Origin: a virus
Reading direction: 5' to 3' (one strand)
DNA: 40,647 nucleotides
Virus record (IMG/VR): IMGVR_UViG_3300006076_000010
Span: 1 to 40,647 of that record
The notes beneath the pieces were generated by a model. It saw only the letters and a list, made by a program, of their open reading frames with translations. It did no database searches and was not told the DNA's origin. A program made the position numbers and the translations under genes. Shown here piece after piece: positions 1 to 40,647 of the stretch (position 1 is the first letter of the stretch; every line of letters begins with the position of its first letter).

Positions 1-99
1 ATTTTCTATTGTTACTCCTTTAATTTTTAATCACAACTTCGTCTAATTTATAACTTACTTTTTCCTCGCTCCAAATATCTCCCACAATCAAGTCAGCAA
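1..99. repeat. Left copy of 99-bp terminal direct repeat
   Basis: Bases 1..99 are identical to 40549..40647. A gene (20..238) lies across this stretch and its neighbours read continuously over the junction, so the simplest reading is a circular or circularly permuted molecule with an assembly overlap. A true short terminal repeat cannot be excluded from sequence alone. Confidence 0.95.
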
Positions 100-238
100 C
101 TCTTTTACTTGGAGCGGTTGCGTAAACTTCTACACCATTTTTTAACCAAATTTTTATAAATTCCCCGTCTTGCCAAATGTTTAGCACTTGTTTTGAATGG
201 AAGCCAAAGCTTCCGTTATTATCTCTTAATAAAATCAT
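20..238 (-). CDS. Hypothetical early protein, 72 aa
   Basis: I do not recognise this protein. It is a small soluble protein with alternating hydrophobic and polar residues, suggesting a beta-rich fold, and has no membrane segment or metal motif. Its ATG overlaps the TGA of the upstream gene 235..516 (ATGA), so the two are translationally coupled, and a good RBS (AAGGGGAATAAA) precedes the start. It is part of the leftward early unit driven from 1093..1121. Its 3' end lies inside the terminal repeat, so on the circular map transcription continues into the hairpin element at 40492..40547 and then the gene at 40465. Confidence 0.75.
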   Translation of the reverse strand: MILLRDNNGSFGFHSKQVLNIWQDGEFIKIWLKNGVEVYATAPSKRVADLIVGDIWSEEKVSYKLDEVVIKN

Positions 239-516
239 TTTATTCCCCTTTCTGTTCTTAATTTATCAAGCAAAGCCTTTTTTGCTTCTCTTGCCATTGC
301 TAACGGCACGGCTTCAGTTACAAAATCCGCACCATTTCCGAAACTCCATATTTTAACCATTCTTTTACCGCTTCCCCACTCTCTCATATACTCGATATAT
401 AAAGTCGCACCCACTGAGTAAATATACTCAGTTTTTGAGTAATAGCGACCAAATACTTTCCCCTCTTTTCTTATCTCATCAAGTGTTCTAATGTGTCTTT
501 TAATTTCTACTTTCAT
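235..516 (-). CDS. Hypothetical early protein, 93 aa
   Basis: This is a basic protein of unknown function. The N-terminal part is rich in Lys, Arg and aromatic residues; the C-terminal third looks helical (residues about 60-88, with alternating Ala, Lys and Leu). No catalytic motif is visible. The start at 516 is preceded by AAAAAAGGAGCTAAAA, a strong RBS. It lies between the 28-residue membrane peptide gene and the 72-aa gene in the first early cluster, where small proteins acting on the host are typical; that role is inference from position only. Confidence 0.75.
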   Translation of the reverse strand: MKVEIKRHIRTLDEIRKEGKVFGRYYSKTEYIYSVGATLYIEYMREWGSGKRMVKIWSFGNGADFVTEAVPLAMAREAKKALLDKLRTERGIK

Positions 517-531
517 TTTTTAGCTCCTTTT

Positions 532-618
532 TTAGTAATTTAGTAACAACCAAGCCCAGATTAAGATAAAAGCTACGCCGATAATGTCAAATTTTAGTCT
601 AAGTTCCTCAGCTCTCAT
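532..618 (-). CDS. Tiny single-pass membrane protein, 28 aa
   Basis: A short ORF starts at 618 behind a GGGGGTAACAG ribosome-binding site of the same style as its neighbours (GGGGTAACA). It encodes a charged N-terminus (MRAEELRLKFD) followed by about 15 hydrophobic residues rich in Ile, Leu and Trp, ending in NY. This is the shape of a single transmembrane helix with a cytoplasmic head. It fills the gap between 516 and 644, and 14 bases separate its stop from the next start. Function is unknown; phage early membrane peptides often alter the host envelope or its import systems. Confidence 0.65.
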   Translation of the reverse strand: MRAEELRLKFDIIGVAFILIWAWLLLNY

Positions 619-643
619 CTGTTACCCCCTTTTACCGCAGGGA

Positions 644-964
644 TTAAAGGAGAAAATAAGCGGGATTAAATTCACCCCATAAGTGAGCGAATTTCCCTAT
701 TAATTCTCCTTGAAGCGTTTCGCAGTTATATATTGCGATGGCTTCTTGGTATAATTCTGTTGCAATAGCTTCCCAATCAGTATCAGTTGGTGCTAAAACT
801 GACACGATAGCAGTTGGCTCTGTTCTTGAATTTGCTTTTTTTATTGCTTTTATTTTTACCCCGTGTCTTTTAAGAGTGCTAACAACTTCTGCTAAATATA
901 GAAATGAGCCGTCACCGCCCATTCTTATTGAAGTTTCTAACCCTATGTTTAGAATGTATTTCAT
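644..964 (-). CDS. Conserved phage/plasmid-type hypothetical protein, 106 aa
   Basis: The ATG at 964 is chosen because AAAAGGGGTAACA lies directly upstream; the longer reading to 1015 runs through a hairpin (980..1025) and has no RBS. The N-terminus (MKYILNIGLETS) and the central SRTEPTAIV segment resemble a small protein family found in phages and plasmids that carries an N-terminal NIGLE segment and a TEPT motif; its function is not known to me. It is the first gene after the early promoter at 1093..1121 and so is probably among the first proteins made. Confidence 0.8.
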   Translation of the reverse strand: MKYILNIGLETSIRMGGDGSFLYLAEVVSTLKRHGVKIKAIKKANSRTEPTAIVSVLAPTDTDWEAIATELYQEAIAIYNCETLQGELIGKFAHLWGEFNPAYFLL

Positions 965-979
965 TGTTACCCCTTTTAT

Positions 980-1025
980 TAAGATTAATTTCAAAGCTCT
1001 TGGTAAAGCTCTCAAATTAATCTTA
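980..1025 (-). promoter_or_regulatory. Long perfect hairpin in the early leader
   Basis: A 12-bp perfect inverted repeat (TAAGATTAATTT at 980..991, its complement at 1014..1025) encloses a 22-base loop that holds two direct copies of AAAGCTCT. In the leftward transcript the hairpin lies about 60 bases downstream of the predicted start site and just before the RBS of the gene starting at 964. It could stabilise the 5' end or control translation of the first early gene. It has no U-tract after it, so a terminator is less likely. Confidence 0.6.
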
Positions 1026-1050
1026 TTTAGAGGTCTGACTTAACAACCTG

Positions 1051-1064
1051 TTTTCAATCATCTC
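1051..1064 (-). promoter_or_regulatory. 14-bp leader box, copy 1 (GAGATGATTGAAAA)
   Basis: The minus-strand sequence GAGATGATTGAAAA is found here and again at 34399..34412, each 27-28 bp downstream of a consensus minus-strand -10 box. Here it could open a 12-codon leader reading frame (MIENRLLSQTSK). It may equally be a binding site for a regulator or antiterminator. Confidence 0.5.
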
Positions 1065-1092
1065 GGCTTGTTTCGTTTGCCTTACGATTGAA

Positions 1093-1121
1093 ATTATATA
1101 TCAAAAAAAAATTAATGTCAA
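1093..1121 (-). promoter_or_regulatory. Early leftward promoter 1, sigma-70 consensus
   Basis: On the minus strand, TTGACA (1121..1116) and TATAAT (1098..1093) are separated by exactly 17 bp: a perfect match to the bacterial housekeeping consensus. The start site would be near 1086. It faces the genes at 964, 618, 516 and 238 and, across the junction, 40465 onward. An 8-bp inverted repeat (TTTCAATC 1052..1059 / GATTGAAA 1086..1093) touches the -10 box and may be an operator. Confidence 0.85.
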
Positions 1122-1295
1122 GAGTTTTTGGAGTAAATTTTCAAAAATTTTTTAAATTTTTTATGATTTTGTTTCAAAGTGTCGTATTTTCGGGAGTTTT
1201 GAGCGTTTAAATTTTTTTTGTGGCTTTTTTTCTTATATATTGATTTTATAATTAAGTATCTTTATATAATAAAATATATTTATATATAAAAGAAT

Positions 1296-1453
1296 TGATT
1301 AAAACTTAATCAGTCTAATTGTATATTTTTTAATCAATTAAGTGAGTAATTTAAAATCATAAAATTGAAAAGAATATAAGTTATTTTAGTGTTTAATTAA
1401 TTAACTTGAATTGATTAAATTTTAATCAGTTAGAATTGATTAATTTTTAATCA
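1296..1453. promoter_or_regulatory. Three operator palindromes TGATTAA-N3-TTAATCA
   Basis: Three perfect 7-bp inverted repeats with 3-base centres occur at 1296..1312 (centre AAC), 1412..1428 (centre ATT) and 1437..1453 (centre TTT), each preceded by AAT and followed by GT. The last two are 25 bp apart; an isolated TTAATCA half-site lies at 1330..1336. The symmetry is that of a dimeric helix-turn-helix protein site. The most likely role is an operator cluster or an iteron-like origin controlling the divergent promoters; the binding protein is unknown. Confidence 0.75.
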
Positions 1454-1649
1454 GTGAATAAGTGAATAATTTTTTTAATGAGGTTGAGAGGTTTGAGGAG
1501 TTTGAGAGTTTTGAGAGGTGGGGGATTTGTCCCGAGAGTATCAAGCGTGGAGTATCTGCGTGTGTTATAATGTGATATAAGAATTAAAAAGGGAGCAATT
1601 AAGCACACAGGGAAAAGGTTTTCAAAGAGAACATACATTATGTTAACTA

Positions 1650-1675
1650 AAAAAGTCCGAATTTCTGGGCTTTTT
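1650..1675. terminator. Terminator-like hairpin, possibly bidirectional
   Basis: A 9-bp stem (AAAAAGTCC / GGGCTTTTT, one G-U pair) with an 8-base loop is flanked by A-runs on one side and T-runs on the other, so it could stop transcription in either direction. It sits in the middle of the control region, where it could insulate the divergent units. The stem is AT-rich, so strength is uncertain. Confidence 0.4.
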
Positions 1676-1879
1676 GAATTTTTGAATAGTTTTTTTTGCG
1701 ATTTCAAGCGATTTTTTTTGCAATTTTTCTAATTTTTTGAGCTTTTAGCGTTGATTTTTGCGAAGACACCCCCTACCATCCGATTTTCGCCCCTAAAACC
1801 TCTTATAATTCCACTTTTCTCCACATAAAATTTTTACTATGTGATGGCTTTCACTTCATCCAAAACAAAACATACCTCT

Positions 1880-2045
1880 AATTTTGCGAGAAACGGGTCA
1901 AATTTCAACGAAAATCATTTCCGAATACTATGATAGCCGAGAAGCATTTTCTTTCAATAGAAGCCAAAATAGACACGAATTTGAGCGTCATTGCTTCAGA
2001 GCCGTTCTGAGCGACTTCGGTGGCGGAATAGTGTTATATATATTT
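1880..2045. other. GC-richer block of unknown origin
   Basis: This stretch stands out from its surroundings by more G and C and fewer homopolymers. One frame on the plus strand stays open (1884..2084) but has no RBS and no recognisable protein, and the other strand is interrupted. It may be a remnant of a gene, captured host DNA or a structured RNA. I could not fold it into a tRNA. Confidence 0.35.
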
Positions 2046-2085
2046 ACTCAAGTAACTATGGACTATTCCATACACTATCGATAGT
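2025..2085. repeat. Inverted repeats including palindrome ACTATCGATAGT
   Basis: GGAATAGT (2025..2032) is the complement of ACTATTCC (2062..2069), and a perfect 12-bp palindrome ACTATCGATAGT follows at 2074..2085. Further CTATCG/ACTATAG-like words occur at 2224..2270. These could be sites for a replication or regulatory protein. Confidence 0.4.
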
Positions 2086-2359
2086 CGATAATTTATCTTG
2101 CAATAATCAACTAAGTCGTGATTAAAAAAGAGAAAAAATTTTCCCCCATACCCCCTTTAAAAAAGAGAAAAAATATATACTAAAATTTCTTTGTAAATAA
2201 GGGGTATATATAAGAATTAATAACCTATCGAATATCAATAGACTATAGACTAATCAATAAACTATAGTGAAGAGATTATATTATTATATATATAATATAT
2301 ATTCTTTCTTTTTCTTTTTGCTTCTTTTTCTTTTTCTTTCTTAATCTGCACTGATTTAA

Positions 2360-2388
2360 TTGACAAAGTGTTGAAAATTTGTCATAAT
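2360..2388 (+). promoter_or_regulatory. Late rightward promoter, sigma-70-like
   Basis: TTGACA (2360..2365) and CATAAT (2383..2388) are 17 bp apart: a perfect -35 and a -10 with one mismatch. It stands 16-22 bp upstream of the RusA gene, first of the packaging/virion operon, and behind a T/C tract (2302..2341). Confidence 0.8.
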
Positions 2389-2409
2389 ACTTGAAAAAAG
2401 GAATTGCCT

Positions 2410-2769
2410 GTGATAGTGATAGAAACTGATTTAATTCCACCGAGCGTTAACTCTTATTGGCGAACTTCCTGCAGAGGTAAATTTCCAAGAGTTTATATCT
2501 CATCTAAAGGCAAAAAATTCAAAGAAGCTTTAGGCTTAATAGCAAAATCAAAAATCAAATCTCCACTAAAAGCAGACATAAGGCTTAAAATTGAATATCA
2601 TATCACAGGCAAAGTTGGAAAAGACATTGACAACATTCTAAAAGCAATCCTCGATAGTCTTAATGGAATTGTCTACGAAGACGATAAGCAAATTACTGAA
2701 CTATCTGTTAAAAAAATCAGACAATCAAAAGCAAATAAAATAATCATAAAGGCAGAAGAATGTATTTAA
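2410..2769 (+). CDS. rusA: RusA-type Holliday junction resolvase
   Basis: RusA endonucleases cut four-way DNA junctions symmetrically. The family signature is visible: D72-I-D74-N near a Lys at 78, D82, and the acidic pair D91-D92 after a NG turn, matching the known catalytic Asp70, Asp72, Asp91 and Lys76 of E. coli RusA in order and spacing. The 119-120 aa length is typical. The GTG at 2410 is preferred because AAAAAAGGA ends 7 bases before it; the TTG at 2404 is too close to that RBS. It opens the late operon, just before the terminase genes, suggesting it trims recombination branches from DNA to be packaged. The next gene overlaps its end by 10 bp. Confidence 0.92.
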   Translation: MIVIETDLIPPSVNSYWRTSCRGKFPRVYISSKGKKFKEALGLIAKSKIKSPLKADIRLKIEYHITGKVGKDIDNILKAILDSLNGIVYEDDKQITELSVKKIRQSKANKIIIKAEECI

Positions 2770-3392
2770 GGCTTTTTAACCCAAAAACAAACAAATATGC
2801 TGTAGCAGTAGTTGAGCATTATGTAGGAGAAATCAAAGACGAAGTATACATTGCAGAGCCTGTAGAAGAATATGCAAGTGATAAGCTTATAGTAGATAAA
2901 TTAAGAGCAAGTGAGAATAAGCCATTTAATTTCAGAAACAAAGATGAAATTGAAGCATATACTAAATGTGCTGAATGTCAAAAACAGGTTAAGTCACTAA
3001 ATTCTGAAATAAACAGACGAATTACGCAACTGAATATGCAGACAGATGAGCTTGATAGCTGTTTACAGGATAAAGAAGCTCTTGAAAAAGCAGTAGCTTC
3101 ACTTAACAGAGACAATGAAAAATTAAAACAGGAAGTAGAAGCCCTTAAATATCAGGAAAAAGAACTTGCAGAGCTTAAAAAGCAACTCTCTTTCTGGCAA
3201 GAAGAATACAATAAACTATCAGAGACTTTAGCTGAGATAAGCAGACAAAGAGATGAGCTTGAAACTAAACTTAAAGCTAAAATAATAGACTATTCTGCAG
3301 AAGACGATGTAGAGCTTCTAAAAGAGATATTAGGGCTTATTCTAAAAGACAGAAAAGATGAAGCAATAGACAAACTTATGGAGATAATCTGA
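2760..3392 (+). CDS. Coiled-coil protein upstream of terminase, 210 aa
   Basis: The N-terminal 70 residues form a small mixed domain. A CAEC motif follows, and from about residue 75 to 175 there is a long heptad-rich, Lys/Glu/Leu coiled coil. The C-terminal 30 residues look like a short helical bundle. I cannot assign a function. Position between rusA and the small terminase, with overlaps on both sides (10 bp upstream; its stop and the next start share one base), suggests a role in DNA processing or packaging, perhaps as an oligomeric adaptor. Start RBS is AAGGCAGAAG inside rusA. Confidence 0.75.
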   Translation: MYLRLFNPKTNKYAVAVVEHYVGEIKDEVYIAEPVEEYASDKLIVDKLRASENKPFNFRNKDEIEAYTKCAECQKQVKSLNSEINRRITQLNMQTDELDSCLQDKEALEKAVASLNRDNEKLKQEVEALKYQEKELAELKKQLSFWQEEYNKLSETLAEISRQRDELETKLKAKIIDYSAEDDVELLKEILGLILKDRKDEAIDKLMEII

Positions 3393-4192
3393 TGGAAAAA
3401 ATGTGCGTATTCTGCAAGAAAAATCCTGCAGTTATAGAGGATAAATACTGCTCTAAAGCGTGTATGTATGCAGTTCAACAAAAGACCTACTTAATTGAAA
3501 AGCAAGGATATACTGAAGAGCAGTTAGCACACATTACAGACCCTGCAGAACTGCCATTAAGTGAAGCTCAAAAAGATTTTGTCTATGAGTATGTGAAGAC
3601 TAAAAATGTAGTTCAGTCTTACAGGTCTGCATTTGCCTCATCTGCTGGACTTAATAACAGGCAAGTGTATAAAAAAGCTACATTCCTTCTTAAACTTCCA
3701 TTTATTAGGAAATATGCTGATGAAATAGTTGAAGAGCTTAGAAACAGATTTATAGAAGACAAGTTTAATGTGCTTTTCACTCTTGATACAATTATCAATA
3801 CTTCAATTAAGCAGTTTTTAAGAGACGATGGAAGCCTTAAGCCTATTAATGAAATTGATGATGATAGTGCTATAGCTATTAAGAAACTAACAAGAAGATA
3901 CCATAAAACAGGCGAACTTATGGAAGAGACTATAGAGCTTGAAGATAAAATGAAAGCAATAAATTTAGTTGGAAAATACTATCAAATGTTCAATGAGAAA
4001 AAAGAGGTTGATGTTAAAGTTACTCATTTACTTGATGTTATTAAAAAAGATGACGATGTTAATATAGATGAATTAATACAAAAAGCAAAACAGGCAGTTG
4101 AGCAAAAAGTTAACGAGAGGTTTTTAGAGTTTAAAAAAGAGAATGCTATAGACGCAGAAGTTATAGACACTGAAAAATCTAACAAGGAGTGA
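3392..4192 (+). CDS. terS: Terminase small subunit with N-terminal zinc finger
   Basis: Small terminases bind the packaging site on phage DNA and guide the large subunit. Residues about 53-100 hold the classic start of the Terminase_2 family (LSEAQKDFVYEYV followed by a Tyr/Ala-rich repeat and a long helix), and the rest to about 200 continues as in that family, with an acidic/coiled C-terminus. Unusually, the first 30 residues form a Cys4 finger: C5, C8, C20, C24 (C-x2-C-x11-C-x3-C), probably a second DNA- or protein-binding element. At 266 aa it is longer than most small subunits (about 150-180 aa). It lies two genes before terL, as expected. Confidence 0.82.
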   Translation: MEKMCVFCKKNPAVIEDKYCSKACMYAVQQKTYLIEKQGYTEEQLAHITDPAELPLSEAQKDFVYEYVKTKNVVQSYRSAFASSAGLNNRQVYKKATFLLKLPFIRKYADEIVEELRNRFIEDKFNVLFTLDTIINTSIKQFLRDDGSLKPINEIDDDSAIAIKKLTRRYHKTGELMEETIELEDKMKAINLVGKYYQMFNEKKEVDVKVTHLLDVIKKDDDVNIDELIQKAKQAVEQKVNERFLEFKKENAIDAEVIDTEKSNKE

Positions 4193-4194
4193 TT

Positions 4195-4311
4195 ATGTTT
4201 CTAAATCTGTTAGACGCTGTGTTATTTGGTGCAGTAAGTGGATTTATAGTTTTTGTTTTATCTTTTTCTGCATTCAAGTTTATTTTAAAGGAAATAGATG
4301 GCAAAAGATAG
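4195..4311 (+). CDS. Tiny membrane protein between the terminase genes, 38 aa
   Basis: AACAAGGAGTGATT precedes the ATG at 4195 and the ORF ends 14 bp inside terL. The product starts MFLNLLDAV, has about 22 hydrophobic residues (Val, Phe, Leu, Ser) and ends in KEIDGKR, the pattern of one transmembrane helix with a basic cytoplasmic tail. Strong RBS and exact packing between terS and terL argue that it is real. A membrane protein in the packaging operon is odd; it may tether packaging complexes to the membrane or be a host-interaction peptide. Function unknown. Confidence 0.7.
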   Translation: MFLNLLDAVLFGAVSGFIVFVLSFSAFKFILKEIDGKR

Positions 4312-5731
4312 AAGTGCAATATATGCACAACTATCTAAAGAAGACAAAATCATACTGAAAGCCTGTGCTAAAAGTTTTGAGTTTTTTGTAACTAAACTAT
4401 TAGGAGCTTTACCGAGTAAGCAACAATTAGAAGTAATAAGGGCTGTGGATGATGGAGCTACGCATATAGCTATTAAATCAGGACACGGAGTTGGAAAAAC
4501 TACTCTTATGTCTTGGTTTATAATCTGGTTTGGCTTATTTAGAGAAGATACTAAAATCCCTATGACTGCACCTACCGCTTCTCAGTTATATGACATTCTA
4601 ATACCTGAAATATCAAAATGGAGACAAAAACTTCCGTCTTTTCTAAAAGATGAGGTTGAAGTTCAAAAAGAGAAAGTTGTTTTTGCTAATGGAAACTTTG
4701 CAGTAGCAAGAACTGCAAGACCTGATAAGCCTGAAGCATTACAAGGATTTCACGGAACTCATATTGCATTTATTCTTGAAGAAGCCTCTGGTATTCCTGA
4801 AAAGATTTTTGAAGTTGCAGAGGGTGCGTTAACTTCTGAAAACTCTTTTGCTCTAATGGCTGGAAACCCTACAAGAACATCTGGCTTTTTCTATCAAACA
4901 TTTGCTCACCCAGATGGAGTTTGGAAATTATTCACATTTAATGCTGAAGAAAGTGAAAATGTAAGCAGAAAAGCAATACTAAACTTTCAAAAGAAATACG
5001 GAAAAGATAGCGATGTTTACAGAGTTAGGGTTAAAGGTGAGTTTCCAAGAGGTAGCTCTAATGCTGTATTCCCTGTAGATTTAATAGAAAGTGCAATATA
5101 CAGAGATGTATGGGACACAACTGGTATTGAAATATGGGGACTTGATGTAGCAGATTATGGAGATGATAGAAGTGTGTTAGCGAGAAGACACGGGAAAAAC
5201 TTATATCAATACGACTATGTTAGAAATTATGACGCAGATGATTTAGTCAGATGGCTGGTTAGAGAATATAAAAAAGCTAAAGTTAAACCTAAAATTATAT
5301 TTGTAGATACAATCGGCTCTGGTGCTTCAATTCCGTCTATGGCTGAAAAAGCTGGGCTAAAAATAGTTTATGGTGCTAAAGCTTCAAATAAAGCAGTAAA
5401 TCACGAGGAATATCAAAATGCAAGAGCTGAATGGTTTTTTAAAATGAGAGAGGCTTTAGAGGACGAGGGTAAACTAATTAACGATGATGAACTTATAGGA
5501 GAATTGGGTGCTATAACTTATCATATCAATGACCAGACTGGAAAATTACAAATAGAAGCAAAAGACAAAATAAGAAAAAGTTTAGGTCGTTCGCCAGATA
5601 TTGCAGACGCTTTTGCACTTACATTTGCAGACGAAAATTTGGTATTATATGAATTAGAAAAAGGCGATGATGAGCCAGATTTTGATGAAGAACAAAACCT
5701 AATTTATTCTTATGGCGGTGGATTATGGTGA
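4298..5731 (+). CDS. terL: Terminase large subunit (ATPase-nuclease)
   Basis: This is the DNA-packaging motor that docks on the portal. The N-terminal ATPase has a Walker A at residues 61-69 (SGHGVGKTT) and a Walker B at 156-163 (IAFILEEA, ending in the catalytic Glu). The C-terminal RNase H-like nuclease shows GLDVADYGDD (D283, D286), IFVDTIG (D337) and the final SPDIADAF Asp near residue 437, the usual metal-binding set. Length (477 aa) is normal. The start lies within the end of the preceding 38-aa gene, and the stop overlaps the next gene's ATG (ATGGTGA). Confidence 0.97.
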   Translation: MAKDRSAIYAQLSKEDKIILKACAKSFEFFVTKLLGALPSKQQLEVIRAVDDGATHIAIKSGHGVGKTTLMSWFIIWFGLFREDTKIPMTAPTASQLYDILIPEISKWRQKLPSFLKDEVEVQKEKVVFANGNFAVARTARPDKPEALQGFHGTHIAFILEEASGIPEKIFEVAEGALTSENSFALMAGNPTRTSGFFYQTFAHPDGVWKLFTFNAEESENVSRKAILNFQKKYGKDSDVYRVRVKGEFPRGSSNAVFPVDLIESAIYRDVWDTTGIEIWGLDVADYGDDRSVLARRHGKNLYQYDYVRNYDADDLVRWLVREYKKAKVKPKIIFVDTIGSGASIPSMAEKAGLKIVYGAKASNKAVNHEEYQNARAEWFFKMREALEDEGKLINDDELIGELGAITYHINDQTGKLQIEAKDKIRKSLGRSPDIADAFALTFADENLVLYELEKGDDEPDFDEEQNLIYSYGGGLW

Positions 5732-6210
5732 CACAAATTATGTTTACAAAGGAAATGAATAAAGATATTCATAAAAATCTTATGAGTGAAAACTTTGATA
5801 AGTTTATAAAATTGTGGAAAGAAAAAAAAGAAATAGTTGTTTTGTTTAGTAAAAAGTCTATGGAAGCTTATATAATTAAAAAAGTTTGGCACTTACTTGA
5901 CAATAAGAAGCCATTTTGCAAAAAGATGAATTTAAGCTTGGAACTTTGCAGAAAAAAGCTCAAAAGGAAAATTTTTCCACAAAGTGTCATCAATTTAATA
6001 GATTTTTATGGAGAAATACTTGCGTATAAAAAATCTTTACGCTATAATTCTTTAAAGATAAAACTCTCTTGGAGAGTGGTAGAGCTTATCTTGGCTGAGG
6101 ATTTATTTAAAGCTGGGTATAGTGCTAAACAAGTATCAGAAATGTTAGGTATTCATATAAGAAAATCATTCAGAATACAAAAAAGGTTAAGAGAAAATGG
6201 CGAAATCTAA
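5725..6210 (+). CDS. Hypothetical protein with C-terminal helix-turn-helix, 161 aa
   Basis: Lys-rich protein. The last 36 residues read as a helix-turn-helix of the resolvase/Hin type: a first helix, then AGYSAKQVSEMLGIH and a basic recognition helix. The rest is helical without recognised motifs. It starts within the stop of terL and overlaps the portal start by 14 bp, so it is made with the packaging proteins. Possible roles are recognition of the packaging site or late transcription control. ATGs at 5740 and 5755 are alternatives; the RBS for 5725 is weak, favouring coupling to terL. Confidence 0.7.
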   Translation: MVTQIMFTKEMNKDIHKNLMSENFDKFIKLWKEKKEIVVLFSKKSMEAYIIKKVWHLLDNKKPFCKKMNLSLELCRKKLKRKIFPQSVINLIDFYGEILAYKKSLRYNSLKIKLSWRVVELILAEDLFKAGYSAKQVSEMLGIHIRKSFRIQKRLRENGEI

Positions 6211-7825
6211 TCAAACTCAACAACTTATAAACAAATTTGAAGAAGCAAGAAAAGGATATGAGTATATTAAAGGTGACCTGATAGTCCTTGAATATGGATA
6301 CCTAAATAAGATACCAGATGAAAAACTTAAAGAATTACGCAAAAGAGGAAAGTCTACTTTAGCTCCTAAAAAAATCTTTGCTAAGATTAGAAGAATTGTA
6401 ATATCTATAATGAAAACCTACTTTGAAAATGATGAGTTTGCTAAACTTTTGCCTATCTACGATAATGATTACGCAAGACAACAAGTTCAAATTCTGCAAA
6501 AAGTATTCGATTTTTGGATTAATAAAAAAATTAACTTATATACCAGATTGAGACCTATAGTAAAAGATGGATTGGTTTACGGGACAGGCTGTGCCAAAGT
6601 ATTTTGGAGAAATGGTTTAAAAATAGAGAGAGTTAATTTGCACGATATTTGGGTAGACCCAAATGCTGAAAATATTTTTGACATTCAGTATGTAGTAAAT
6701 AGAGTATATACTACAATAGCAACTCTTAAAAAACAATTTGGAAATAAAAAGATATTTAGAAATCTAATAGGTGCTACAATAGAAAATGATGAGCCAAGAT
6801 TTTCTGACGCTGATTTAGGAGACGCTTCAAGAATAGAAGTGTATGATATTTACACACTTGAGAATGGTAAATGGTATGTATCTACAATGCTTCCTACCTA
6901 TCAATTTATAAGAGTAAAAGAGGAATTAAAAGATGGATTGCCTTTTGTGTTTGGAATTGCTGAAACTCAATTTGTATGCACTGGTGAAATGGCTGTCAGA
7001 GCGTTAGGTTATCCTATAGTGGATTTAATGATACCTCTGCAAGAGCAATACACTATTACAATTAATCAACAATTTGACGCTATAGATAAACAATTAAATC
7101 CTCAATTCCTTGCAACTAAACAAGCTGGTATAAGTGAAAACACTTTAAGGAGCAATAAGAAATTATTACAGGTTACAGACTTAAACAATATTAGAGAACT
7201 ACCTCAACCAAACATTAATCAGTCTTTACTCGCTACTGATAAAGTTGAACTTGATATGCAAGAAGTTAGCGGTATTACTAAGCTATCTCAAGGAATTATA
7301 GACAAACACCAAAACACAACTGCTACAGGTATGACAATTTTAACTCAAGAGGCTAATGAGGTAATAGCTGATATAATTAGAAGTTTTAATGAGAGCTTTT
7401 TTGAGCCTTTAATTAGAAGAATGGTAAGACTTATTTACAAATATGATGATAATCCTATGTTATATGGGCTTAATAGAAGTCAGAATATAGAATTTAAAGT
7501 TAAAATTAATACAGGTGTAGGTGCTACAAACAGGGAAGTTCAACTTCAAGCTATCACAACTGCAGAACAAACTGCTATGCAAAACCTACAAATTGCTATG
7601 CAAATGCAAGATTTACAATCTGCTAAAGTATATAGAGATGTGCTTAATAAGCTTTATTTAGAAAAGCTTGCAGTAATAGGGCTTAAAAATATTCAGAATG
7701 ATATGAAAGGAGAGTTAGATAATGAAAGAAATGACAACGATGGAACAGGAGCAAATCCTGCAGGCGAAGTTGCAGGAAATCAAATCAATCAAGCAGACTT
7801 CGGTATGGCAGGACTTAATGAATGA
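6197..7825 (+). CDS. Portal protein
   Basis: Portals form the dodecameric ring at one capsid vertex for DNA passage and tail attachment. The 542-aa length, position after terL, and layout fit: an N-terminal helical region with KIRRIVISIMKTYFE, the VKDGLVYGTGCAKVFWR segment typical of short-tailed phage portals, INLHDIWVDPNA-like clip/wing segments, a helical stem, and a late EVSGITKLSQGI...TATGMTILTQEA crown segment. The last 104 bp are shared out of frame with the next gene, so the portal's flexible C-terminus (Asn/Gly-rich) is overprinted. Confidence 0.93.
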   Translation: MAKSNQTQQLINKFEEARKGYEYIKGDLIVLEYGYLNKIPDEKLKELRKRGKSTLAPKKIFAKIRRIVISIMKTYFENDEFAKLLPIYDNDYARQQVQILQKVFDFWINKKINLYTRLRPIVKDGLVYGTGCAKVFWRNGLKIERVNLHDIWVDPNAENIFDIQYVVNRVYTTIATLKKQFGNKKIFRNLIGATIENDEPRFSDADLGDASRIEVYDIYTLENGKWYVSTMLPTYQFIRVKEELKDGLPFVFGIAETQFVCTGEMAVRALGYPIVDLMIPLQEQYTITINQQFDAIDKQLNPQFLATKQAGISENTLRSNKKLLQVTDLNNIRELPQPNINQSLLATDKVELDMQEVSGITKLSQGIIDKHQNTTATGMTILTQEANEVIADIIRSFNESFFEPLIRRMVRLIYKYDDNPMLYGLNRSQNIEFKVKINTGVGATNREVQLQAITTAEQTAMQNLQIAMQMQDLQSAKVYRDVLNKLYLEKLAVIGLKNIQNDMKGELDNERNDNDGTGANPAGEVAGNQINQADFGMAGLNE

Positions 7826-7997
7826 ACTTGAAAATCATTATCAGGCTCATTTTAAAAATGCTATGAATGCGAGTTTGCCTGATAATGAGAGAGTTCATCA
7901 TTTAGAGTTTATGAGAGCTATTGGAATAGCGAAGTCAATGCTTGATTTTATGGAAGAAGACATTTTAAATCAAATGAAAGGAGAAGAAAATGGCTAA
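7722..7997 (+). CDS. Small helical protein overlapping the portal gene, 91 aa
   Basis: AAAGGAGAGTTAGATA lies just before the ATG at 7722 although it is inside the portal gene, so translation from here is well supported. The product is helical, with Gln/Glu/Lys-rich start and MRAIGIAKSMLDFMEEDIL towards the end. It overlaps the following gene by 8 bp. I do not recognise it; position suggests a head-assembly or packaging accessory protein. A later in-frame ATG (7740) has a poorer RBS. Confidence 0.72.
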   Translation: MKEMTTMEQEQILQAKLQEIKSIKQTSVWQDLMNELENHYQAHFKNAMNASLPDNERVHHLEFMRAIGIAKSMLDFMEEDILNQMKGEENG

Positions 7998-8409
7998 AGA
8001 TAAAAATGTAAAAACAAACAACGAATTAAAGGAATTAGAAGATGAAAGAAAAACTGATGGAACTGCTGTTAGCGATGAGGTTAAAAATAATGGAGTTGAA
8101 ACTGAAACTGATGTTAACTCTGAAAAAAATGAAAACACAAATACAGAGGACAATGGAAGAGATGGAGAAAAACCACAAGATAAACAGAAAGTAGAGTATT
8201 ATACGCTTGCTGAAGCATATCAGTTGATGTTAAAAGGTAAAGCATTTAGGTTTGCTGAGTGGGACAAGCACAAAATTCCTTTTGTAGCAGTTGTGCCAAG
8301 AGGAAGAACTACTATTAGTTTAGTAAAAAGTTTGTATGACAAGAATGAGAGAGTATATAGACCATCTCAGGCAGAAGCTGTTAAAAAACTTTGGTATGAA
8401 ATTAATTAA
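7990..8409 (+). CDS. Acidic protein with a DUF2829/Tad2-like C-terminal segment
   Basis: Residues 1-65 are charged and disordered (Lys, Glu, Asp, Asn, Thr). From about residue 69 comes a compact domain: YTLAEAYQLMLKGKAFRFAEW, then a hydrophobic strand and a final helix. The pattern 'EAhxxhhxGKxhxRxxW' followed by a short loop and strand resembles DUF2829/Tad2-type proteins, some of which sequester immune signalling nucleotides. This similarity is by eye and weak. Position between portal and scaffold could instead mean a structural role. RBS AAAGGAGAAGAAA. Confidence 0.65.
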   Translation: MAKDKNVKTNNELKELEDERKTDGTAVSDEVKNNGVETETDVNSEKNENTNTEDNGRDGEKPQDKQKVEYYTLAEAYQLMLKGKAFRFAEWDKHKIPFVAVVPRGRTTISLVKSLYDKNERVYRPSQAEAVKKLWYEIN

Positions 8410-8420
8410 AAGGAGAAAAA

Positions 8421-9035
8421 ATGGCTGATATTACTGCACCAAACTTAACTCAAGAAGATTTACAAGCTATTCAACAAGCTCAAGCACAAGCTGGAGATGG
8501 TGCTGGAGTAGCAAATGGACAGGAAATTCCTCCTGCTTCTGTTAATACTGCTCAAATGACTACAGGTGTTCAAGGGCAATATACACAACCTCAACAACCT
8601 ATGCAACCCGCACCTACTGGTCAAAACCCTGATGAGATTGAACTTGCTAAAAAGCTTTTAGGACTTGATGAGTTGCAAAGACAGGCTCAAGAAGCACAAG
8701 AGAAGTTAAGACAACTTGAAGAAGAGAGAACAAAATCTGTGGTTATGCAAAAATATCCTGATGTTCCTATGGATTTAGTTGAAAAAGAAATTGAAAAAGT
8801 AGCACAAATTAATCCTCAATTAGCAGAAAATATGAAACTCAACCCAGATTTAATGGAGATGGCTGTGAAAGCTGTATTAGCAAGCGTAAAACCTCAACAA
8901 CAACCAGACAATATTACTCAAGGAGATAGTGCTGGAGATACCTCACCAGATGATGAGTTAGTAGAAAAAGTTAGAAAAGGTGAGGTTGATGAGATAGGTT
9001 TAGGCGAATATATTTTAAAAACTGCTACAGAGTGA
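8421..9035 (+). CDS. Capsid scaffolding protein
   Basis: Scaffold proteins direct capsid assembly and then leave the shell. This one has the expected composition and place: Gln/Ala/Pro-rich N-terminal 70 residues, a heptad coiled coil at about 78-108 (LDELQRQAQEAQEKLRQLEEE), a middle helical segment and a charged C-terminus (about 165-204), directly before the major capsid gene. It contains no enzymatic motif. RBS AAAAGGAGAAAAA. Confidence 0.82.
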   Translation: MADITAPNLTQEDLQAIQQAQAQAGDGAGVANGQEIPPASVNTAQMTTGVQGQYTQPQQPMQPAPTGQNPDEIELAKKLLGLDELQRQAQEAQEKLRQLEEERTKSVVMQKYPDVPMDLVEKEIEKVAQINPQLAENMKLNPDLMEMAVKAVLASVKPQQQPDNITQGDSAGDTSPDDELVEKVRKGEVDEIGLGEYILKTATE

Positions 9036-9043
9036 CAACTCTC

Positions 9044-9075
9044 TATTGTTTTTTCTTTTTCTTTTTTCAGATAAT
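9044..9075 (+). promoter_or_regulatory. Pyrimidine-tract promoter before the major capsid gene
   Basis: A T/C tract (TTTTTTCTTTTTCTTTTTTC) is followed by GATAAT (9070..9075) and TGTAA. The same design precedes 10497, 19098 and 29103. There is no -35 box. It would boost expression of the most abundant virion protein. A weak AGAGT/ACTCT stem at 9030..9043 precedes the tract and could act as a terminator for readthrough. Confidence 0.6.
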
Positions 9076-9098
9076 TGTAAAAAAATAAGGAGAATGTT

Positions 9099-10022
9099 AT
9101 GGCATTAACATCATACAACGACCAAGTTAACCAAAAGCCGTCAGTCTTAGACGCAATATTGTTACAAGGTGCAAGTTCAACACCATTTTTACAATGGTTA
9201 GATAGAGGGCAAAAAATATCTGCTCCAAAACATAGCTGGATTTTAGATACATATAGAAGACCGACTGACAACGCAAATCTTGAAATTACAGATATTAGTG
9301 AAGATACTAAAGACACAAAATATATGAAAGACAATGTCGTTCAAATTATCAAAAATGAGTTTGGTATCTCTCTTGAAGAAAACGACAATGCAAAATATGG
9401 ACAAAAAGAATGGGCTTATAGAATTGGCAAAGTTGGTAAAGAACACGCTATGGACATTGAGTATGCTTTGCTTGGATTGCATAATGATAGTGTAGAAGAT
9501 GGATATACAGAGGGAAGTGATACAACACCATCAAAAATGGCTGGATTATTCCATTATATTGACAATAAAAAGGATTATTCAGATAGTAATGGAAACCCAA
9601 CAGATTTAACTTATGATAGGCTTAATGAAATCATTGAGATGATTTGGAATAATGCTGATATTGATAATGAGAGTTTTATGTTAGTATGTGGAACAGGACT
9701 AAAAAGAACAATCAACTCATTTGCTAAAGATTATTTTAGATGGCAACAAAATCCAAATAGAAAATTTGACCCAACACTTTATGTAATTACAACTGATTTT
9801 GGAGATATTAAAGTTAAAATTCACAGATTATTTAACAACCCTAAGCTTAAAAATTATTTATTGGTTGGACAATTAAATAAAGCTGATATTAGATTTAAAA
9901 TTCCAACATTCTTTAAAGAGCTTCCTACAAGCAAAACTGCGAGATTTGGAAGATATTACACATCTTTAACTCTTGAAGTTAAAGAGCCTACAATGTTTGC
10001 ATTTGCAAAAGGGCTTAAATAA
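9099..10022 (+). CDS. Major capsid protein, SU10/DUF5309 type
   Basis: This protein forms the icosahedral or elongated shell. Its length (307 aa), position after the scaffold and features match the SU10-like HK97-fold family: an N-terminal ALTSYNDQVNQKPSVLDAI segment, PFLQWL, the AEKH-like HSWILD strand, a Glu-rich loop with TKYMKDNVVQI, and a C-terminal FKELPTSKTARFGRYYTSLTLEVKE segment where a family member typically shows LP-T-D-----Ile. It has its own RBS (AATAAGGAGAATGTT) and an upstream promoter, consistent with high expression. Confidence 0.9.
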   Translation: MALTSYNDQVNQKPSVLDAILLQGASSTPFLQWLDRGQKISAPKHSWILDTYRRPTDNANLEITDISEDTKDTKYMKDNVVQIIKNEFGISLEENDNAKYGQKEWAYRIGKVGKEHAMDIEYALLGLHNDSVEDGYTEGSDTTPSKMAGLFHYIDNKKDYSDSNGNPTDLTYDRLNEIIEMIWNNADIDNESFMLVCGTGLKRTINSFAKDYFRWQQNPNRKFDPTLYVITTDFGDIKVKIHRLFNNPKLKNYLLVGQLNKADIRFKIPTFFKELPTSKTARFGRYYTSLTLEVKEPTMFAFAKGLK

Positions 10023-10025
10023 AAA

Positions 10026-10436
10026 ATGACTTACGGAGAAGCTAAAACACTCGTCAAGAATTTTCTTCTTGGCGATAATTCTAATGCTGAAGTAACAAAT
10101 CTTATAGCACAACAGGCTTTATATGAAGTAGCTACTTTATGTGAGCCTATATCTTTAATTGAAGAATTTACTACTGATACTCCAACTAATTTATTCAGAA
10201 TTATTGAAAAATATAAAGATGATAAAGGCACTATTCATACAAGGTATATAAGAAAACCTTTAGTTAAAACAGATGATGATGAGATTGATTTAGATATAGA
10301 TTTGCATACTGCATTTGTGTTTTTCTGCTGTGCTTATTTATCTTTTAAACAAAAAGATTATTTTGAGCAAAAAGCAAGAAACATAATAGCATTATACAAA
10401 TCAAATCATTCATTTGATGAAAATGACACTTATTAA
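10026..10436 (+). CDS. Putative head-tail adaptor / connector protein, 136 aa
   Basis: It begins 3 bases after the capsid stop. The N-terminal helical segment (MTYGEAKTLVKNFLLGDNSN...VTNLIAQQALYEVA) and the later DEIDLDIDLHTAFVFFCCAYL with a helix of aromatic residues resemble adaptor proteins that extend the portal in short-tailed phages. Gene order (capsid then adaptor) supports this. No RBS of normal strength is seen, so translation probably depends on coupling to the capsid gene. Confidence in the exact role is moderate. Confidence 0.75.
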   Translation: MTYGEAKTLVKNFLLGDNSNAEVTNLIAQQALYEVATLCEPISLIEEFTTDTPTNLFRIIEKYKDDKGTIHTRYIRKPLVKTDDDEIDLDIDLHTAFVFFCCAYLSFKQKDYFEQKARNIIALYKSNHSFDENDTY

Positions 10437-10465
10437 TTGTTTTTTATTTTTAGATAAAATAGAAT
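10437..10465 (+). promoter_or_regulatory. Pyrimidine-tract promoter before the SASG protein gene
   Basis: A T-rich tract (TTGTTTTTTATTTTTAG) is followed by TAGAAT (10460..10465) and TGTAA, 31 bp before the ATG at 10497; TAAAAT at 10455 is an alternative -10. Same architecture as at 9044, 19027 and 29046. Confidence 0.5.
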
Positions 10466-10496
10466 TGTAATGCAAATTTCAAAATAAGGAGATAAA

Positions 10497-11336
10497 ATGG
10501 CTCAACAACAATTTACAAATATCCAAGAACTACTACAATTAGTAGCAAAACATTTTGGGTATCAAGTTGGTGCAAAAGTTAAAACTGAGATTGAAAAAGT
10601 TATTGAAGCTGAGAATGTAGACATTAAGAAACTTCAAGACGCAATAGATGTAATCCAAAAACTATTGGACGCTGACCCAGATACACCAGAGTTTGATGTA
10701 GGGCAAAATATTATCACTCAACTTACAGACCATCTAAATAGAATTAAAAAATTAGAGGGGCAAGTTGCTACTTTAAATGCAGATGAAAATACAGAGGGGT
10801 CTGTAGATTATAAAGTTAAACAGGCTAAAGACGAACTTCAAGCTGAAATTGACAAATTAAAAGGTGATAGTGACGAGAGCCTTTCAAGTCTTAAAAGCGA
10901 AATTGACGCTATTGAAGCAGGGGCTGGGCTTGATGAAAACGGAAACTATGTAAAAGATAAGAATGCTAATTACATTAAAGACGCAACAAGCATTCATCAC
11001 GCAACTCAAATTCTTGATAGTAAATTAAAAGAGATTTCTGATAAAGAAGAAGCTGACAAACAAGCTCTTGAAGCAGAAATAACTTCAAAAACTCAAGAAG
11101 CTGAAGCTAATGCAAAAGCTTACACAGACGAGCAAATTAAAGCCCAACTAAATGTAGATGTGTGTGCTATTGCTGACCTATTTGCTAAAGCTATTGATTG
11201 TGGATTAGAGGGCAAAACTCAAGCTGATTGTGCTTCTGATTGTTCACAAGGTAGTGCAAGCGGTAGTGCTTCAGGAAATGGTAGCGGTAATGCTTCTGCT
11301 TCAGGTAGTGCGAGTGGTGACGGAGCAGTCCTATAA
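10497..11336 (+). CDS. Coiled-coil virion protein with SASG tail
   Basis: The first 230 residues are helical coiled coil rich in Glu, Lys, Ala and Asp, broken by a loop (about 143-165) with DENGNYVKDKNANYIKD, a form common in trimeric fibre proteins. Near residues 221-250 lie four Cys (VCAIAD, IDCGL, ADCASDC), then a tail of about 25 residues made of Ser, Ala, Gly and Asn in SASG units. It has its own promoter and follows the adaptor gene, so it is likely an abundant head- or neck-attached fibre or decoration protein. The Ser-rich tail, also seen in 11751..12674, is a plausible site for O-linked modification by the transferase at 12674. Confidence 0.75.
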   Translation: MAQQQFTNIQELLQLVAKHFGYQVGAKVKTEIEKVIEAENVDIKKLQDAIDVIQKLLDADPDTPEFDVGQNIITQLTDHLNRIKKLEGQVATLNADENTEGSVDYKVKQAKDELQAEIDKLKGDSDESLSSLKSEIDAIEAGAGLDENGNYVKDKNANYIKDATSIHHATQILDSKLKEISDKEEADKQALEAEITSKTQEAEANAKAYTDEQIKAQLNVDVCAIADLFAKAIDCGLEGKTQADCASDCSQGSASGSASGNGSGNASASGSASGDGAVL

Positions 11337-11370
11337 TAGGACGCTCCTAAACTTTTAAAAGGAGATAAAA

Positions 11371-11730
11371 ATGGCTTTATATAGAAAAGATGTCTTAGTA
11401 AGACCCAACTCTACAATAAGTGAAGCGGACGCTATAAACTGGACGAGAAATTGGTTAAATAATTTTCAAAATGCAGATGAAAATAAAGATGAAGATGGAA
11501 AATACAAAAACTACTTTTTTGCTGATATATTCTTTGCAAAGAATAAAAAAATTATCAGGGTGTTTTCTGACGCTTGTAAAGACGCATACAATATGCAAGC
11601 AGATGAAAATGGGTTAATAGAGTTCACATTACTTGATGTGCAACAAATAAATAATAAAATTCAAACTTTAGATGTTAGAGTTGACACAATAGAAAACACT
11701 TCTTCTCAAACAGAAGCTGAAGTAATTTAA
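11371..11730 (+). CDS. Small fibre-like virion protein, 119 aa
   Basis: The N-terminus carries LYRKDVLVRP followed by a helix ending in NWLNNF, matching in outline the YRK...PLT..(E/Q)..xNF segment in 11751 and 13409. The last 40 residues form a short heptad coil (INNKIQTLDVRVDTIENT) typical of trimerising fibre stalks. It is therefore probably a virion-attached short fibre or adaptor. RBS AAAAGGAGATAAAA. No enzymatic motif. An A/T-poor spacer of 34 bp separates it from the previous gene. Confidence 0.7.
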   Translation: MALYRKDVLVRPNSTISEADAINWTRNWLNNFQNADENKDEDGKYKNYFFADIFFAKNKKIIRVFSDACKDAYNMQADENGLIEFTLLDVQQINNKIQTLDVRVDTIENTSSQTEAEVI

Positions 11731-11750
11731 TAAAATGAAAAGGAGAAAAA

Positions 11751-12674
11751 ATGGCTGAATTAGAAACAACTTCAACAAGCGGTGTAGCAAGTGCAAGTGG
11801 AAGTGCAAGCGGTGCTGGAGTGGTTAAAAATTTTAATATTGTTTATAGAAAAGATTTAGACAGACCTCTTACAAGCGAAGAGGTGGATAACAATTTTTAT
11901 CAGATAGAAGTAGCTTATAATAAATTTATGAGTAAAGTTGATAGTTTTACTGAAGAAGTTAATAGTAAAATTTCTGAATTAAGTAAAAATATTACTGATG
12001 TTAATACAAATCTTGATAATAAAATTACTACATTGTCAAATTCATTTGAAGCATATAAACAAGCTAATGACAATGCTATAAATGATATTAAAACAGATTT
12101 AGGCAATACAAAAACTCAAATTGAAACAATAATCGGAGAAGTTAATGTAGCACTTGGTGCATATATTAAAAAAGATGAAAATGGTAATTTTACTTTTGAT
12201 AAAGCAACATTTGCTTCAGATTTAATTCCACAATTTGTAGCAGGGCTTGATGACGCCTCTGTTAGTATATTAAAAGGTAAGCTTGGCGTTACTTCTATTG
12301 AGACAAGAATGTCTAATGCAGAAGCAAGAATTGCTACAAATGAAAGCAATGTTAATTCTATCGTTACAATGCTATCGCCTTATGTAAAAGTTGATGATAA
12401 TGGAAACAAATTAATTGATATTGAAAAAGTTGCTGAAGCATTAGTTGCTATTTTAGATAATAGATATGAGCTTAAATCTACATCTAATAGTGGGACTGGT
12501 AGTGCCTCTGCAAGTGGGAGCTCTGCTGGTGAAGCTTCAACATCAGGTAGTGCTTCAGGCAGTGGAGACGCAACTACTTCTAATAGTGGCTCTGCTTCAG
12601 GTAGTGCGAGTGGAAGTGCAAGCTCTAATGCAGATACTGCTTCAACATCAGGTAGTGCAGACGGGAATGGATAA
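11751..12674 (+). CDS. Fibre-like virion protein with N- and C-terminal SASG segments
   Basis: Residues 4-26 are Ser/Thr/Ala/Gly-rich. Then comes YRKDLDRPLTSEEVDNNF (about 32-49), a short motif known at the N-termini of many phage tail-fibre proteins. Residues 60-230 are a coiled coil with regular hydrophobic heptads, and the last 60 residues (about 247-307) are almost only Ser, Ala, Gly, Thr and Asn. The stop overlaps the start of the transferase gene by one base (TAATG). Low-complexity Ser/Thr tails and a coupled glycosyl/hexose-phosphate transferase suggest that this protein is modified in the particle; this link is inference. Confidence 0.78.
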   Translation: MAELETTSTSGVASASGSASGAGVVKNFNIVYRKDLDRPLTSEEVDNNFYQIEVAYNKFMSKVDSFTEEVNSKISELSKNITDVNTNLDNKITTLSNSFEAYKQANDNAINDIKTDLGNTKTQIETIIGEVNVALGAYIKKDENGNFTFDKATFASDLIPQFVAGLDDASVSILKGKLGVTSIETRMSNAEARIATNESNVNSIVTMLSPYVKVDDNGNKLIDIEKVAEALVAILDNRYELKSTSNSGTGSASASGSSAGEASTSGSASGSGDATTSNSGSASGSASGSASSNADTASTSGSADGNG

Positions 12675-13399
12675 TGGACAAAAAAGTCCATATCCTTTAT
12701 CCCCTTATTAAATCAAGTGTAGGGGAATGTGAAGAATTAAGATATTCCTTACGCTCTCTTGAAATTCATTTGAAAACAGATTTTGATGTAACTATAATTG
12801 GCTACAAACCATCTTGGCTTAATCTAAAAAATGTAAGATACATTTATTATGGACAATGCGATAAGAGATATAAAAACTCTTTACACGCATTTGATATTAT
12901 GGCTAATATTGTAGATGAGTTTGTAGTATTTAATGATGACTTTTATTTGCTTAAAAATATAACTGCAGAAGATTTGAAGCAAGTCTATTATTTGCAGGAC
13001 TTAAATAAAGTTAGGGTTTGGGGAAATAGAATTTATCAACAATTTTTAAAAAAAGGTTATAATGAGATAAAAGCTAAAGGCTACTATGGACTTTCTTATG
13101 CTACTCATACTCCTCAATACTACAAATCAAACATAGTGAGAAAAGTTATATATGAAGTCTTTAATTTATTTGAAAAAGACTTTGTAGCTTTTGAGAATTA
13201 CTACTATAATTACATTGGTGCAGAAAAATTTGCCAAACCTGTAAAAGATGTTAAAGTTGCGAGATATGACAAAACTAAATTCAATCCTCGTGAAGCCGAT
13301 GGTAAAATATATTTAAACTTTGATGAAAATGGAATGGCTTCTGGTATTTGGAGCTATGTAACTAAAAGATTTAATAAAAAATCAAAATTTGAATTATAA
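12674..13399 (+). CDS. Stealth-like glycosyl/hexose-phosphate transferase
   Basis: A 241-aa protein with the marks of the Stealth/CpsF-type group (enzymes that move sugar-1-phosphate units, and related glycosyltransferases): an early LRYSLRSLE helix, the KPSWLN turn, a helix with NSLHAFDIMANI, and the FVVFNDDFYLL motif (about residues 73-84) whose Asp-Asp normally binds the metal and nucleotide. It has no signal peptide or membrane helix, so it acts in the cytoplasm. Start overlaps the upstream stop, and no strong RBS is present, so it is translationally coupled to the SASG protein gene. Its place amid fibre genes argues for a virion protein as acceptor rather than the host surface. Confidence 0.75.
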   Translation: MDKKVHILYPLIKSSVGECEELRYSLRSLEIHLKTDFDVTIIGYKPSWLNLKNVRYIYYGQCDKRYKNSLHAFDIMANIVDEFVVFNDDFYLLKNITAEDLKQVYYLQDLNKVRVWGNRIYQQFLKKGYNEIKAKGYYGLSYATHTPQYYKSNIVRKVIYEVFNLFEKDFVAFENYYYNYIGAEKFAKPVKDVKVARYDKTKFNPREADGKIYLNFDENGMASGIWSYVTKRFNKKSKFEL

Positions 13400-13408
13400 G
13401 GAGATATT

Positions 13409-13831
13409 ATGTATTTAAGAAAAAAGGGAGAAAAGCCTTTAACATTCGACCAAATGAATATGAATTTTTTATGCACACCTATTATGTTATATACTGCTTG
13501 GTATGGTGCGGATATATCAGACATACACCCATTAGACCCTGACATTATTTTAGAAAACAATCTTACTTCTTTTAAATCTGAAAAACAAATAGTAAATATA
13601 AAAATAAATTGGGATAAACTTAATGAAGTTAAAATGAGTAGTTATCCTCCTGATTGTCAAGCATTTGTAATTTCATTATCTAAAGGCAATTTTAAATTTT
13701 TTATTCCGAATACAAAAATTACAAAAGAAGATGAATATATAGTCTTACTTAGTTTCAAAAATGATACAGGCAAATGGAAATTTAATCCTAATATCTCAGT
13801 AGTAATGAAAAAAGGAGTAGAAAATGGCTAA
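13409..13831 (+). CDS. Putative short tail-fibre/virion protein, 140 aa
   Basis: It starts with YLRKKGEKPLTFDQMNMNF (residues 2-20), a variant of the PLT--(E/Q)(V/M)(D/N)xNF motif seen in 11751..12674, which suggests the same attachment site on the particle. The remaining 120 residues look beta-rich, ending in FNPNISVVMKKGV. RBS AAGGAGATATT. The stop overlaps the next start by 8 bp. Role as a fibre or fibre chaperone is inferred from motif and neighbours. Confidence 0.68.
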   Translation: MYLRKKGEKPLTFDQMNMNFLCTPIMLYTAWYGADISDIHPLDPDIILENNLTSFKSEKQIVNIKINWDKLNEVKMSSYPPDCQAFVISLSKGNFKFFIPNTKITKEDEYIVLLSFKNDTGKWKFNPNISVVMKKGVENG

Positions 13832-14489
13832 TTTTAAAGATTGTTTGTATGCTTATGAGTGCAATAATACAGGTGAATATAATAATAATGATAATAATGA
13901 TAATAATGATAATAATAATGATAATAATAATAATAATATAAAAACATTAAAAGAAACTTTAGTTGATGTGAGAGTTTTTGACGCTTCATATTGCGATATA
14001 AATTACGCAGAGGGGTATTTATTAACTGGAGTTAAAACTGGAGAAAAGGGTAAAATTTTACACTTCGTCTCTAACGGCATTGGAGATTGGGAAGAAAAAA
14101 TTAAAAGCATTCAAGAGAATAGATTAAGCAATAATGATATTGCATATTTTGTAGTTCCTGAAGTTAGCACAATATTTGTAATTAGTAAAGATAATTTTAT
14201 ACCTTTATTATCTGCAAGCAAAATAATGGATAATGTAGTAGAAATTTCAAGAGATTTAGCTTCTAAAGTAGCGAAAAGTGTTGTAGATAATGCTATTATA
14301 ACTAAAGTAAATGAAGCTGTTAACAATAAGGTTAAAAACACAAATATAGAAATAAAATTTGTTTCAACTGATAAAAACGAGGTGTATGAATTAGAGACAT
14401 TTAGTTTTGTTAATAATAGTTATGGAGTTTATAAAGTCCCAGATAATCTAAAATGTGGTGACTATGAAGTTGAAATTGATGTAAAATAA
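13824..14489 (+). CDS. Virion protein with poly-Asn/Asp linker, 221 aa
   Basis: A short N-terminal segment with two Cys (KDCLYAYEC) is followed at residues about 19-39 by a run of only Asn and Asp coded by an AAT/GAT triplet array (13877..13938). The rest is mixed helix and strand, ending in a beta-like GDYEVEID segment. The linker looks like a flexible hinge between an anchor and an outer domain. Such triplet arrays change length by slippage without breaking the frame. Likely a fibre component; no homologue recognised. RBS AAAAAAGGAGTAGAAA. Confidence 0.7.
   Translation: MANFKDCLYAYECNNTGEYNNNDNNDNNDNNNDNNNNNIKTLKETLVDVRVFDASYCDINYAEGYLLTGVKTGEKGKILHFVSNGIGDWEEKIKSIQENRLSNNDIAYFVVPEVSTIFVISKDNFIPLLSASKIMDNVVEISRDLASKVAKSVVDNAIITKVNEAVNNKVKNTNIEIKFVSTDKNEVYELETFSFVNNSYGVYKVPDNLKCGDYEVEIDVK
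13877..13938 (+). repeat. AAT/GAT trinucleotide microsatellite
   Basis: About twenty consecutive AAT or GAT codons within the gene 13824..14489. All units are in frame, so slippage would lengthen or shorten an Asn/Asp linker without a frameshift. Confidence 0.9.
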
Positions 14490-14502
14490 CAAAGGAGACA
14501 AA

Positions 14503-17178
14503 ATGGGAGATAAACACATTTTTTCTTGTTCTCCATCTGCTTCAGGTAGAGCTGAGTGTGAGCCTATAGTTGGTGGAAGTGACGATAATGTATGTTTTGA
14601 TAACGGGGTTATTTTTTATAATGGTGGAACTCAATACGGAATAAGTGCTACTTTAAAACCTTTGAAACCAAACACAATAGCTAAAGGTAAAATAGATGGA
14701 ATTATAAAATTACCTATTGTAAATCGGGGTGCGTGTGCAGGAGATGTATATTTTGATTTAAAGGATAAAGTTGAGAAGCTTAATACATACAATGGCAGTG
14801 TAACCCTATATTTTTCAAGTGAAGATAAAATAGTTGATTTTTTAAAAAGATTTAAAGTAGGTGATAGCAACAAAACAATTATCATATATTTAAAAGATGA
14901 ATATATAGGATATATGAGAGCAAGACCAGAAATTGGGGGATGGACTTATGTAGTTCCTTTAAAAATGCTTAAAATTTGCTTAAAATATAATTTACCTGTA
15001 AATAATGAATTTTTTTATATAGATACTGATAATAATATTGTATATTTTAGCAATTCTCTCTCTGATGACATTATAAAAGATGTTATAGATATTGCTACAA
15101 AATACAAATATAAAATAGTTGCTTTTAAAGAAGATGATATTTTACTTTATCCTAACTATATGGAGTTACCAGACAATATGCCAGTTGATTGGTTTTTGAA
15201 AAATGTAGTAACATTTGTGTCTATGGGATATACTTGGAATGATACTTGGAAACAAGAAGTAAAAACATATATTGATTACCCTTATGAGCCTAAAATAGAT
15301 AATGCTCTTGTTGCAGTAGAAAAGCAAATATGTGGTGACACTTTTTCATACTACTTAAAAACAAGAGTAAATTTTGAAGAGTATCCTTACGATTTCATAA
15401 AAAAAGCTATTGATATTTATAAAGAGAGAAAAGAAAATATTAAACTTGGAGACAATATTTTCTTAGTTTATAAAAAAGAAGATAATAAAGATAAATGGGT
15501 TGTTTACATTAAAAATAATAAAGCTATATATGAAAAATTAAATGATGATTTTAAAGATGATGATAATTTAGAGATTAAGTTTTGTAAATATGTAATAGTG
15601 AATGTTCCAGTTCCAAGCACTCCAAATGTTTCAGAGTTGCATAATTTTAAGAACGAAGAGCAACCTGACAATAATGAAAATAAAGAAACTGCTAAAATTC
15701 ATTGGGTTGATTTACAAGATTTTAATGATTATAAATTAGTAAGTAATGTGGTAAATAGCGGTAAATACAATATTGTTCAAATACGCTACTATAAGGGCTT
15801 TTGTGTAAACATATATGTTGATGATAAAATTGTAGAAATAGGTAGTGATGAAATTAATGCGGATAAAGAATTTTATGGCAACCATACAATTTCTTTTTCG
15901 TATAAACAAATATTAGGATTAGCTTCTTTATTTGCTGACTATAACTATAAGTGTAACTCAAATATACCTAAAGTTAGATTAACTCAATCTTTGCCAGATG
16001 TTTTTGAAGCGATGTTTTTTGCATTTAATAAAGGTTTTATGGATAAATTTGTAGTTGAAGTTGACTATACTTCTGTAGATGGAACACTTATTCCTAATAT
16101 ACATAATTATGATTGGTATGGAATAGAAAAAACATACAATAAAGACTTTGCTTATAAACTAATAGAGGAGTATTTTTCACATAAAGACCCAAGAATGTAT
16201 AAATATGTTACAACTAATGGGTGCTTTGAGTATAAAATACCTAATAAATATTATCAAGGCATTGTGGAATATTATGATAAACACGCAAAAAGTTATGAAG
16301 AAAAATTTCAACGATGTTTAAAAATAGCGGATAAAATAATCAATGTTATTTCATCTAATGTAACCAAAAGTGTATATATACCTAACAATTTAGGTGCGTT
16401 TATATATAATGATAATGGTTATTCAGGTTGTAGGTTAGATATAATGGATATATTGAGTGATTGTTGTGTTATAGACGAAGTAGGATGGGTAGATGTTGGA
16501 ACTATAAAATGGGACTTAAATACTGGTAATGTTACGCTTTCGTATTGGGGTGCAGTTCTTTCATTTAAGGAAGTTACTGATGAACAATATACATATAGGT
16601 TTGCAGAAGGAAATTATAAAAGTTATACTCTTGAGAGAGATATATTTGTTTATCCTAATAAAACACCTATTCAAGTAGGAGTGAGAAAATATGATAAAAA
16701 TAGTGATAAATTAGTAGAAGAAAAAACATACACAATAACAGACTATAAATTAGGTGATTTTAATGAAGTTGCACCTAATGTTATGTTGTATACTGGTGGT
16801 ATGGATATATACAAAAAAGTCTATAAAATTAATTGCAATGGAGAGAATGAAGAAGTCACAGATTTCTCTTATTTAAGAGTGATTGATGGATTTTATTCTT
16901 GTAATGGAGATTGTTTAAACGGAAATGATGATTGTGAAGTATATGCTTGTAAAAGTGTATCACCAAAAGACTATAACTATGGTGGCATTAAACTTCAAGA
17001 AATACAAAAATTTGATAGAGCTGATTATGCAATATTTGATGTTCAATCTGTTAAAGAATTAGATGATGATTGGGTTGAAGTAAGGATAAAACCTTTAATT
17101 AAGCTAAAAAATGAAAATGAAAAACCTGCAAATTCAATCATTATTGATGGTCAAATAATTCCAAAAGGAGAAGTGTGA
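14503..17178 (+). CDS. Large tail fibre/receptor-binding candidate, 891 aa
   Basis: The largest protein of the fibre cluster. Residues 1-35 contain SPSASGRAECEP and several Cys; the body is rich in Tyr, Asp, Asn and Lys and looks beta-strand-rich with repeated aromatic segments, without a coiled coil. A Cys-rich stretch recurs near residues 800-826 (INCNGENE, FYSCNGDCLNGNDDCEVYACKS). This composition suits an extracellular adhesin-like domain that binds the host surface, but no known fold or enzymatic motif could be identified. RBS CAAAGGAGACAAA. Overlaps the next ATG at 17178 by one base. Confidence 0.68.
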   Translation: MGDKHIFSCSPSASGRAECEPIVGGSDDNVCFDNGVIFYNGGTQYGISATLKPLKPNTIAKGKIDGIIKLPIVNRGACAGDVYFDLKDKVEKLNTYNGSVTLYFSSEDKIVDFLKRFKVGDSNKTIIIYLKDEYIGYMRARPEIGGWTYVVPLKMLKICLKYNLPVNNEFFYIDTDNNIVYFSNSLSDDIIKDVIDIATKYKYKIVAFKEDDILLYPNYMELPDNMPVDWFLKNVVTFVSMGYTWNDTWKQEVKTYIDYPYEPKIDNALVAVEKQICGDTFSYYLKTRVNFEEYPYDFIKKAIDIYKERKENIKLGDNIFLVYKKEDNKDKWVVYIKNNKAIYEKLNDDFKDDDNLEIKFCKYVIVNVPVPSTPNVSELHNFKNEEQPDNNENKETAKIHWVDLQDFNDYKLVSNVVNSGKYNIVQIRYYKGFCVNIYVDDKIVEIGSDEINADKEFYGNHTISFSYKQILGLASLFADYNYKCNSNIPKVRLTQSLPDVFEAMFFAFNKGFMDKFVVEVDYTSVDGTLIPNIHNYDWYGIEKTYNKDFAYKLIEEYFSHKDPRMYKYVTTNGCFEYKIPNKYYQGIVEYYDKHAKSYEEKFQRCLKIADKIINVISSNVTKSVYIPNNLGAFIYNDNGYSGCRLDIMDILSDCCVIDEVGWVDVGTIKWDLNTGNVTLSYWGAVLSFKEVTDEQYTYRFAEGNYKSYTLERDIFVYPNKTPIQVGVRKYDKNSDKLVEEKTYTITDYKLGDFNEVAPNVMLYTGGMDIYKKVYKINCNGENEEVTDFSYLRVIDGFYSCNGDCLNGNDDCEVYACKSVSPKDYNYGGIKLQEIQKFDRADYAIFDVQSVKELDDDWVEVRIKPLIKLKNENEKPANSIIIDGQIIPKGEV

Positions 17179-17576
17179 TGGTTACTGCAAGTTATGAATA
17201 TAAATGGGATGGAGATACTTTAGTAGTGAGATATAAAAAAAGAAGTAGATATATAATTGCACAACTTGGGAACGCTAAACTTGTCATAAACAGAAGAACA
17301 ATGCCAAAAAAATATGTGAGAGCTGTAACAGGAAAAGCAAATGTAAGGAAAGGAATATTACCAAATTCCCTTTCTAAACTTTCTGGTAGATGGGCGTTTA
17401 TGCCTCAGTCTGTTAAAATAATAAAAAAGAAATTTAAAGATGATTACGGGAATGAGTATGATTTAACTATTCCTGAGTTTGATAAAAACAATTCTTTTAT
17501 AGCTTCAAGCCCAACTTATAATTTTGATGGTGGAGTTGTTATGAATGAGAATTTAGTTGTTAAACTTTTTAGTTAA
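17178..17576 (+). CDS. Basic hypothetical virion protein, 132 aa
   Basis: The ATG at 17178, 7 bases after AAAAGGAG, is preferred to the overlapping GTG at 17175. The protein is strongly basic in its first 95 residues (many Arg and Lys, including VVRYKKRSRYI and VINRRTMPKK), with a less charged C-terminus. No recognised domain. Position between two large outer virion proteins suggests a small connector or fibre-tip protein. Confidence 0.65.
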   Translation: MVTASYEYKWDGDTLVVRYKKRSRYIIAQLGNAKLVINRRTMPKKYVRAVTGKANVRKGILPNSLSKLSGRWAFMPQSVKIIKKKFKDDYGNEYDLTIPEFDKNNSFIASSPTYNFDGGVVMNENLVVKLFS

Positions 17577-17585
17577 GGAGACAAT

Positions 17586-19022
17586 ATGTCTAATAAAATA
17601 TTAATGCTCGGAAGATTAGTAAATTCAGGTGGATTAGCTCAGAAGAACTTTATTATAGGAAATGTGTTTTTTGGGAATTTAACTGATGGATTTTTATTTA
17701 TGTCTTTAATCCCTGATGGAAATAAAATAAAAATTTCAACTGAAAAAACTTATGAGAGACCAGATGAAAATGATGTTAATTGGGCTGATGAAATAACTTT
17801 TAAATACAATGTTTCACAAATAATAAGAAAGAAACCTATTGCCTCTATCGCTGATGGAGTTTTTGAATGGACACATAAACCTCTTGCTTTATTGAGTGCA
17901 GACGAAAGAAGTATTTATGTTAAACTTGAAAACGGAGACTTGTATGAAGTTATTTTATCAAGAGTTCCATACAAAATTTCAGATACCTCTAAATATGAAG
18001 TAGTTAGCAAAAACAAAATGGCAGTAGGTAAAAAAATTTCAGAAAATTGCTCAGTTATAGTAGAGGGTGTTTACAATGGTAAAGGTAGTTTATATTTTGA
18101 AGAATATGAAGATGATTATTCAGTAAAAACAGGAAGCGGAACTGCACCAGTTATTAAACCTTTTAAAATAGATGATAATTGGATAGGAATTACTGCTTAT
18201 CCAAACCCTGTTTATGCAACTTTTTTAGCGTTTAAGAAGTCAGACTATGATAATGCACTTAATTCTACTGATAGTAGTGAATTGACATTGTATTTATTGG
18301 CACATACAAATAAAGGTCAAAAAACATTAGATATTACATTCTTGAGTGATGGGGTTAAAAAGGCTATTTTGTTTAGAGATAATGATGGTAATGATAAATT
18401 TTTAATACTAACAAATGATGGGGAAGTTTATAAGGACAACGATTTAGTAGGAAGCGGAAAAGATATAGGCGTATATTGGACTGAGGTTAAATCATTAAAT
18501 GCTGGCTGTTTAAACAATACTCCTATATTAGCTCAAAAAAGATATTTGGACATTGGATGTGCATATTCAAATTACGACAAGGCACATACATACTGCAGTA
18601 ATCAACAAAATGCTTGGGGTGGGTTTGGACTAAAAAGTGTAAAACAAGACCCTCAATATAGAACTGCATTTGTCAGAAGCTGTCAATGTAGATGGTATCA
18701 AGACGCACAAAATGTATTTACAAATGCTATGAAAATAGGAGTGCCTATTTGGCAAGATAGTAACGGGAAGTGGCATAGTGTAACTTCAGGATACAAATGT
18801 TATGACTGCGATGGAACTCACGCAAAAAAAACTTGTGGAGAAACAAATCAGGAAGTTAAAGAAATTATAGAGGCTATTGACTTCTTTATGCAAAATATGC
18901 AAAAAGACAACTTATTAATAAGTAAAGGCGTAAATGGAGAATTTTATGAAGTTCCTGTAATTGGATATTTACCTGCAAGAGTTACATACGCTAAAAACGA
19001 TAAAATAAAACTATCTTTCTAA
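17586..19022 (+). CDS. Cys-rich virion/tail protein, 478 aa
   Basis: Beta-rich first 300 residues with repeated Asp/Gly turns are followed by a region (about 307-416) holding eight Cys, including RSCQCRW and YKCYDCDGTHAKKTC, which resembles a metal-binding or disulfide-stabilised knot. The C-terminus is helical then beta. I do not recognise the family. Its place in the fibre block suggests an exposed tail component; many Cys would suit a phage of hot or oxidising habitats only if disulfides form outside the cell. RBS AAGGAGACAAT. Confidence 0.65.
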   Translation: MSNKILMLGRLVNSGGLAQKNFIIGNVFFGNLTDGFLFMSLIPDGNKIKISTEKTYERPDENDVNWADEITFKYNVSQIIRKKPIASIADGVFEWTHKPLALLSADERSIYVKLENGDLYEVILSRVPYKISDTSKYEVVSKNKMAVGKKISENCSVIVEGVYNGKGSLYFEEYEDDYSVKTGSGTAPVIKPFKIDDNWIGITAYPNPVYATFLAFKKSDYDNALNSTDSSELTLYLLAHTNKGQKTLDITFLSDGVKKAILFRDNDGNDKFLILTNDGEVYKDNDLVGSGKDIGVYWTEVKSLNAGCLNNTPILAQKRYLDIGCAYSNYDKAHTYCSNQQNAWGGFGLKSVKQDPQYRTAFVRSCQCRWYQDAQNVFTNAMKIGVPIWQDSNGKWHSVTSGYKCYDCDGTHAKKTCGETNQEVKEIIEAIDFFMQNMQKDNLLISKGVNGEFYEVPVIGYLPARVTYAKNDKIKLSF

Positions 19023-19026
19023 CGAC

Positions 19027-19069
19027 ACCTTTTTCTTGCTTCTTCCTTTTCTTTTTTCTATGATATAAT
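19027..19069 (+). promoter_or_regulatory. Pyrimidine-tract promoter with extended -10
   Basis: A T/C tract (19029..19059) precedes TGATATAAT: a perfect TATAAT (19064..19069) with the TG of an extended -10 element, then TGCAA, 28 bp before the ATG at 19098. There is no -35 box. This is the clearest member of the four-site set. Confidence 0.75.
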
Positions 19070-19097
19070 TGCAAAATCCTATTAACAAGGAGAGAAA

Positions 19098-19679
19098 ATG
19101 TTTCAAAAGAATGTAAATCAAGTGTTTAATTTAGATGTTACCACTAAAGGAACTTTGCTTGGTGCAAGTGCAGATGAATTTAATGTATCATACGCACCTG
19201 CAAATGATTTAACACAAGTTACTGAAGTAGCTGGCGGTTGCACAGAGTTTGTTAGAACTATCGATAATCCAAGACAAATTAAAGTATCTTTGTATGCACC
19301 TGCTGGTAGTAAAGTGCTTCATTTTGACCCAGATGATAAAGATGATAATGGAAACCCTACTACAACAATCCAAGCTGGAGATGTAATTAAATATGCGGAC
19401 GGAATGTATGTTATGGTGCTTAAGGTTATTAACGGAAAAGCATACCTTAAAACTCCTATTAAAGTAGCTGTAACTGCTGGAAGTATATTAGCTCAAGTTG
19501 GTAACACAGGTATTTACAAAACACCTGATATTTCAATTCCAAACACTGGAGACTATATCTTAATGATTTATGCTCCAACACATAATGTGTTTATTGAAGA
19601 AAGAGTAACTATTGTAGATAATTCTACTCATTATGACGCTGACGCACCAGATGGAGATACAACTGCTGTGGCGGTATAA
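19098..19679 (+). CDS. Structural protein with its own promoter, 193 aa
   Basis: A beta-rich protein of even composition, with DPDDKDDNGNPTTT (about residues 76-89) forming a likely calcium-style or flexible loop and an acidic C-terminus. Independent promoter at 19027 and strong RBS (AACAAGGAGAGAAA) imply high copy number, so a tail-tube, decoration or minor head protein is plausible. No family recognised. Its stop overlaps the next start by one base (TAATG). Confidence 0.7.
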   Translation: MFQKNVNQVFNLDVTTKGTLLGASADEFNVSYAPANDLTQVTEVAGGCTEFVRTIDNPRQIKVSLYAPAGSKVLHFDPDDKDDNGNPTTTIQAGDVIKYADGMYVMVLKVINGKAYLKTPIKVAVTAGSILAQVGNTGIYKTPDISIPNTGDYILMIYAPTHNVFIEERVTIVDNSTHYDADAPDGDTTAVAV

Positions 19680-20293
19680 TGACAACTTTAAGAGTAGATA
19701 CTACAAACATAGCAAGAGGGAGAGAGTTTTCCCTCTATGCTCTTACAAATGAGATTAAGTCAATAGAGCTATATGCTTTTAATTCTGCTACAAAAGAATA
19801 TATTTCTATTGACAATTATGAAATAGATAGTAAATCTCCATTTAATATCGTTAAGGCTATTGCACCTGCTTTTAATGGCTTTTTATTGGCTACGATTAAT
19901 GATGTTCCTGTTATTAAAAAAATAGGATATGTATATGGTGTAGTATGCGTTAGTTATAAAAGCGGATATGATTTACCATATAAAATGTATAATGTTAACT
20001 ATGAAGTAACTAAAACAGGATATATGGCTAATATAGTTAGTAAATTCTTTTATACAACCTATGATAAAGAGGATATAGTATTAGAGTTTAATAATAAGCA
20101 AATTATTTTGCAAAAATGGGATTTTAAAATGCGATATGATATAATTCAAAAAAGAGAGGGCAGTTTTGAAGCTGATATAGGTAATGTATCGCTTAACGAT
20201 GTAAGTTTGCCAGAGATAACATTGCCACAGACTGATATAGGTGATGTTAGTATAAGTGCAACAATGCCAGAGTATGAAATCAAGGAGTTATAA
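19679..20293 (+). CDS. Hypothetical virion protein, 204 aa
   Basis: The first 130 residues look like a beta sandwich with many Tyr and Ile; the C-terminal 40 residues repeat a 'hGDVSh/hPEhTLPxT' pattern (IGNVSLNDVSLPEITLPQTDIGDVSI), suggesting a short beta-solenoid. Translation is coupled at both ends through TAATG overlaps. Likely a tail or neck part; no homologue recognised. Confidence 0.68.
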   Translation: MTTLRVDTTNIARGREFSLYALTNEIKSIELYAFNSATKEYISIDNYEIDSKSPFNIVKAIAPAFNGFLLATINDVPVIKKIGYVYGVVCVSYKSGYDLPYKMYNVNYEVTKTGYMANIVSKFFYTTYDKEDIVLEFNNKQIILQKWDFKMRYDIIQKREGSFEADIGNVSLNDVSLPEITLPQTDIGDVSISATMPEYEIKEL

Positions 20294-21225
20294 TGGCTGG
20301 ATTTGATAAGCAAGAATTTTTAGACTTAGTAACCGATACGCTTAATAAAGTTGCTTTAGCACAAGGCTCTATTGTAGATGGAGCAGAAGCTAAATTAAAA
20401 ACTTATTTAGAGCAAAATACTTCTATTTCTGACAATGAAAAAGCACAGGTTTATGCTCAATTTTTAACTCAAGTTGTTACTAATTCTATTACAAATGCTA
20501 TAAATAGTGCTACTCAAATTAGTTTACAAAAGGATAAAGTGGCACAAGAAATAGCTTCTATGCAAAATGATGACGCTATAAAACAGGCTCAATCTCAAAA
20601 AGATTTAGAAGTAAAAGACCAACAAATAGCAAGTATGAAAGCTCAAGATGAGATAAATAAAAATAAAGTTGCTGGAGAACTTGCAGAAGTAAAATATAAG
20701 GTTGAGCATTTATATCCTGCACAAGTTGATAGTATTCAAGCTGATATACAAATCAAAAACAAACAAGCAGAGTTAACTGCTGAAGAAATAGAAGTTAAAA
20801 AAGCTCAGTTAGAAGTAGAAAAAAAACAATTAGATAATATTTCTGCTGAAATACAATTAAAACAAATGCAAGTAAAAATATCTCAAGAAGAATTGCAGAT
20901 TAAACAGGCACAAATTCCTTTAATTAATGCACAAGCACAAACAGAAAATGCTAAAGCATTCTTAGTAAATCAACAAGGTGTAACAGAGCAATTTAATCAG
21001 GATTTAGTTAAAGCTAATACTGACTTAGCAAAAGAAAATCTTAACAAGGTGAAAAAAGAGGAAGAGTTGCTTGATTATCAAAAAGACTTAACAAATTCAG
21101 AGAGAAATTTAAAAGACCAACAAGCAACCGCAGTATTAAAAGCTCTTGATGTTAATAAAGATATTGAAAGATGTAAATGTGAAACACAATTAAAAATAGC
21201 TTCAATTCAAGCTCAATCATTATAA
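20293..21225 (+). CDS. Long coiled-coil structural protein, 310 aa
   Basis: Apart from a short N-terminal helix domain (residues 1-70), the protein is an almost unbroken Gln/Lys/Glu/Ala helix from about 80 to 290 with repeated KxQxxIxxxQ heptads, and a CKCE motif near residue 295. It would form long coiled coils, such as an elongated tail spike shaft or an ejection-vessel component. Rich in Gln and Ala, it resembles internal virion proteins of podoviruses in composition only. Confidence 0.7.
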   Translation: MAGFDKQEFLDLVTDTLNKVALAQGSIVDGAEAKLKTYLEQNTSISDNEKAQVYAQFLTQVVTNSITNAINSATQISLQKDKVAQEIASMQNDDAIKQAQSQKDLEVKDQQIASMKAQDEINKNKVAGELAEVKYKVEHLYPAQVDSIQADIQIKNKQAELTAEEIEVKKAQLEVEKKQLDNISAEIQLKQMQVKISQEELQIKQAQIPLINAQAQTENAKAFLVNQQGVTEQFNQDLVKANTDLAKENLNKVKKEEELLDYQKDLTNSERNLKDQQATAVLKALDVNKDIERCKCETQLKIASIQAQSL

Positions 21226-21238
21226 AAAAGGAGAATAA

Positions 21239-22615
21239 ATGTTAGTAGCAAAAGCTCTTGAAATATGTGACAAAATCATAAATAAAGCTGTAGAAGAATA
21301 TAAAGAAAACCCAGACAATCAAATTAAAGATGATAATGGAAATGTAACAGGATATAAAAGCAGTCCTTTGCTTTTGATTAGCGATGATGATGTAATATTT
21401 CAACTCGGAATATCTTTAGTAAATGTAGCACTTCAAACTATTCCTATATCTTTACTTGAGGATAGTGATACTTCAACTGCAAGTGTATTAAAAATGGTTA
21501 CTACTAAAAAATTCGTAAGAGTTCCTAAAGCACCAGAGCCTGTAACTGATGACAATAAAGATACGCAACAATTAGATATAGATGACGCTTTAGCTTATGC
21601 TGTAATATTTGATACTTTAGCTAATTTGTGGGACGGATTTAGTCCTTACGGGCAAAAATCTAATTTGATTATTATGAATTACAATAATGCTTATAAAAAC
21701 ATAATTCAATCAATTTTAAATGGCACTACTGCAGAGAGTAATACTTACACTGCTATTAGGTTTAGTGCGGATAATGAAAATTGGCACGATAATTATCAAG
21801 ATGGAGATGTTTATATTTCATTTAAGAGACCAGATACAGGAGATTGGACTGCAGGCATTAGGTTTGTAGGTAAAGATGGAACTCCTTGCTCTGATACTCA
21901 ATTTATAGCATTACAAGATACTCCATCTACTTATAGCGGAATGAAAGGTAAAATTGTAGCAGTAAATAATAGTGAAAATGGTCTTGCTTTTATTGACCCA
22001 CCATCTGGAGATGGAAGCGGTGGAGCTTCAACTTTTACTGATTTAAGCGATACTCCGAGTTCTTATGGAAGTGCAGACGCTAATGCTTTTGTGGTTGTAA
22101 ATTCAAGTGCAAATGGTCTTGCGTTTAAGCAAGTAAAAATTCCTACAAAAACAACTGATTTGTCAGATATGCCTACTACGCTTACTGCTGGAAAATATTT
22201 AGCTGTAAATTCTAATGGTGACGCTTATGAATTAGTTGACGCACCATCTGGCGGTGGAACTTCAACTCCTTTTTATAGTGAAGCAACTGGAGATATAACA
22301 TTAGATGGATTTACTTATACAAATTTTCTAATATATCCTCAAGATGATGGAGATGTTACTCTTAAATGGAAAGCTGATGATAATGGCGATTATGGAGTAG
22401 TTGGACAAACTTACAATATTAATGTAGCAATGTATAATACTAATAAAGCAACTTTAGATGATGATGGCGGGAAGATAACTTATGTAGGTGATACAACCAT
22501 AGCAGATGGTAGTGGGTCAAGCGATACAAACACTACACTTACATACATAAAAATTTTATATATTGGAAGTGGGGAATTTGTAGTCCTTGAAAATAAAGCT
22601 ATAAATGATGTATAA
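21239..22615 (+). CDS. Tail fibre protein with DTPssY repeats
   Basis: After an N-terminal helical virion-binding domain (1-160), three tandem repeats of a unit common in phage tail fibres appear: FIALQDTPSTYSGMKGK (from about 221), FTDLSDTPSSY (from about 266), and TDLSDMPTTLTAGKY (from about 306), each followed by a hVVNxxxNGLAF strand. A Gly/Ser hinge (PSGDGSGG, PSGGG) separates them, and the C-terminal 120 residues form a beta domain likely to sit at the tip. The fibre role is well supported; the receptor is unknown. RBS AAAAAGGAGAATAA. Confidence 0.85.
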   Translation: MLVAKALEICDKIINKAVEEYKENPDNQIKDDNGNVTGYKSSPLLLISDDDVIFQLGISLVNVALQTIPISLLEDSDTSTASVLKMVTTKKFVRVPKAPEPVTDDNKDTQQLDIDDALAYAVIFDTLANLWDGFSPYGQKSNLIIMNYNNAYKNIIQSILNGTTAESNTYTAIRFSADNENWHDNYQDGDVYISFKRPDTGDWTAGIRFVGKDGTPCSDTQFIALQDTPSTYSGMKGKIVAVNNSENGLAFIDPPSGDGSGGASTFTDLSDTPSSYGSADANAFVVVNSSANGLAFKQVKIPTKTTDLSDMPTTLTAGKYLAVNSNGDAYELVDAPSGGGTSTPFYSEATGDITLDGFTYTNFLIYPQDDGDVTLKWKADDNGDYGVVGQTYNINVAMYNTNKATLDDDGGKITYVGDTTIADGSGSSDTNTTLTYIKILYIGSGEFVVLENKAINDV

Positions 22616-22628
22616 TAAGGAATAAAAA

Positions 22629-24038
22629 ATGAGGTATCAGGATTACAAAATTCCTTATCCTGTGCCGTATGAGGACAAGGACTTAATGATGAAAGAGCTG
22701 ATTAACGGAACTTTTGTAACTGCTCTTACTATAACTCTTTTATCAGGGCAACCTTTGTCTAACAGGTATCAAGAATTTAACAATAACCATAAATTTGTAG
22801 AAAATGTAACTAAAAGAGCTACTGATATTAGAAGCTATGTTAAAACTGATGATGGAATGGCTTATACATTAGACCAAATAAAGCAAATGGTTTATTTGCC
22901 TGTATATCAAGAAATAGCACAAGGCGGTATAGAATATGTGTATTATCCGCCATTATTATATAAAAATTGGAACACTACAGGAGATAATGGAATTGTCATA
23001 GCTACTTTTCCTAAAGATGTTATGTCTTATAAAGATATATCTTTGTATTATCTTTGGGGAGAAAATCAAGGTAAATTTTTTGTCACTACTACAACAGAAG
23101 ATAATAAAGACTATATTACAGGTTTTCATCTTCTTACAATAAATGGGAAAGATATAACTCTTTTAGATGGAGTAAAATATTATGCTAACATAGTAGCTAC
23201 ACTTTCTTTTAAAGGTGGAGCATTATTTGTTCTTAAATTTGGAGATAATGATTATAGATTTTTTGTATTTAACTTAGACAAAGGAACATACAAAATTATT
23301 CAATTTAGCAATAGTTATAATTTACATTCAATGGGTAGCTGGGGGTTGTGGATAAAAGACAATAAGATTTATGACGCAGATGGTAATGAATGGAAAGTTA
23401 TAGGAGCAGATGGTATTAATAATTTTAATACAGACACAGACTTTAGTGATGATTATGGAATATCAAACACTACAAGATTTGGTGATGGCACAATAATAGA
23501 TGGTGTTTATTATTTGAGAAAAAATCATACTCAATCATACAAGTTTATTAGAAATATAAAAGATAAAACTATAAAAGTTAGCATTATTAACTCAGATATA
23601 GGTGAGATGACATCAAGAATTAAATTTGGGTATTATAAAGATTATTTTAAAGTTTATGGAGAACATACAAAAGCAGATGTTTACCATTATGTTTATAAAA
23701 AATATAATGATTTTTGGATTACAAAAATGCCTATAAAATACAAAGATTTTAAGAATACAGAGGGTGAATGGTTTTGTTTAGGTGAATACGGAGATTTTAT
23801 GTATAATGCTAAAACAGATAAATATTATTGGACTTGGGATTTTTCTAATTGGTTTGAGTTAACATCACAAGATGAGATTGACACTCTCAATAGTATTCTT
23901 AGTGAAAACACAGAAAGATTTTGGTTTAATAGAAGAGAAAATGGTTTAGTTGGTATTTTTGGTAAATTAAATCTTAAGTATAATTCTGATACAGACCAAG
24001 CCGAATTGAGAGCATACGGCTTTGCATTTTATAAATAA
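22629..24038 (+). CDS. Beta-rich tail protein, 469 aa
   Basis: The first 110 residues, with two helices and PVYQEIAQGGIEYVYYPP, look like a docking domain; residues 110-400 show repeating short strands with Trp, Tyr and Asp-Gly turns spaced by about 40-50 residues, reminiscent of a beta-propeller or of a tail-hub protein. No catalytic motif seen. It follows the fibre gene with a 13-bp gap and precedes the ejection proteins, so it is probably part of the tail tip or nozzle. Confidence 0.68.
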   Translation: MRYQDYKIPYPVPYEDKDLMMKELINGTFVTALTITLLSGQPLSNRYQEFNNNHKFVENVTKRATDIRSYVKTDDGMAYTLDQIKQMVYLPVYQEIAQGGIEYVYYPPLLYKNWNTTGDNGIVIATFPKDVMSYKDISLYYLWGENQGKFFVTTTTEDNKDYITGFHLLTINGKDITLLDGVKYYANIVATLSFKGGALFVLKFGDNDYRFFVFNLDKGTYKIIQFSNSYNLHSMGSWGLWIKDNKIYDADGNEWKVIGADGINNFNTDTDFSDDYGISNTTRFGDGTIIDGVYYLRKNHTQSYKFIRNIKDKTIKVSIINSDIGEMTSRIKFGYYKDYFKVYGEHTKADVYHYVYKKYNDFWITKMPIKYKDFKNTEGEWFCLGEYGDFMYNAKTDKYYWTWDFSNWFELTSQDEIDTLNSILSENTERFWFNRRENGLVGIFGKLNLKYNSDTDQAELRAYGFAFYK

Positions 24039-24048
24039 AGGAGATATT

Positions 24049-25068
24049 ATGGCTTTTTCATTTGATTTAAACTCATTAGTAAAAAATTTAGGTAACAATG
24101 CACAAACTAATAAACTTAACAATGTTTCTAACGAGTTACAATCTGCTCCGTCACAAACAGATATACAGAAATATATTCAAAAGATAGCTCCTAATCCTGC
24201 GACAAAAACGACTGCTTACAATGCAACTGCTCCTATGCAAGCTTTTAATGGCGTAAATCAAGGAGCTAATGGATATTTAGGTATGTTAAAAAGTTTAGTT
24301 ACTAATAGACCTAATTTAAAGCCTATAACTGCTAAGAATGTATTAGGTAACGATTGGTATAATCAGGTTATATCAAATATAAATGCAAAAAATCAAATGA
24401 AATACAATATGGCTTTATCTAATGTATTAGGCAATTTACTGAGAACGCAAATGCAAACTAATGCTGATAAGCAAATTGCTAACGCAAAATCACAGACAGA
24501 ACAACAAATGAGCAATAATTTATTAAAAGTAAAAGAGCAATACAACGATATTATGAACAAATATTTTCAAGGGCTTTTAAAGAGAAAAGACGCAGAACTT
24601 GAACTTAAAAAACTTGGAATACAAAATCCACAAGAAAAAATAGCACAGGTAGAATATCAAGCAAGACTTAAAAAATATCCTGACCCTGCAACTTGGTGGA
24701 AATCTGTGCAAGAAACATATAATGATTTAGGATATGGTGATATTGATATTAAAAATCCTGATGAAATAAATAAAGCATATCAATATTATTTACAAACAGG
24801 GAAATTACCTCAACCAAAAGTTGACAATGGTATATTTAGCGACACAATGACAGGATTTAATATAGGAGAGCAACAATATGAAACTCAACCGCAACAAAGC
24901 AATCAACCTCAAAATTCGCAAGAAAAACAAACTGCTACAATACCAGAAGATATTTTAAAGGTTAAACAAAATTTTGAAAAAAATGGTATAAATATAGTTG
25001 ATATAAGGAAAGATAAGCAAGGGAATATTTATTTTATAGCAAATGATGGCAGTGTATTTCAAATGTAA
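24049..25068 (+). CDS. Putative internal virion (ejection) protein, 339 aa
   Basis: The ATG at 24049 is preferred because AAAGGAGATATT precedes it; the in-frame ATG at 24022 lies inside the upstream gene without an RBS. The protein is helical, Gln/Asn-rich, with a coil at about 120-190 and a disordered QPQQSNQPQ segment near 285, ending in a small beta motif. Location directly before the 1317-aa ejection protein matches the pattern of podovirus internal proteins that are expelled with the DNA. Confidence 0.7.
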   Translation: MAFSFDLNSLVKNLGNNAQTNKLNNVSNELQSAPSQTDIQKYIQKIAPNPATKTTAYNATAPMQAFNGVNQGANGYLGMLKSLVTNRPNLKPITAKNVLGNDWYNQVISNINAKNQMKYNMALSNVLGNLLRTQMQTNADKQIANAKSQTEQQMSNNLLKVKEQYNDIMNKYFQGLLKRKDAELELKKLGIQNPQEKIAQVEYQARLKKYPDPATWWKSVQETYNDLGYGDIDIKNPDEINKAYQYYLQTGKLPQPKVDNGIFSDTMTGFNIGEQQYETQPQQSNQPQNSQEKQTATIPEDILKVKQNFEKNGINIVDIRKDKQGNIYFIANDGSVFQM

Positions 25069-25080
25069 TAGGAGCTATTT

Positions 25081-28000
25081 ATGAAAAAAATAGATAAATT
25101 ACCTGATGGAACAACAAGTATATTGCAAAATAATCAACAAATTACTGCTAAAAAAGTTAGAGTTCCTTATTATAAAGGATATGTAAACGATAATATTTTA
25201 AAAAGCACTCAATCTATTTACACAGACAAAGAGGATAAAACAGGAACTATAGGCTCTTTTTTTAAAGGTTGGACTAAAACATTTGATGATTTAGCAAGCG
25301 GTGTAAATTGGGCTGGAGAAAAAATTACAGGTGCGTTAGGTTTAGATAGTGCTAAAAAATTTTTTCACGATAATAGAGAATATTGGAACGCTCAAGGGCA
25401 TATTAACAACATTCAAACCCAAGACCATCCAACTGCACATTTTGTAGGAGAAGTATTAAATCCTACTTTAGCATTGCCTGCAGGTTATTTTAATAAAGGC
25501 AAACTTTTAGCAGACGCTATAAAATCAGGTGTAGCTGGTGGAGCTATAGCAGGAGCAGAGCAAAGTTTATCTGTAGCTGGTAGAGATGACTTGTCACCCG
25601 AAGAAAAAAGAAACAGAGTGATAACTGCAGTTGCCTTAGGTGGACTTGGGAATGTAGCATTTAGAGGCGGTGAAGCTCTATTTGGTAAAATTTTTAAAAA
25701 AAATCCAAAGGTTGCTGAAGAGTTACACGATAGCGTAGCAAATGGGGACAAAGATAGAATAATAAAAATTAAAGAAGCGATTAAAAAAAATCCTGAGGCT
25801 TTTGGACTAACAAAAGAAGAAGCTAAAAAAATTGACATTATTCCTAATGAAAAACCTATTGAAGCTGAAGCTACTAAAGAAATTGCTCCTGTTACAATGG
25901 TTGCTTCGGAAAGTATACCAGAAGACGCAGTTAGTATTTTGCAAAAAGAAAAACATCCATTAGAAGAATGGAGAGATAAAGACTATTCTAAATTATCATT
26001 AGAGGAATTACAACAACACCCTTTTTATAATGACATTATTGAAAATTTAAAAGATGTGAAAGCTAAAGACAAAAGGTATTCAAGAAAATTAGTATCTCCA
26101 AGATACATAAATTCTTGGGAAGACAAATATATTCCTGCTTCTTACGAGCCTAATTATGTAAGTGAATATAGATTATCTAAAGCTTCAGTAGATAGAATTT
26201 TAAAAGGAAAACCTACTAAAGATGATTTAGATAAACTTAGAGAAGATTTAAGATACGAAACAGAAAGATTGTTTAATAGCTATAAAGCAAACCCAGAGGC
26301 TTTAAATGAAAAAGATTTAGACATTAAAGCTTCAATTTTAAAAGCGATGGAAGACGGAGATTATGATACTATTGAGGAGCTTTTACCTAAAGTAAACGAT
26401 GAAGCTTTTGTAAATGATATTGCTAACAAATTAGCTAATATTGATAATGAAAGAGCTTCGAGTATAGGTGCAAGTTACCTATTTGCTAACGCTAATCAAA
26501 GACTTGCTGGCGGAATGCTTGGCGGGACTTACAACGCTTTAGAAAATGCTGATGAAAACAATGATGGATATGTAACAGATGAAGAAAGAATTAATGCTTT
26601 CTTAAAAGGTTTCGGTGTAGGAATGTTAACACCAGAGGCTCTTAAAGTTTTAGAAAAGACCGCACCTAAAACTTATGAAAAACTTAAAACACTTGCTACA
26701 ACTGATACAGGTAATAAGCCTGTAGCTGGAGCTTTTTTTGGTAAGACAAACACTAATAAACGCAACCCTTATGAATACCTTAAAGAATATTTAGACGCTA
26801 CAAGAAATAAAGAGTGGAAAGATATAGACCAAAGCACATTTTGGGGGACTTTAAGGAGATTATTTACTGATACAAGAAGCGGAGAATATCAAAAAGCATT
26901 TTCAGAGATGAAATCTGCACAAAATAGATACAACGAAAAACTTGAAAATTTACATTTATTGTTAAAAGAATTGCCTGAGGAAGCAAGAAAAGATGTAATT
27001 GATTATATAGAAAATGTAAAAGGAAAAGAGTATTCACCAGAGGTAAGAGAGCTTGGAGATTTCTTCAAAAACACAATTAAATCTATTCAAGATGAGCTAA
27101 AAGAAGCAGGTTTTAGCCCTGAATACATAGATAAATATGGAATTAATTATGTAGCAAGGCTTTATGAAGATAAATTAGGGTTTGGAAGAGTTAAAAATTT
27201 ATTTACTAAATCTGCAAAAGATAAAATATATTCGCCTAAAGGAGAAAGAGGATTAGTAAAAACTATGTCTGAAAAAGAATTGCAAGAAGCTATTAAAAAC
27301 GGGGAAATAAATCCTGAAATGATAGGCAAACCTCTTATTGATGGGGGTATAGAAATAGTGCCTTTAGCAAATAAAAAAGGCTTCTATAAAGTAAAAAGAG
27401 ACTGGACGCCTGAGGAAAGAAATAAAATGGGGCAAATTAAAGACGCTGATGTTGTGTTGCCTCTAACATTAATGAGATTAAACTCTATGAAAGTTCTTAA
27501 AGATTTTTTTGAAAATGTATCTAATATTGAGGGTGCTACTATTGACTTAAAAGAGTTTGCAAAACAAATGGGGACAAATGACCTAAAAAAAGCAGAAGCT
27601 GAATTGCAAACACAAGGATATGTAAAACTTCCTAACAATGAGAGTTATGGAGCATTAGCGGGGAAAATGGTTAGAAAAGATGTTGCAGATGATATTAAGT
27701 ATTTACATAAGCAGATTTTTGATGATAATAAGATAAGTGAAATTTGGAGAAAATATTTAACTGCTTGGAAAAAATCTAAAACAATTTATAATACTTCTGC
27801 TCATTTTAATAACTTTGTAAATAACCTTGCTTTAGCAAACTATGCAGGTATGCCTTTAAAAGATGTTCCAAAATATTTTACTCAAGCATTTAAAGATTTA
27901 AAAGAAGCCAAAAAACTAAAAGACCTTGAGTTAAAATTCTTAAAAGGAGAAGCTACAGAGCAAGACCTTGAAAAAATGAGAGAGCTACAAAACAAGTTAC

Positions 28001-29034
28001 AATATGTAAAAGAAGCTAAAAATATGGGTCTGCTTGACACTTCTATGTTACAAGATGTATTAGACTATGGCAGGAAAGAAGATAGTGCAGAAAATCTTAT
28101 AGGCGGTAAAGGCGTATTAGGAAAAGTAGCAAATAAAGCTACTGAGCTATATCAAGCAGAAGATAATATAGGAAAGTTTGCGATGTATAAAGCCCTTAGA
28201 GAGCAAGGATATAGCCCTCAAGACGCAAAAGATATGGTAACGCTATTTATGCCTGACTACTCTAAATCTTTACCTGCAGGTATTAGATTTTTGAGAGATA
28301 GTGCTATTTCTCCTTTTATTTCTTGGAGTTATTATGTATTGCCTAATTTAGTAAGATATACATTTAAAGATATTGCTTTAGGTATAAAAAATAAAAACGC
28401 TAAACAGGCTTTAAAAGGGCTAACAAATCCTGCTATGAAAAAACTATTAGGAACTATTGCTTTAATAGAGGGGCTTCAATATGCACTAACTAATGGTAAA
28501 GTGTCTCCATTAGCAGATATAAACCCTGCAGATGAGACTAAGCCATCTAATATGTCATTTATTAGAATGGGAATAGGGGCAGATGGAAACACAATACACA
28601 CTTTAAAAATAGACAGGCTATTACCTCAACTTATGGTAAATCCTTTATCTCCAAAAGCTTGGGTAGGACAGGCTCAACAAACATTTAGTGGTATTACTCC
28701 GTCTCTTTTCTTTGCTTTGCAAGGAGTAAAGATGTATAACGGAAGACCTATTACTTATGATAGCAGACCTAAGGCAAGACAAATATATGATACTGCTAAA
28801 TATTACACAGAAAGCTATGCTCCTGTTCCTGCTACCTTGCAACAGGCTTATGATACATTTATTGACCCTATAGTTAAAAAAGCACTATATCCTAAGCAAA
28901 AAAAGAAAGGAGTGCAGTTATATAAAGATAGAAATTTCTTACAAAATATACTTAAATTAGCAACAGGTATCAACACTCTGTCTTACGACCAGAGAGTTTT
29001 AAGAAATGAGTTAAAAAGAAAAAAGAAAAAGTGA
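25081..29034 (+). CDS. Large internal virion/ejection protein, 1317 aa
   Basis: By far the largest gene, and last before lysis. It begins with an unstructured Lys-rich part, then glycine-zipper membrane-like helices (about 137-165), a charged middle, and a canonical EF-hand loop DENNDGYVTDEE (residues 491-502) with all calcium ligands. Residues about 890-930 (WKKSKTIYNTSAHFNNFVNN) match a helix-turn segment seen in very large phage polyvalent/ejection proteins. Several amphipathic helices near 1065-1120 could cross the host membrane. Likely function: build the channel for DNA entry. No RNA-polymerase or transglycosylase motif was found. RBS ATAGGAGCTATTT. Confidence 0.8.
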   Translation: MKKIDKLPDGTTSILQNNQQITAKKVRVPYYKGYVNDNILKSTQSIYTDKEDKTGTIGSFFKGWTKTFDDLASGVNWAGEKITGALGLDSAKKFFHDNREYWNAQGHINNIQTQDHPTAHFVGEVLNPTLALPAGYFNKGKLLADAIKSGVAGGAIAGAEQSLSVAGRDDLSPEEKRNRVITAVALGGLGNVAFRGGEALFGKIFKKNPKVAEELHDSVANGDKDRIIKIKEAIKKNPEAFGLTKEEAKKIDIIPNEKPIEAEATKEIAPVTMVASESIPEDAVSILQKEKHPLEEWRDKDYSKLSLEELQQHPFYNDIIENLKDVKAKDKRYSRKLVSPRYINSWEDKYIPASYEPNYVSEYRLSKASVDRILKGKPTKDDLDKLREDLRYETERLFNSYKANPEALNEKDLDIKASILKAMEDGDYDTIEELLPKVNDEAFVNDIANKLANIDNERASSIGASYLFANANQRLAGGMLGGTYNALENADENNDGYVTDEERINAFLKGFGVGMLTPEALKVLEKTAPKTYEKLKTLATTDTGNKPVAGAFFGKTNTNKRNPYEYLKEYLDATRNKEWKDIDQSTFWGTLRRLFTDTRSGEYQKAFSEMKSAQNRYNEKLENLHLLLKELPEEARKDVIDYIENVKGKEYSPEVRELGDFFKNTIKSIQDELKEAGFSPEYIDKYGINYVARLYEDKLGFGRVKNLFTKSAKDKIYSPKGERGLVKTMSEKELQEAIKNGEINPEMIGKPLIDGGIEIVPLANKKGFYKVKRDWTPEERNKMGQIKDADVVLPLTLMRLNSMKVLKDFFENVSNIEGATIDLKEFAKQMGTNDLKKAEAELQTQGYVKLPNNESYGALAGKMVRKDVADDIKYLHKQIFDDNKISEIWRKYLTAWKKSKTIYNTSAHFNNFVNNLALANYAGMPLKDVPKYFTQAFKDLKEAKKLKDLELKFLKGEATEQDLEKMRELQNKLQYVKEAKNMGLLDTSMLQDVLDYGRKEDSAENLIGGKGVLGKVANKATELYQAEDNIGKFAMYKALREQGYSPQDAKDMVTLFMPDYSKSLPAGIRFLRDSAISPFISWSYYVLPNLVRYTFKDIALGIKNKNAKQALKGLTNPAMKKLLGTIALIEGLQYALTNGKVSPLADINPADETKPSNMSFIRMGIGADGNTIHTLKIDRLLPQLMVNPLSPKAWVGQAQQTFSGITPSLFFALQGVKMYNGRPITYDSRPKARQIYDTAKYYTESYAPVPATLQQAYDTFIDPIVKKALYPKQKKKGVQLYKDRNFLQNILKLATGINTLSYDQRVLRNELKRKKKK

Positions 29035-29045
29035 CATTAAGTAAT

Positions 29046-29073
29046 TCTTTTTTCTTTTTATTTTAAATACAAT
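29046..29073 (+). promoter_or_regulatory. Pyrimidine-tract promoter before the lysis genes
   Basis: A T/C tract (CTTTTTTCTTTTTATTTTA) is followed by TACAAT (29068..29073), 29 bp before the holin ATG. The TGYAA extension present in the other three members is missing here. Confidence 0.5.
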
Positions 29074-29102
29074 TTTTTAAATCACCATAAAAAGGATATT
29101 AA

Positions 29103-29519
29103 ATGGGGCTTATAGATTTTTCAGTAGGAGATATTGGAAATTTATTTAAAGATGTTAGAGAAGCTATTACAGGAAAAGCTATAGAAGACCCTAATAAAAA
29201 AGCGGAGATTGAACTTAAATTATCTCAGTTAGAACAAGCTCTTAAAATGGGTCAAATTGAAATCAATAAAGCTGAAGCACAAAATCCGAATTGGTTTGTA
29301 GCAGGTTGGCGACCTTTTATTGGTTGGACAGGTGGAATTGCTTTAGCATATACATTTGTAGTAGCTCCATTTCTTCATTCATTTTTTGCTGTTTTTAAAG
29401 TAAATTATCCTTTACCTGATTTAGATATAGGATTATTAATGAATTTAGTCATAGCAATGCTTGGTTTAGCTGGTATGAGAACATACGAAAAAACTAAAAA
29501 AGTTCAAGATTTACACTGA
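29103..29519 (+). CDS. Holin, 3TM (GTA-holin-like) family
   Basis: Holins make holes in the inner membrane at a set time. The NPNWFVAGWRPFIGWTGG motif (about residues 61-78) is the hallmark of the 3TM holin family known from gene-transfer agents and many phages. It is followed by two hydrophobic helices (about 75-100 and 110-130); the N-terminal half is an amphipathic coil. Length (138 aa) is typical. It heads the lysis cassette with its own promoter. Confidence 0.88.
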   Translation: MGLIDFSVGDIGNLFKDVREAITGKAIEDPNKKAEIELKLSQLEQALKMGQIEINKAEAQNPNWFVAGWRPFIGWTGGIALAYTFVVAPFLHSFFAVFKVNYPLPDLDIGLLMNLVIAMLGLAGMRTYEKTKKVQDLH

Positions 29520-29531
29520 TAGGAGTAAAAA

Positions 29532-30002
29532 ATGACAGAATTTATGGAAGTTGTAAAATTTGGAGCTTTAATTTTAGGTGGCGGATATTTTATTTGGAAA
29601 ATTGAAACTCAAGGGAAACTAAATAAAGCTCTAATAGAGAGGTTGGACGAAAAGCACTCATTGTTCTTTGAGAAATTTAAAGAAGTGTTTGAAAAAGAGA
29701 TTGAAGCGTTAGATAGTAAAATAAAAACTAAAAAACAAAAAATTGAAGATATGGAAAGAAAAATTGAGGGTAAGTATATAGAAGTAAAAAAAGAATTAGA
29801 TTTAATGAAAGAGGGGTGTAATTCAAAACATAATGAATGCCAAGTAAGAATGAATAATTTTTTAGATATTAGAAGTGCAGATGAAAAATATGTATCAAAA
29901 ATGGAACTCAGATTGGAACTGCAAAAAATAGATAGTAAGCTTGATACTTTAATATCTTATTTTAAAGGAAGGGGTGGAGATGGATTACCAAAGATTAATT
30001 GA
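29532..30002 (+). CDS. Membrane-anchored coiled-coil lysis protein (i-spanin candidate)
   Basis: One N-terminal transmembrane segment (about residues 8-22, FGALILGGGYFIW) is followed by a long charged coiled coil reaching to residue 145. This is the architecture of Rz-type inner-membrane spanins that disrupt the outer membrane, and the gene lies between holin and endolysin. No matching outer-membrane lipoprotein was seen, so the assignment is tentative. RBS TAGGAGTAAAAA. The endolysin start is inside its 3' end. Confidence 0.65.
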   Translation: MTEFMEVVKFGALILGGGYFIWKIETQGKLNKALIERLDEKHSLFFEKFKEVFEKEIEALDSKIKTKKQKIEDMERKIEGKYIEVKKELDLMKEGCNSKHNECQVRMNNFLDIRSADEKYVSKMELRLELQKIDSKLDTLISYFKGRGGDGLPKIN

Positions 30003-30393
30003 GGGAATTAAAAAAAGAGAGGGATTTAGAGGAATGCCTTATGAAGATAACAGAGGCTTCCCTACGATAGGATACGGCACATTGCTTCCTATAAGTGAAG
30101 AAGAGGCAACTATGCTACTAAAACATAGACTTGATAACGCTATTCAAGAAATTATAGAACATAAACCATTTTTTGTAGATTTACCAGAAGAGATACAAGA
30201 AGTATTAGCAGAGATGGGATATCAATTAGGTGTTCCTAAACTTATGTTATTTAAAAGAATGTGGCAAACTATTGAAAATCAAGATTGGAATGGAATGATA
30301 AAAGAGATGTATGATAGCAGATGGTATCACCAAACTCCTAATAGAGTTAAAGCATTGGTTAAAAAAGTAGAAGATTATATTAATAAAAATTGA
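29980..30393 (+). CDS. Endolysin, T4-type lysozyme (GH24)
   Basis: This enzyme hydrolyses the MurNAc-GlcNAc bond of peptidoglycan. The GH24 catalytic triad is complete: E14, D23 and T29 have exactly the spacing of Glu11, Asp20 and Thr26 in T4 lysozyme, embedded in KREGFR and PTIGYGT. The C-terminal helical lobe (WNGMIKEMYDSRWYHQTPNRVKAL) matches the family. The ATG at 29980 lies 7 bases after AAAGGAAGG; a GTG at 29974 is less likely. At 137 aa it has no signal peptide, so it needs the holin for release. Confidence 0.95.
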   Translation: MDYQRLIEGIKKREGFRGMPYEDNRGFPTIGYGTLLPISEEEATMLLKHRLDNAIQEIIEHKPFFVDLPEEIQEVLAEMGYQLGVPKLMLFKRMWQTIENQDWNGMIKEMYDSRWYHQTPNRVKALVKKVEDYINKN

Positions 30394-30404
30394 AAGGATT
30401 TAAA

Positions 30405-30608
30405 ATGGCAAGAGCTAAATCAACTGCTAAAAAAACAAACATAAAAATCAACCCTAAAAACAAAGGAAAATTCACTGAGTATTGTAAAAAACAAGGTTAC
30501 AAAGGGGTAACTTGCGGGTGTATTAATAAAGGGCTTAAATCTAAAAATCCTAAAACAAGAAAAAGAGCTAATTTTGCAAGAAACTTCGGCAAAAAGGGCA
30601 AATGTTAA
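30405..30608 (+). CDS. Small basic conserved phage protein, 67 aa
   Basis: The ATG at 30405 follows GAAAGGATTTAAA. The protein is very basic and has KFTEYCKKQGYKG...CINKGLKSKNPKTRKRANFARN, a pattern seen in many small phage proteins (KGKFTxYCxxxGYxGVTxxC). Four Cys suggest metal binding; nucleic-acid binding or virion association are likely. It ends the rightward operon, its stop overlapping by 4 bp the stop of the converging MazG-like gene. Function unknown. Confidence 0.8.
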   Translation: MARAKSTAKKTNIKINPKNKGKFTEYCKKQGYKGVTCGCINKGLKSKNPKTRKRANFARNFGKKGKC

Positions 30609-31135
30609 GCCCTGTCTTCTGCCTTAATTGCAAAACCTCTTTCATCTACTTCTATTCCTTTTACCCGTGAATGGATTATATCAGATACATTTTTTAACAC
30701 TTTATTAAGTGTATATTCTGTTTTTGTATATATTTCTATAAATGTATTAGCTCCTGCTACCATATTTCTAAATGGGGCAAATGCTCTTCTTCCATTGTAT
30801 GCGTGTATGTCTTTATAAAAGTTTGCACAATCTGCAAAGAAATATCTCAAATCTTTGGTTAAATTGTCATCCATCCACAAATAAGGGTGTTTAACACCAT
30901 AGTTAAAATTATTGATTATTTCTTCATCAGTAGCTCCTTGCATTTTTAAAAGCATAATTGCTACAACTATAATATCTCCAAAACTATCTAACACATCTCC
31001 TTTTAAATTTTTCCTAAAGGCAGTTGCTAATTCTCCTTGCTCTTCTATAAATTTAATTGATTGTGCGTCAATATTGCTTTTTTCAAATAACTCTACACTT
31101 TCTCCCCAGCAAATTATTCTTTTTACTACTTCCAT
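30605..31135 (-). CDS. MazG-like NTP pyrophosphohydrolase
   Basis: All-alpha NTP pyrophosphatases hydrolyse (d)NTPs to monophosphates and in phages are thought to tune nucleotide or alarmone pools. The signature E-E-x-x-E ... D-x-x-x-D is visible as KFIEEQGELATAF (about residues 29-41) and DVLDSFGDIIVV (about 47-58). The C-terminal 100 residues are extra and unrecognised. RBS AAAGGAGTTTAA before 31135. Last gene of the leftward unit. Confidence 0.82.
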   Translation of the reverse strand: MEVVKRIICWGESVELFEKSNIDAQSIKFIEEQGELATAFRKNLKGDVLDSFGDIIVVAIMLLKMQGATDEEIINNFNYGVKHPYLWMDDNLTKDLRYFFADCANFYKDIHAYNGRRAFAPFRNMVAGANTFIEIYTKTEYTLNKVLKNVSDIIHSRVKGIEVDERGFAIKAEDRA

Positions 31136-31359
31136 TTAAACTCCTTTGGTGTTTTTATTACTTTATAAACATAATCTTGACCTATTTTATTTCCATCATC
31201 GTCTAACACAGGTCTATAAAAAGTTTCAAACTCAAAACCCTCTTCTCTCAATTCGTGTATTCTTGAAGCTAATCTGCTTATATAGTTTCTTAAACATTCA
31301 TTGCGTGTAACCTCTCCATTTTCTTTAAGACGAGAGAGGATAAACTCTCTCTGCTTCAT
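31126..31359 (-). CDS. Small helix-turn-helix protein (HTH_39-like), 77 aa
   Basis: The ATG at 31359 follows GAGGAGAATAAA, only one base after the upstream stop. Residues 1-50 fit a known phage helix-turn-helix family: REFILSRLKENGEVTRNECL, then RLASRIHELREEGFEFET, whose second part is the recognition helix. The C-terminal strands end in a YVYKV motif. Candidate DNA-binding regulator of early genes. Overlaps the MazG-like gene by 10 bp. Confidence 0.8.
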   Translation of the reverse strand: MKQREFILSRLKENGEVTRNECLRNYISRLASRIHELREEGFEFETFYRPVLDDDGNKIGQDYVYKVIKTPKEFKWK

Positions 31360-31360
31360 T

Positions 31361-31552
31361 TTATTCTCCTCTTTCAAATGCTAACATCTCTTTTCTTAAC
31401 TGAATTTTAAGATTAGCTATCTTATCAAGTTTTGCTCTTAATCTTTTAGCTCTTGCTTTTGTGTATTTTTTATCAAGCAAAATGTCTGCGTCGTGAGTTG
31501 CTTCTCTTAATAGTTCTCTCATTTCTTCTAATGTAGTGATTTTATTTTCCAT
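31361..31552 (-). CDS. Small basic helical protein, 63 aa
   Basis: A single long helix with an acidic first half and a KKYTKARAKRLRAKLDKIANLKIQLRKE second half. This KAR/KRLR pattern resembles short phage proteins often labelled 'histone H1-like', which are thought to bind nucleic acids. RBS AAAGGAGTTAGAA. Placed between two HTH-type genes in the recombination operon. Confidence 0.7.
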   Translation of the reverse strand: MENKITTLEEMRELLREATHDADILLDKKYTKARAKRLRAKLDKIANLKIQLRKEMLAFERGE

Positions 31553-31554
31553 TT

Positions 31555-31839
31555 CTAACTCCTTTCTTTTGGTTTAATAAATACTACAGGTATATCATAA
31601 AAGTCAACTATTGCTACAACTTCCTCTACTTCACCAGAATGTTTTTTCTCTATGTATGAGTTCCAATAAAGAGGTTGATATCCCTCTTTGCAGTATTTTA
31701 GAAACTCATCTTTCAATATAACTTTACCCATCAGGTTTTTATCAGGATTAAATTTACCGCTCTTTTCCATAGCAAAAAGCGTCTGCGGTATCTTAAATCC
31801 AAGAAGCCTTGCTAACTCGCTTATAGTAATCTTTTCCAT
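31555..31839 (-). CDS. Hypothetical protein, N-terminal HTH-like, 94 aa
   Basis: The first 20 residues (ITISELARLLGFKIPQTL) look like a DNA-binding helix-turn-helix of the excisionase/MerR-like type, the remainder is mixed with a Tyr-rich middle and a beta C-terminus (VVAIVDFYDIPVVFI). Could be a small regulator or a DNA-bending protein. RBS AGGAGCGTAAG. It follows RecT by one base. Confidence 0.65.
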   Translation of the reverse strand: MEKITISELARLLGFKIPQTLFAMEKSGKFNPDKNLMGKVILKDEFLKYCKEGYQPLYWNSYIEKKHSGEVEEVVAIVDFYDIPVVFIKPKERS

Positions 31840-31840
31840 C

Positions 31841-32719
31841 TTACGCTCCTGACAACATTTTATTCAAGTCTGGTTTTTCAGAAGCATTACCGCTTCCGCT
31901 TTCTAAAGTGTCTGCTTCAACTATCACTCCAACTTCTTGAGTTTTAGCATAATCAATTCTTTTTCCTGCTTCGTTTAGGTCTTCAATAGCAATAGCTTTA
32001 GCCCCAAATTCATCAAGAGGTAGTGTTTTAGCCAACTTCTTAATAGCAGTTTTAAGAGCCATTTCTATAGGGAAATCTGCCCAAATGTAAATAGGCTCAT
32101 CAGTAATTAAATATTTTTTAGTTTTGCTATCGTATACCTTTTGACTTGCACTCATTCTCCTGATTTTATCGATTTGTTTTTTGTTCATAACTAATTTGTA
32201 AATTTCTCCTGTTCTTTTATCTTTTGCAAGTGCTACTACATATTTCAAATGTTCCCATTCCCATTTAGGATTACCCTCATCTCTCTCTTCAAAGTTTGGC
32301 TTAAAATGTATTGTTTCGTCCCACCCATCAGGACTTACCTCAACTGCAAACTCATCTACATCGTAAACAGGAAATGCTTTCACTGAATACCCACTCCTGT
32401 CAAGAATAGAAATATAACCTTTATATCCTATTTGTAGTTGGGCTACTTTTCCATTTTTAGTCCCATAAGGCACTACATAAGCCTGACCCAAATTCTTGTC
32501 AGGGCTTAGGTTTAACATTGCTACACCCATAAGAGCTTCTACAATGCTTTCCTCTGTGCATTCGCTTAATTCTTTACTATTAGCAATAGTTAAAGCCATA
32601 GCAGTAAAACGATTAGCTTTTTTCTCATCTGTTAGAATGCTTTTAATTTGTTTGTGTGCTTGTGCTAAGAGAGCTTTTACTTTTTGTTCTCTTGGTGTTA
32701 CTGCAGTATTATTTGCCAT
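31841..32719 (-). CDS. recT: RecT single-strand annealing protein
   Basis: RecT-family proteins anneal complementary single strands and drive phage recombination with a partner exonuclease. The conserved core is clear: LSPDKNLGQAYVVPYG, QIGYKGYISILDRSG, the basic MNKKQIDKIRRMS segment, IWADFPIEMALKTAIKKLAK. Length (292 aa) is typical. Ser/Gly-rich C-terminus ends DLNKMLSGA. It is in one operon with the RecE-like exonuclease (33445), separated by two small paralogous genes. RBS AAAAAAGGAGAATAA. Confidence 0.96.
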   Translation of the reverse strand: MANNTAVTPREQKVKALLAQAHKQIKSILTDEKKANRFTAMALTIANSKELSECTEESIVEALMGVAMLNLSPDKNLGQAYVVPYGTKNGKVAQLQIGYKGYISILDRSGYSVKAFPVYDVDEFAVEVSPDGWDETIHFKPNFEERDEGNPKWEWEHLKYVVALAKDKRTGEIYKLVMNKKQIDKIRRMSASQKVYDSKTKKYLITDEPIYIWADFPIEMALKTAIKKLAKTLPLDEFGAKAIAIEDLNEAGKRIDYAKTQEVGVIVEADTLESGSGNASEKPDLNKMLSGA

Positions 32720-33101
32720 TTATTCTCCTTTTTTCTTTATTTAATAATTCTGATAAAATAACCTCTTCCATACCGCCTAATGATTGTAAAATAGTTGTTT
32801 TTAAAATAAAAAATACTTGGTTTTCTAAAGAATTTACAAGTTTGTAAATTAATTCATCTTTATTGCCTTTAAAAAATACAAGGTTAAACATATTTAATGC
32901 ACAAATTAAATTGAAATCTATAAGCGGGTGGTCATCACGAAGAGAAAGAGCTTCTATAATTATTAGAGTTTTCTCTTCGTCAGTAAAATTAAAATCATTA
33001 TTTTTTATTTTTTTTAAAATTTCTTCACTTACTTTAAAATAATGCTCTTTATTTAAAAAACTTTTTTTATATTTTTTTACATCTTCAATATCAATCATCA
33101 T
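32709..33101 (-). CDS. Small helical protein, paralogue of its neighbour, 130 aa
   Basis: It shares with 33091..33441 the pattern DFNFTDEEKTLIIIEAL and ELIYKLVNSLENQVFFIL, so both came from one gene by tandem duplication. It is predicted to be all-helical, with Lys-rich tails. It sits between recT and the RecE-like nuclease; no function is known to me. The start codon (two ATGs at 33101 and 33098) follows AGGAGAAGAAG and overlaps the upstream gene by 11 bp. Confidence 0.72.
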   Translation of the reverse strand: MMIDIEDVKKYKKSFLNKEHYFKVSEEILKKIKNNDFNFTDEEKTLIIIEALSLRDDHPLIDFNLICALNMFNLVFFKGNKDELIYKLVNSLENQVFFILKTTILQSLGGMEEVILSELLNKEKRRINGK

Positions 33102-33441
33102 CTTCTTCTCCTAATCCGCATACAGCAATTTTTTTAGCAACTTCAAGCAACATAAGAGCTTGATTATCTAAAGCGTTAACTATATTATAAATAAGCAATT
33201 CTTTAGACATAGGCTTTTCAGTTATATCCAGCATTGTTCCTATACCTACAAACATCATATCTAATGTTAAGTTTTTTTTGCTAATAGCAAGACTTGAGGC
33301 TACAATAAATATCTTTTCTTCATCTGTAAAATTAATATCTCCAGCCATTAATCTTTTTGATACTTTTAATGATATTTCGTTATAAAAATCGTAATTCATT
33401 AATTTATCAAACATTTCTCTTATTTTTTCTATATCAATCAT
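33091..33441 (-). CDS. Small helical protein, paralogue of its neighbour, 116 aa
   Basis: Paralogue of 32709..33101, sharing DINFTDEEKIFIVASSL and ELLIYNIVNALDNQALMLL at corresponding places; the N-terminus (MIDIEKIR versus MMIDIEDVK) also matches. C-terminus is acidic (GLGEEDDD). Predicted all-helical. Its place inside the exonuclease-annealase operon suggests a regulator or accessory factor of recombination. RBS AAAGGATAAAAA. Confidence 0.72.
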   Translation of the reverse strand: MIDIEKIREMFDKLMNYDFYNEISLKVSKRLMAGDINFTDEEKIFIVASSLAISKKNLTLDMMFVGIGTMLDITEKPMSKELLIYNIVNALDNQALMLLEVAKKIAVCGLGEEDDD

Positions 33442-33444
33442 TTT

Positions 33445-34227
33445 TTATCCTTTCACCCAATAAGGTAATGAAATTTTTTTAACCACATTTGTTACACCAG
33501 ATTGCAAGTATCTTACATACTCATTAATAACTTCCTCTACCTCTTTTTCTGCTATCTCAAGCCATTCTGGCTCTAATTCTACTACCCAAGCCAAATGCTC
33601 TGGCGATTTGCTTACAACCACAAATACAAAGCTATTTACGGGTTTTCCTGCAAGTTTAAGGACTTCACTATACCAATATTGTTGCCAATGGTATTTGAAG
33701 TTCCATAAAGCCTTTTGAAATTCCTCATCACTTCTTGCACTTGTAGTTTTTAAATCCACAACCAAACCTAATTCTTCATTGTAGTAGTCAGGTCTACATT
33801 TTCTAACAATGCCGTGTCTGTCTGTTTCAAAGAAGCTTAGCTCTGCCTTACCACCTTTAAAAAGTGGAGAGGCTAATTTGTCCACCACCGCTTTCATTTT
33901 AAGCAGTTCTTCATACTCAGATTTACTCAAAATTTTTCTATCTCCTACGCTTTCAAGCCATTTAGCCTTAGCTTCTTTATACGCTTTAGTGTTCTTGTTT
34001 AAATTACAGCCCTCAAAGTCCTCAACTGCGTATTCTTTTTCAAATCTATCTGGCTCTAACACAAGAGAATGAAATGCGTCCCCAAACACAAAATTTTGAT
34101 TATTTTCTTGTGTGAACAATCCCTCTTTATATGCCTCATAATGTTTAGGGCTTATTGCTAAATATTTTAAATCTGTGCTACTAATCCCTTCTGCTTCACG
34201 ATATTCTTTATTTGTCATAACTTTCAT
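33445..34227 (-). CDS. RecE-like 5'-3' exonuclease (PD-(D/E)XK)
   Basis: Resects double-strand ends to give single strands for RecT. The family motifs are all visible: GISSTDLKYLAISPKHY (about 14-30), GDAFH with H53, KCRPDYY with D147, VVDLKTT with D158 and K160, and QQYWYS with the Tyr of the last helix. The 11-residue spacing from D147 to D158 and D-x-K matches the E. coli RecE nuclease domain. Length (260 aa) equals the nuclease domain alone. RBS AAGGAGTAACAG. Confidence 0.92.
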   Translation of the reverse strand: MKVMTNKEYREAEGISSTDLKYLAISPKHYEAYKEGLFTQENNQNFVFGDAFHSLVLEPDRFEKEYAVEDFEGCNLNKNTKAYKEAKAKWLESVGDRKILSKSEYEELLKMKAVVDKLASPLFKGGKAELSFFETDRHGIVRKCRPDYYNEELGLVVDLKTTSARSDEEFQKALWNFKYHWQQYWYSEVLKLAGKPVNSFVFVVVSKSPEHLAWVVELEPEWLEIAEKEVEEVINEYVRYLQSGVTNVVKKISLPYWVKG

Positions 34228-34230
34228 CTG

Positions 34231-34386
34231 TTACTCCTTGTTCTTTTTGTATTTTTCATATCTTGCTTTTTCCATCTCAAAAGCAAATTTAATAGCCTCT
34301 TTTAGAGTTTTAAACTCTGCAACTTTTTTATTGCTTCGCTCGTGTCTAACTTCAAACCTACCATTTGATAGTGGCACTACATTCAT
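34231..34386 (-). CDS. Small basic protein, 51 aa
   Basis: The ORF starts 13 bases after the shared leader box with AAAGGTGTTAG as RBS, and ends 3 bases before the RecE-like start. Product: a short strand-rich start (VVPLSNGRFEVRHER) followed by a Lys/Glu/Ala helix ending KKNKE. Probably a small nucleic-acid- or nuclease-binding partner; not recognised. It is the first gene of the second early operon. An overlapping 8-codon leader (MIENKGVR) ends across its start (ATGA pattern). Confidence 0.7.
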   Translation of the reverse strand: MNVVPLSNGRFEVRHERSNKKVAEFKTLKEAIKFAFEMEKARYEKYKKNKE

Positions 34387-34398
34387 CTAACACCTTTA

Positions 34399-34412
34399 TT
34401 TTCAATCATCTC
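34399..34412 (-). promoter_or_regulatory. 14-bp leader box, copy 2 (GAGATGATTGAAAA)
   Basis: Identical on the minus strand to 1051..1064 and placed 27 bp after the -10 of early promoter 2, against 28 bp in copy 1. It could open a leader frame MIENKGVR that overlaps the next gene's start. Two copies at the same spacing argue for a shared control site. Confidence 0.55.
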
Positions 34413-34431
34413 ACAACCTCAATCGGTTGTG
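34412..34431 (-). promoter_or_regulatory. 5'-end stem-loop CACAACC/GGTTGTG
   Basis: A 7-bp perfect inverted repeat with a 6-base loop lies at the predicted transcription start of early promoter 2. As DNA it could be an operator; as RNA a 5' hairpin. Confidence 0.5.
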
Positions 34432-34439
34432 GCTTTAAA

Positions 34440-34469
34440 ATTATATAATTTTTTAAAACTATTTGTCAA
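34440..34469 (-). promoter_or_regulatory. Early leftward promoter 2, sigma-70 consensus
   Basis: Minus strand TTGACA (34469..34464) and TATAAT (34445..34440) with an 18-bp spacer. It drives the recombination operon (34386 down to 30605). It lies in a 90-bp gap just after the gene 34477..34689, so it divides the leftward region into two units. Confidence 0.82.
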
Positions 34470-34476
34470 GACTTTT

Positions 34477-34689
34477 TTACTTAATTTTTAAAATTTTTTG
34501 GATAAATATGTAATAAAACAATTTAGCGTATGCAAAAAGCTCTGATTTAGAACATATTTGAGGAGTGATGTATTTTTCACTCTCTGCAGTTAAACAGATT
34601 AAATCTTTAGAGTATTCTGTTTTGATTTTATAACCTGCGTCTAATATTTTCTCTTTTAAATATGTTATTACATCATTTTTACTCGCCAT
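34477..34689 (-). CDS. Hypothetical small protein, 70 aa
   Basis: A helix (NDVITYLKEKILDAGY) followed by short strands and a hydrophobic C-terminal helix (FAYAKLFYYIFIQKIL). Not recognised. Its end is only 7 bases before the promoter of the recombination operon. RBS AAAGGATAAATA; follows ssb by 10 bp. Confidence 0.68.
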   Translation of the reverse strand: MASKNDVITYLKEKILDAGYKIKTEYSKDLICLTAESEKYITPQICSKSELFAYAKLFYYIFIQKILKIK

Positions 34690-34699
34690 TATTTATCCT

Positions 34700-35137
34700 T
34701 TAAAATGGAATGTCCTCATCTGGTATATCTTCTAAACTTGCTTCCTTATAAGATTGTGCTTGAGGCTTAGGTTGAGGTTGTGCTTGCGTATTAGTTGAAT
34801 TGCTATTTTTAGGCTTGGATGAAATTAATACCAATTTGTCACACAAAATATTATGCTTGCTTCTCTTAATCCCGTCTTTACCTACCCACAACTCTTGATT
34901 TAATTCTCCATCAACCATTATTTTGTCGCCTTTAAACACATAATTTCTTGCTATCTCGGCAAGCCTGCCAAAAGCTACTACTTCTATAAATGTAGTTTTT
35001 TGTGTAGGTTGCCCATTTGCGTCTTTTCCGTGTTTATTTATCGCAACATTAAAGGTTGCTATTAATTTTCCACCTTGCGTTTGAATTACTTTTGGATTAT
35101 CTACTGCATTTCCTGCTATTACTACTCTACTATACAT
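34700..35137 (-). CDS. ssb: Single-stranded DNA-binding protein
   Basis: An OB-fold SSB of bacterial type: MYSRVVIAGNAVDNPKV, ATFNVAIN, FIEVVAFGRLAE and GDKIMVDGEL are in the normal order over residues 1-105; then comes a Gln/Pro-rich linker and the acidic tip DIPDEDIPF, which recruits partner proteins. Length 145 aa is typical of phage SSB. It lies next to the DnaB-type ATPase in the replication operon. RBS AAAGGAGACAAA. Confidence 0.96.
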   Translation of the reverse strand: MYSRVVIAGNAVDNPKVIQTQGGKLIATFNVAINKHGKDANGQPTQKTTFIEVVAFGRLAEIARNYVFKGDKIMVDGELNQELWVGKDGIKRSKHNILCDKLVLISSKPKNSNSTNTQAQPQPKPQAQSYKEASLEDIPDEDIPF

Positions 35138-35152
35138 TTTGTCTCCTTTAAA

Positions 35153-36097
35153 TTAAATTTCTGGCATATCTATTTGCGGTTTTTCTATTTCTATAACCTT
35201 TGCTACACTTGCACTTGGCACTATTTCGTGTTTTAAAATGTCAACTTTATAATGCCCGTTCCCTGTTTCATCAAATCTGTTTTTATACATAATGAAACGC
35301 CTATATGAATTATCAAATTCAACCATTTCACCATTTTTTGCCTTTGATTTTATAGGTTTTAATAAAAACCACACCATATCTGCGTCATAAATCTGGTCTC
35401 CACTTTCTTTAAGATTAGGAGTTCCTGTTCTCTGGCTTTCTTCACTTAATTGATTAATTAAAACTATTGTTATTTCATTTAACTGGCATATCCTTGATAG
35501 CTCCTCACTTATTTTAGAGGCTTTTTCATATCTGCTTAAATTGCCTTTTACTTTTATTTTCATTCTACTATCAATTACAAAAAACTCAACTCCATCAGAG
35601 ATATGATATTGTATCTCTCTTTTAAGGTCATCTAAATCATTTGATACACTATCAATCCGATAATTTTCTAACTGCTCGTCAGTAGGATTAAATGTTTTCA
35701 GTTTTCTTGCTAAAAGAGCTTCGTTCATCTCAAAATTGAAGTGCATAACCTTTTTCCATTTCGCAAGCGATAAAGCAAGGGCTATCATCATAGTTGTTTT
35801 CCCAGCTTCACTGCTTGCACCAAATTGAATAAAAGCACCTTTAGGTATTCCGCCGACCCTGTCAATAAAATGAAATCCTGTTTCCCAAAATATAGGTGGT
35901 TTTTCTCTTTTTTGCAATAACTCTTTAGCAGTTATAAATTGTGTTCCTTTTTGATTATTTAAAATCAGGTCGTAAATTTCTTTTTTAAGTTCTACTATCT
36001 CCCTTTTAATTTTAATTTCTTCCATAAAATCTTGGGTTTGTCCTAATTTCTTTTTCAGACTTTCAATTTTACTTTTTAACTCTTTTATCTTATCCAT
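35153..36097 (-). CDS. DnaB-type replicative helicase ATPase domain
   Basis: RecA-fold helicase: Walker A GASSEAGKTT (residues 93-102), NFEM (121-124), Walker B FFVID (172-176), INQLS (214-218), and the DnaB-specific TPNLKESGDQIYDAD segment (226-240). It has only a short coiled N-terminus (1-50) and lacks the DnaB N-terminal collar domain, which may be encoded separately at 37906..38283. The ATG at 36097 is chosen, 5 bases after AAGGAG; a GTG at 36103 overlaps that RBS. No primase domain is present, so host primase is probably used. Confidence 0.88.
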   Translation of the reverse strand: MDKIKELKSKIESLKKKLGQTQDFMEEIKIKREIVELKKEIYDLILNNQKGTQFITAKELLQKREKPPIFWETGFHFIDRVGGIPKGAFIQFGASSEAGKTTMMIALALSLAKWKKVMHFNFEMNEALLARKLKTFNPTDEQLENYRIDSVSNDLDDLKREIQYHISDGVEFFVIDSRMKIKVKGNLSRYEKASKISEELSRICQLNEITIVLINQLSEESQRTGTPNLKESGDQIYDADMVWFLLKPIKSKAKNGEMVEFDNSYRRFIMYKNRFDETGNGHYKVDILKHEIVPSASVAKVIEIEKPQIDMPEI

Positions 36098-36296
36098 CTT
36101 CACTCCTTATGCTTTGAGGATATTCCCATTTATCACGAAGCGGTAACTCAACTTTCCCGACAGCAATCTCTATCCAATAATAAGTGCAGTTTTTAACTCC
36201 AGCTTCTTTTAAATTTTTAACTACGCTTCTTGCCTCATCTTCGCAACAAAAGTCATATATTTTATATCCGTTTACTTCAACACGATACTTCCTCAT
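36090..36296 (-). CDS. Hypothetical protein, 68 aa
   Basis: Small mixed alpha/beta protein starting MRKYRVEVNGYKIYDF with two adjacent Cys (FCCEDEA), then a helix and a Trp-containing C-terminus. Unknown. Overlaps both neighbours (8 bp with the helicase, 20 bp with the upstream gene), so it belongs to the same replication transcript. RBS AAAGGAAGATT. Confidence 0.65.
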   Translation of the reverse strand: MRKYRVEVNGYKIYDFCCEDEARSVVKNLKEAGVKNCTYYWIEIAVGKVELPLRDKWEYPQSIRSEDG

Positions 36297-36504
36297 AATC
36301 TTCCTTTCTTACAAAGTGCTTCTTTCCACTAAGGTTATATATAACCTGATTTACGCTTTCCCAGCTAAAATGTTTAGAGTGTAGCTTTTCATCTACATAT
36401 AAATCATAAAATTCTCTTTCTATAAATTTTTGTTTGCTTACACCATTAAACACTTTCTCTTTGTAAACCTTAACCTTAAATCTGCTACCATAACTATACC
36501 ACAT
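36277..36504 (-). CDS. Hypothetical protein, 75 aa
   Basis: The ATG at 36504 is preferred (AAAGGAGCAAAG upstream); a frame from 36531 overlaps the previous gene without RBS. Beta-rich with many Lys, Tyr and Phe (SRFKVKVYKEKVF) and a helical C-terminus with HFSWESVNQVIYNL. Function unknown. Confidence 0.65.
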   Translation of the reverse strand: MWYSYGSRFKVKVYKEKVFNGVSKQKFIEREFYDLYVDEKLHSKHFSWESVNQVIYNLSGKKHFVRKEDYEEVSC

Positions 36505-36514
36505 CTTTGCTCCT

Positions 36515-36748
36515 TTACATATACATATCAAAATCTTTGGTATTTTGAATTTCTAATAATTTACCTTTGAGTTTATTTGCCTCTCCTTTGTAATATTTTA
36601 AATCTTTTTCTAATTTTAGTTTTTCATTTTCAAGTTTTTCAATGTGTCTTTTTAGTTCAAGTAAATATTTTAATCTAATACTTATCTTATCATCTTCAAG
36701 CATTTCATAACTAAAGGCGTTTATTGCTTTCAATATTTTATCAATCAT
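36515..36748 (-). CDS. Coiled-coil protein, 77 aa
   Basis: Nearly all helix: residues 20-70 form a Lys/Glu/Leu heptad coiled coil. No other feature. It could oligomerise with another replication-operon protein. RBS GAAAGGAATAAA. Confidence 0.65.
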   Translation of the reverse strand: MIDKILKAINAFSYEMLEDDKISIRLKYLLELKRHIEKLENEKLKLEKDLKYYKGEANKLKGKLLEIQNTKDFDMYM

Positions 36749-36761
36749 TTTATTCCTTTCA

Positions 36762-37247
36762 TTAATCTAATTCCATCATAAATCTTTTTATTTTCTTAAT
36801 AGTTTTAACCACTTTTCTATAATAAGGTAATCCCGCTCTCCAATTCCAACCTTTATTATAACTACATATTGCTCTTTTCCAAGATACTGCTTTTGAATAT
36901 CCTTTACTTCTCCAATAATTGTAGAAATACTTAAATCTTTCTAAAGCTACACTAAAGCTAAAATCATAATCATAAATCAGTCTCTCGCAAATTCTTGCCT
37001 GTTTCCATCTGTTATTACTTAATGTTTTTGTGTTAATCATAAAAACTCCGCAATCTATACTACCATCAGTGTTTATATTCATTTTATATTTTCCAAGTTG
37101 GCTCTCAACTATTGCAATAGCACTCATTGTGTAACTCAAATCAAAAGGTCGTCCTTTTTCAAAGGTTTTATGTAACATCTCAAGTTGAGGTTGCGACCAC
37201 GACCACCCCATTGTAATTATTAAAGGTAACAAAATTTTACTCTTCAT
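36762..37247 (-). CDS. Secreted SLT-type lytic transglycosylase
   Basis: A signal peptide (MKSKILLPLIITMGWSWS, residues 1-18) is followed by an SLT domain: SAIAIVESQLGKY with catalytic Glu48, GVFMINTKTL, then the ICSYNKGWNW motif (about 121-130). These enzymes cleave peptidoglycan non-hydrolytically. At 161 aa it is a minimal single-domain form. It lies in the early replication operon, not with the lysis genes, so a role other than final lysis (for instance envelope remodelling or superinfection effects) is likely. RBS AAAGGATTTAACAA; its start overlaps the upstream gene by 11 bp. Confidence 0.85.
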   Translation of the reverse strand: MKSKILLPLIITMGWSWSQPQLEMLHKTFEKGRPFDLSYTMSAIAIVESQLGKYKMNINTDGSIDCGVFMINTKTLSNNRWKQARICERLIYDYDFSFSVALERFKYFYNYWRSKGYSKAVSWKRAICSYNKGWNWRAGLPYYRKVVKTIKKIKRFMMELD

Positions 37248-37611
37248 TTGTTAAATCCTTTACTCTGTATTTTTCAAGCTCTTTTACCATACTTTTAGGC
37301 ACATATACAACCATAAGCTCTCCATCATCATCAAACTCAGGATTGAGATAATAAAGCGGATTGTATTTTTTGTTTTTTAAAAATAAAGGCTTCCCAAAAT
37401 TTTCTTTTGTAAGCCTATTAATTGAAGATATTTCTACTTCAAGAGAAGTATAAGGTATATCTTCTATATCACAAAATTGTTCTGCTTCTCTTTTGTAAAA
37501 TTTTTTTCTCTCTAAAAACCATTTAGCTAAAATAAAAGGGGCAGAGAAAGGTTTATATCTTTTTATAGGTGTCCCATTTACATACAATGTATCGTATTTT
37601 ATCTCTACCAT
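37237..37611 (-). CDS. Hypothetical protein, 124 aa
   Basis: N-terminal strands (VEIKYDTLYVNGTPIKRY), a helical middle and an acidic C-terminus. Not recognised. Within the replication operon, overlapping both neighbours slightly (11 bp and 7 bp). RBS AAGGAGCTAAA. Confidence 0.68.
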   Translation of the reverse strand: MVEIKYDTLYVNGTPIKRYKPFSAPFILAKWFLERKKFYKREAEQFCDIEDIPYTSLEVEISSINRLTKENFGKPLFLKNKKYNPLYYLNPEFDDDGELMVVYVPKSMVKELEKYRVKDLTNEE

Positions 37612-37895
37612 TTTAGCTCCTTTCTCTCAATTCCAATTACTTCTTCAATAATTTTTTCAGCACTATTTTTATAAAGATTTTTAACATCATCATCTGCTTC
37701 TATTGCCAGATAATCGTCCTCATATATGACTTTTTGTGGATTATGTGGACTTTTGAAAAGCCCAATTATTACTTTTTCATCATAATGAAAATGAGGGCAG
37801 ATATAGAATTTTTGTTCATCTTCTGTTTCATCTAAAACACCTCTAATTTCTTTTTCTAAATCTACATATTGTTTGATTTTTTCTAATAGTTTCAT
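37605..37895 (-). CDS. Acidic hypothetical protein, 96 aa
   Basis: A strongly acidic protein (many Glu and Asp) with a helical start, a central YICPHFHYDEKVIIGLF segment with His and Cys, and a helical C-terminus. Could mimic DNA or bind metal, but no family is recognised. RBS AAAGGAGCGGAA. Confidence 0.66.
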   Translation of the reverse strand: MKLLEKIKQYVDLEKEIRGVLDETEDEQKFYICPHFHYDEKVIIGLFKSPHNPQKVIYEDDYLAIEADDDVKNLYKNSAEKIIEEVIGIERKELKW

Positions 37896-37905
37896 TTCCG
37901 CTCCT

Positions 37906-38283
37906 TTATATATCTTTTAGTTCATCTTTTAATTTGTATTGTTCTAATAACTTTATTGAATGATTGCATAAATCTACCGATAAAGGTTGTTTTTCCATTG
38001 CTTCAACTATTGCTTCTTGAATTATAGGTAAAACCTTAGGTGCGTTTAATTCTACATATCCCACGACCATATCAATAGTGGGTAAAACATCTTTATTTTC
38101 TGGTAAGCTATTCATTTTTTTGATAGCTCTTACCAGCAGTTGAATACGCTTATCTTTAAAAAGCTCAACATCTAAACTTTCAATCAACTTTTTCCAATCT
38201 TCAATTTCAAACGGATTATCGCACCAATCCCCAAAAAGTGAGGTCGCAACCGATTTTTCTAAATCGTGTCTTACATTCCACAT
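37906..38283 (-). CDS. DnaB N-terminal-domain-like protein, 125 aa
   Basis: The layout matches a DnaB collar domain: LEKSVATSLFGDW at the N-terminus (DnaB: 'E..vLG.lL'), then ELFKDKRIQLLVRAIKKMNS (DnaB: 'F....h..if.ai..l') and PTIDMVVGYVELN (DnaB: 'D..tv...l'). A full helicase ATPase without this domain lies 1.8 kb downstream in the same operon, so the two may form a split DnaB. The similarity is by eye and moderate. It could alternatively be a helicase loader. The upstream RBS is weak (AGGGTGTAG). Confidence 0.6.
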   Translation of the reverse strand: MWNVRHDLEKSVATSLFGDWCDNPFEIEDWKKLIESLDVELFKDKRIQLLVRAIKKMNSLPENKDVLPTIDMVVGYVELNAPKVLPIIQEAIVEAMEKQPLSVDLCNHSIKLLEQYKLKDELKDI

Positions 38284-38290
38284 CTACACC

Positions 38291-38743
38291 CTACATAAAT
38301 TGATTTTCACAATTATCTTTTTTATTGTGAATATAGTCAAGTTTGAGAGTTTGCCATTCTCTCTCTTTCATTAATTCAACCGCTTCTGCTACATCATATC
38401 CGTGTTCACAAATCTTATCAAGCTCTCTTAAATACATTTTAAGTGGATTTGCAGTCTTAATAGGTTTTTTAATTTTTCTTCTATATTCAATAAAATCTTT
38501 AGCCCATTGTAATTGCTTTTCAAGGCAGTTAAAATCAACTCCATCAAGTGCTTCTTCTATAAGTTTATCAGCAGTTGAAACTCTTTTAGTTTTTTCTTTT
38601 TTTTCTTTTATAAAAACACCTACAAAAGCCCCGTGATTTGCTATAGTAAATGTATGCAAATCATATCCATTGTCTAACAATTTTTGTGCCTCAATTTTAA
38701 ATTCATACAAATCTACATTAATTAAAGTTTCAATAGCTTTCAT
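38291..38743 (-). CDS. Putative replication initiator or helicase-loader protein
   Basis: A 150-aa helical protein whose last 50 residues (MYLRELDKICEHGYDVAEAVELMKEREWQTLKLDYI) resemble the C-terminal 'W-x-x-h-K-x-x-h' ending of phage replication initiators and loader-interacting proteins. The N-terminal half has a hydrophobic AFVGVF strand region and KEKKEKTKR. It lies directly before the DnaB-N-like gene, which supports a loading role. RBS AAAAAGGAGTGACAG. Confidence 0.62.
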   Translation of the reverse strand: MKAIETLINVDLYEFKIEAQKLLDNGYDLHTFTIANHGAFVGVFIKEKKEKTKRVSTADKLIEEALDGVDFNCLEKQLQWAKDFIEYRRKIKKPIKTANPLKMYLRELDKICEHGYDVAEAVELMKEREWQTLKLDYIHNKKDNCENQFM

Positions 38744-38772
38744 CTGTCACTCCTTTTTTAATTTTTCAATGA

Positions 38773-38804
38773 ATTATAATAAATTAAACTTAAATTTAAC
38801 TTAA
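38773..38804 (-). promoter_or_regulatory. Possible internal promoter with AACTTAA direct repeats
   Basis: A minus-strand TATAAT lies at 38778..38773. Just upstream are two direct AACTTAA words (38787..38793 and 38798..38804), 11 bp apart (one helical turn), which may be a regulator site. No good -35 is present. It would feed the gene at 38743. Confidence 0.4.
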
Positions 38805-38814
38805 GTAGTTTTAG

Positions 38815-38838
38815 TTATAATTTTGTTGTAGCTTTCAT
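38815..38838 (-). pseudogene. Vestigial duplicate of a gene start (MKATTKL)
   Basis: The 24-base block GGGGTGACAAATGAAAGCTA at 38830..38850 closely repeats the initiation region of the next gene (GGAGTGACAGATGAAAGCTA, 38734..38755). Its frame stops after 7 codons. It looks like a leftover of a tandem duplication or a decoy/leader start. Confidence 0.35.
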
Positions 38839-38879
38839 TTGTCACCCCTTTATGATTTTACTCATTGCTTCCCCCTTTT

Positions 38880-39131
38880 TTAAATGGTAACTGAATAATA
38901 GTTGCCCTTATTTGTTTTTCTTATTCTAATAAGTCCCTTACTTTCAAGGAGCTTCAAACTCCTTGTAATTGACTTATCCGCTTTTGTGTCAAAAATTTCC
39001 ATAAGCTCTTTATAAGTTACCATAACTTCCCCACGACTTCTAAAATATTTTTCTCTAATGTATTCATAAATGACCACACTTCTGCAGTCAAGTTTTTTTA
39101 ACAAATCTAAATCAATTATCAATTCTTTCAT
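38880..39131 (-). CDS. Winged-helix DNA-binding protein, 83 aa
   Basis: A complete wHTH: helix 1 (SVVIYEYIREKYF), helix 2 (TYKELMEIFD), recognition helix (KSITRSLKLLESKGLI) and a two-strand wing (RIRKTNKGNYYSVTI). This resembles the DNA-binding domains of replication-initiation and small transcription regulators. It is a candidate for the protein that binds the palindromes at 1296..1453. RBS AAAGGAGCAAAA. Confidence 0.8.
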   Translation of the reverse strand: MKELIIDLDLLKKLDCRSVVIYEYIREKYFRSRGEVMVTYKELMEIFDTKADKSITRSLKLLESKGLIRIRKTNKGNYYSVTI

Positions 39132-39145
39132 TTTTGCTCCTTTTT

Positions 39146-39307
39146 TTAATTTTCCTCTGCGTCTTTTGCGATTACATATAAATTATCTCTAACTTCCTCT
39201 TCAGCTCTCTCTCTTGCGTCGTTTTCATCGTAAGCCTCTACTTCAACCTCAACTTCAAAAGTATGCCCAGCATATCCTACTTCTACAATCACTACATAAT
39301 CTTTCAT
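39146..39307 (-). CDS. Small acidic protein, 53 aa
   Basis: Reads MKDYVVIVEVGYAGHTFEVE followed by a long Glu/Arg/Asp helix ending in DAEEN. A strand pair then acidic helix is the form of small phage inhibitors or DNA mimics, but nothing specific is recognised. RBS AAGGAGCAAAA. It fits the gap between 39131 and 39371, downstream of hairpin element A. Confidence 0.7.
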   Translation of the reverse strand: MKDYVVIVEVGYAGHTFEVEVEVEAYDENDARERAEEEVRDNLYVIAKDAEEN

Positions 39308-39330
39308 TTTTGCTCCTTTTTTTTGTTTTT

Positions 39331-39382
39331 AGGCATAAAGCCCTTAATTAAGCCCTCAAAAGAGGACTTGTTAAAGGCTCTC
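39331..39382 (-). repeat. Structured intergenic element, copy A
   Basis: A 52-bp element with two hairpins in the minus-strand RNA (AGTCCTC/GAGGGCT with a 4-base loop, then a GGGC/GCCT stem). A similar element, copy B, lies at 40492..40547. Both stand between a stop codon and the next RBS. Confidence 0.6.
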
Positions 39383-39658
39383 AACTTCTTTTATAAATCC
39401 ATCAGCAATTAAAATTTCGACTTCTTTTTTAGAAGTTACATAAAATTGTGTATATTTCCTTAAAAATTCATAGAAATATTTAGCAGTTGTTCTGCTATAA
39501 TCCCACATAGGCGTAACATAGACTTTATCCCCACATTTTTTTGCAATTAAAGTCTCATAAGATTGAAAATACAAACACCCGTCGGCTTGAATTACAAACT
39601 GATTTGGCACTTCTCTATTTGTTCTTGGACTGCATAAATTCCACACTCTTACTTTCAT
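39371..39658 (-). CDS. Conserved small phage protein (WDYSRTT family), 95 aa
   Basis: The ATG at 39658 follows GAGGAGGAATAAA, one base after the upstream stop. The sequence carries NQFVIQADGCLYFQSYETLIA and MWDYSRTTAKYFYEFL, the core motifs of a small protein family I know from many unrelated phages; its role is unknown to me. Length is typical (about 90 aa). Its last codons overlap hairpin element A. Confidence 0.82.
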   Translation of the reverse strand: MKVRVWNLCSPRTNREVPNQFVIQADGCLYFQSYETLIAKKCGDKVYVTPMWDYSRTTAKYFYEFLRKYTQFYVTSKKEVEILIADGFIKEVESL

Positions 39659-39659
39659 T

Positions 39660-39833
39660 TTATTCCTCCTCATCGATAATGTTTGTAACATTTATTTTTA
39701 AATTTCTTTTAATTGCTTCAATCGCTTTTTTTTCAATCTCCTCATCATCATTTGAATTTACATCAACCACCACTTCTATATCATCACAATAATTATCTAA
39801 AATTTCTATTTCTGCGTATACTCTAAATTTCAT
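39660..39833 (-). CDS. Small acidic protein, 57 aa
   Basis: Starts MKFRVYAEIEILDNYCDDIEV, then an acidic helix and a C-terminal strand ending IIDEEE. Similar in outline to 39146..39307 (strand, then charged helix). Function unknown. RBS AAAGGAGAGAGAAA. Coupled to the WDYSRTT gene (stop and next start separated by one base). Confidence 0.7.
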   Translation of the reverse strand: MKFRVYAEIEILDNYCDDIEVVVDVNSNDDEEIEKKAIEAIKRNLKINVTNIIDEEE

Positions 39834-39845
39834 TTTCTCTCTCCT

Positions 39846-39908
39846 TTAAAAATTATTCATAATTAATATTAATCCAACTATTATTGCTATAAATGCAAGG
39901 ACTTCCAT
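39846..39908 (-). CDS. Tiny hydrophobic peptide, 20 aa
   Basis: An ORF with RBS GCAAGGGCTAAAA encodes MEVLAFIAIIVGLILIMNNF, essentially a single membrane helix. Its stop is next to the RBS of the following gene, as for real operon genes. Tiny but well packed; could be a membrane-active or inhibitory peptide. It could also be a chance ORF. Confidence 0.5.
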   Translation of the reverse strand: MEVLAFIAIIVGLILIMNNF

Positions 39909-39910
39909 TT

Positions 39911-40465
39911 TTAGCCCTTGCACACTTCGTAAAATGCTTCCCCATTTGAAAACTGAGCCACTTTACATAGTGGCGTTGTGTGTTCTTCATAAATTTTATT
40001 GATAACATTTTCAACTTCACTTACTTCATCTTCAAGTTTTCTGATAAAACTTGTTAAATGGTATCTTAGTAAATGTTCTGCTTTACCTGCATAATCTCTC
40101 GCATATTCGCTAAAATCTCTTTCAACTTCGTCTATACTTTCATACTCTGAGCCATCGACTACAAACTCAAAATCATAGTCGAAGTTTCCGCCTGTGTAAT
40201 ATCCAGCTCGCAAACATAACTTGATATTTGCTTCAACTTCTACACCATAAAATTTAAAAGTTTTATATACTTCTGCGAAATATTTAGCGGGATAACTTCT
40301 TTCATTATTCCACTCATCAACTTCAACCATTTCCCAGCCTTTAGGTAGATTTTTTTCAATTCCAGCATAAATTCCATCTGTTACCATATCTACAAAATAT
40401 TCATCTTCATAGTCAATCGCATAAGTTTTATACGCATTTCTGTTTAAAAAGTTTGCAGTTCCCAT
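39911..40465 (-). CDS. Conserved phage/plasmid hypothetical protein, 184 aa
   Basis: Acidic and Tyr-rich, starting MGTANFLNRNAYKTYAI. The N-terminal 'TANF-N-N---' and the later LCLRAGYYTGGNFDYDF segment resemble an uncharacterised protein family of phages and plasmids. The C-terminal third is a long Glu-rich helix. No catalytic motif visible. RBS AAAGGGGTAACAA. Second gene cluster of the early unit, after hairpin element B. Confidence 0.78.
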   Translation of the reverse strand: MGTANFLNRNAYKTYAIDYEDEYFVDMVTDGIYAGIEKNLPKGWEMVEVDEWNNERSYPAKYFAEVYKTFKFYGVEVEANIKLCLRAGYYTGGNFDYDFEFVVDGSEYESIDEVERDFSEYARDYAGKAEHLLRYHLTSFIRKLEDEVSEVENVINKIYEEHTTPLCKVAQFSNGEAFYEVCKG

Positions 40466-40491
40466 TTGTTACCCCTTTGCTTTGATTTTTC

Positions 40492-40547
40492 AGGCTATCA
40501 ATAGCCCTTAATAAAGCCCCACGAATGAGGCTATTTTAAAGGCTATC
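40492..40547 (-). repeat. Structured intergenic element, copy B
   Basis: Similar to copy A (39331..39382) in both order and words (AGGC, AGCCCTTAAT, AAGCCC, GAGG, TTAAAGGCT), with hairpins AGCCTC/GGGGCT and GGCTA/TAGCC in the minus-strand RNA. Stem sequences differ from copy A but still pair. It lies between the 72-aa gene (across the junction) and the gene at 40465. Confidence 0.6.
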
Positions 40548-40548
40548 T

Positions 40549-40647
40549 ATTTTCTATTGTTACTCCTTTAATTTTTAATCACAACTTCGTCTAATTTATA
40601 ACTTACTTTTTCCTCGCTCCAAATATCTCCCACAATCAAGTCAGCAA
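40549..40647. repeat. Right copy of 99-bp terminal direct repeat
   Basis: Exact repeat of 1..99, including the 3' part of the 72-aa gene (start not included). Most likely a circular-assembly overlap. Confidence 0.95.

Follow-up and report, generated by a model that had tools for sequence, protein, structure and literature searches.

The window, by which we mean the whole 40,647-bp stretch of viral DNA analyzed here, contains none of 23 recognition-type motifs, for which an order-2 Markov model predicts 955 ± 27 sites in total. The best explanation, and one in which we place high confidence, is cumulative selection by many type II restriction systems of the hosts; the exact host and a correspondence of one enzyme to each motif are further points that we infer. 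The window represents an extreme and clean case, with about 20 motifs at exactly zero, relatives that show different losses, and one stretch that has not been purged.

Lost motifs in the window

The 40,647 bp contain not one copy of GATC, CATG, GTAC, or ACGT, for which a first-order Markov model predicts 94, 113, 64, and 36 sites, respectively. A first-pass annotation, made by reading the sequence, had claimed the total absence of these four tetramers. The claim was correct but understated, since five more palindromic tetramers are also at 0: CTAG (132 expected), GCGC (23), GGCC (38), CCGG (13), and CGCG (8). In total, 9 of the 16 palindromic tetramers are absent, and the exact counts lie far below both the Markov and the codon-shuffled expectations. 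A count of all tetramers in the window found no nonpalindromic tetramer missing. The loss extends to palindromes with a one-base gap (observed/expected: ACNGT, 0/71; GANTC, 0/96; GCNGC, 0/49; CCNGG, 0/25; GGNCC, 0/21) and with a two-base gap (CCNNGG, 0/25; GGNNCC, 0/26), while palindromes of the 2+2 form with longer gaps show no such loss in the window. The 6-mers ATGCAT, CAATTG, CATATG, GAATTC, and GAANNNTTC and the asymmetric words GCATC (0/45) and GAACC (0/19) are at zero as well, completing the set of 23; two other asymmetric words, CCTTC (4/57) and GGAGG (3/35), are nearly lost. The circular junction of the window is likewise devoid of all the lost sites.

The loss is specific to recognition-type words, and words of like composition are unaffected. 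AGCT, TGCA, AATT, TTAA, ATAT, and TATA are close to their Markov expectations, the counts of AGCT, TGCA, GTNAC, TGNCA, and CTGCAG are normal or raised, and CANTG and AAGCTT are also retained. The selectivity proposed in the first-pass annotation is therefore upheld for AGCT, TGCA, and AATT; TCGA, which had been cited as present, is indeed present but depleted (14 sites versus 30 to 52 expected).

Synonymous codon choice

The counts were also compared to a coding null in which synonymous codons were permuted among positions, with all proteins and the codon usage preserved (300 shuffles). The nine lost tetramers average 6 to 81 copies per shuffled genome (GATC, 66, with a minimum of 50 in 300; CTAG, 81; GTAC, 58; ACGT, 41; CATG, 38), corresponding to z values from −2.7 (CGCG) to −10.7 (CTAG). 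Zero was never reached for any of the nine, CGCG occasionally excepted. Because the codon pool is already depleted, CGCG, CCNGG, and GGNCC are sometimes at zero in the shuffles; these are the weakest cases, and their significance was taken from the Markov expectation. In the codon usage, Asp ahead of a C-starting codon is written GAC in 33 of 33 instances, as had been noticed at first pass, versus a 77% preference for GAT elsewhere (624/808). Together with the comparison of conserved residues described below, this usage indicates that sites were removed without changing the proteins.

Genome and presumed host

The first and last 99 nt of the window are identical, forming an exact direct repeat, so the record seems to be a whole genome, either circular or permuted, with a unique length of 40,548 nt. 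The features recognized are as follows (profile matches in parentheses).

1..40647, no strand: site-free genome for the 23 motifs (0 versus 955 ± 27 expected)
1..99, plus strand: terminal direct repeat, copy 1, 99 nt (exact match to the other end)
3392..4192, plus strand: terminase small subunit (PF03592, 1.6e-18; phrog_51, 1.6e-20)
4298..5731, plus strand: terminase large subunit (phrog_2, 6.2e-47; 69 to 78% identity to the related contigs G001 and G002)
6197..7825, plus strand: portal protein, SU10 type (PF23899, 1.2e-35)
9099..10022, plus strand: major capsid protein, SU10 type (PF17236, 2.9e-55)
29103..29519, plus strand: holin, GTA_holin_3TM (PF11351, 2.3e-17)
29974..30393, plus strand: lysozyme (PF00959, 1e-10)
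30605..31135, minus strand: MazG-like pyrophosphatase (phrog_1992, 1.6e-16)
31841..32719, minus strand: RecT annealing protein (PF03837, 1.1e-32)
33445..34227, minus strand: exonuclease VIII-like PDDEXK nuclease, the probable partner of RecT (phrog_412, 6.3e-59)
34700..35137, minus strand: single-strand DNA-binding protein (PF00436, 5.6e-23)
35153..36103, minus strand: DnaB-like helicase (phrog_19, 5.5e-23)
40549..40647, plus strand: terminal repeat, copy 2, 99 nt (exact match to the first 99 nt)

A RusA protein is also encoded. The capsid and portal proteins, both of the SU10 type, point to an SU10-like podovirus. SU10 itself has an elongated head and a genome of ∼77 kb; the likeness of the 40.6-kb window to it, known from genes alone, lies in the type of capsid and portal. 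The open reading frames (ORFs) scanned, which covered the small ones in part, gave no recognizable methyltransferase, restriction enzyme, integrase, gene for base modification, or anti-restriction protein of a known kind. Since no methyltransferase, base-modification, or anti-restriction gene was recognized, the absence of sites appears to be the main defense of this phage against the enzymes concerned.

Relatives were sought with the major capsid protein as the query. The matches include Campylobacter and Helicobacter phages and prophages (28 to 38% identical), Campylobacterota metagenome-assembled genomes (58 to 62%), and metagenomic viruses (46 to 84%); other relatives are ∼45-kb Pseudomonas phages. 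On the basis of the capsid relatives in Campylobacterota, the host is most likely a bacterium of this phylum. A search for CRISPR spacers gave no convincing match (first half of the window against 397 genomes of the phylum, second half against 190 genomes of the family), and the spacer and DNA matches to hosts were mostly short and AT rich or of low identity. No near phage was found by DNA in INPHARED with the first 25 kb of the window, and a terminase search of viral contigs yielded no confirmed relative.

Different lost sets in two related genomes

Two metagenomic contigs, G001 (IMGVR_UViG_3300028398_000019) and G002 (IMGVR_UViG_3300026484_000122), provide a natural experiment. Both are ∼70% identical to the window in DNA (about 66 to 75%) and 83 to 84% identical in the capsid protein, and their lost sets overlap with that of the window but differ from it. 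CTAG, CATG, GATC, GTAC, GANTC, and GCNGC are lost fully or nearly so in all three genomes. ACGT and ACNGT are lost only in the window (G001 keeps 17/22 and 32/42, respectively), TGNNCA is lost only in G001 (0/73), and CTNAG is lost only in G002 (0/127), with 62 copies in the window. AAGCTT, which persists in the window, is absent from G001 (0/20) and nearly lost from G002 (3/38). At positions encoding identical amino acids, G002 has 17 ACGT, ACNGT, or GCGC sites, none of which survives in the window, where synonymous changes have removed them. Conversely, of the 17 CTNAG or AAGCTT sites that the window has at such positions, G002 keeps none. Control words at such positions are partly kept (TGCA, 15/27; TTAA, 54/73).

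G002 further differs from the window in retaining residual sites of its own avoided set, 39 versus about 1,219 expected, with many grouped in a single accessory segment. Sixteen of the 39 are clustered at positions 5101 to 6250 (1.15 kb; p about 2e-15), a region that spans two ORFs of 219 and 135 amino acids without a known family and has no homolog in the window. This region resembles a stretch that is still unpurged and may have been gained recently. The relatives and the unpurged stretch allow one to measure how fast and in what order sites are purged.

Endonucleases in the phylum and linked prophages

A search of 200 Campylobacterota genomes turned up endonuclease families that match six of the nine absent tetramers. 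The families, with the specificities that we take them to have, are DpnII/GATC (46 genomes), ICEA, which is NlaIII-like,/CATG (25), HinP1I/GCGC (17, of which 16 are above the curated cutoff), NgoPII/GGCC (10), HpaII/CCGG (4), and MjaI/CTAG (2). Each was found in none or one of 14 control genomes, and some of the matches in the phylum are fragments. For CCNNGG, GGNNCC, ACNGT, and GAANNNTTC, no enzyme was linked in this analysis, nor was one for GAACC or for TGNNCA of G001. GAACC was encountered in the literature only as a primer sequence, and TGNNCA in one paper only, where it is methylated in a giant virus of algae.

Two genomes link an enzyme to a prophage. In genome G020, an NgoPII-family gene lies immediately before a DNA cytosine methyltransferase gene, and the related prophage region has GGCC at 0/40. 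Helicobacter SUG33 carries a full-length, intact ICEA homolog; in the contig of its related prophage, CATG stands at 0/26. Because both chromosomes are depleted too (in the sampled loci, GGCC at 17/94 in G020 and CATG at 0/74 in SUG33), the prophage evidence is partly tied to host composition.

Two further observations concern the size of the set and count against a restriction-based reading: about 20 specificities are many for one phage lineage, and the whole lost set was not seen in any sampled chromosome.

Explanations for the loss

Under cumulative selection by host restriction, the lineage of the window would have been exposed, over many host encounters, to numerous type II endonucleases of the host population. 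Each cleavable site would reduce survival after DNA entry, so that site-free mutants would win until all copies were gone, with the removal of sites within genes proceeding mostly by synonymous change. Pressure from type II systems had been proposed at first pass, and the restriction-like character of the lost words, the differing sets in relatives, the unpurged stretch in G002, and the endonuclease families of the phylum that match six of the nine tetramers all argue for it. The involvement of several systems is likewise supported; their confinement to 4-bp specificities is not, as the lost words, longer and asymmetric ones among them, outnumber the four tetramers first noticed about fivefold.

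The window might instead mirror the chromosome of a host that itself lacks these words, through self-restriction purging or mutation bias, and to which the phage adapted as a long-term resident. Some Campylobacterota chromosomes do lack several motifs (ten are missing from sample L232), and a Helicobacter chromosome has CATG at 0/74 and GTAC at 1/34. Nevertheless, this explanation is unlikely: for the 16 four- to six-base motifs of the window, the lowest observed/expected ratio among 73 sampled chromosomes is 0.50, versus 0 in the window, and the 23 motifs are never sparser there than 423 sites per 40.6 kb. CTAG is eliminated in only 2 of the 73, GANTC and GCNGC in none, and long residence is not indicated, as no integrase was recognized in the ORFs scanned. 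That the window goes beyond every sampled chromosome fits a history of contact with many enzyme repertoires better than the copying of one host. Chromosomes of the phylum also lose some of these words, with as many as ten motifs missing from a sample of 20 kb, so depletion in a host does not by itself refute the restriction reading.

It is very improbable that this phage or one of its ancestors destroys host DNA with site-specific nucleases of its own and has no sites so as to spare itself. Chlorella viruses are known for a nuclease strategy against host DNA, and many ORFs of the window have no recognized family; however, the scanned ORFs include no endonuclease or methyltransferase family, on which grounds phage-encoded methylation or nucleases were rejected, and about 20 specificities would hardly fit into 40 kb alongside the structural and replication genes. 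Constraints of structure or replication that act against short palindromes in general would account for the fact that the lost words are mostly palindromes with G or C, but this idea is contradicted by the normal or enriched AGCT, TGCA, GTNAC, TGNCA, and CTGCAG, by the loss of asymmetric words, and by the differing sets of the relatives; it was rejected, and we give it almost no credence. Chance, composition bias, or an assembly artifact has nothing in its favor beyond the low G+C content and was similarly discarded as having a negligible probability, given the Markov and codon-shuffle nulls and the same kind of loss in two more metagenome contigs.

Under the preferred explanation, selection by host restriction systems, phage DNA may allow the prediction of restriction specificities in unculturable hosts. 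We see about even chances that the lost words, including TGNNCA in G001 and GAANNNTTC and GAACC in the window, are a readable record of the specificities circulating in the uncultured host population. If so, enzyme repertoires could be mapped from comparisons of close phages, with no need for culture, and a phage rid of all common sites could move freely among many strains.

Comparison with known systems

The elimination of sites is already known in itself; its breadth and completeness in the window are unusual. In prokaryotic double-stranded DNA viruses, orthodox type II sites are eliminated, more strongly in nontemperate phages (Rusinov et al. 2018, PMC6286503). With elimination defined as an observed/expected ratio of <0.1 and >15 sites expected, that study reported it for 7.1% of the pairs of a type II site and a genome; roughly one viral genome in ten showed elimination that was total or nearly total. 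When this definition is applied to the window with expected counts obtained in a simpler way, 16 palindromes qualify as eliminated, every one of them with no copy left, and asymmetric sites have been lost besides. The corresponding numbers of eliminated motifs are 15 in G002, 11 in a Helicobacter pullorum prophage, 8 in G001, 8 in N4 (50 kb), 2 in T7, 1 in Helicobacter phage KHP30, and 0 in a Campylobacter phage, these genomes being a small panel and not a survey, from which no record is claimed for the window.

The H. pullorum prophage (BK070136) resembles the window in its SU10-type major capsid protein (28% identical) and in its 11 eliminated motifs. Unlike the window, it keeps CTAG (154/153) and GANTC (137/90), shows few exact zeros, and has an integrase. 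The Nitratiruptor phages NrS-1 to NrS-5 (PMC9723563) infect Campylobacterota of vents, and restriction-modification is documented as a factor for them. In contrast to the window, however, they are temperate siphoviruses, two of which follow another strategy in that they carry their own methyltransferase and a BglII-like enzyme.

Site loss in bacterial chromosomes

The loss of restriction-site-like words is not confined to phages, because the chromosome of Helicobacter SUG33 (G006) is nearly devoid of CATG, with 0 of 74 expected sites across the sampled loci L102-L149 and 2 of 62 in L266, and GTAC and GTNNAC are likewise nearly missing from L102-L149. In another Campylobacterota chromosome sample (L232, the first 20 kb of G147), ten motifs are eliminated, including CATG, GATC, GTAC, TCGA, and GTNNAC.

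Residual and enriched words in the phage genomes

In the metagenomic relative IMGVR_UViG_3300026484_000122 (G002), the entire 42-kb contig retains 39 avoided sites, and 16 of them fall within 1.15 kb (positions 5101-6250). This stretch, which contains two ORFs without a recognized family, looks like a recent gain. The large terminase gene is read at both ends of the same contig, complete at one (78% identity to the window) and partial at the other (75% identity), and the contig ends may therefore overlap.

Within the window, CTGCAG occurs above expectation (17 sites versus 6 expected across its whole length). The most strongly over-represented tetramers are CGTC, ACGC, CCGC, CATC, and CTAC, and most of these differ from lost words by a single base. 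At 12674-13399 of the window, between structural genes, lies an ORF that weakly resembles Stealth_CR2; the E value of 1e-4 falls below the cut-off.

TGNNCA in a second relative

TGNNCA is absent from the whole contig of IMGVR_UViG_3300028398_000019 (0 of 73 expected sites). We know of no common restriction enzyme for this word. The single paper found to mention TGNNCA lists it among the motifs methylated in an algal giant virus.
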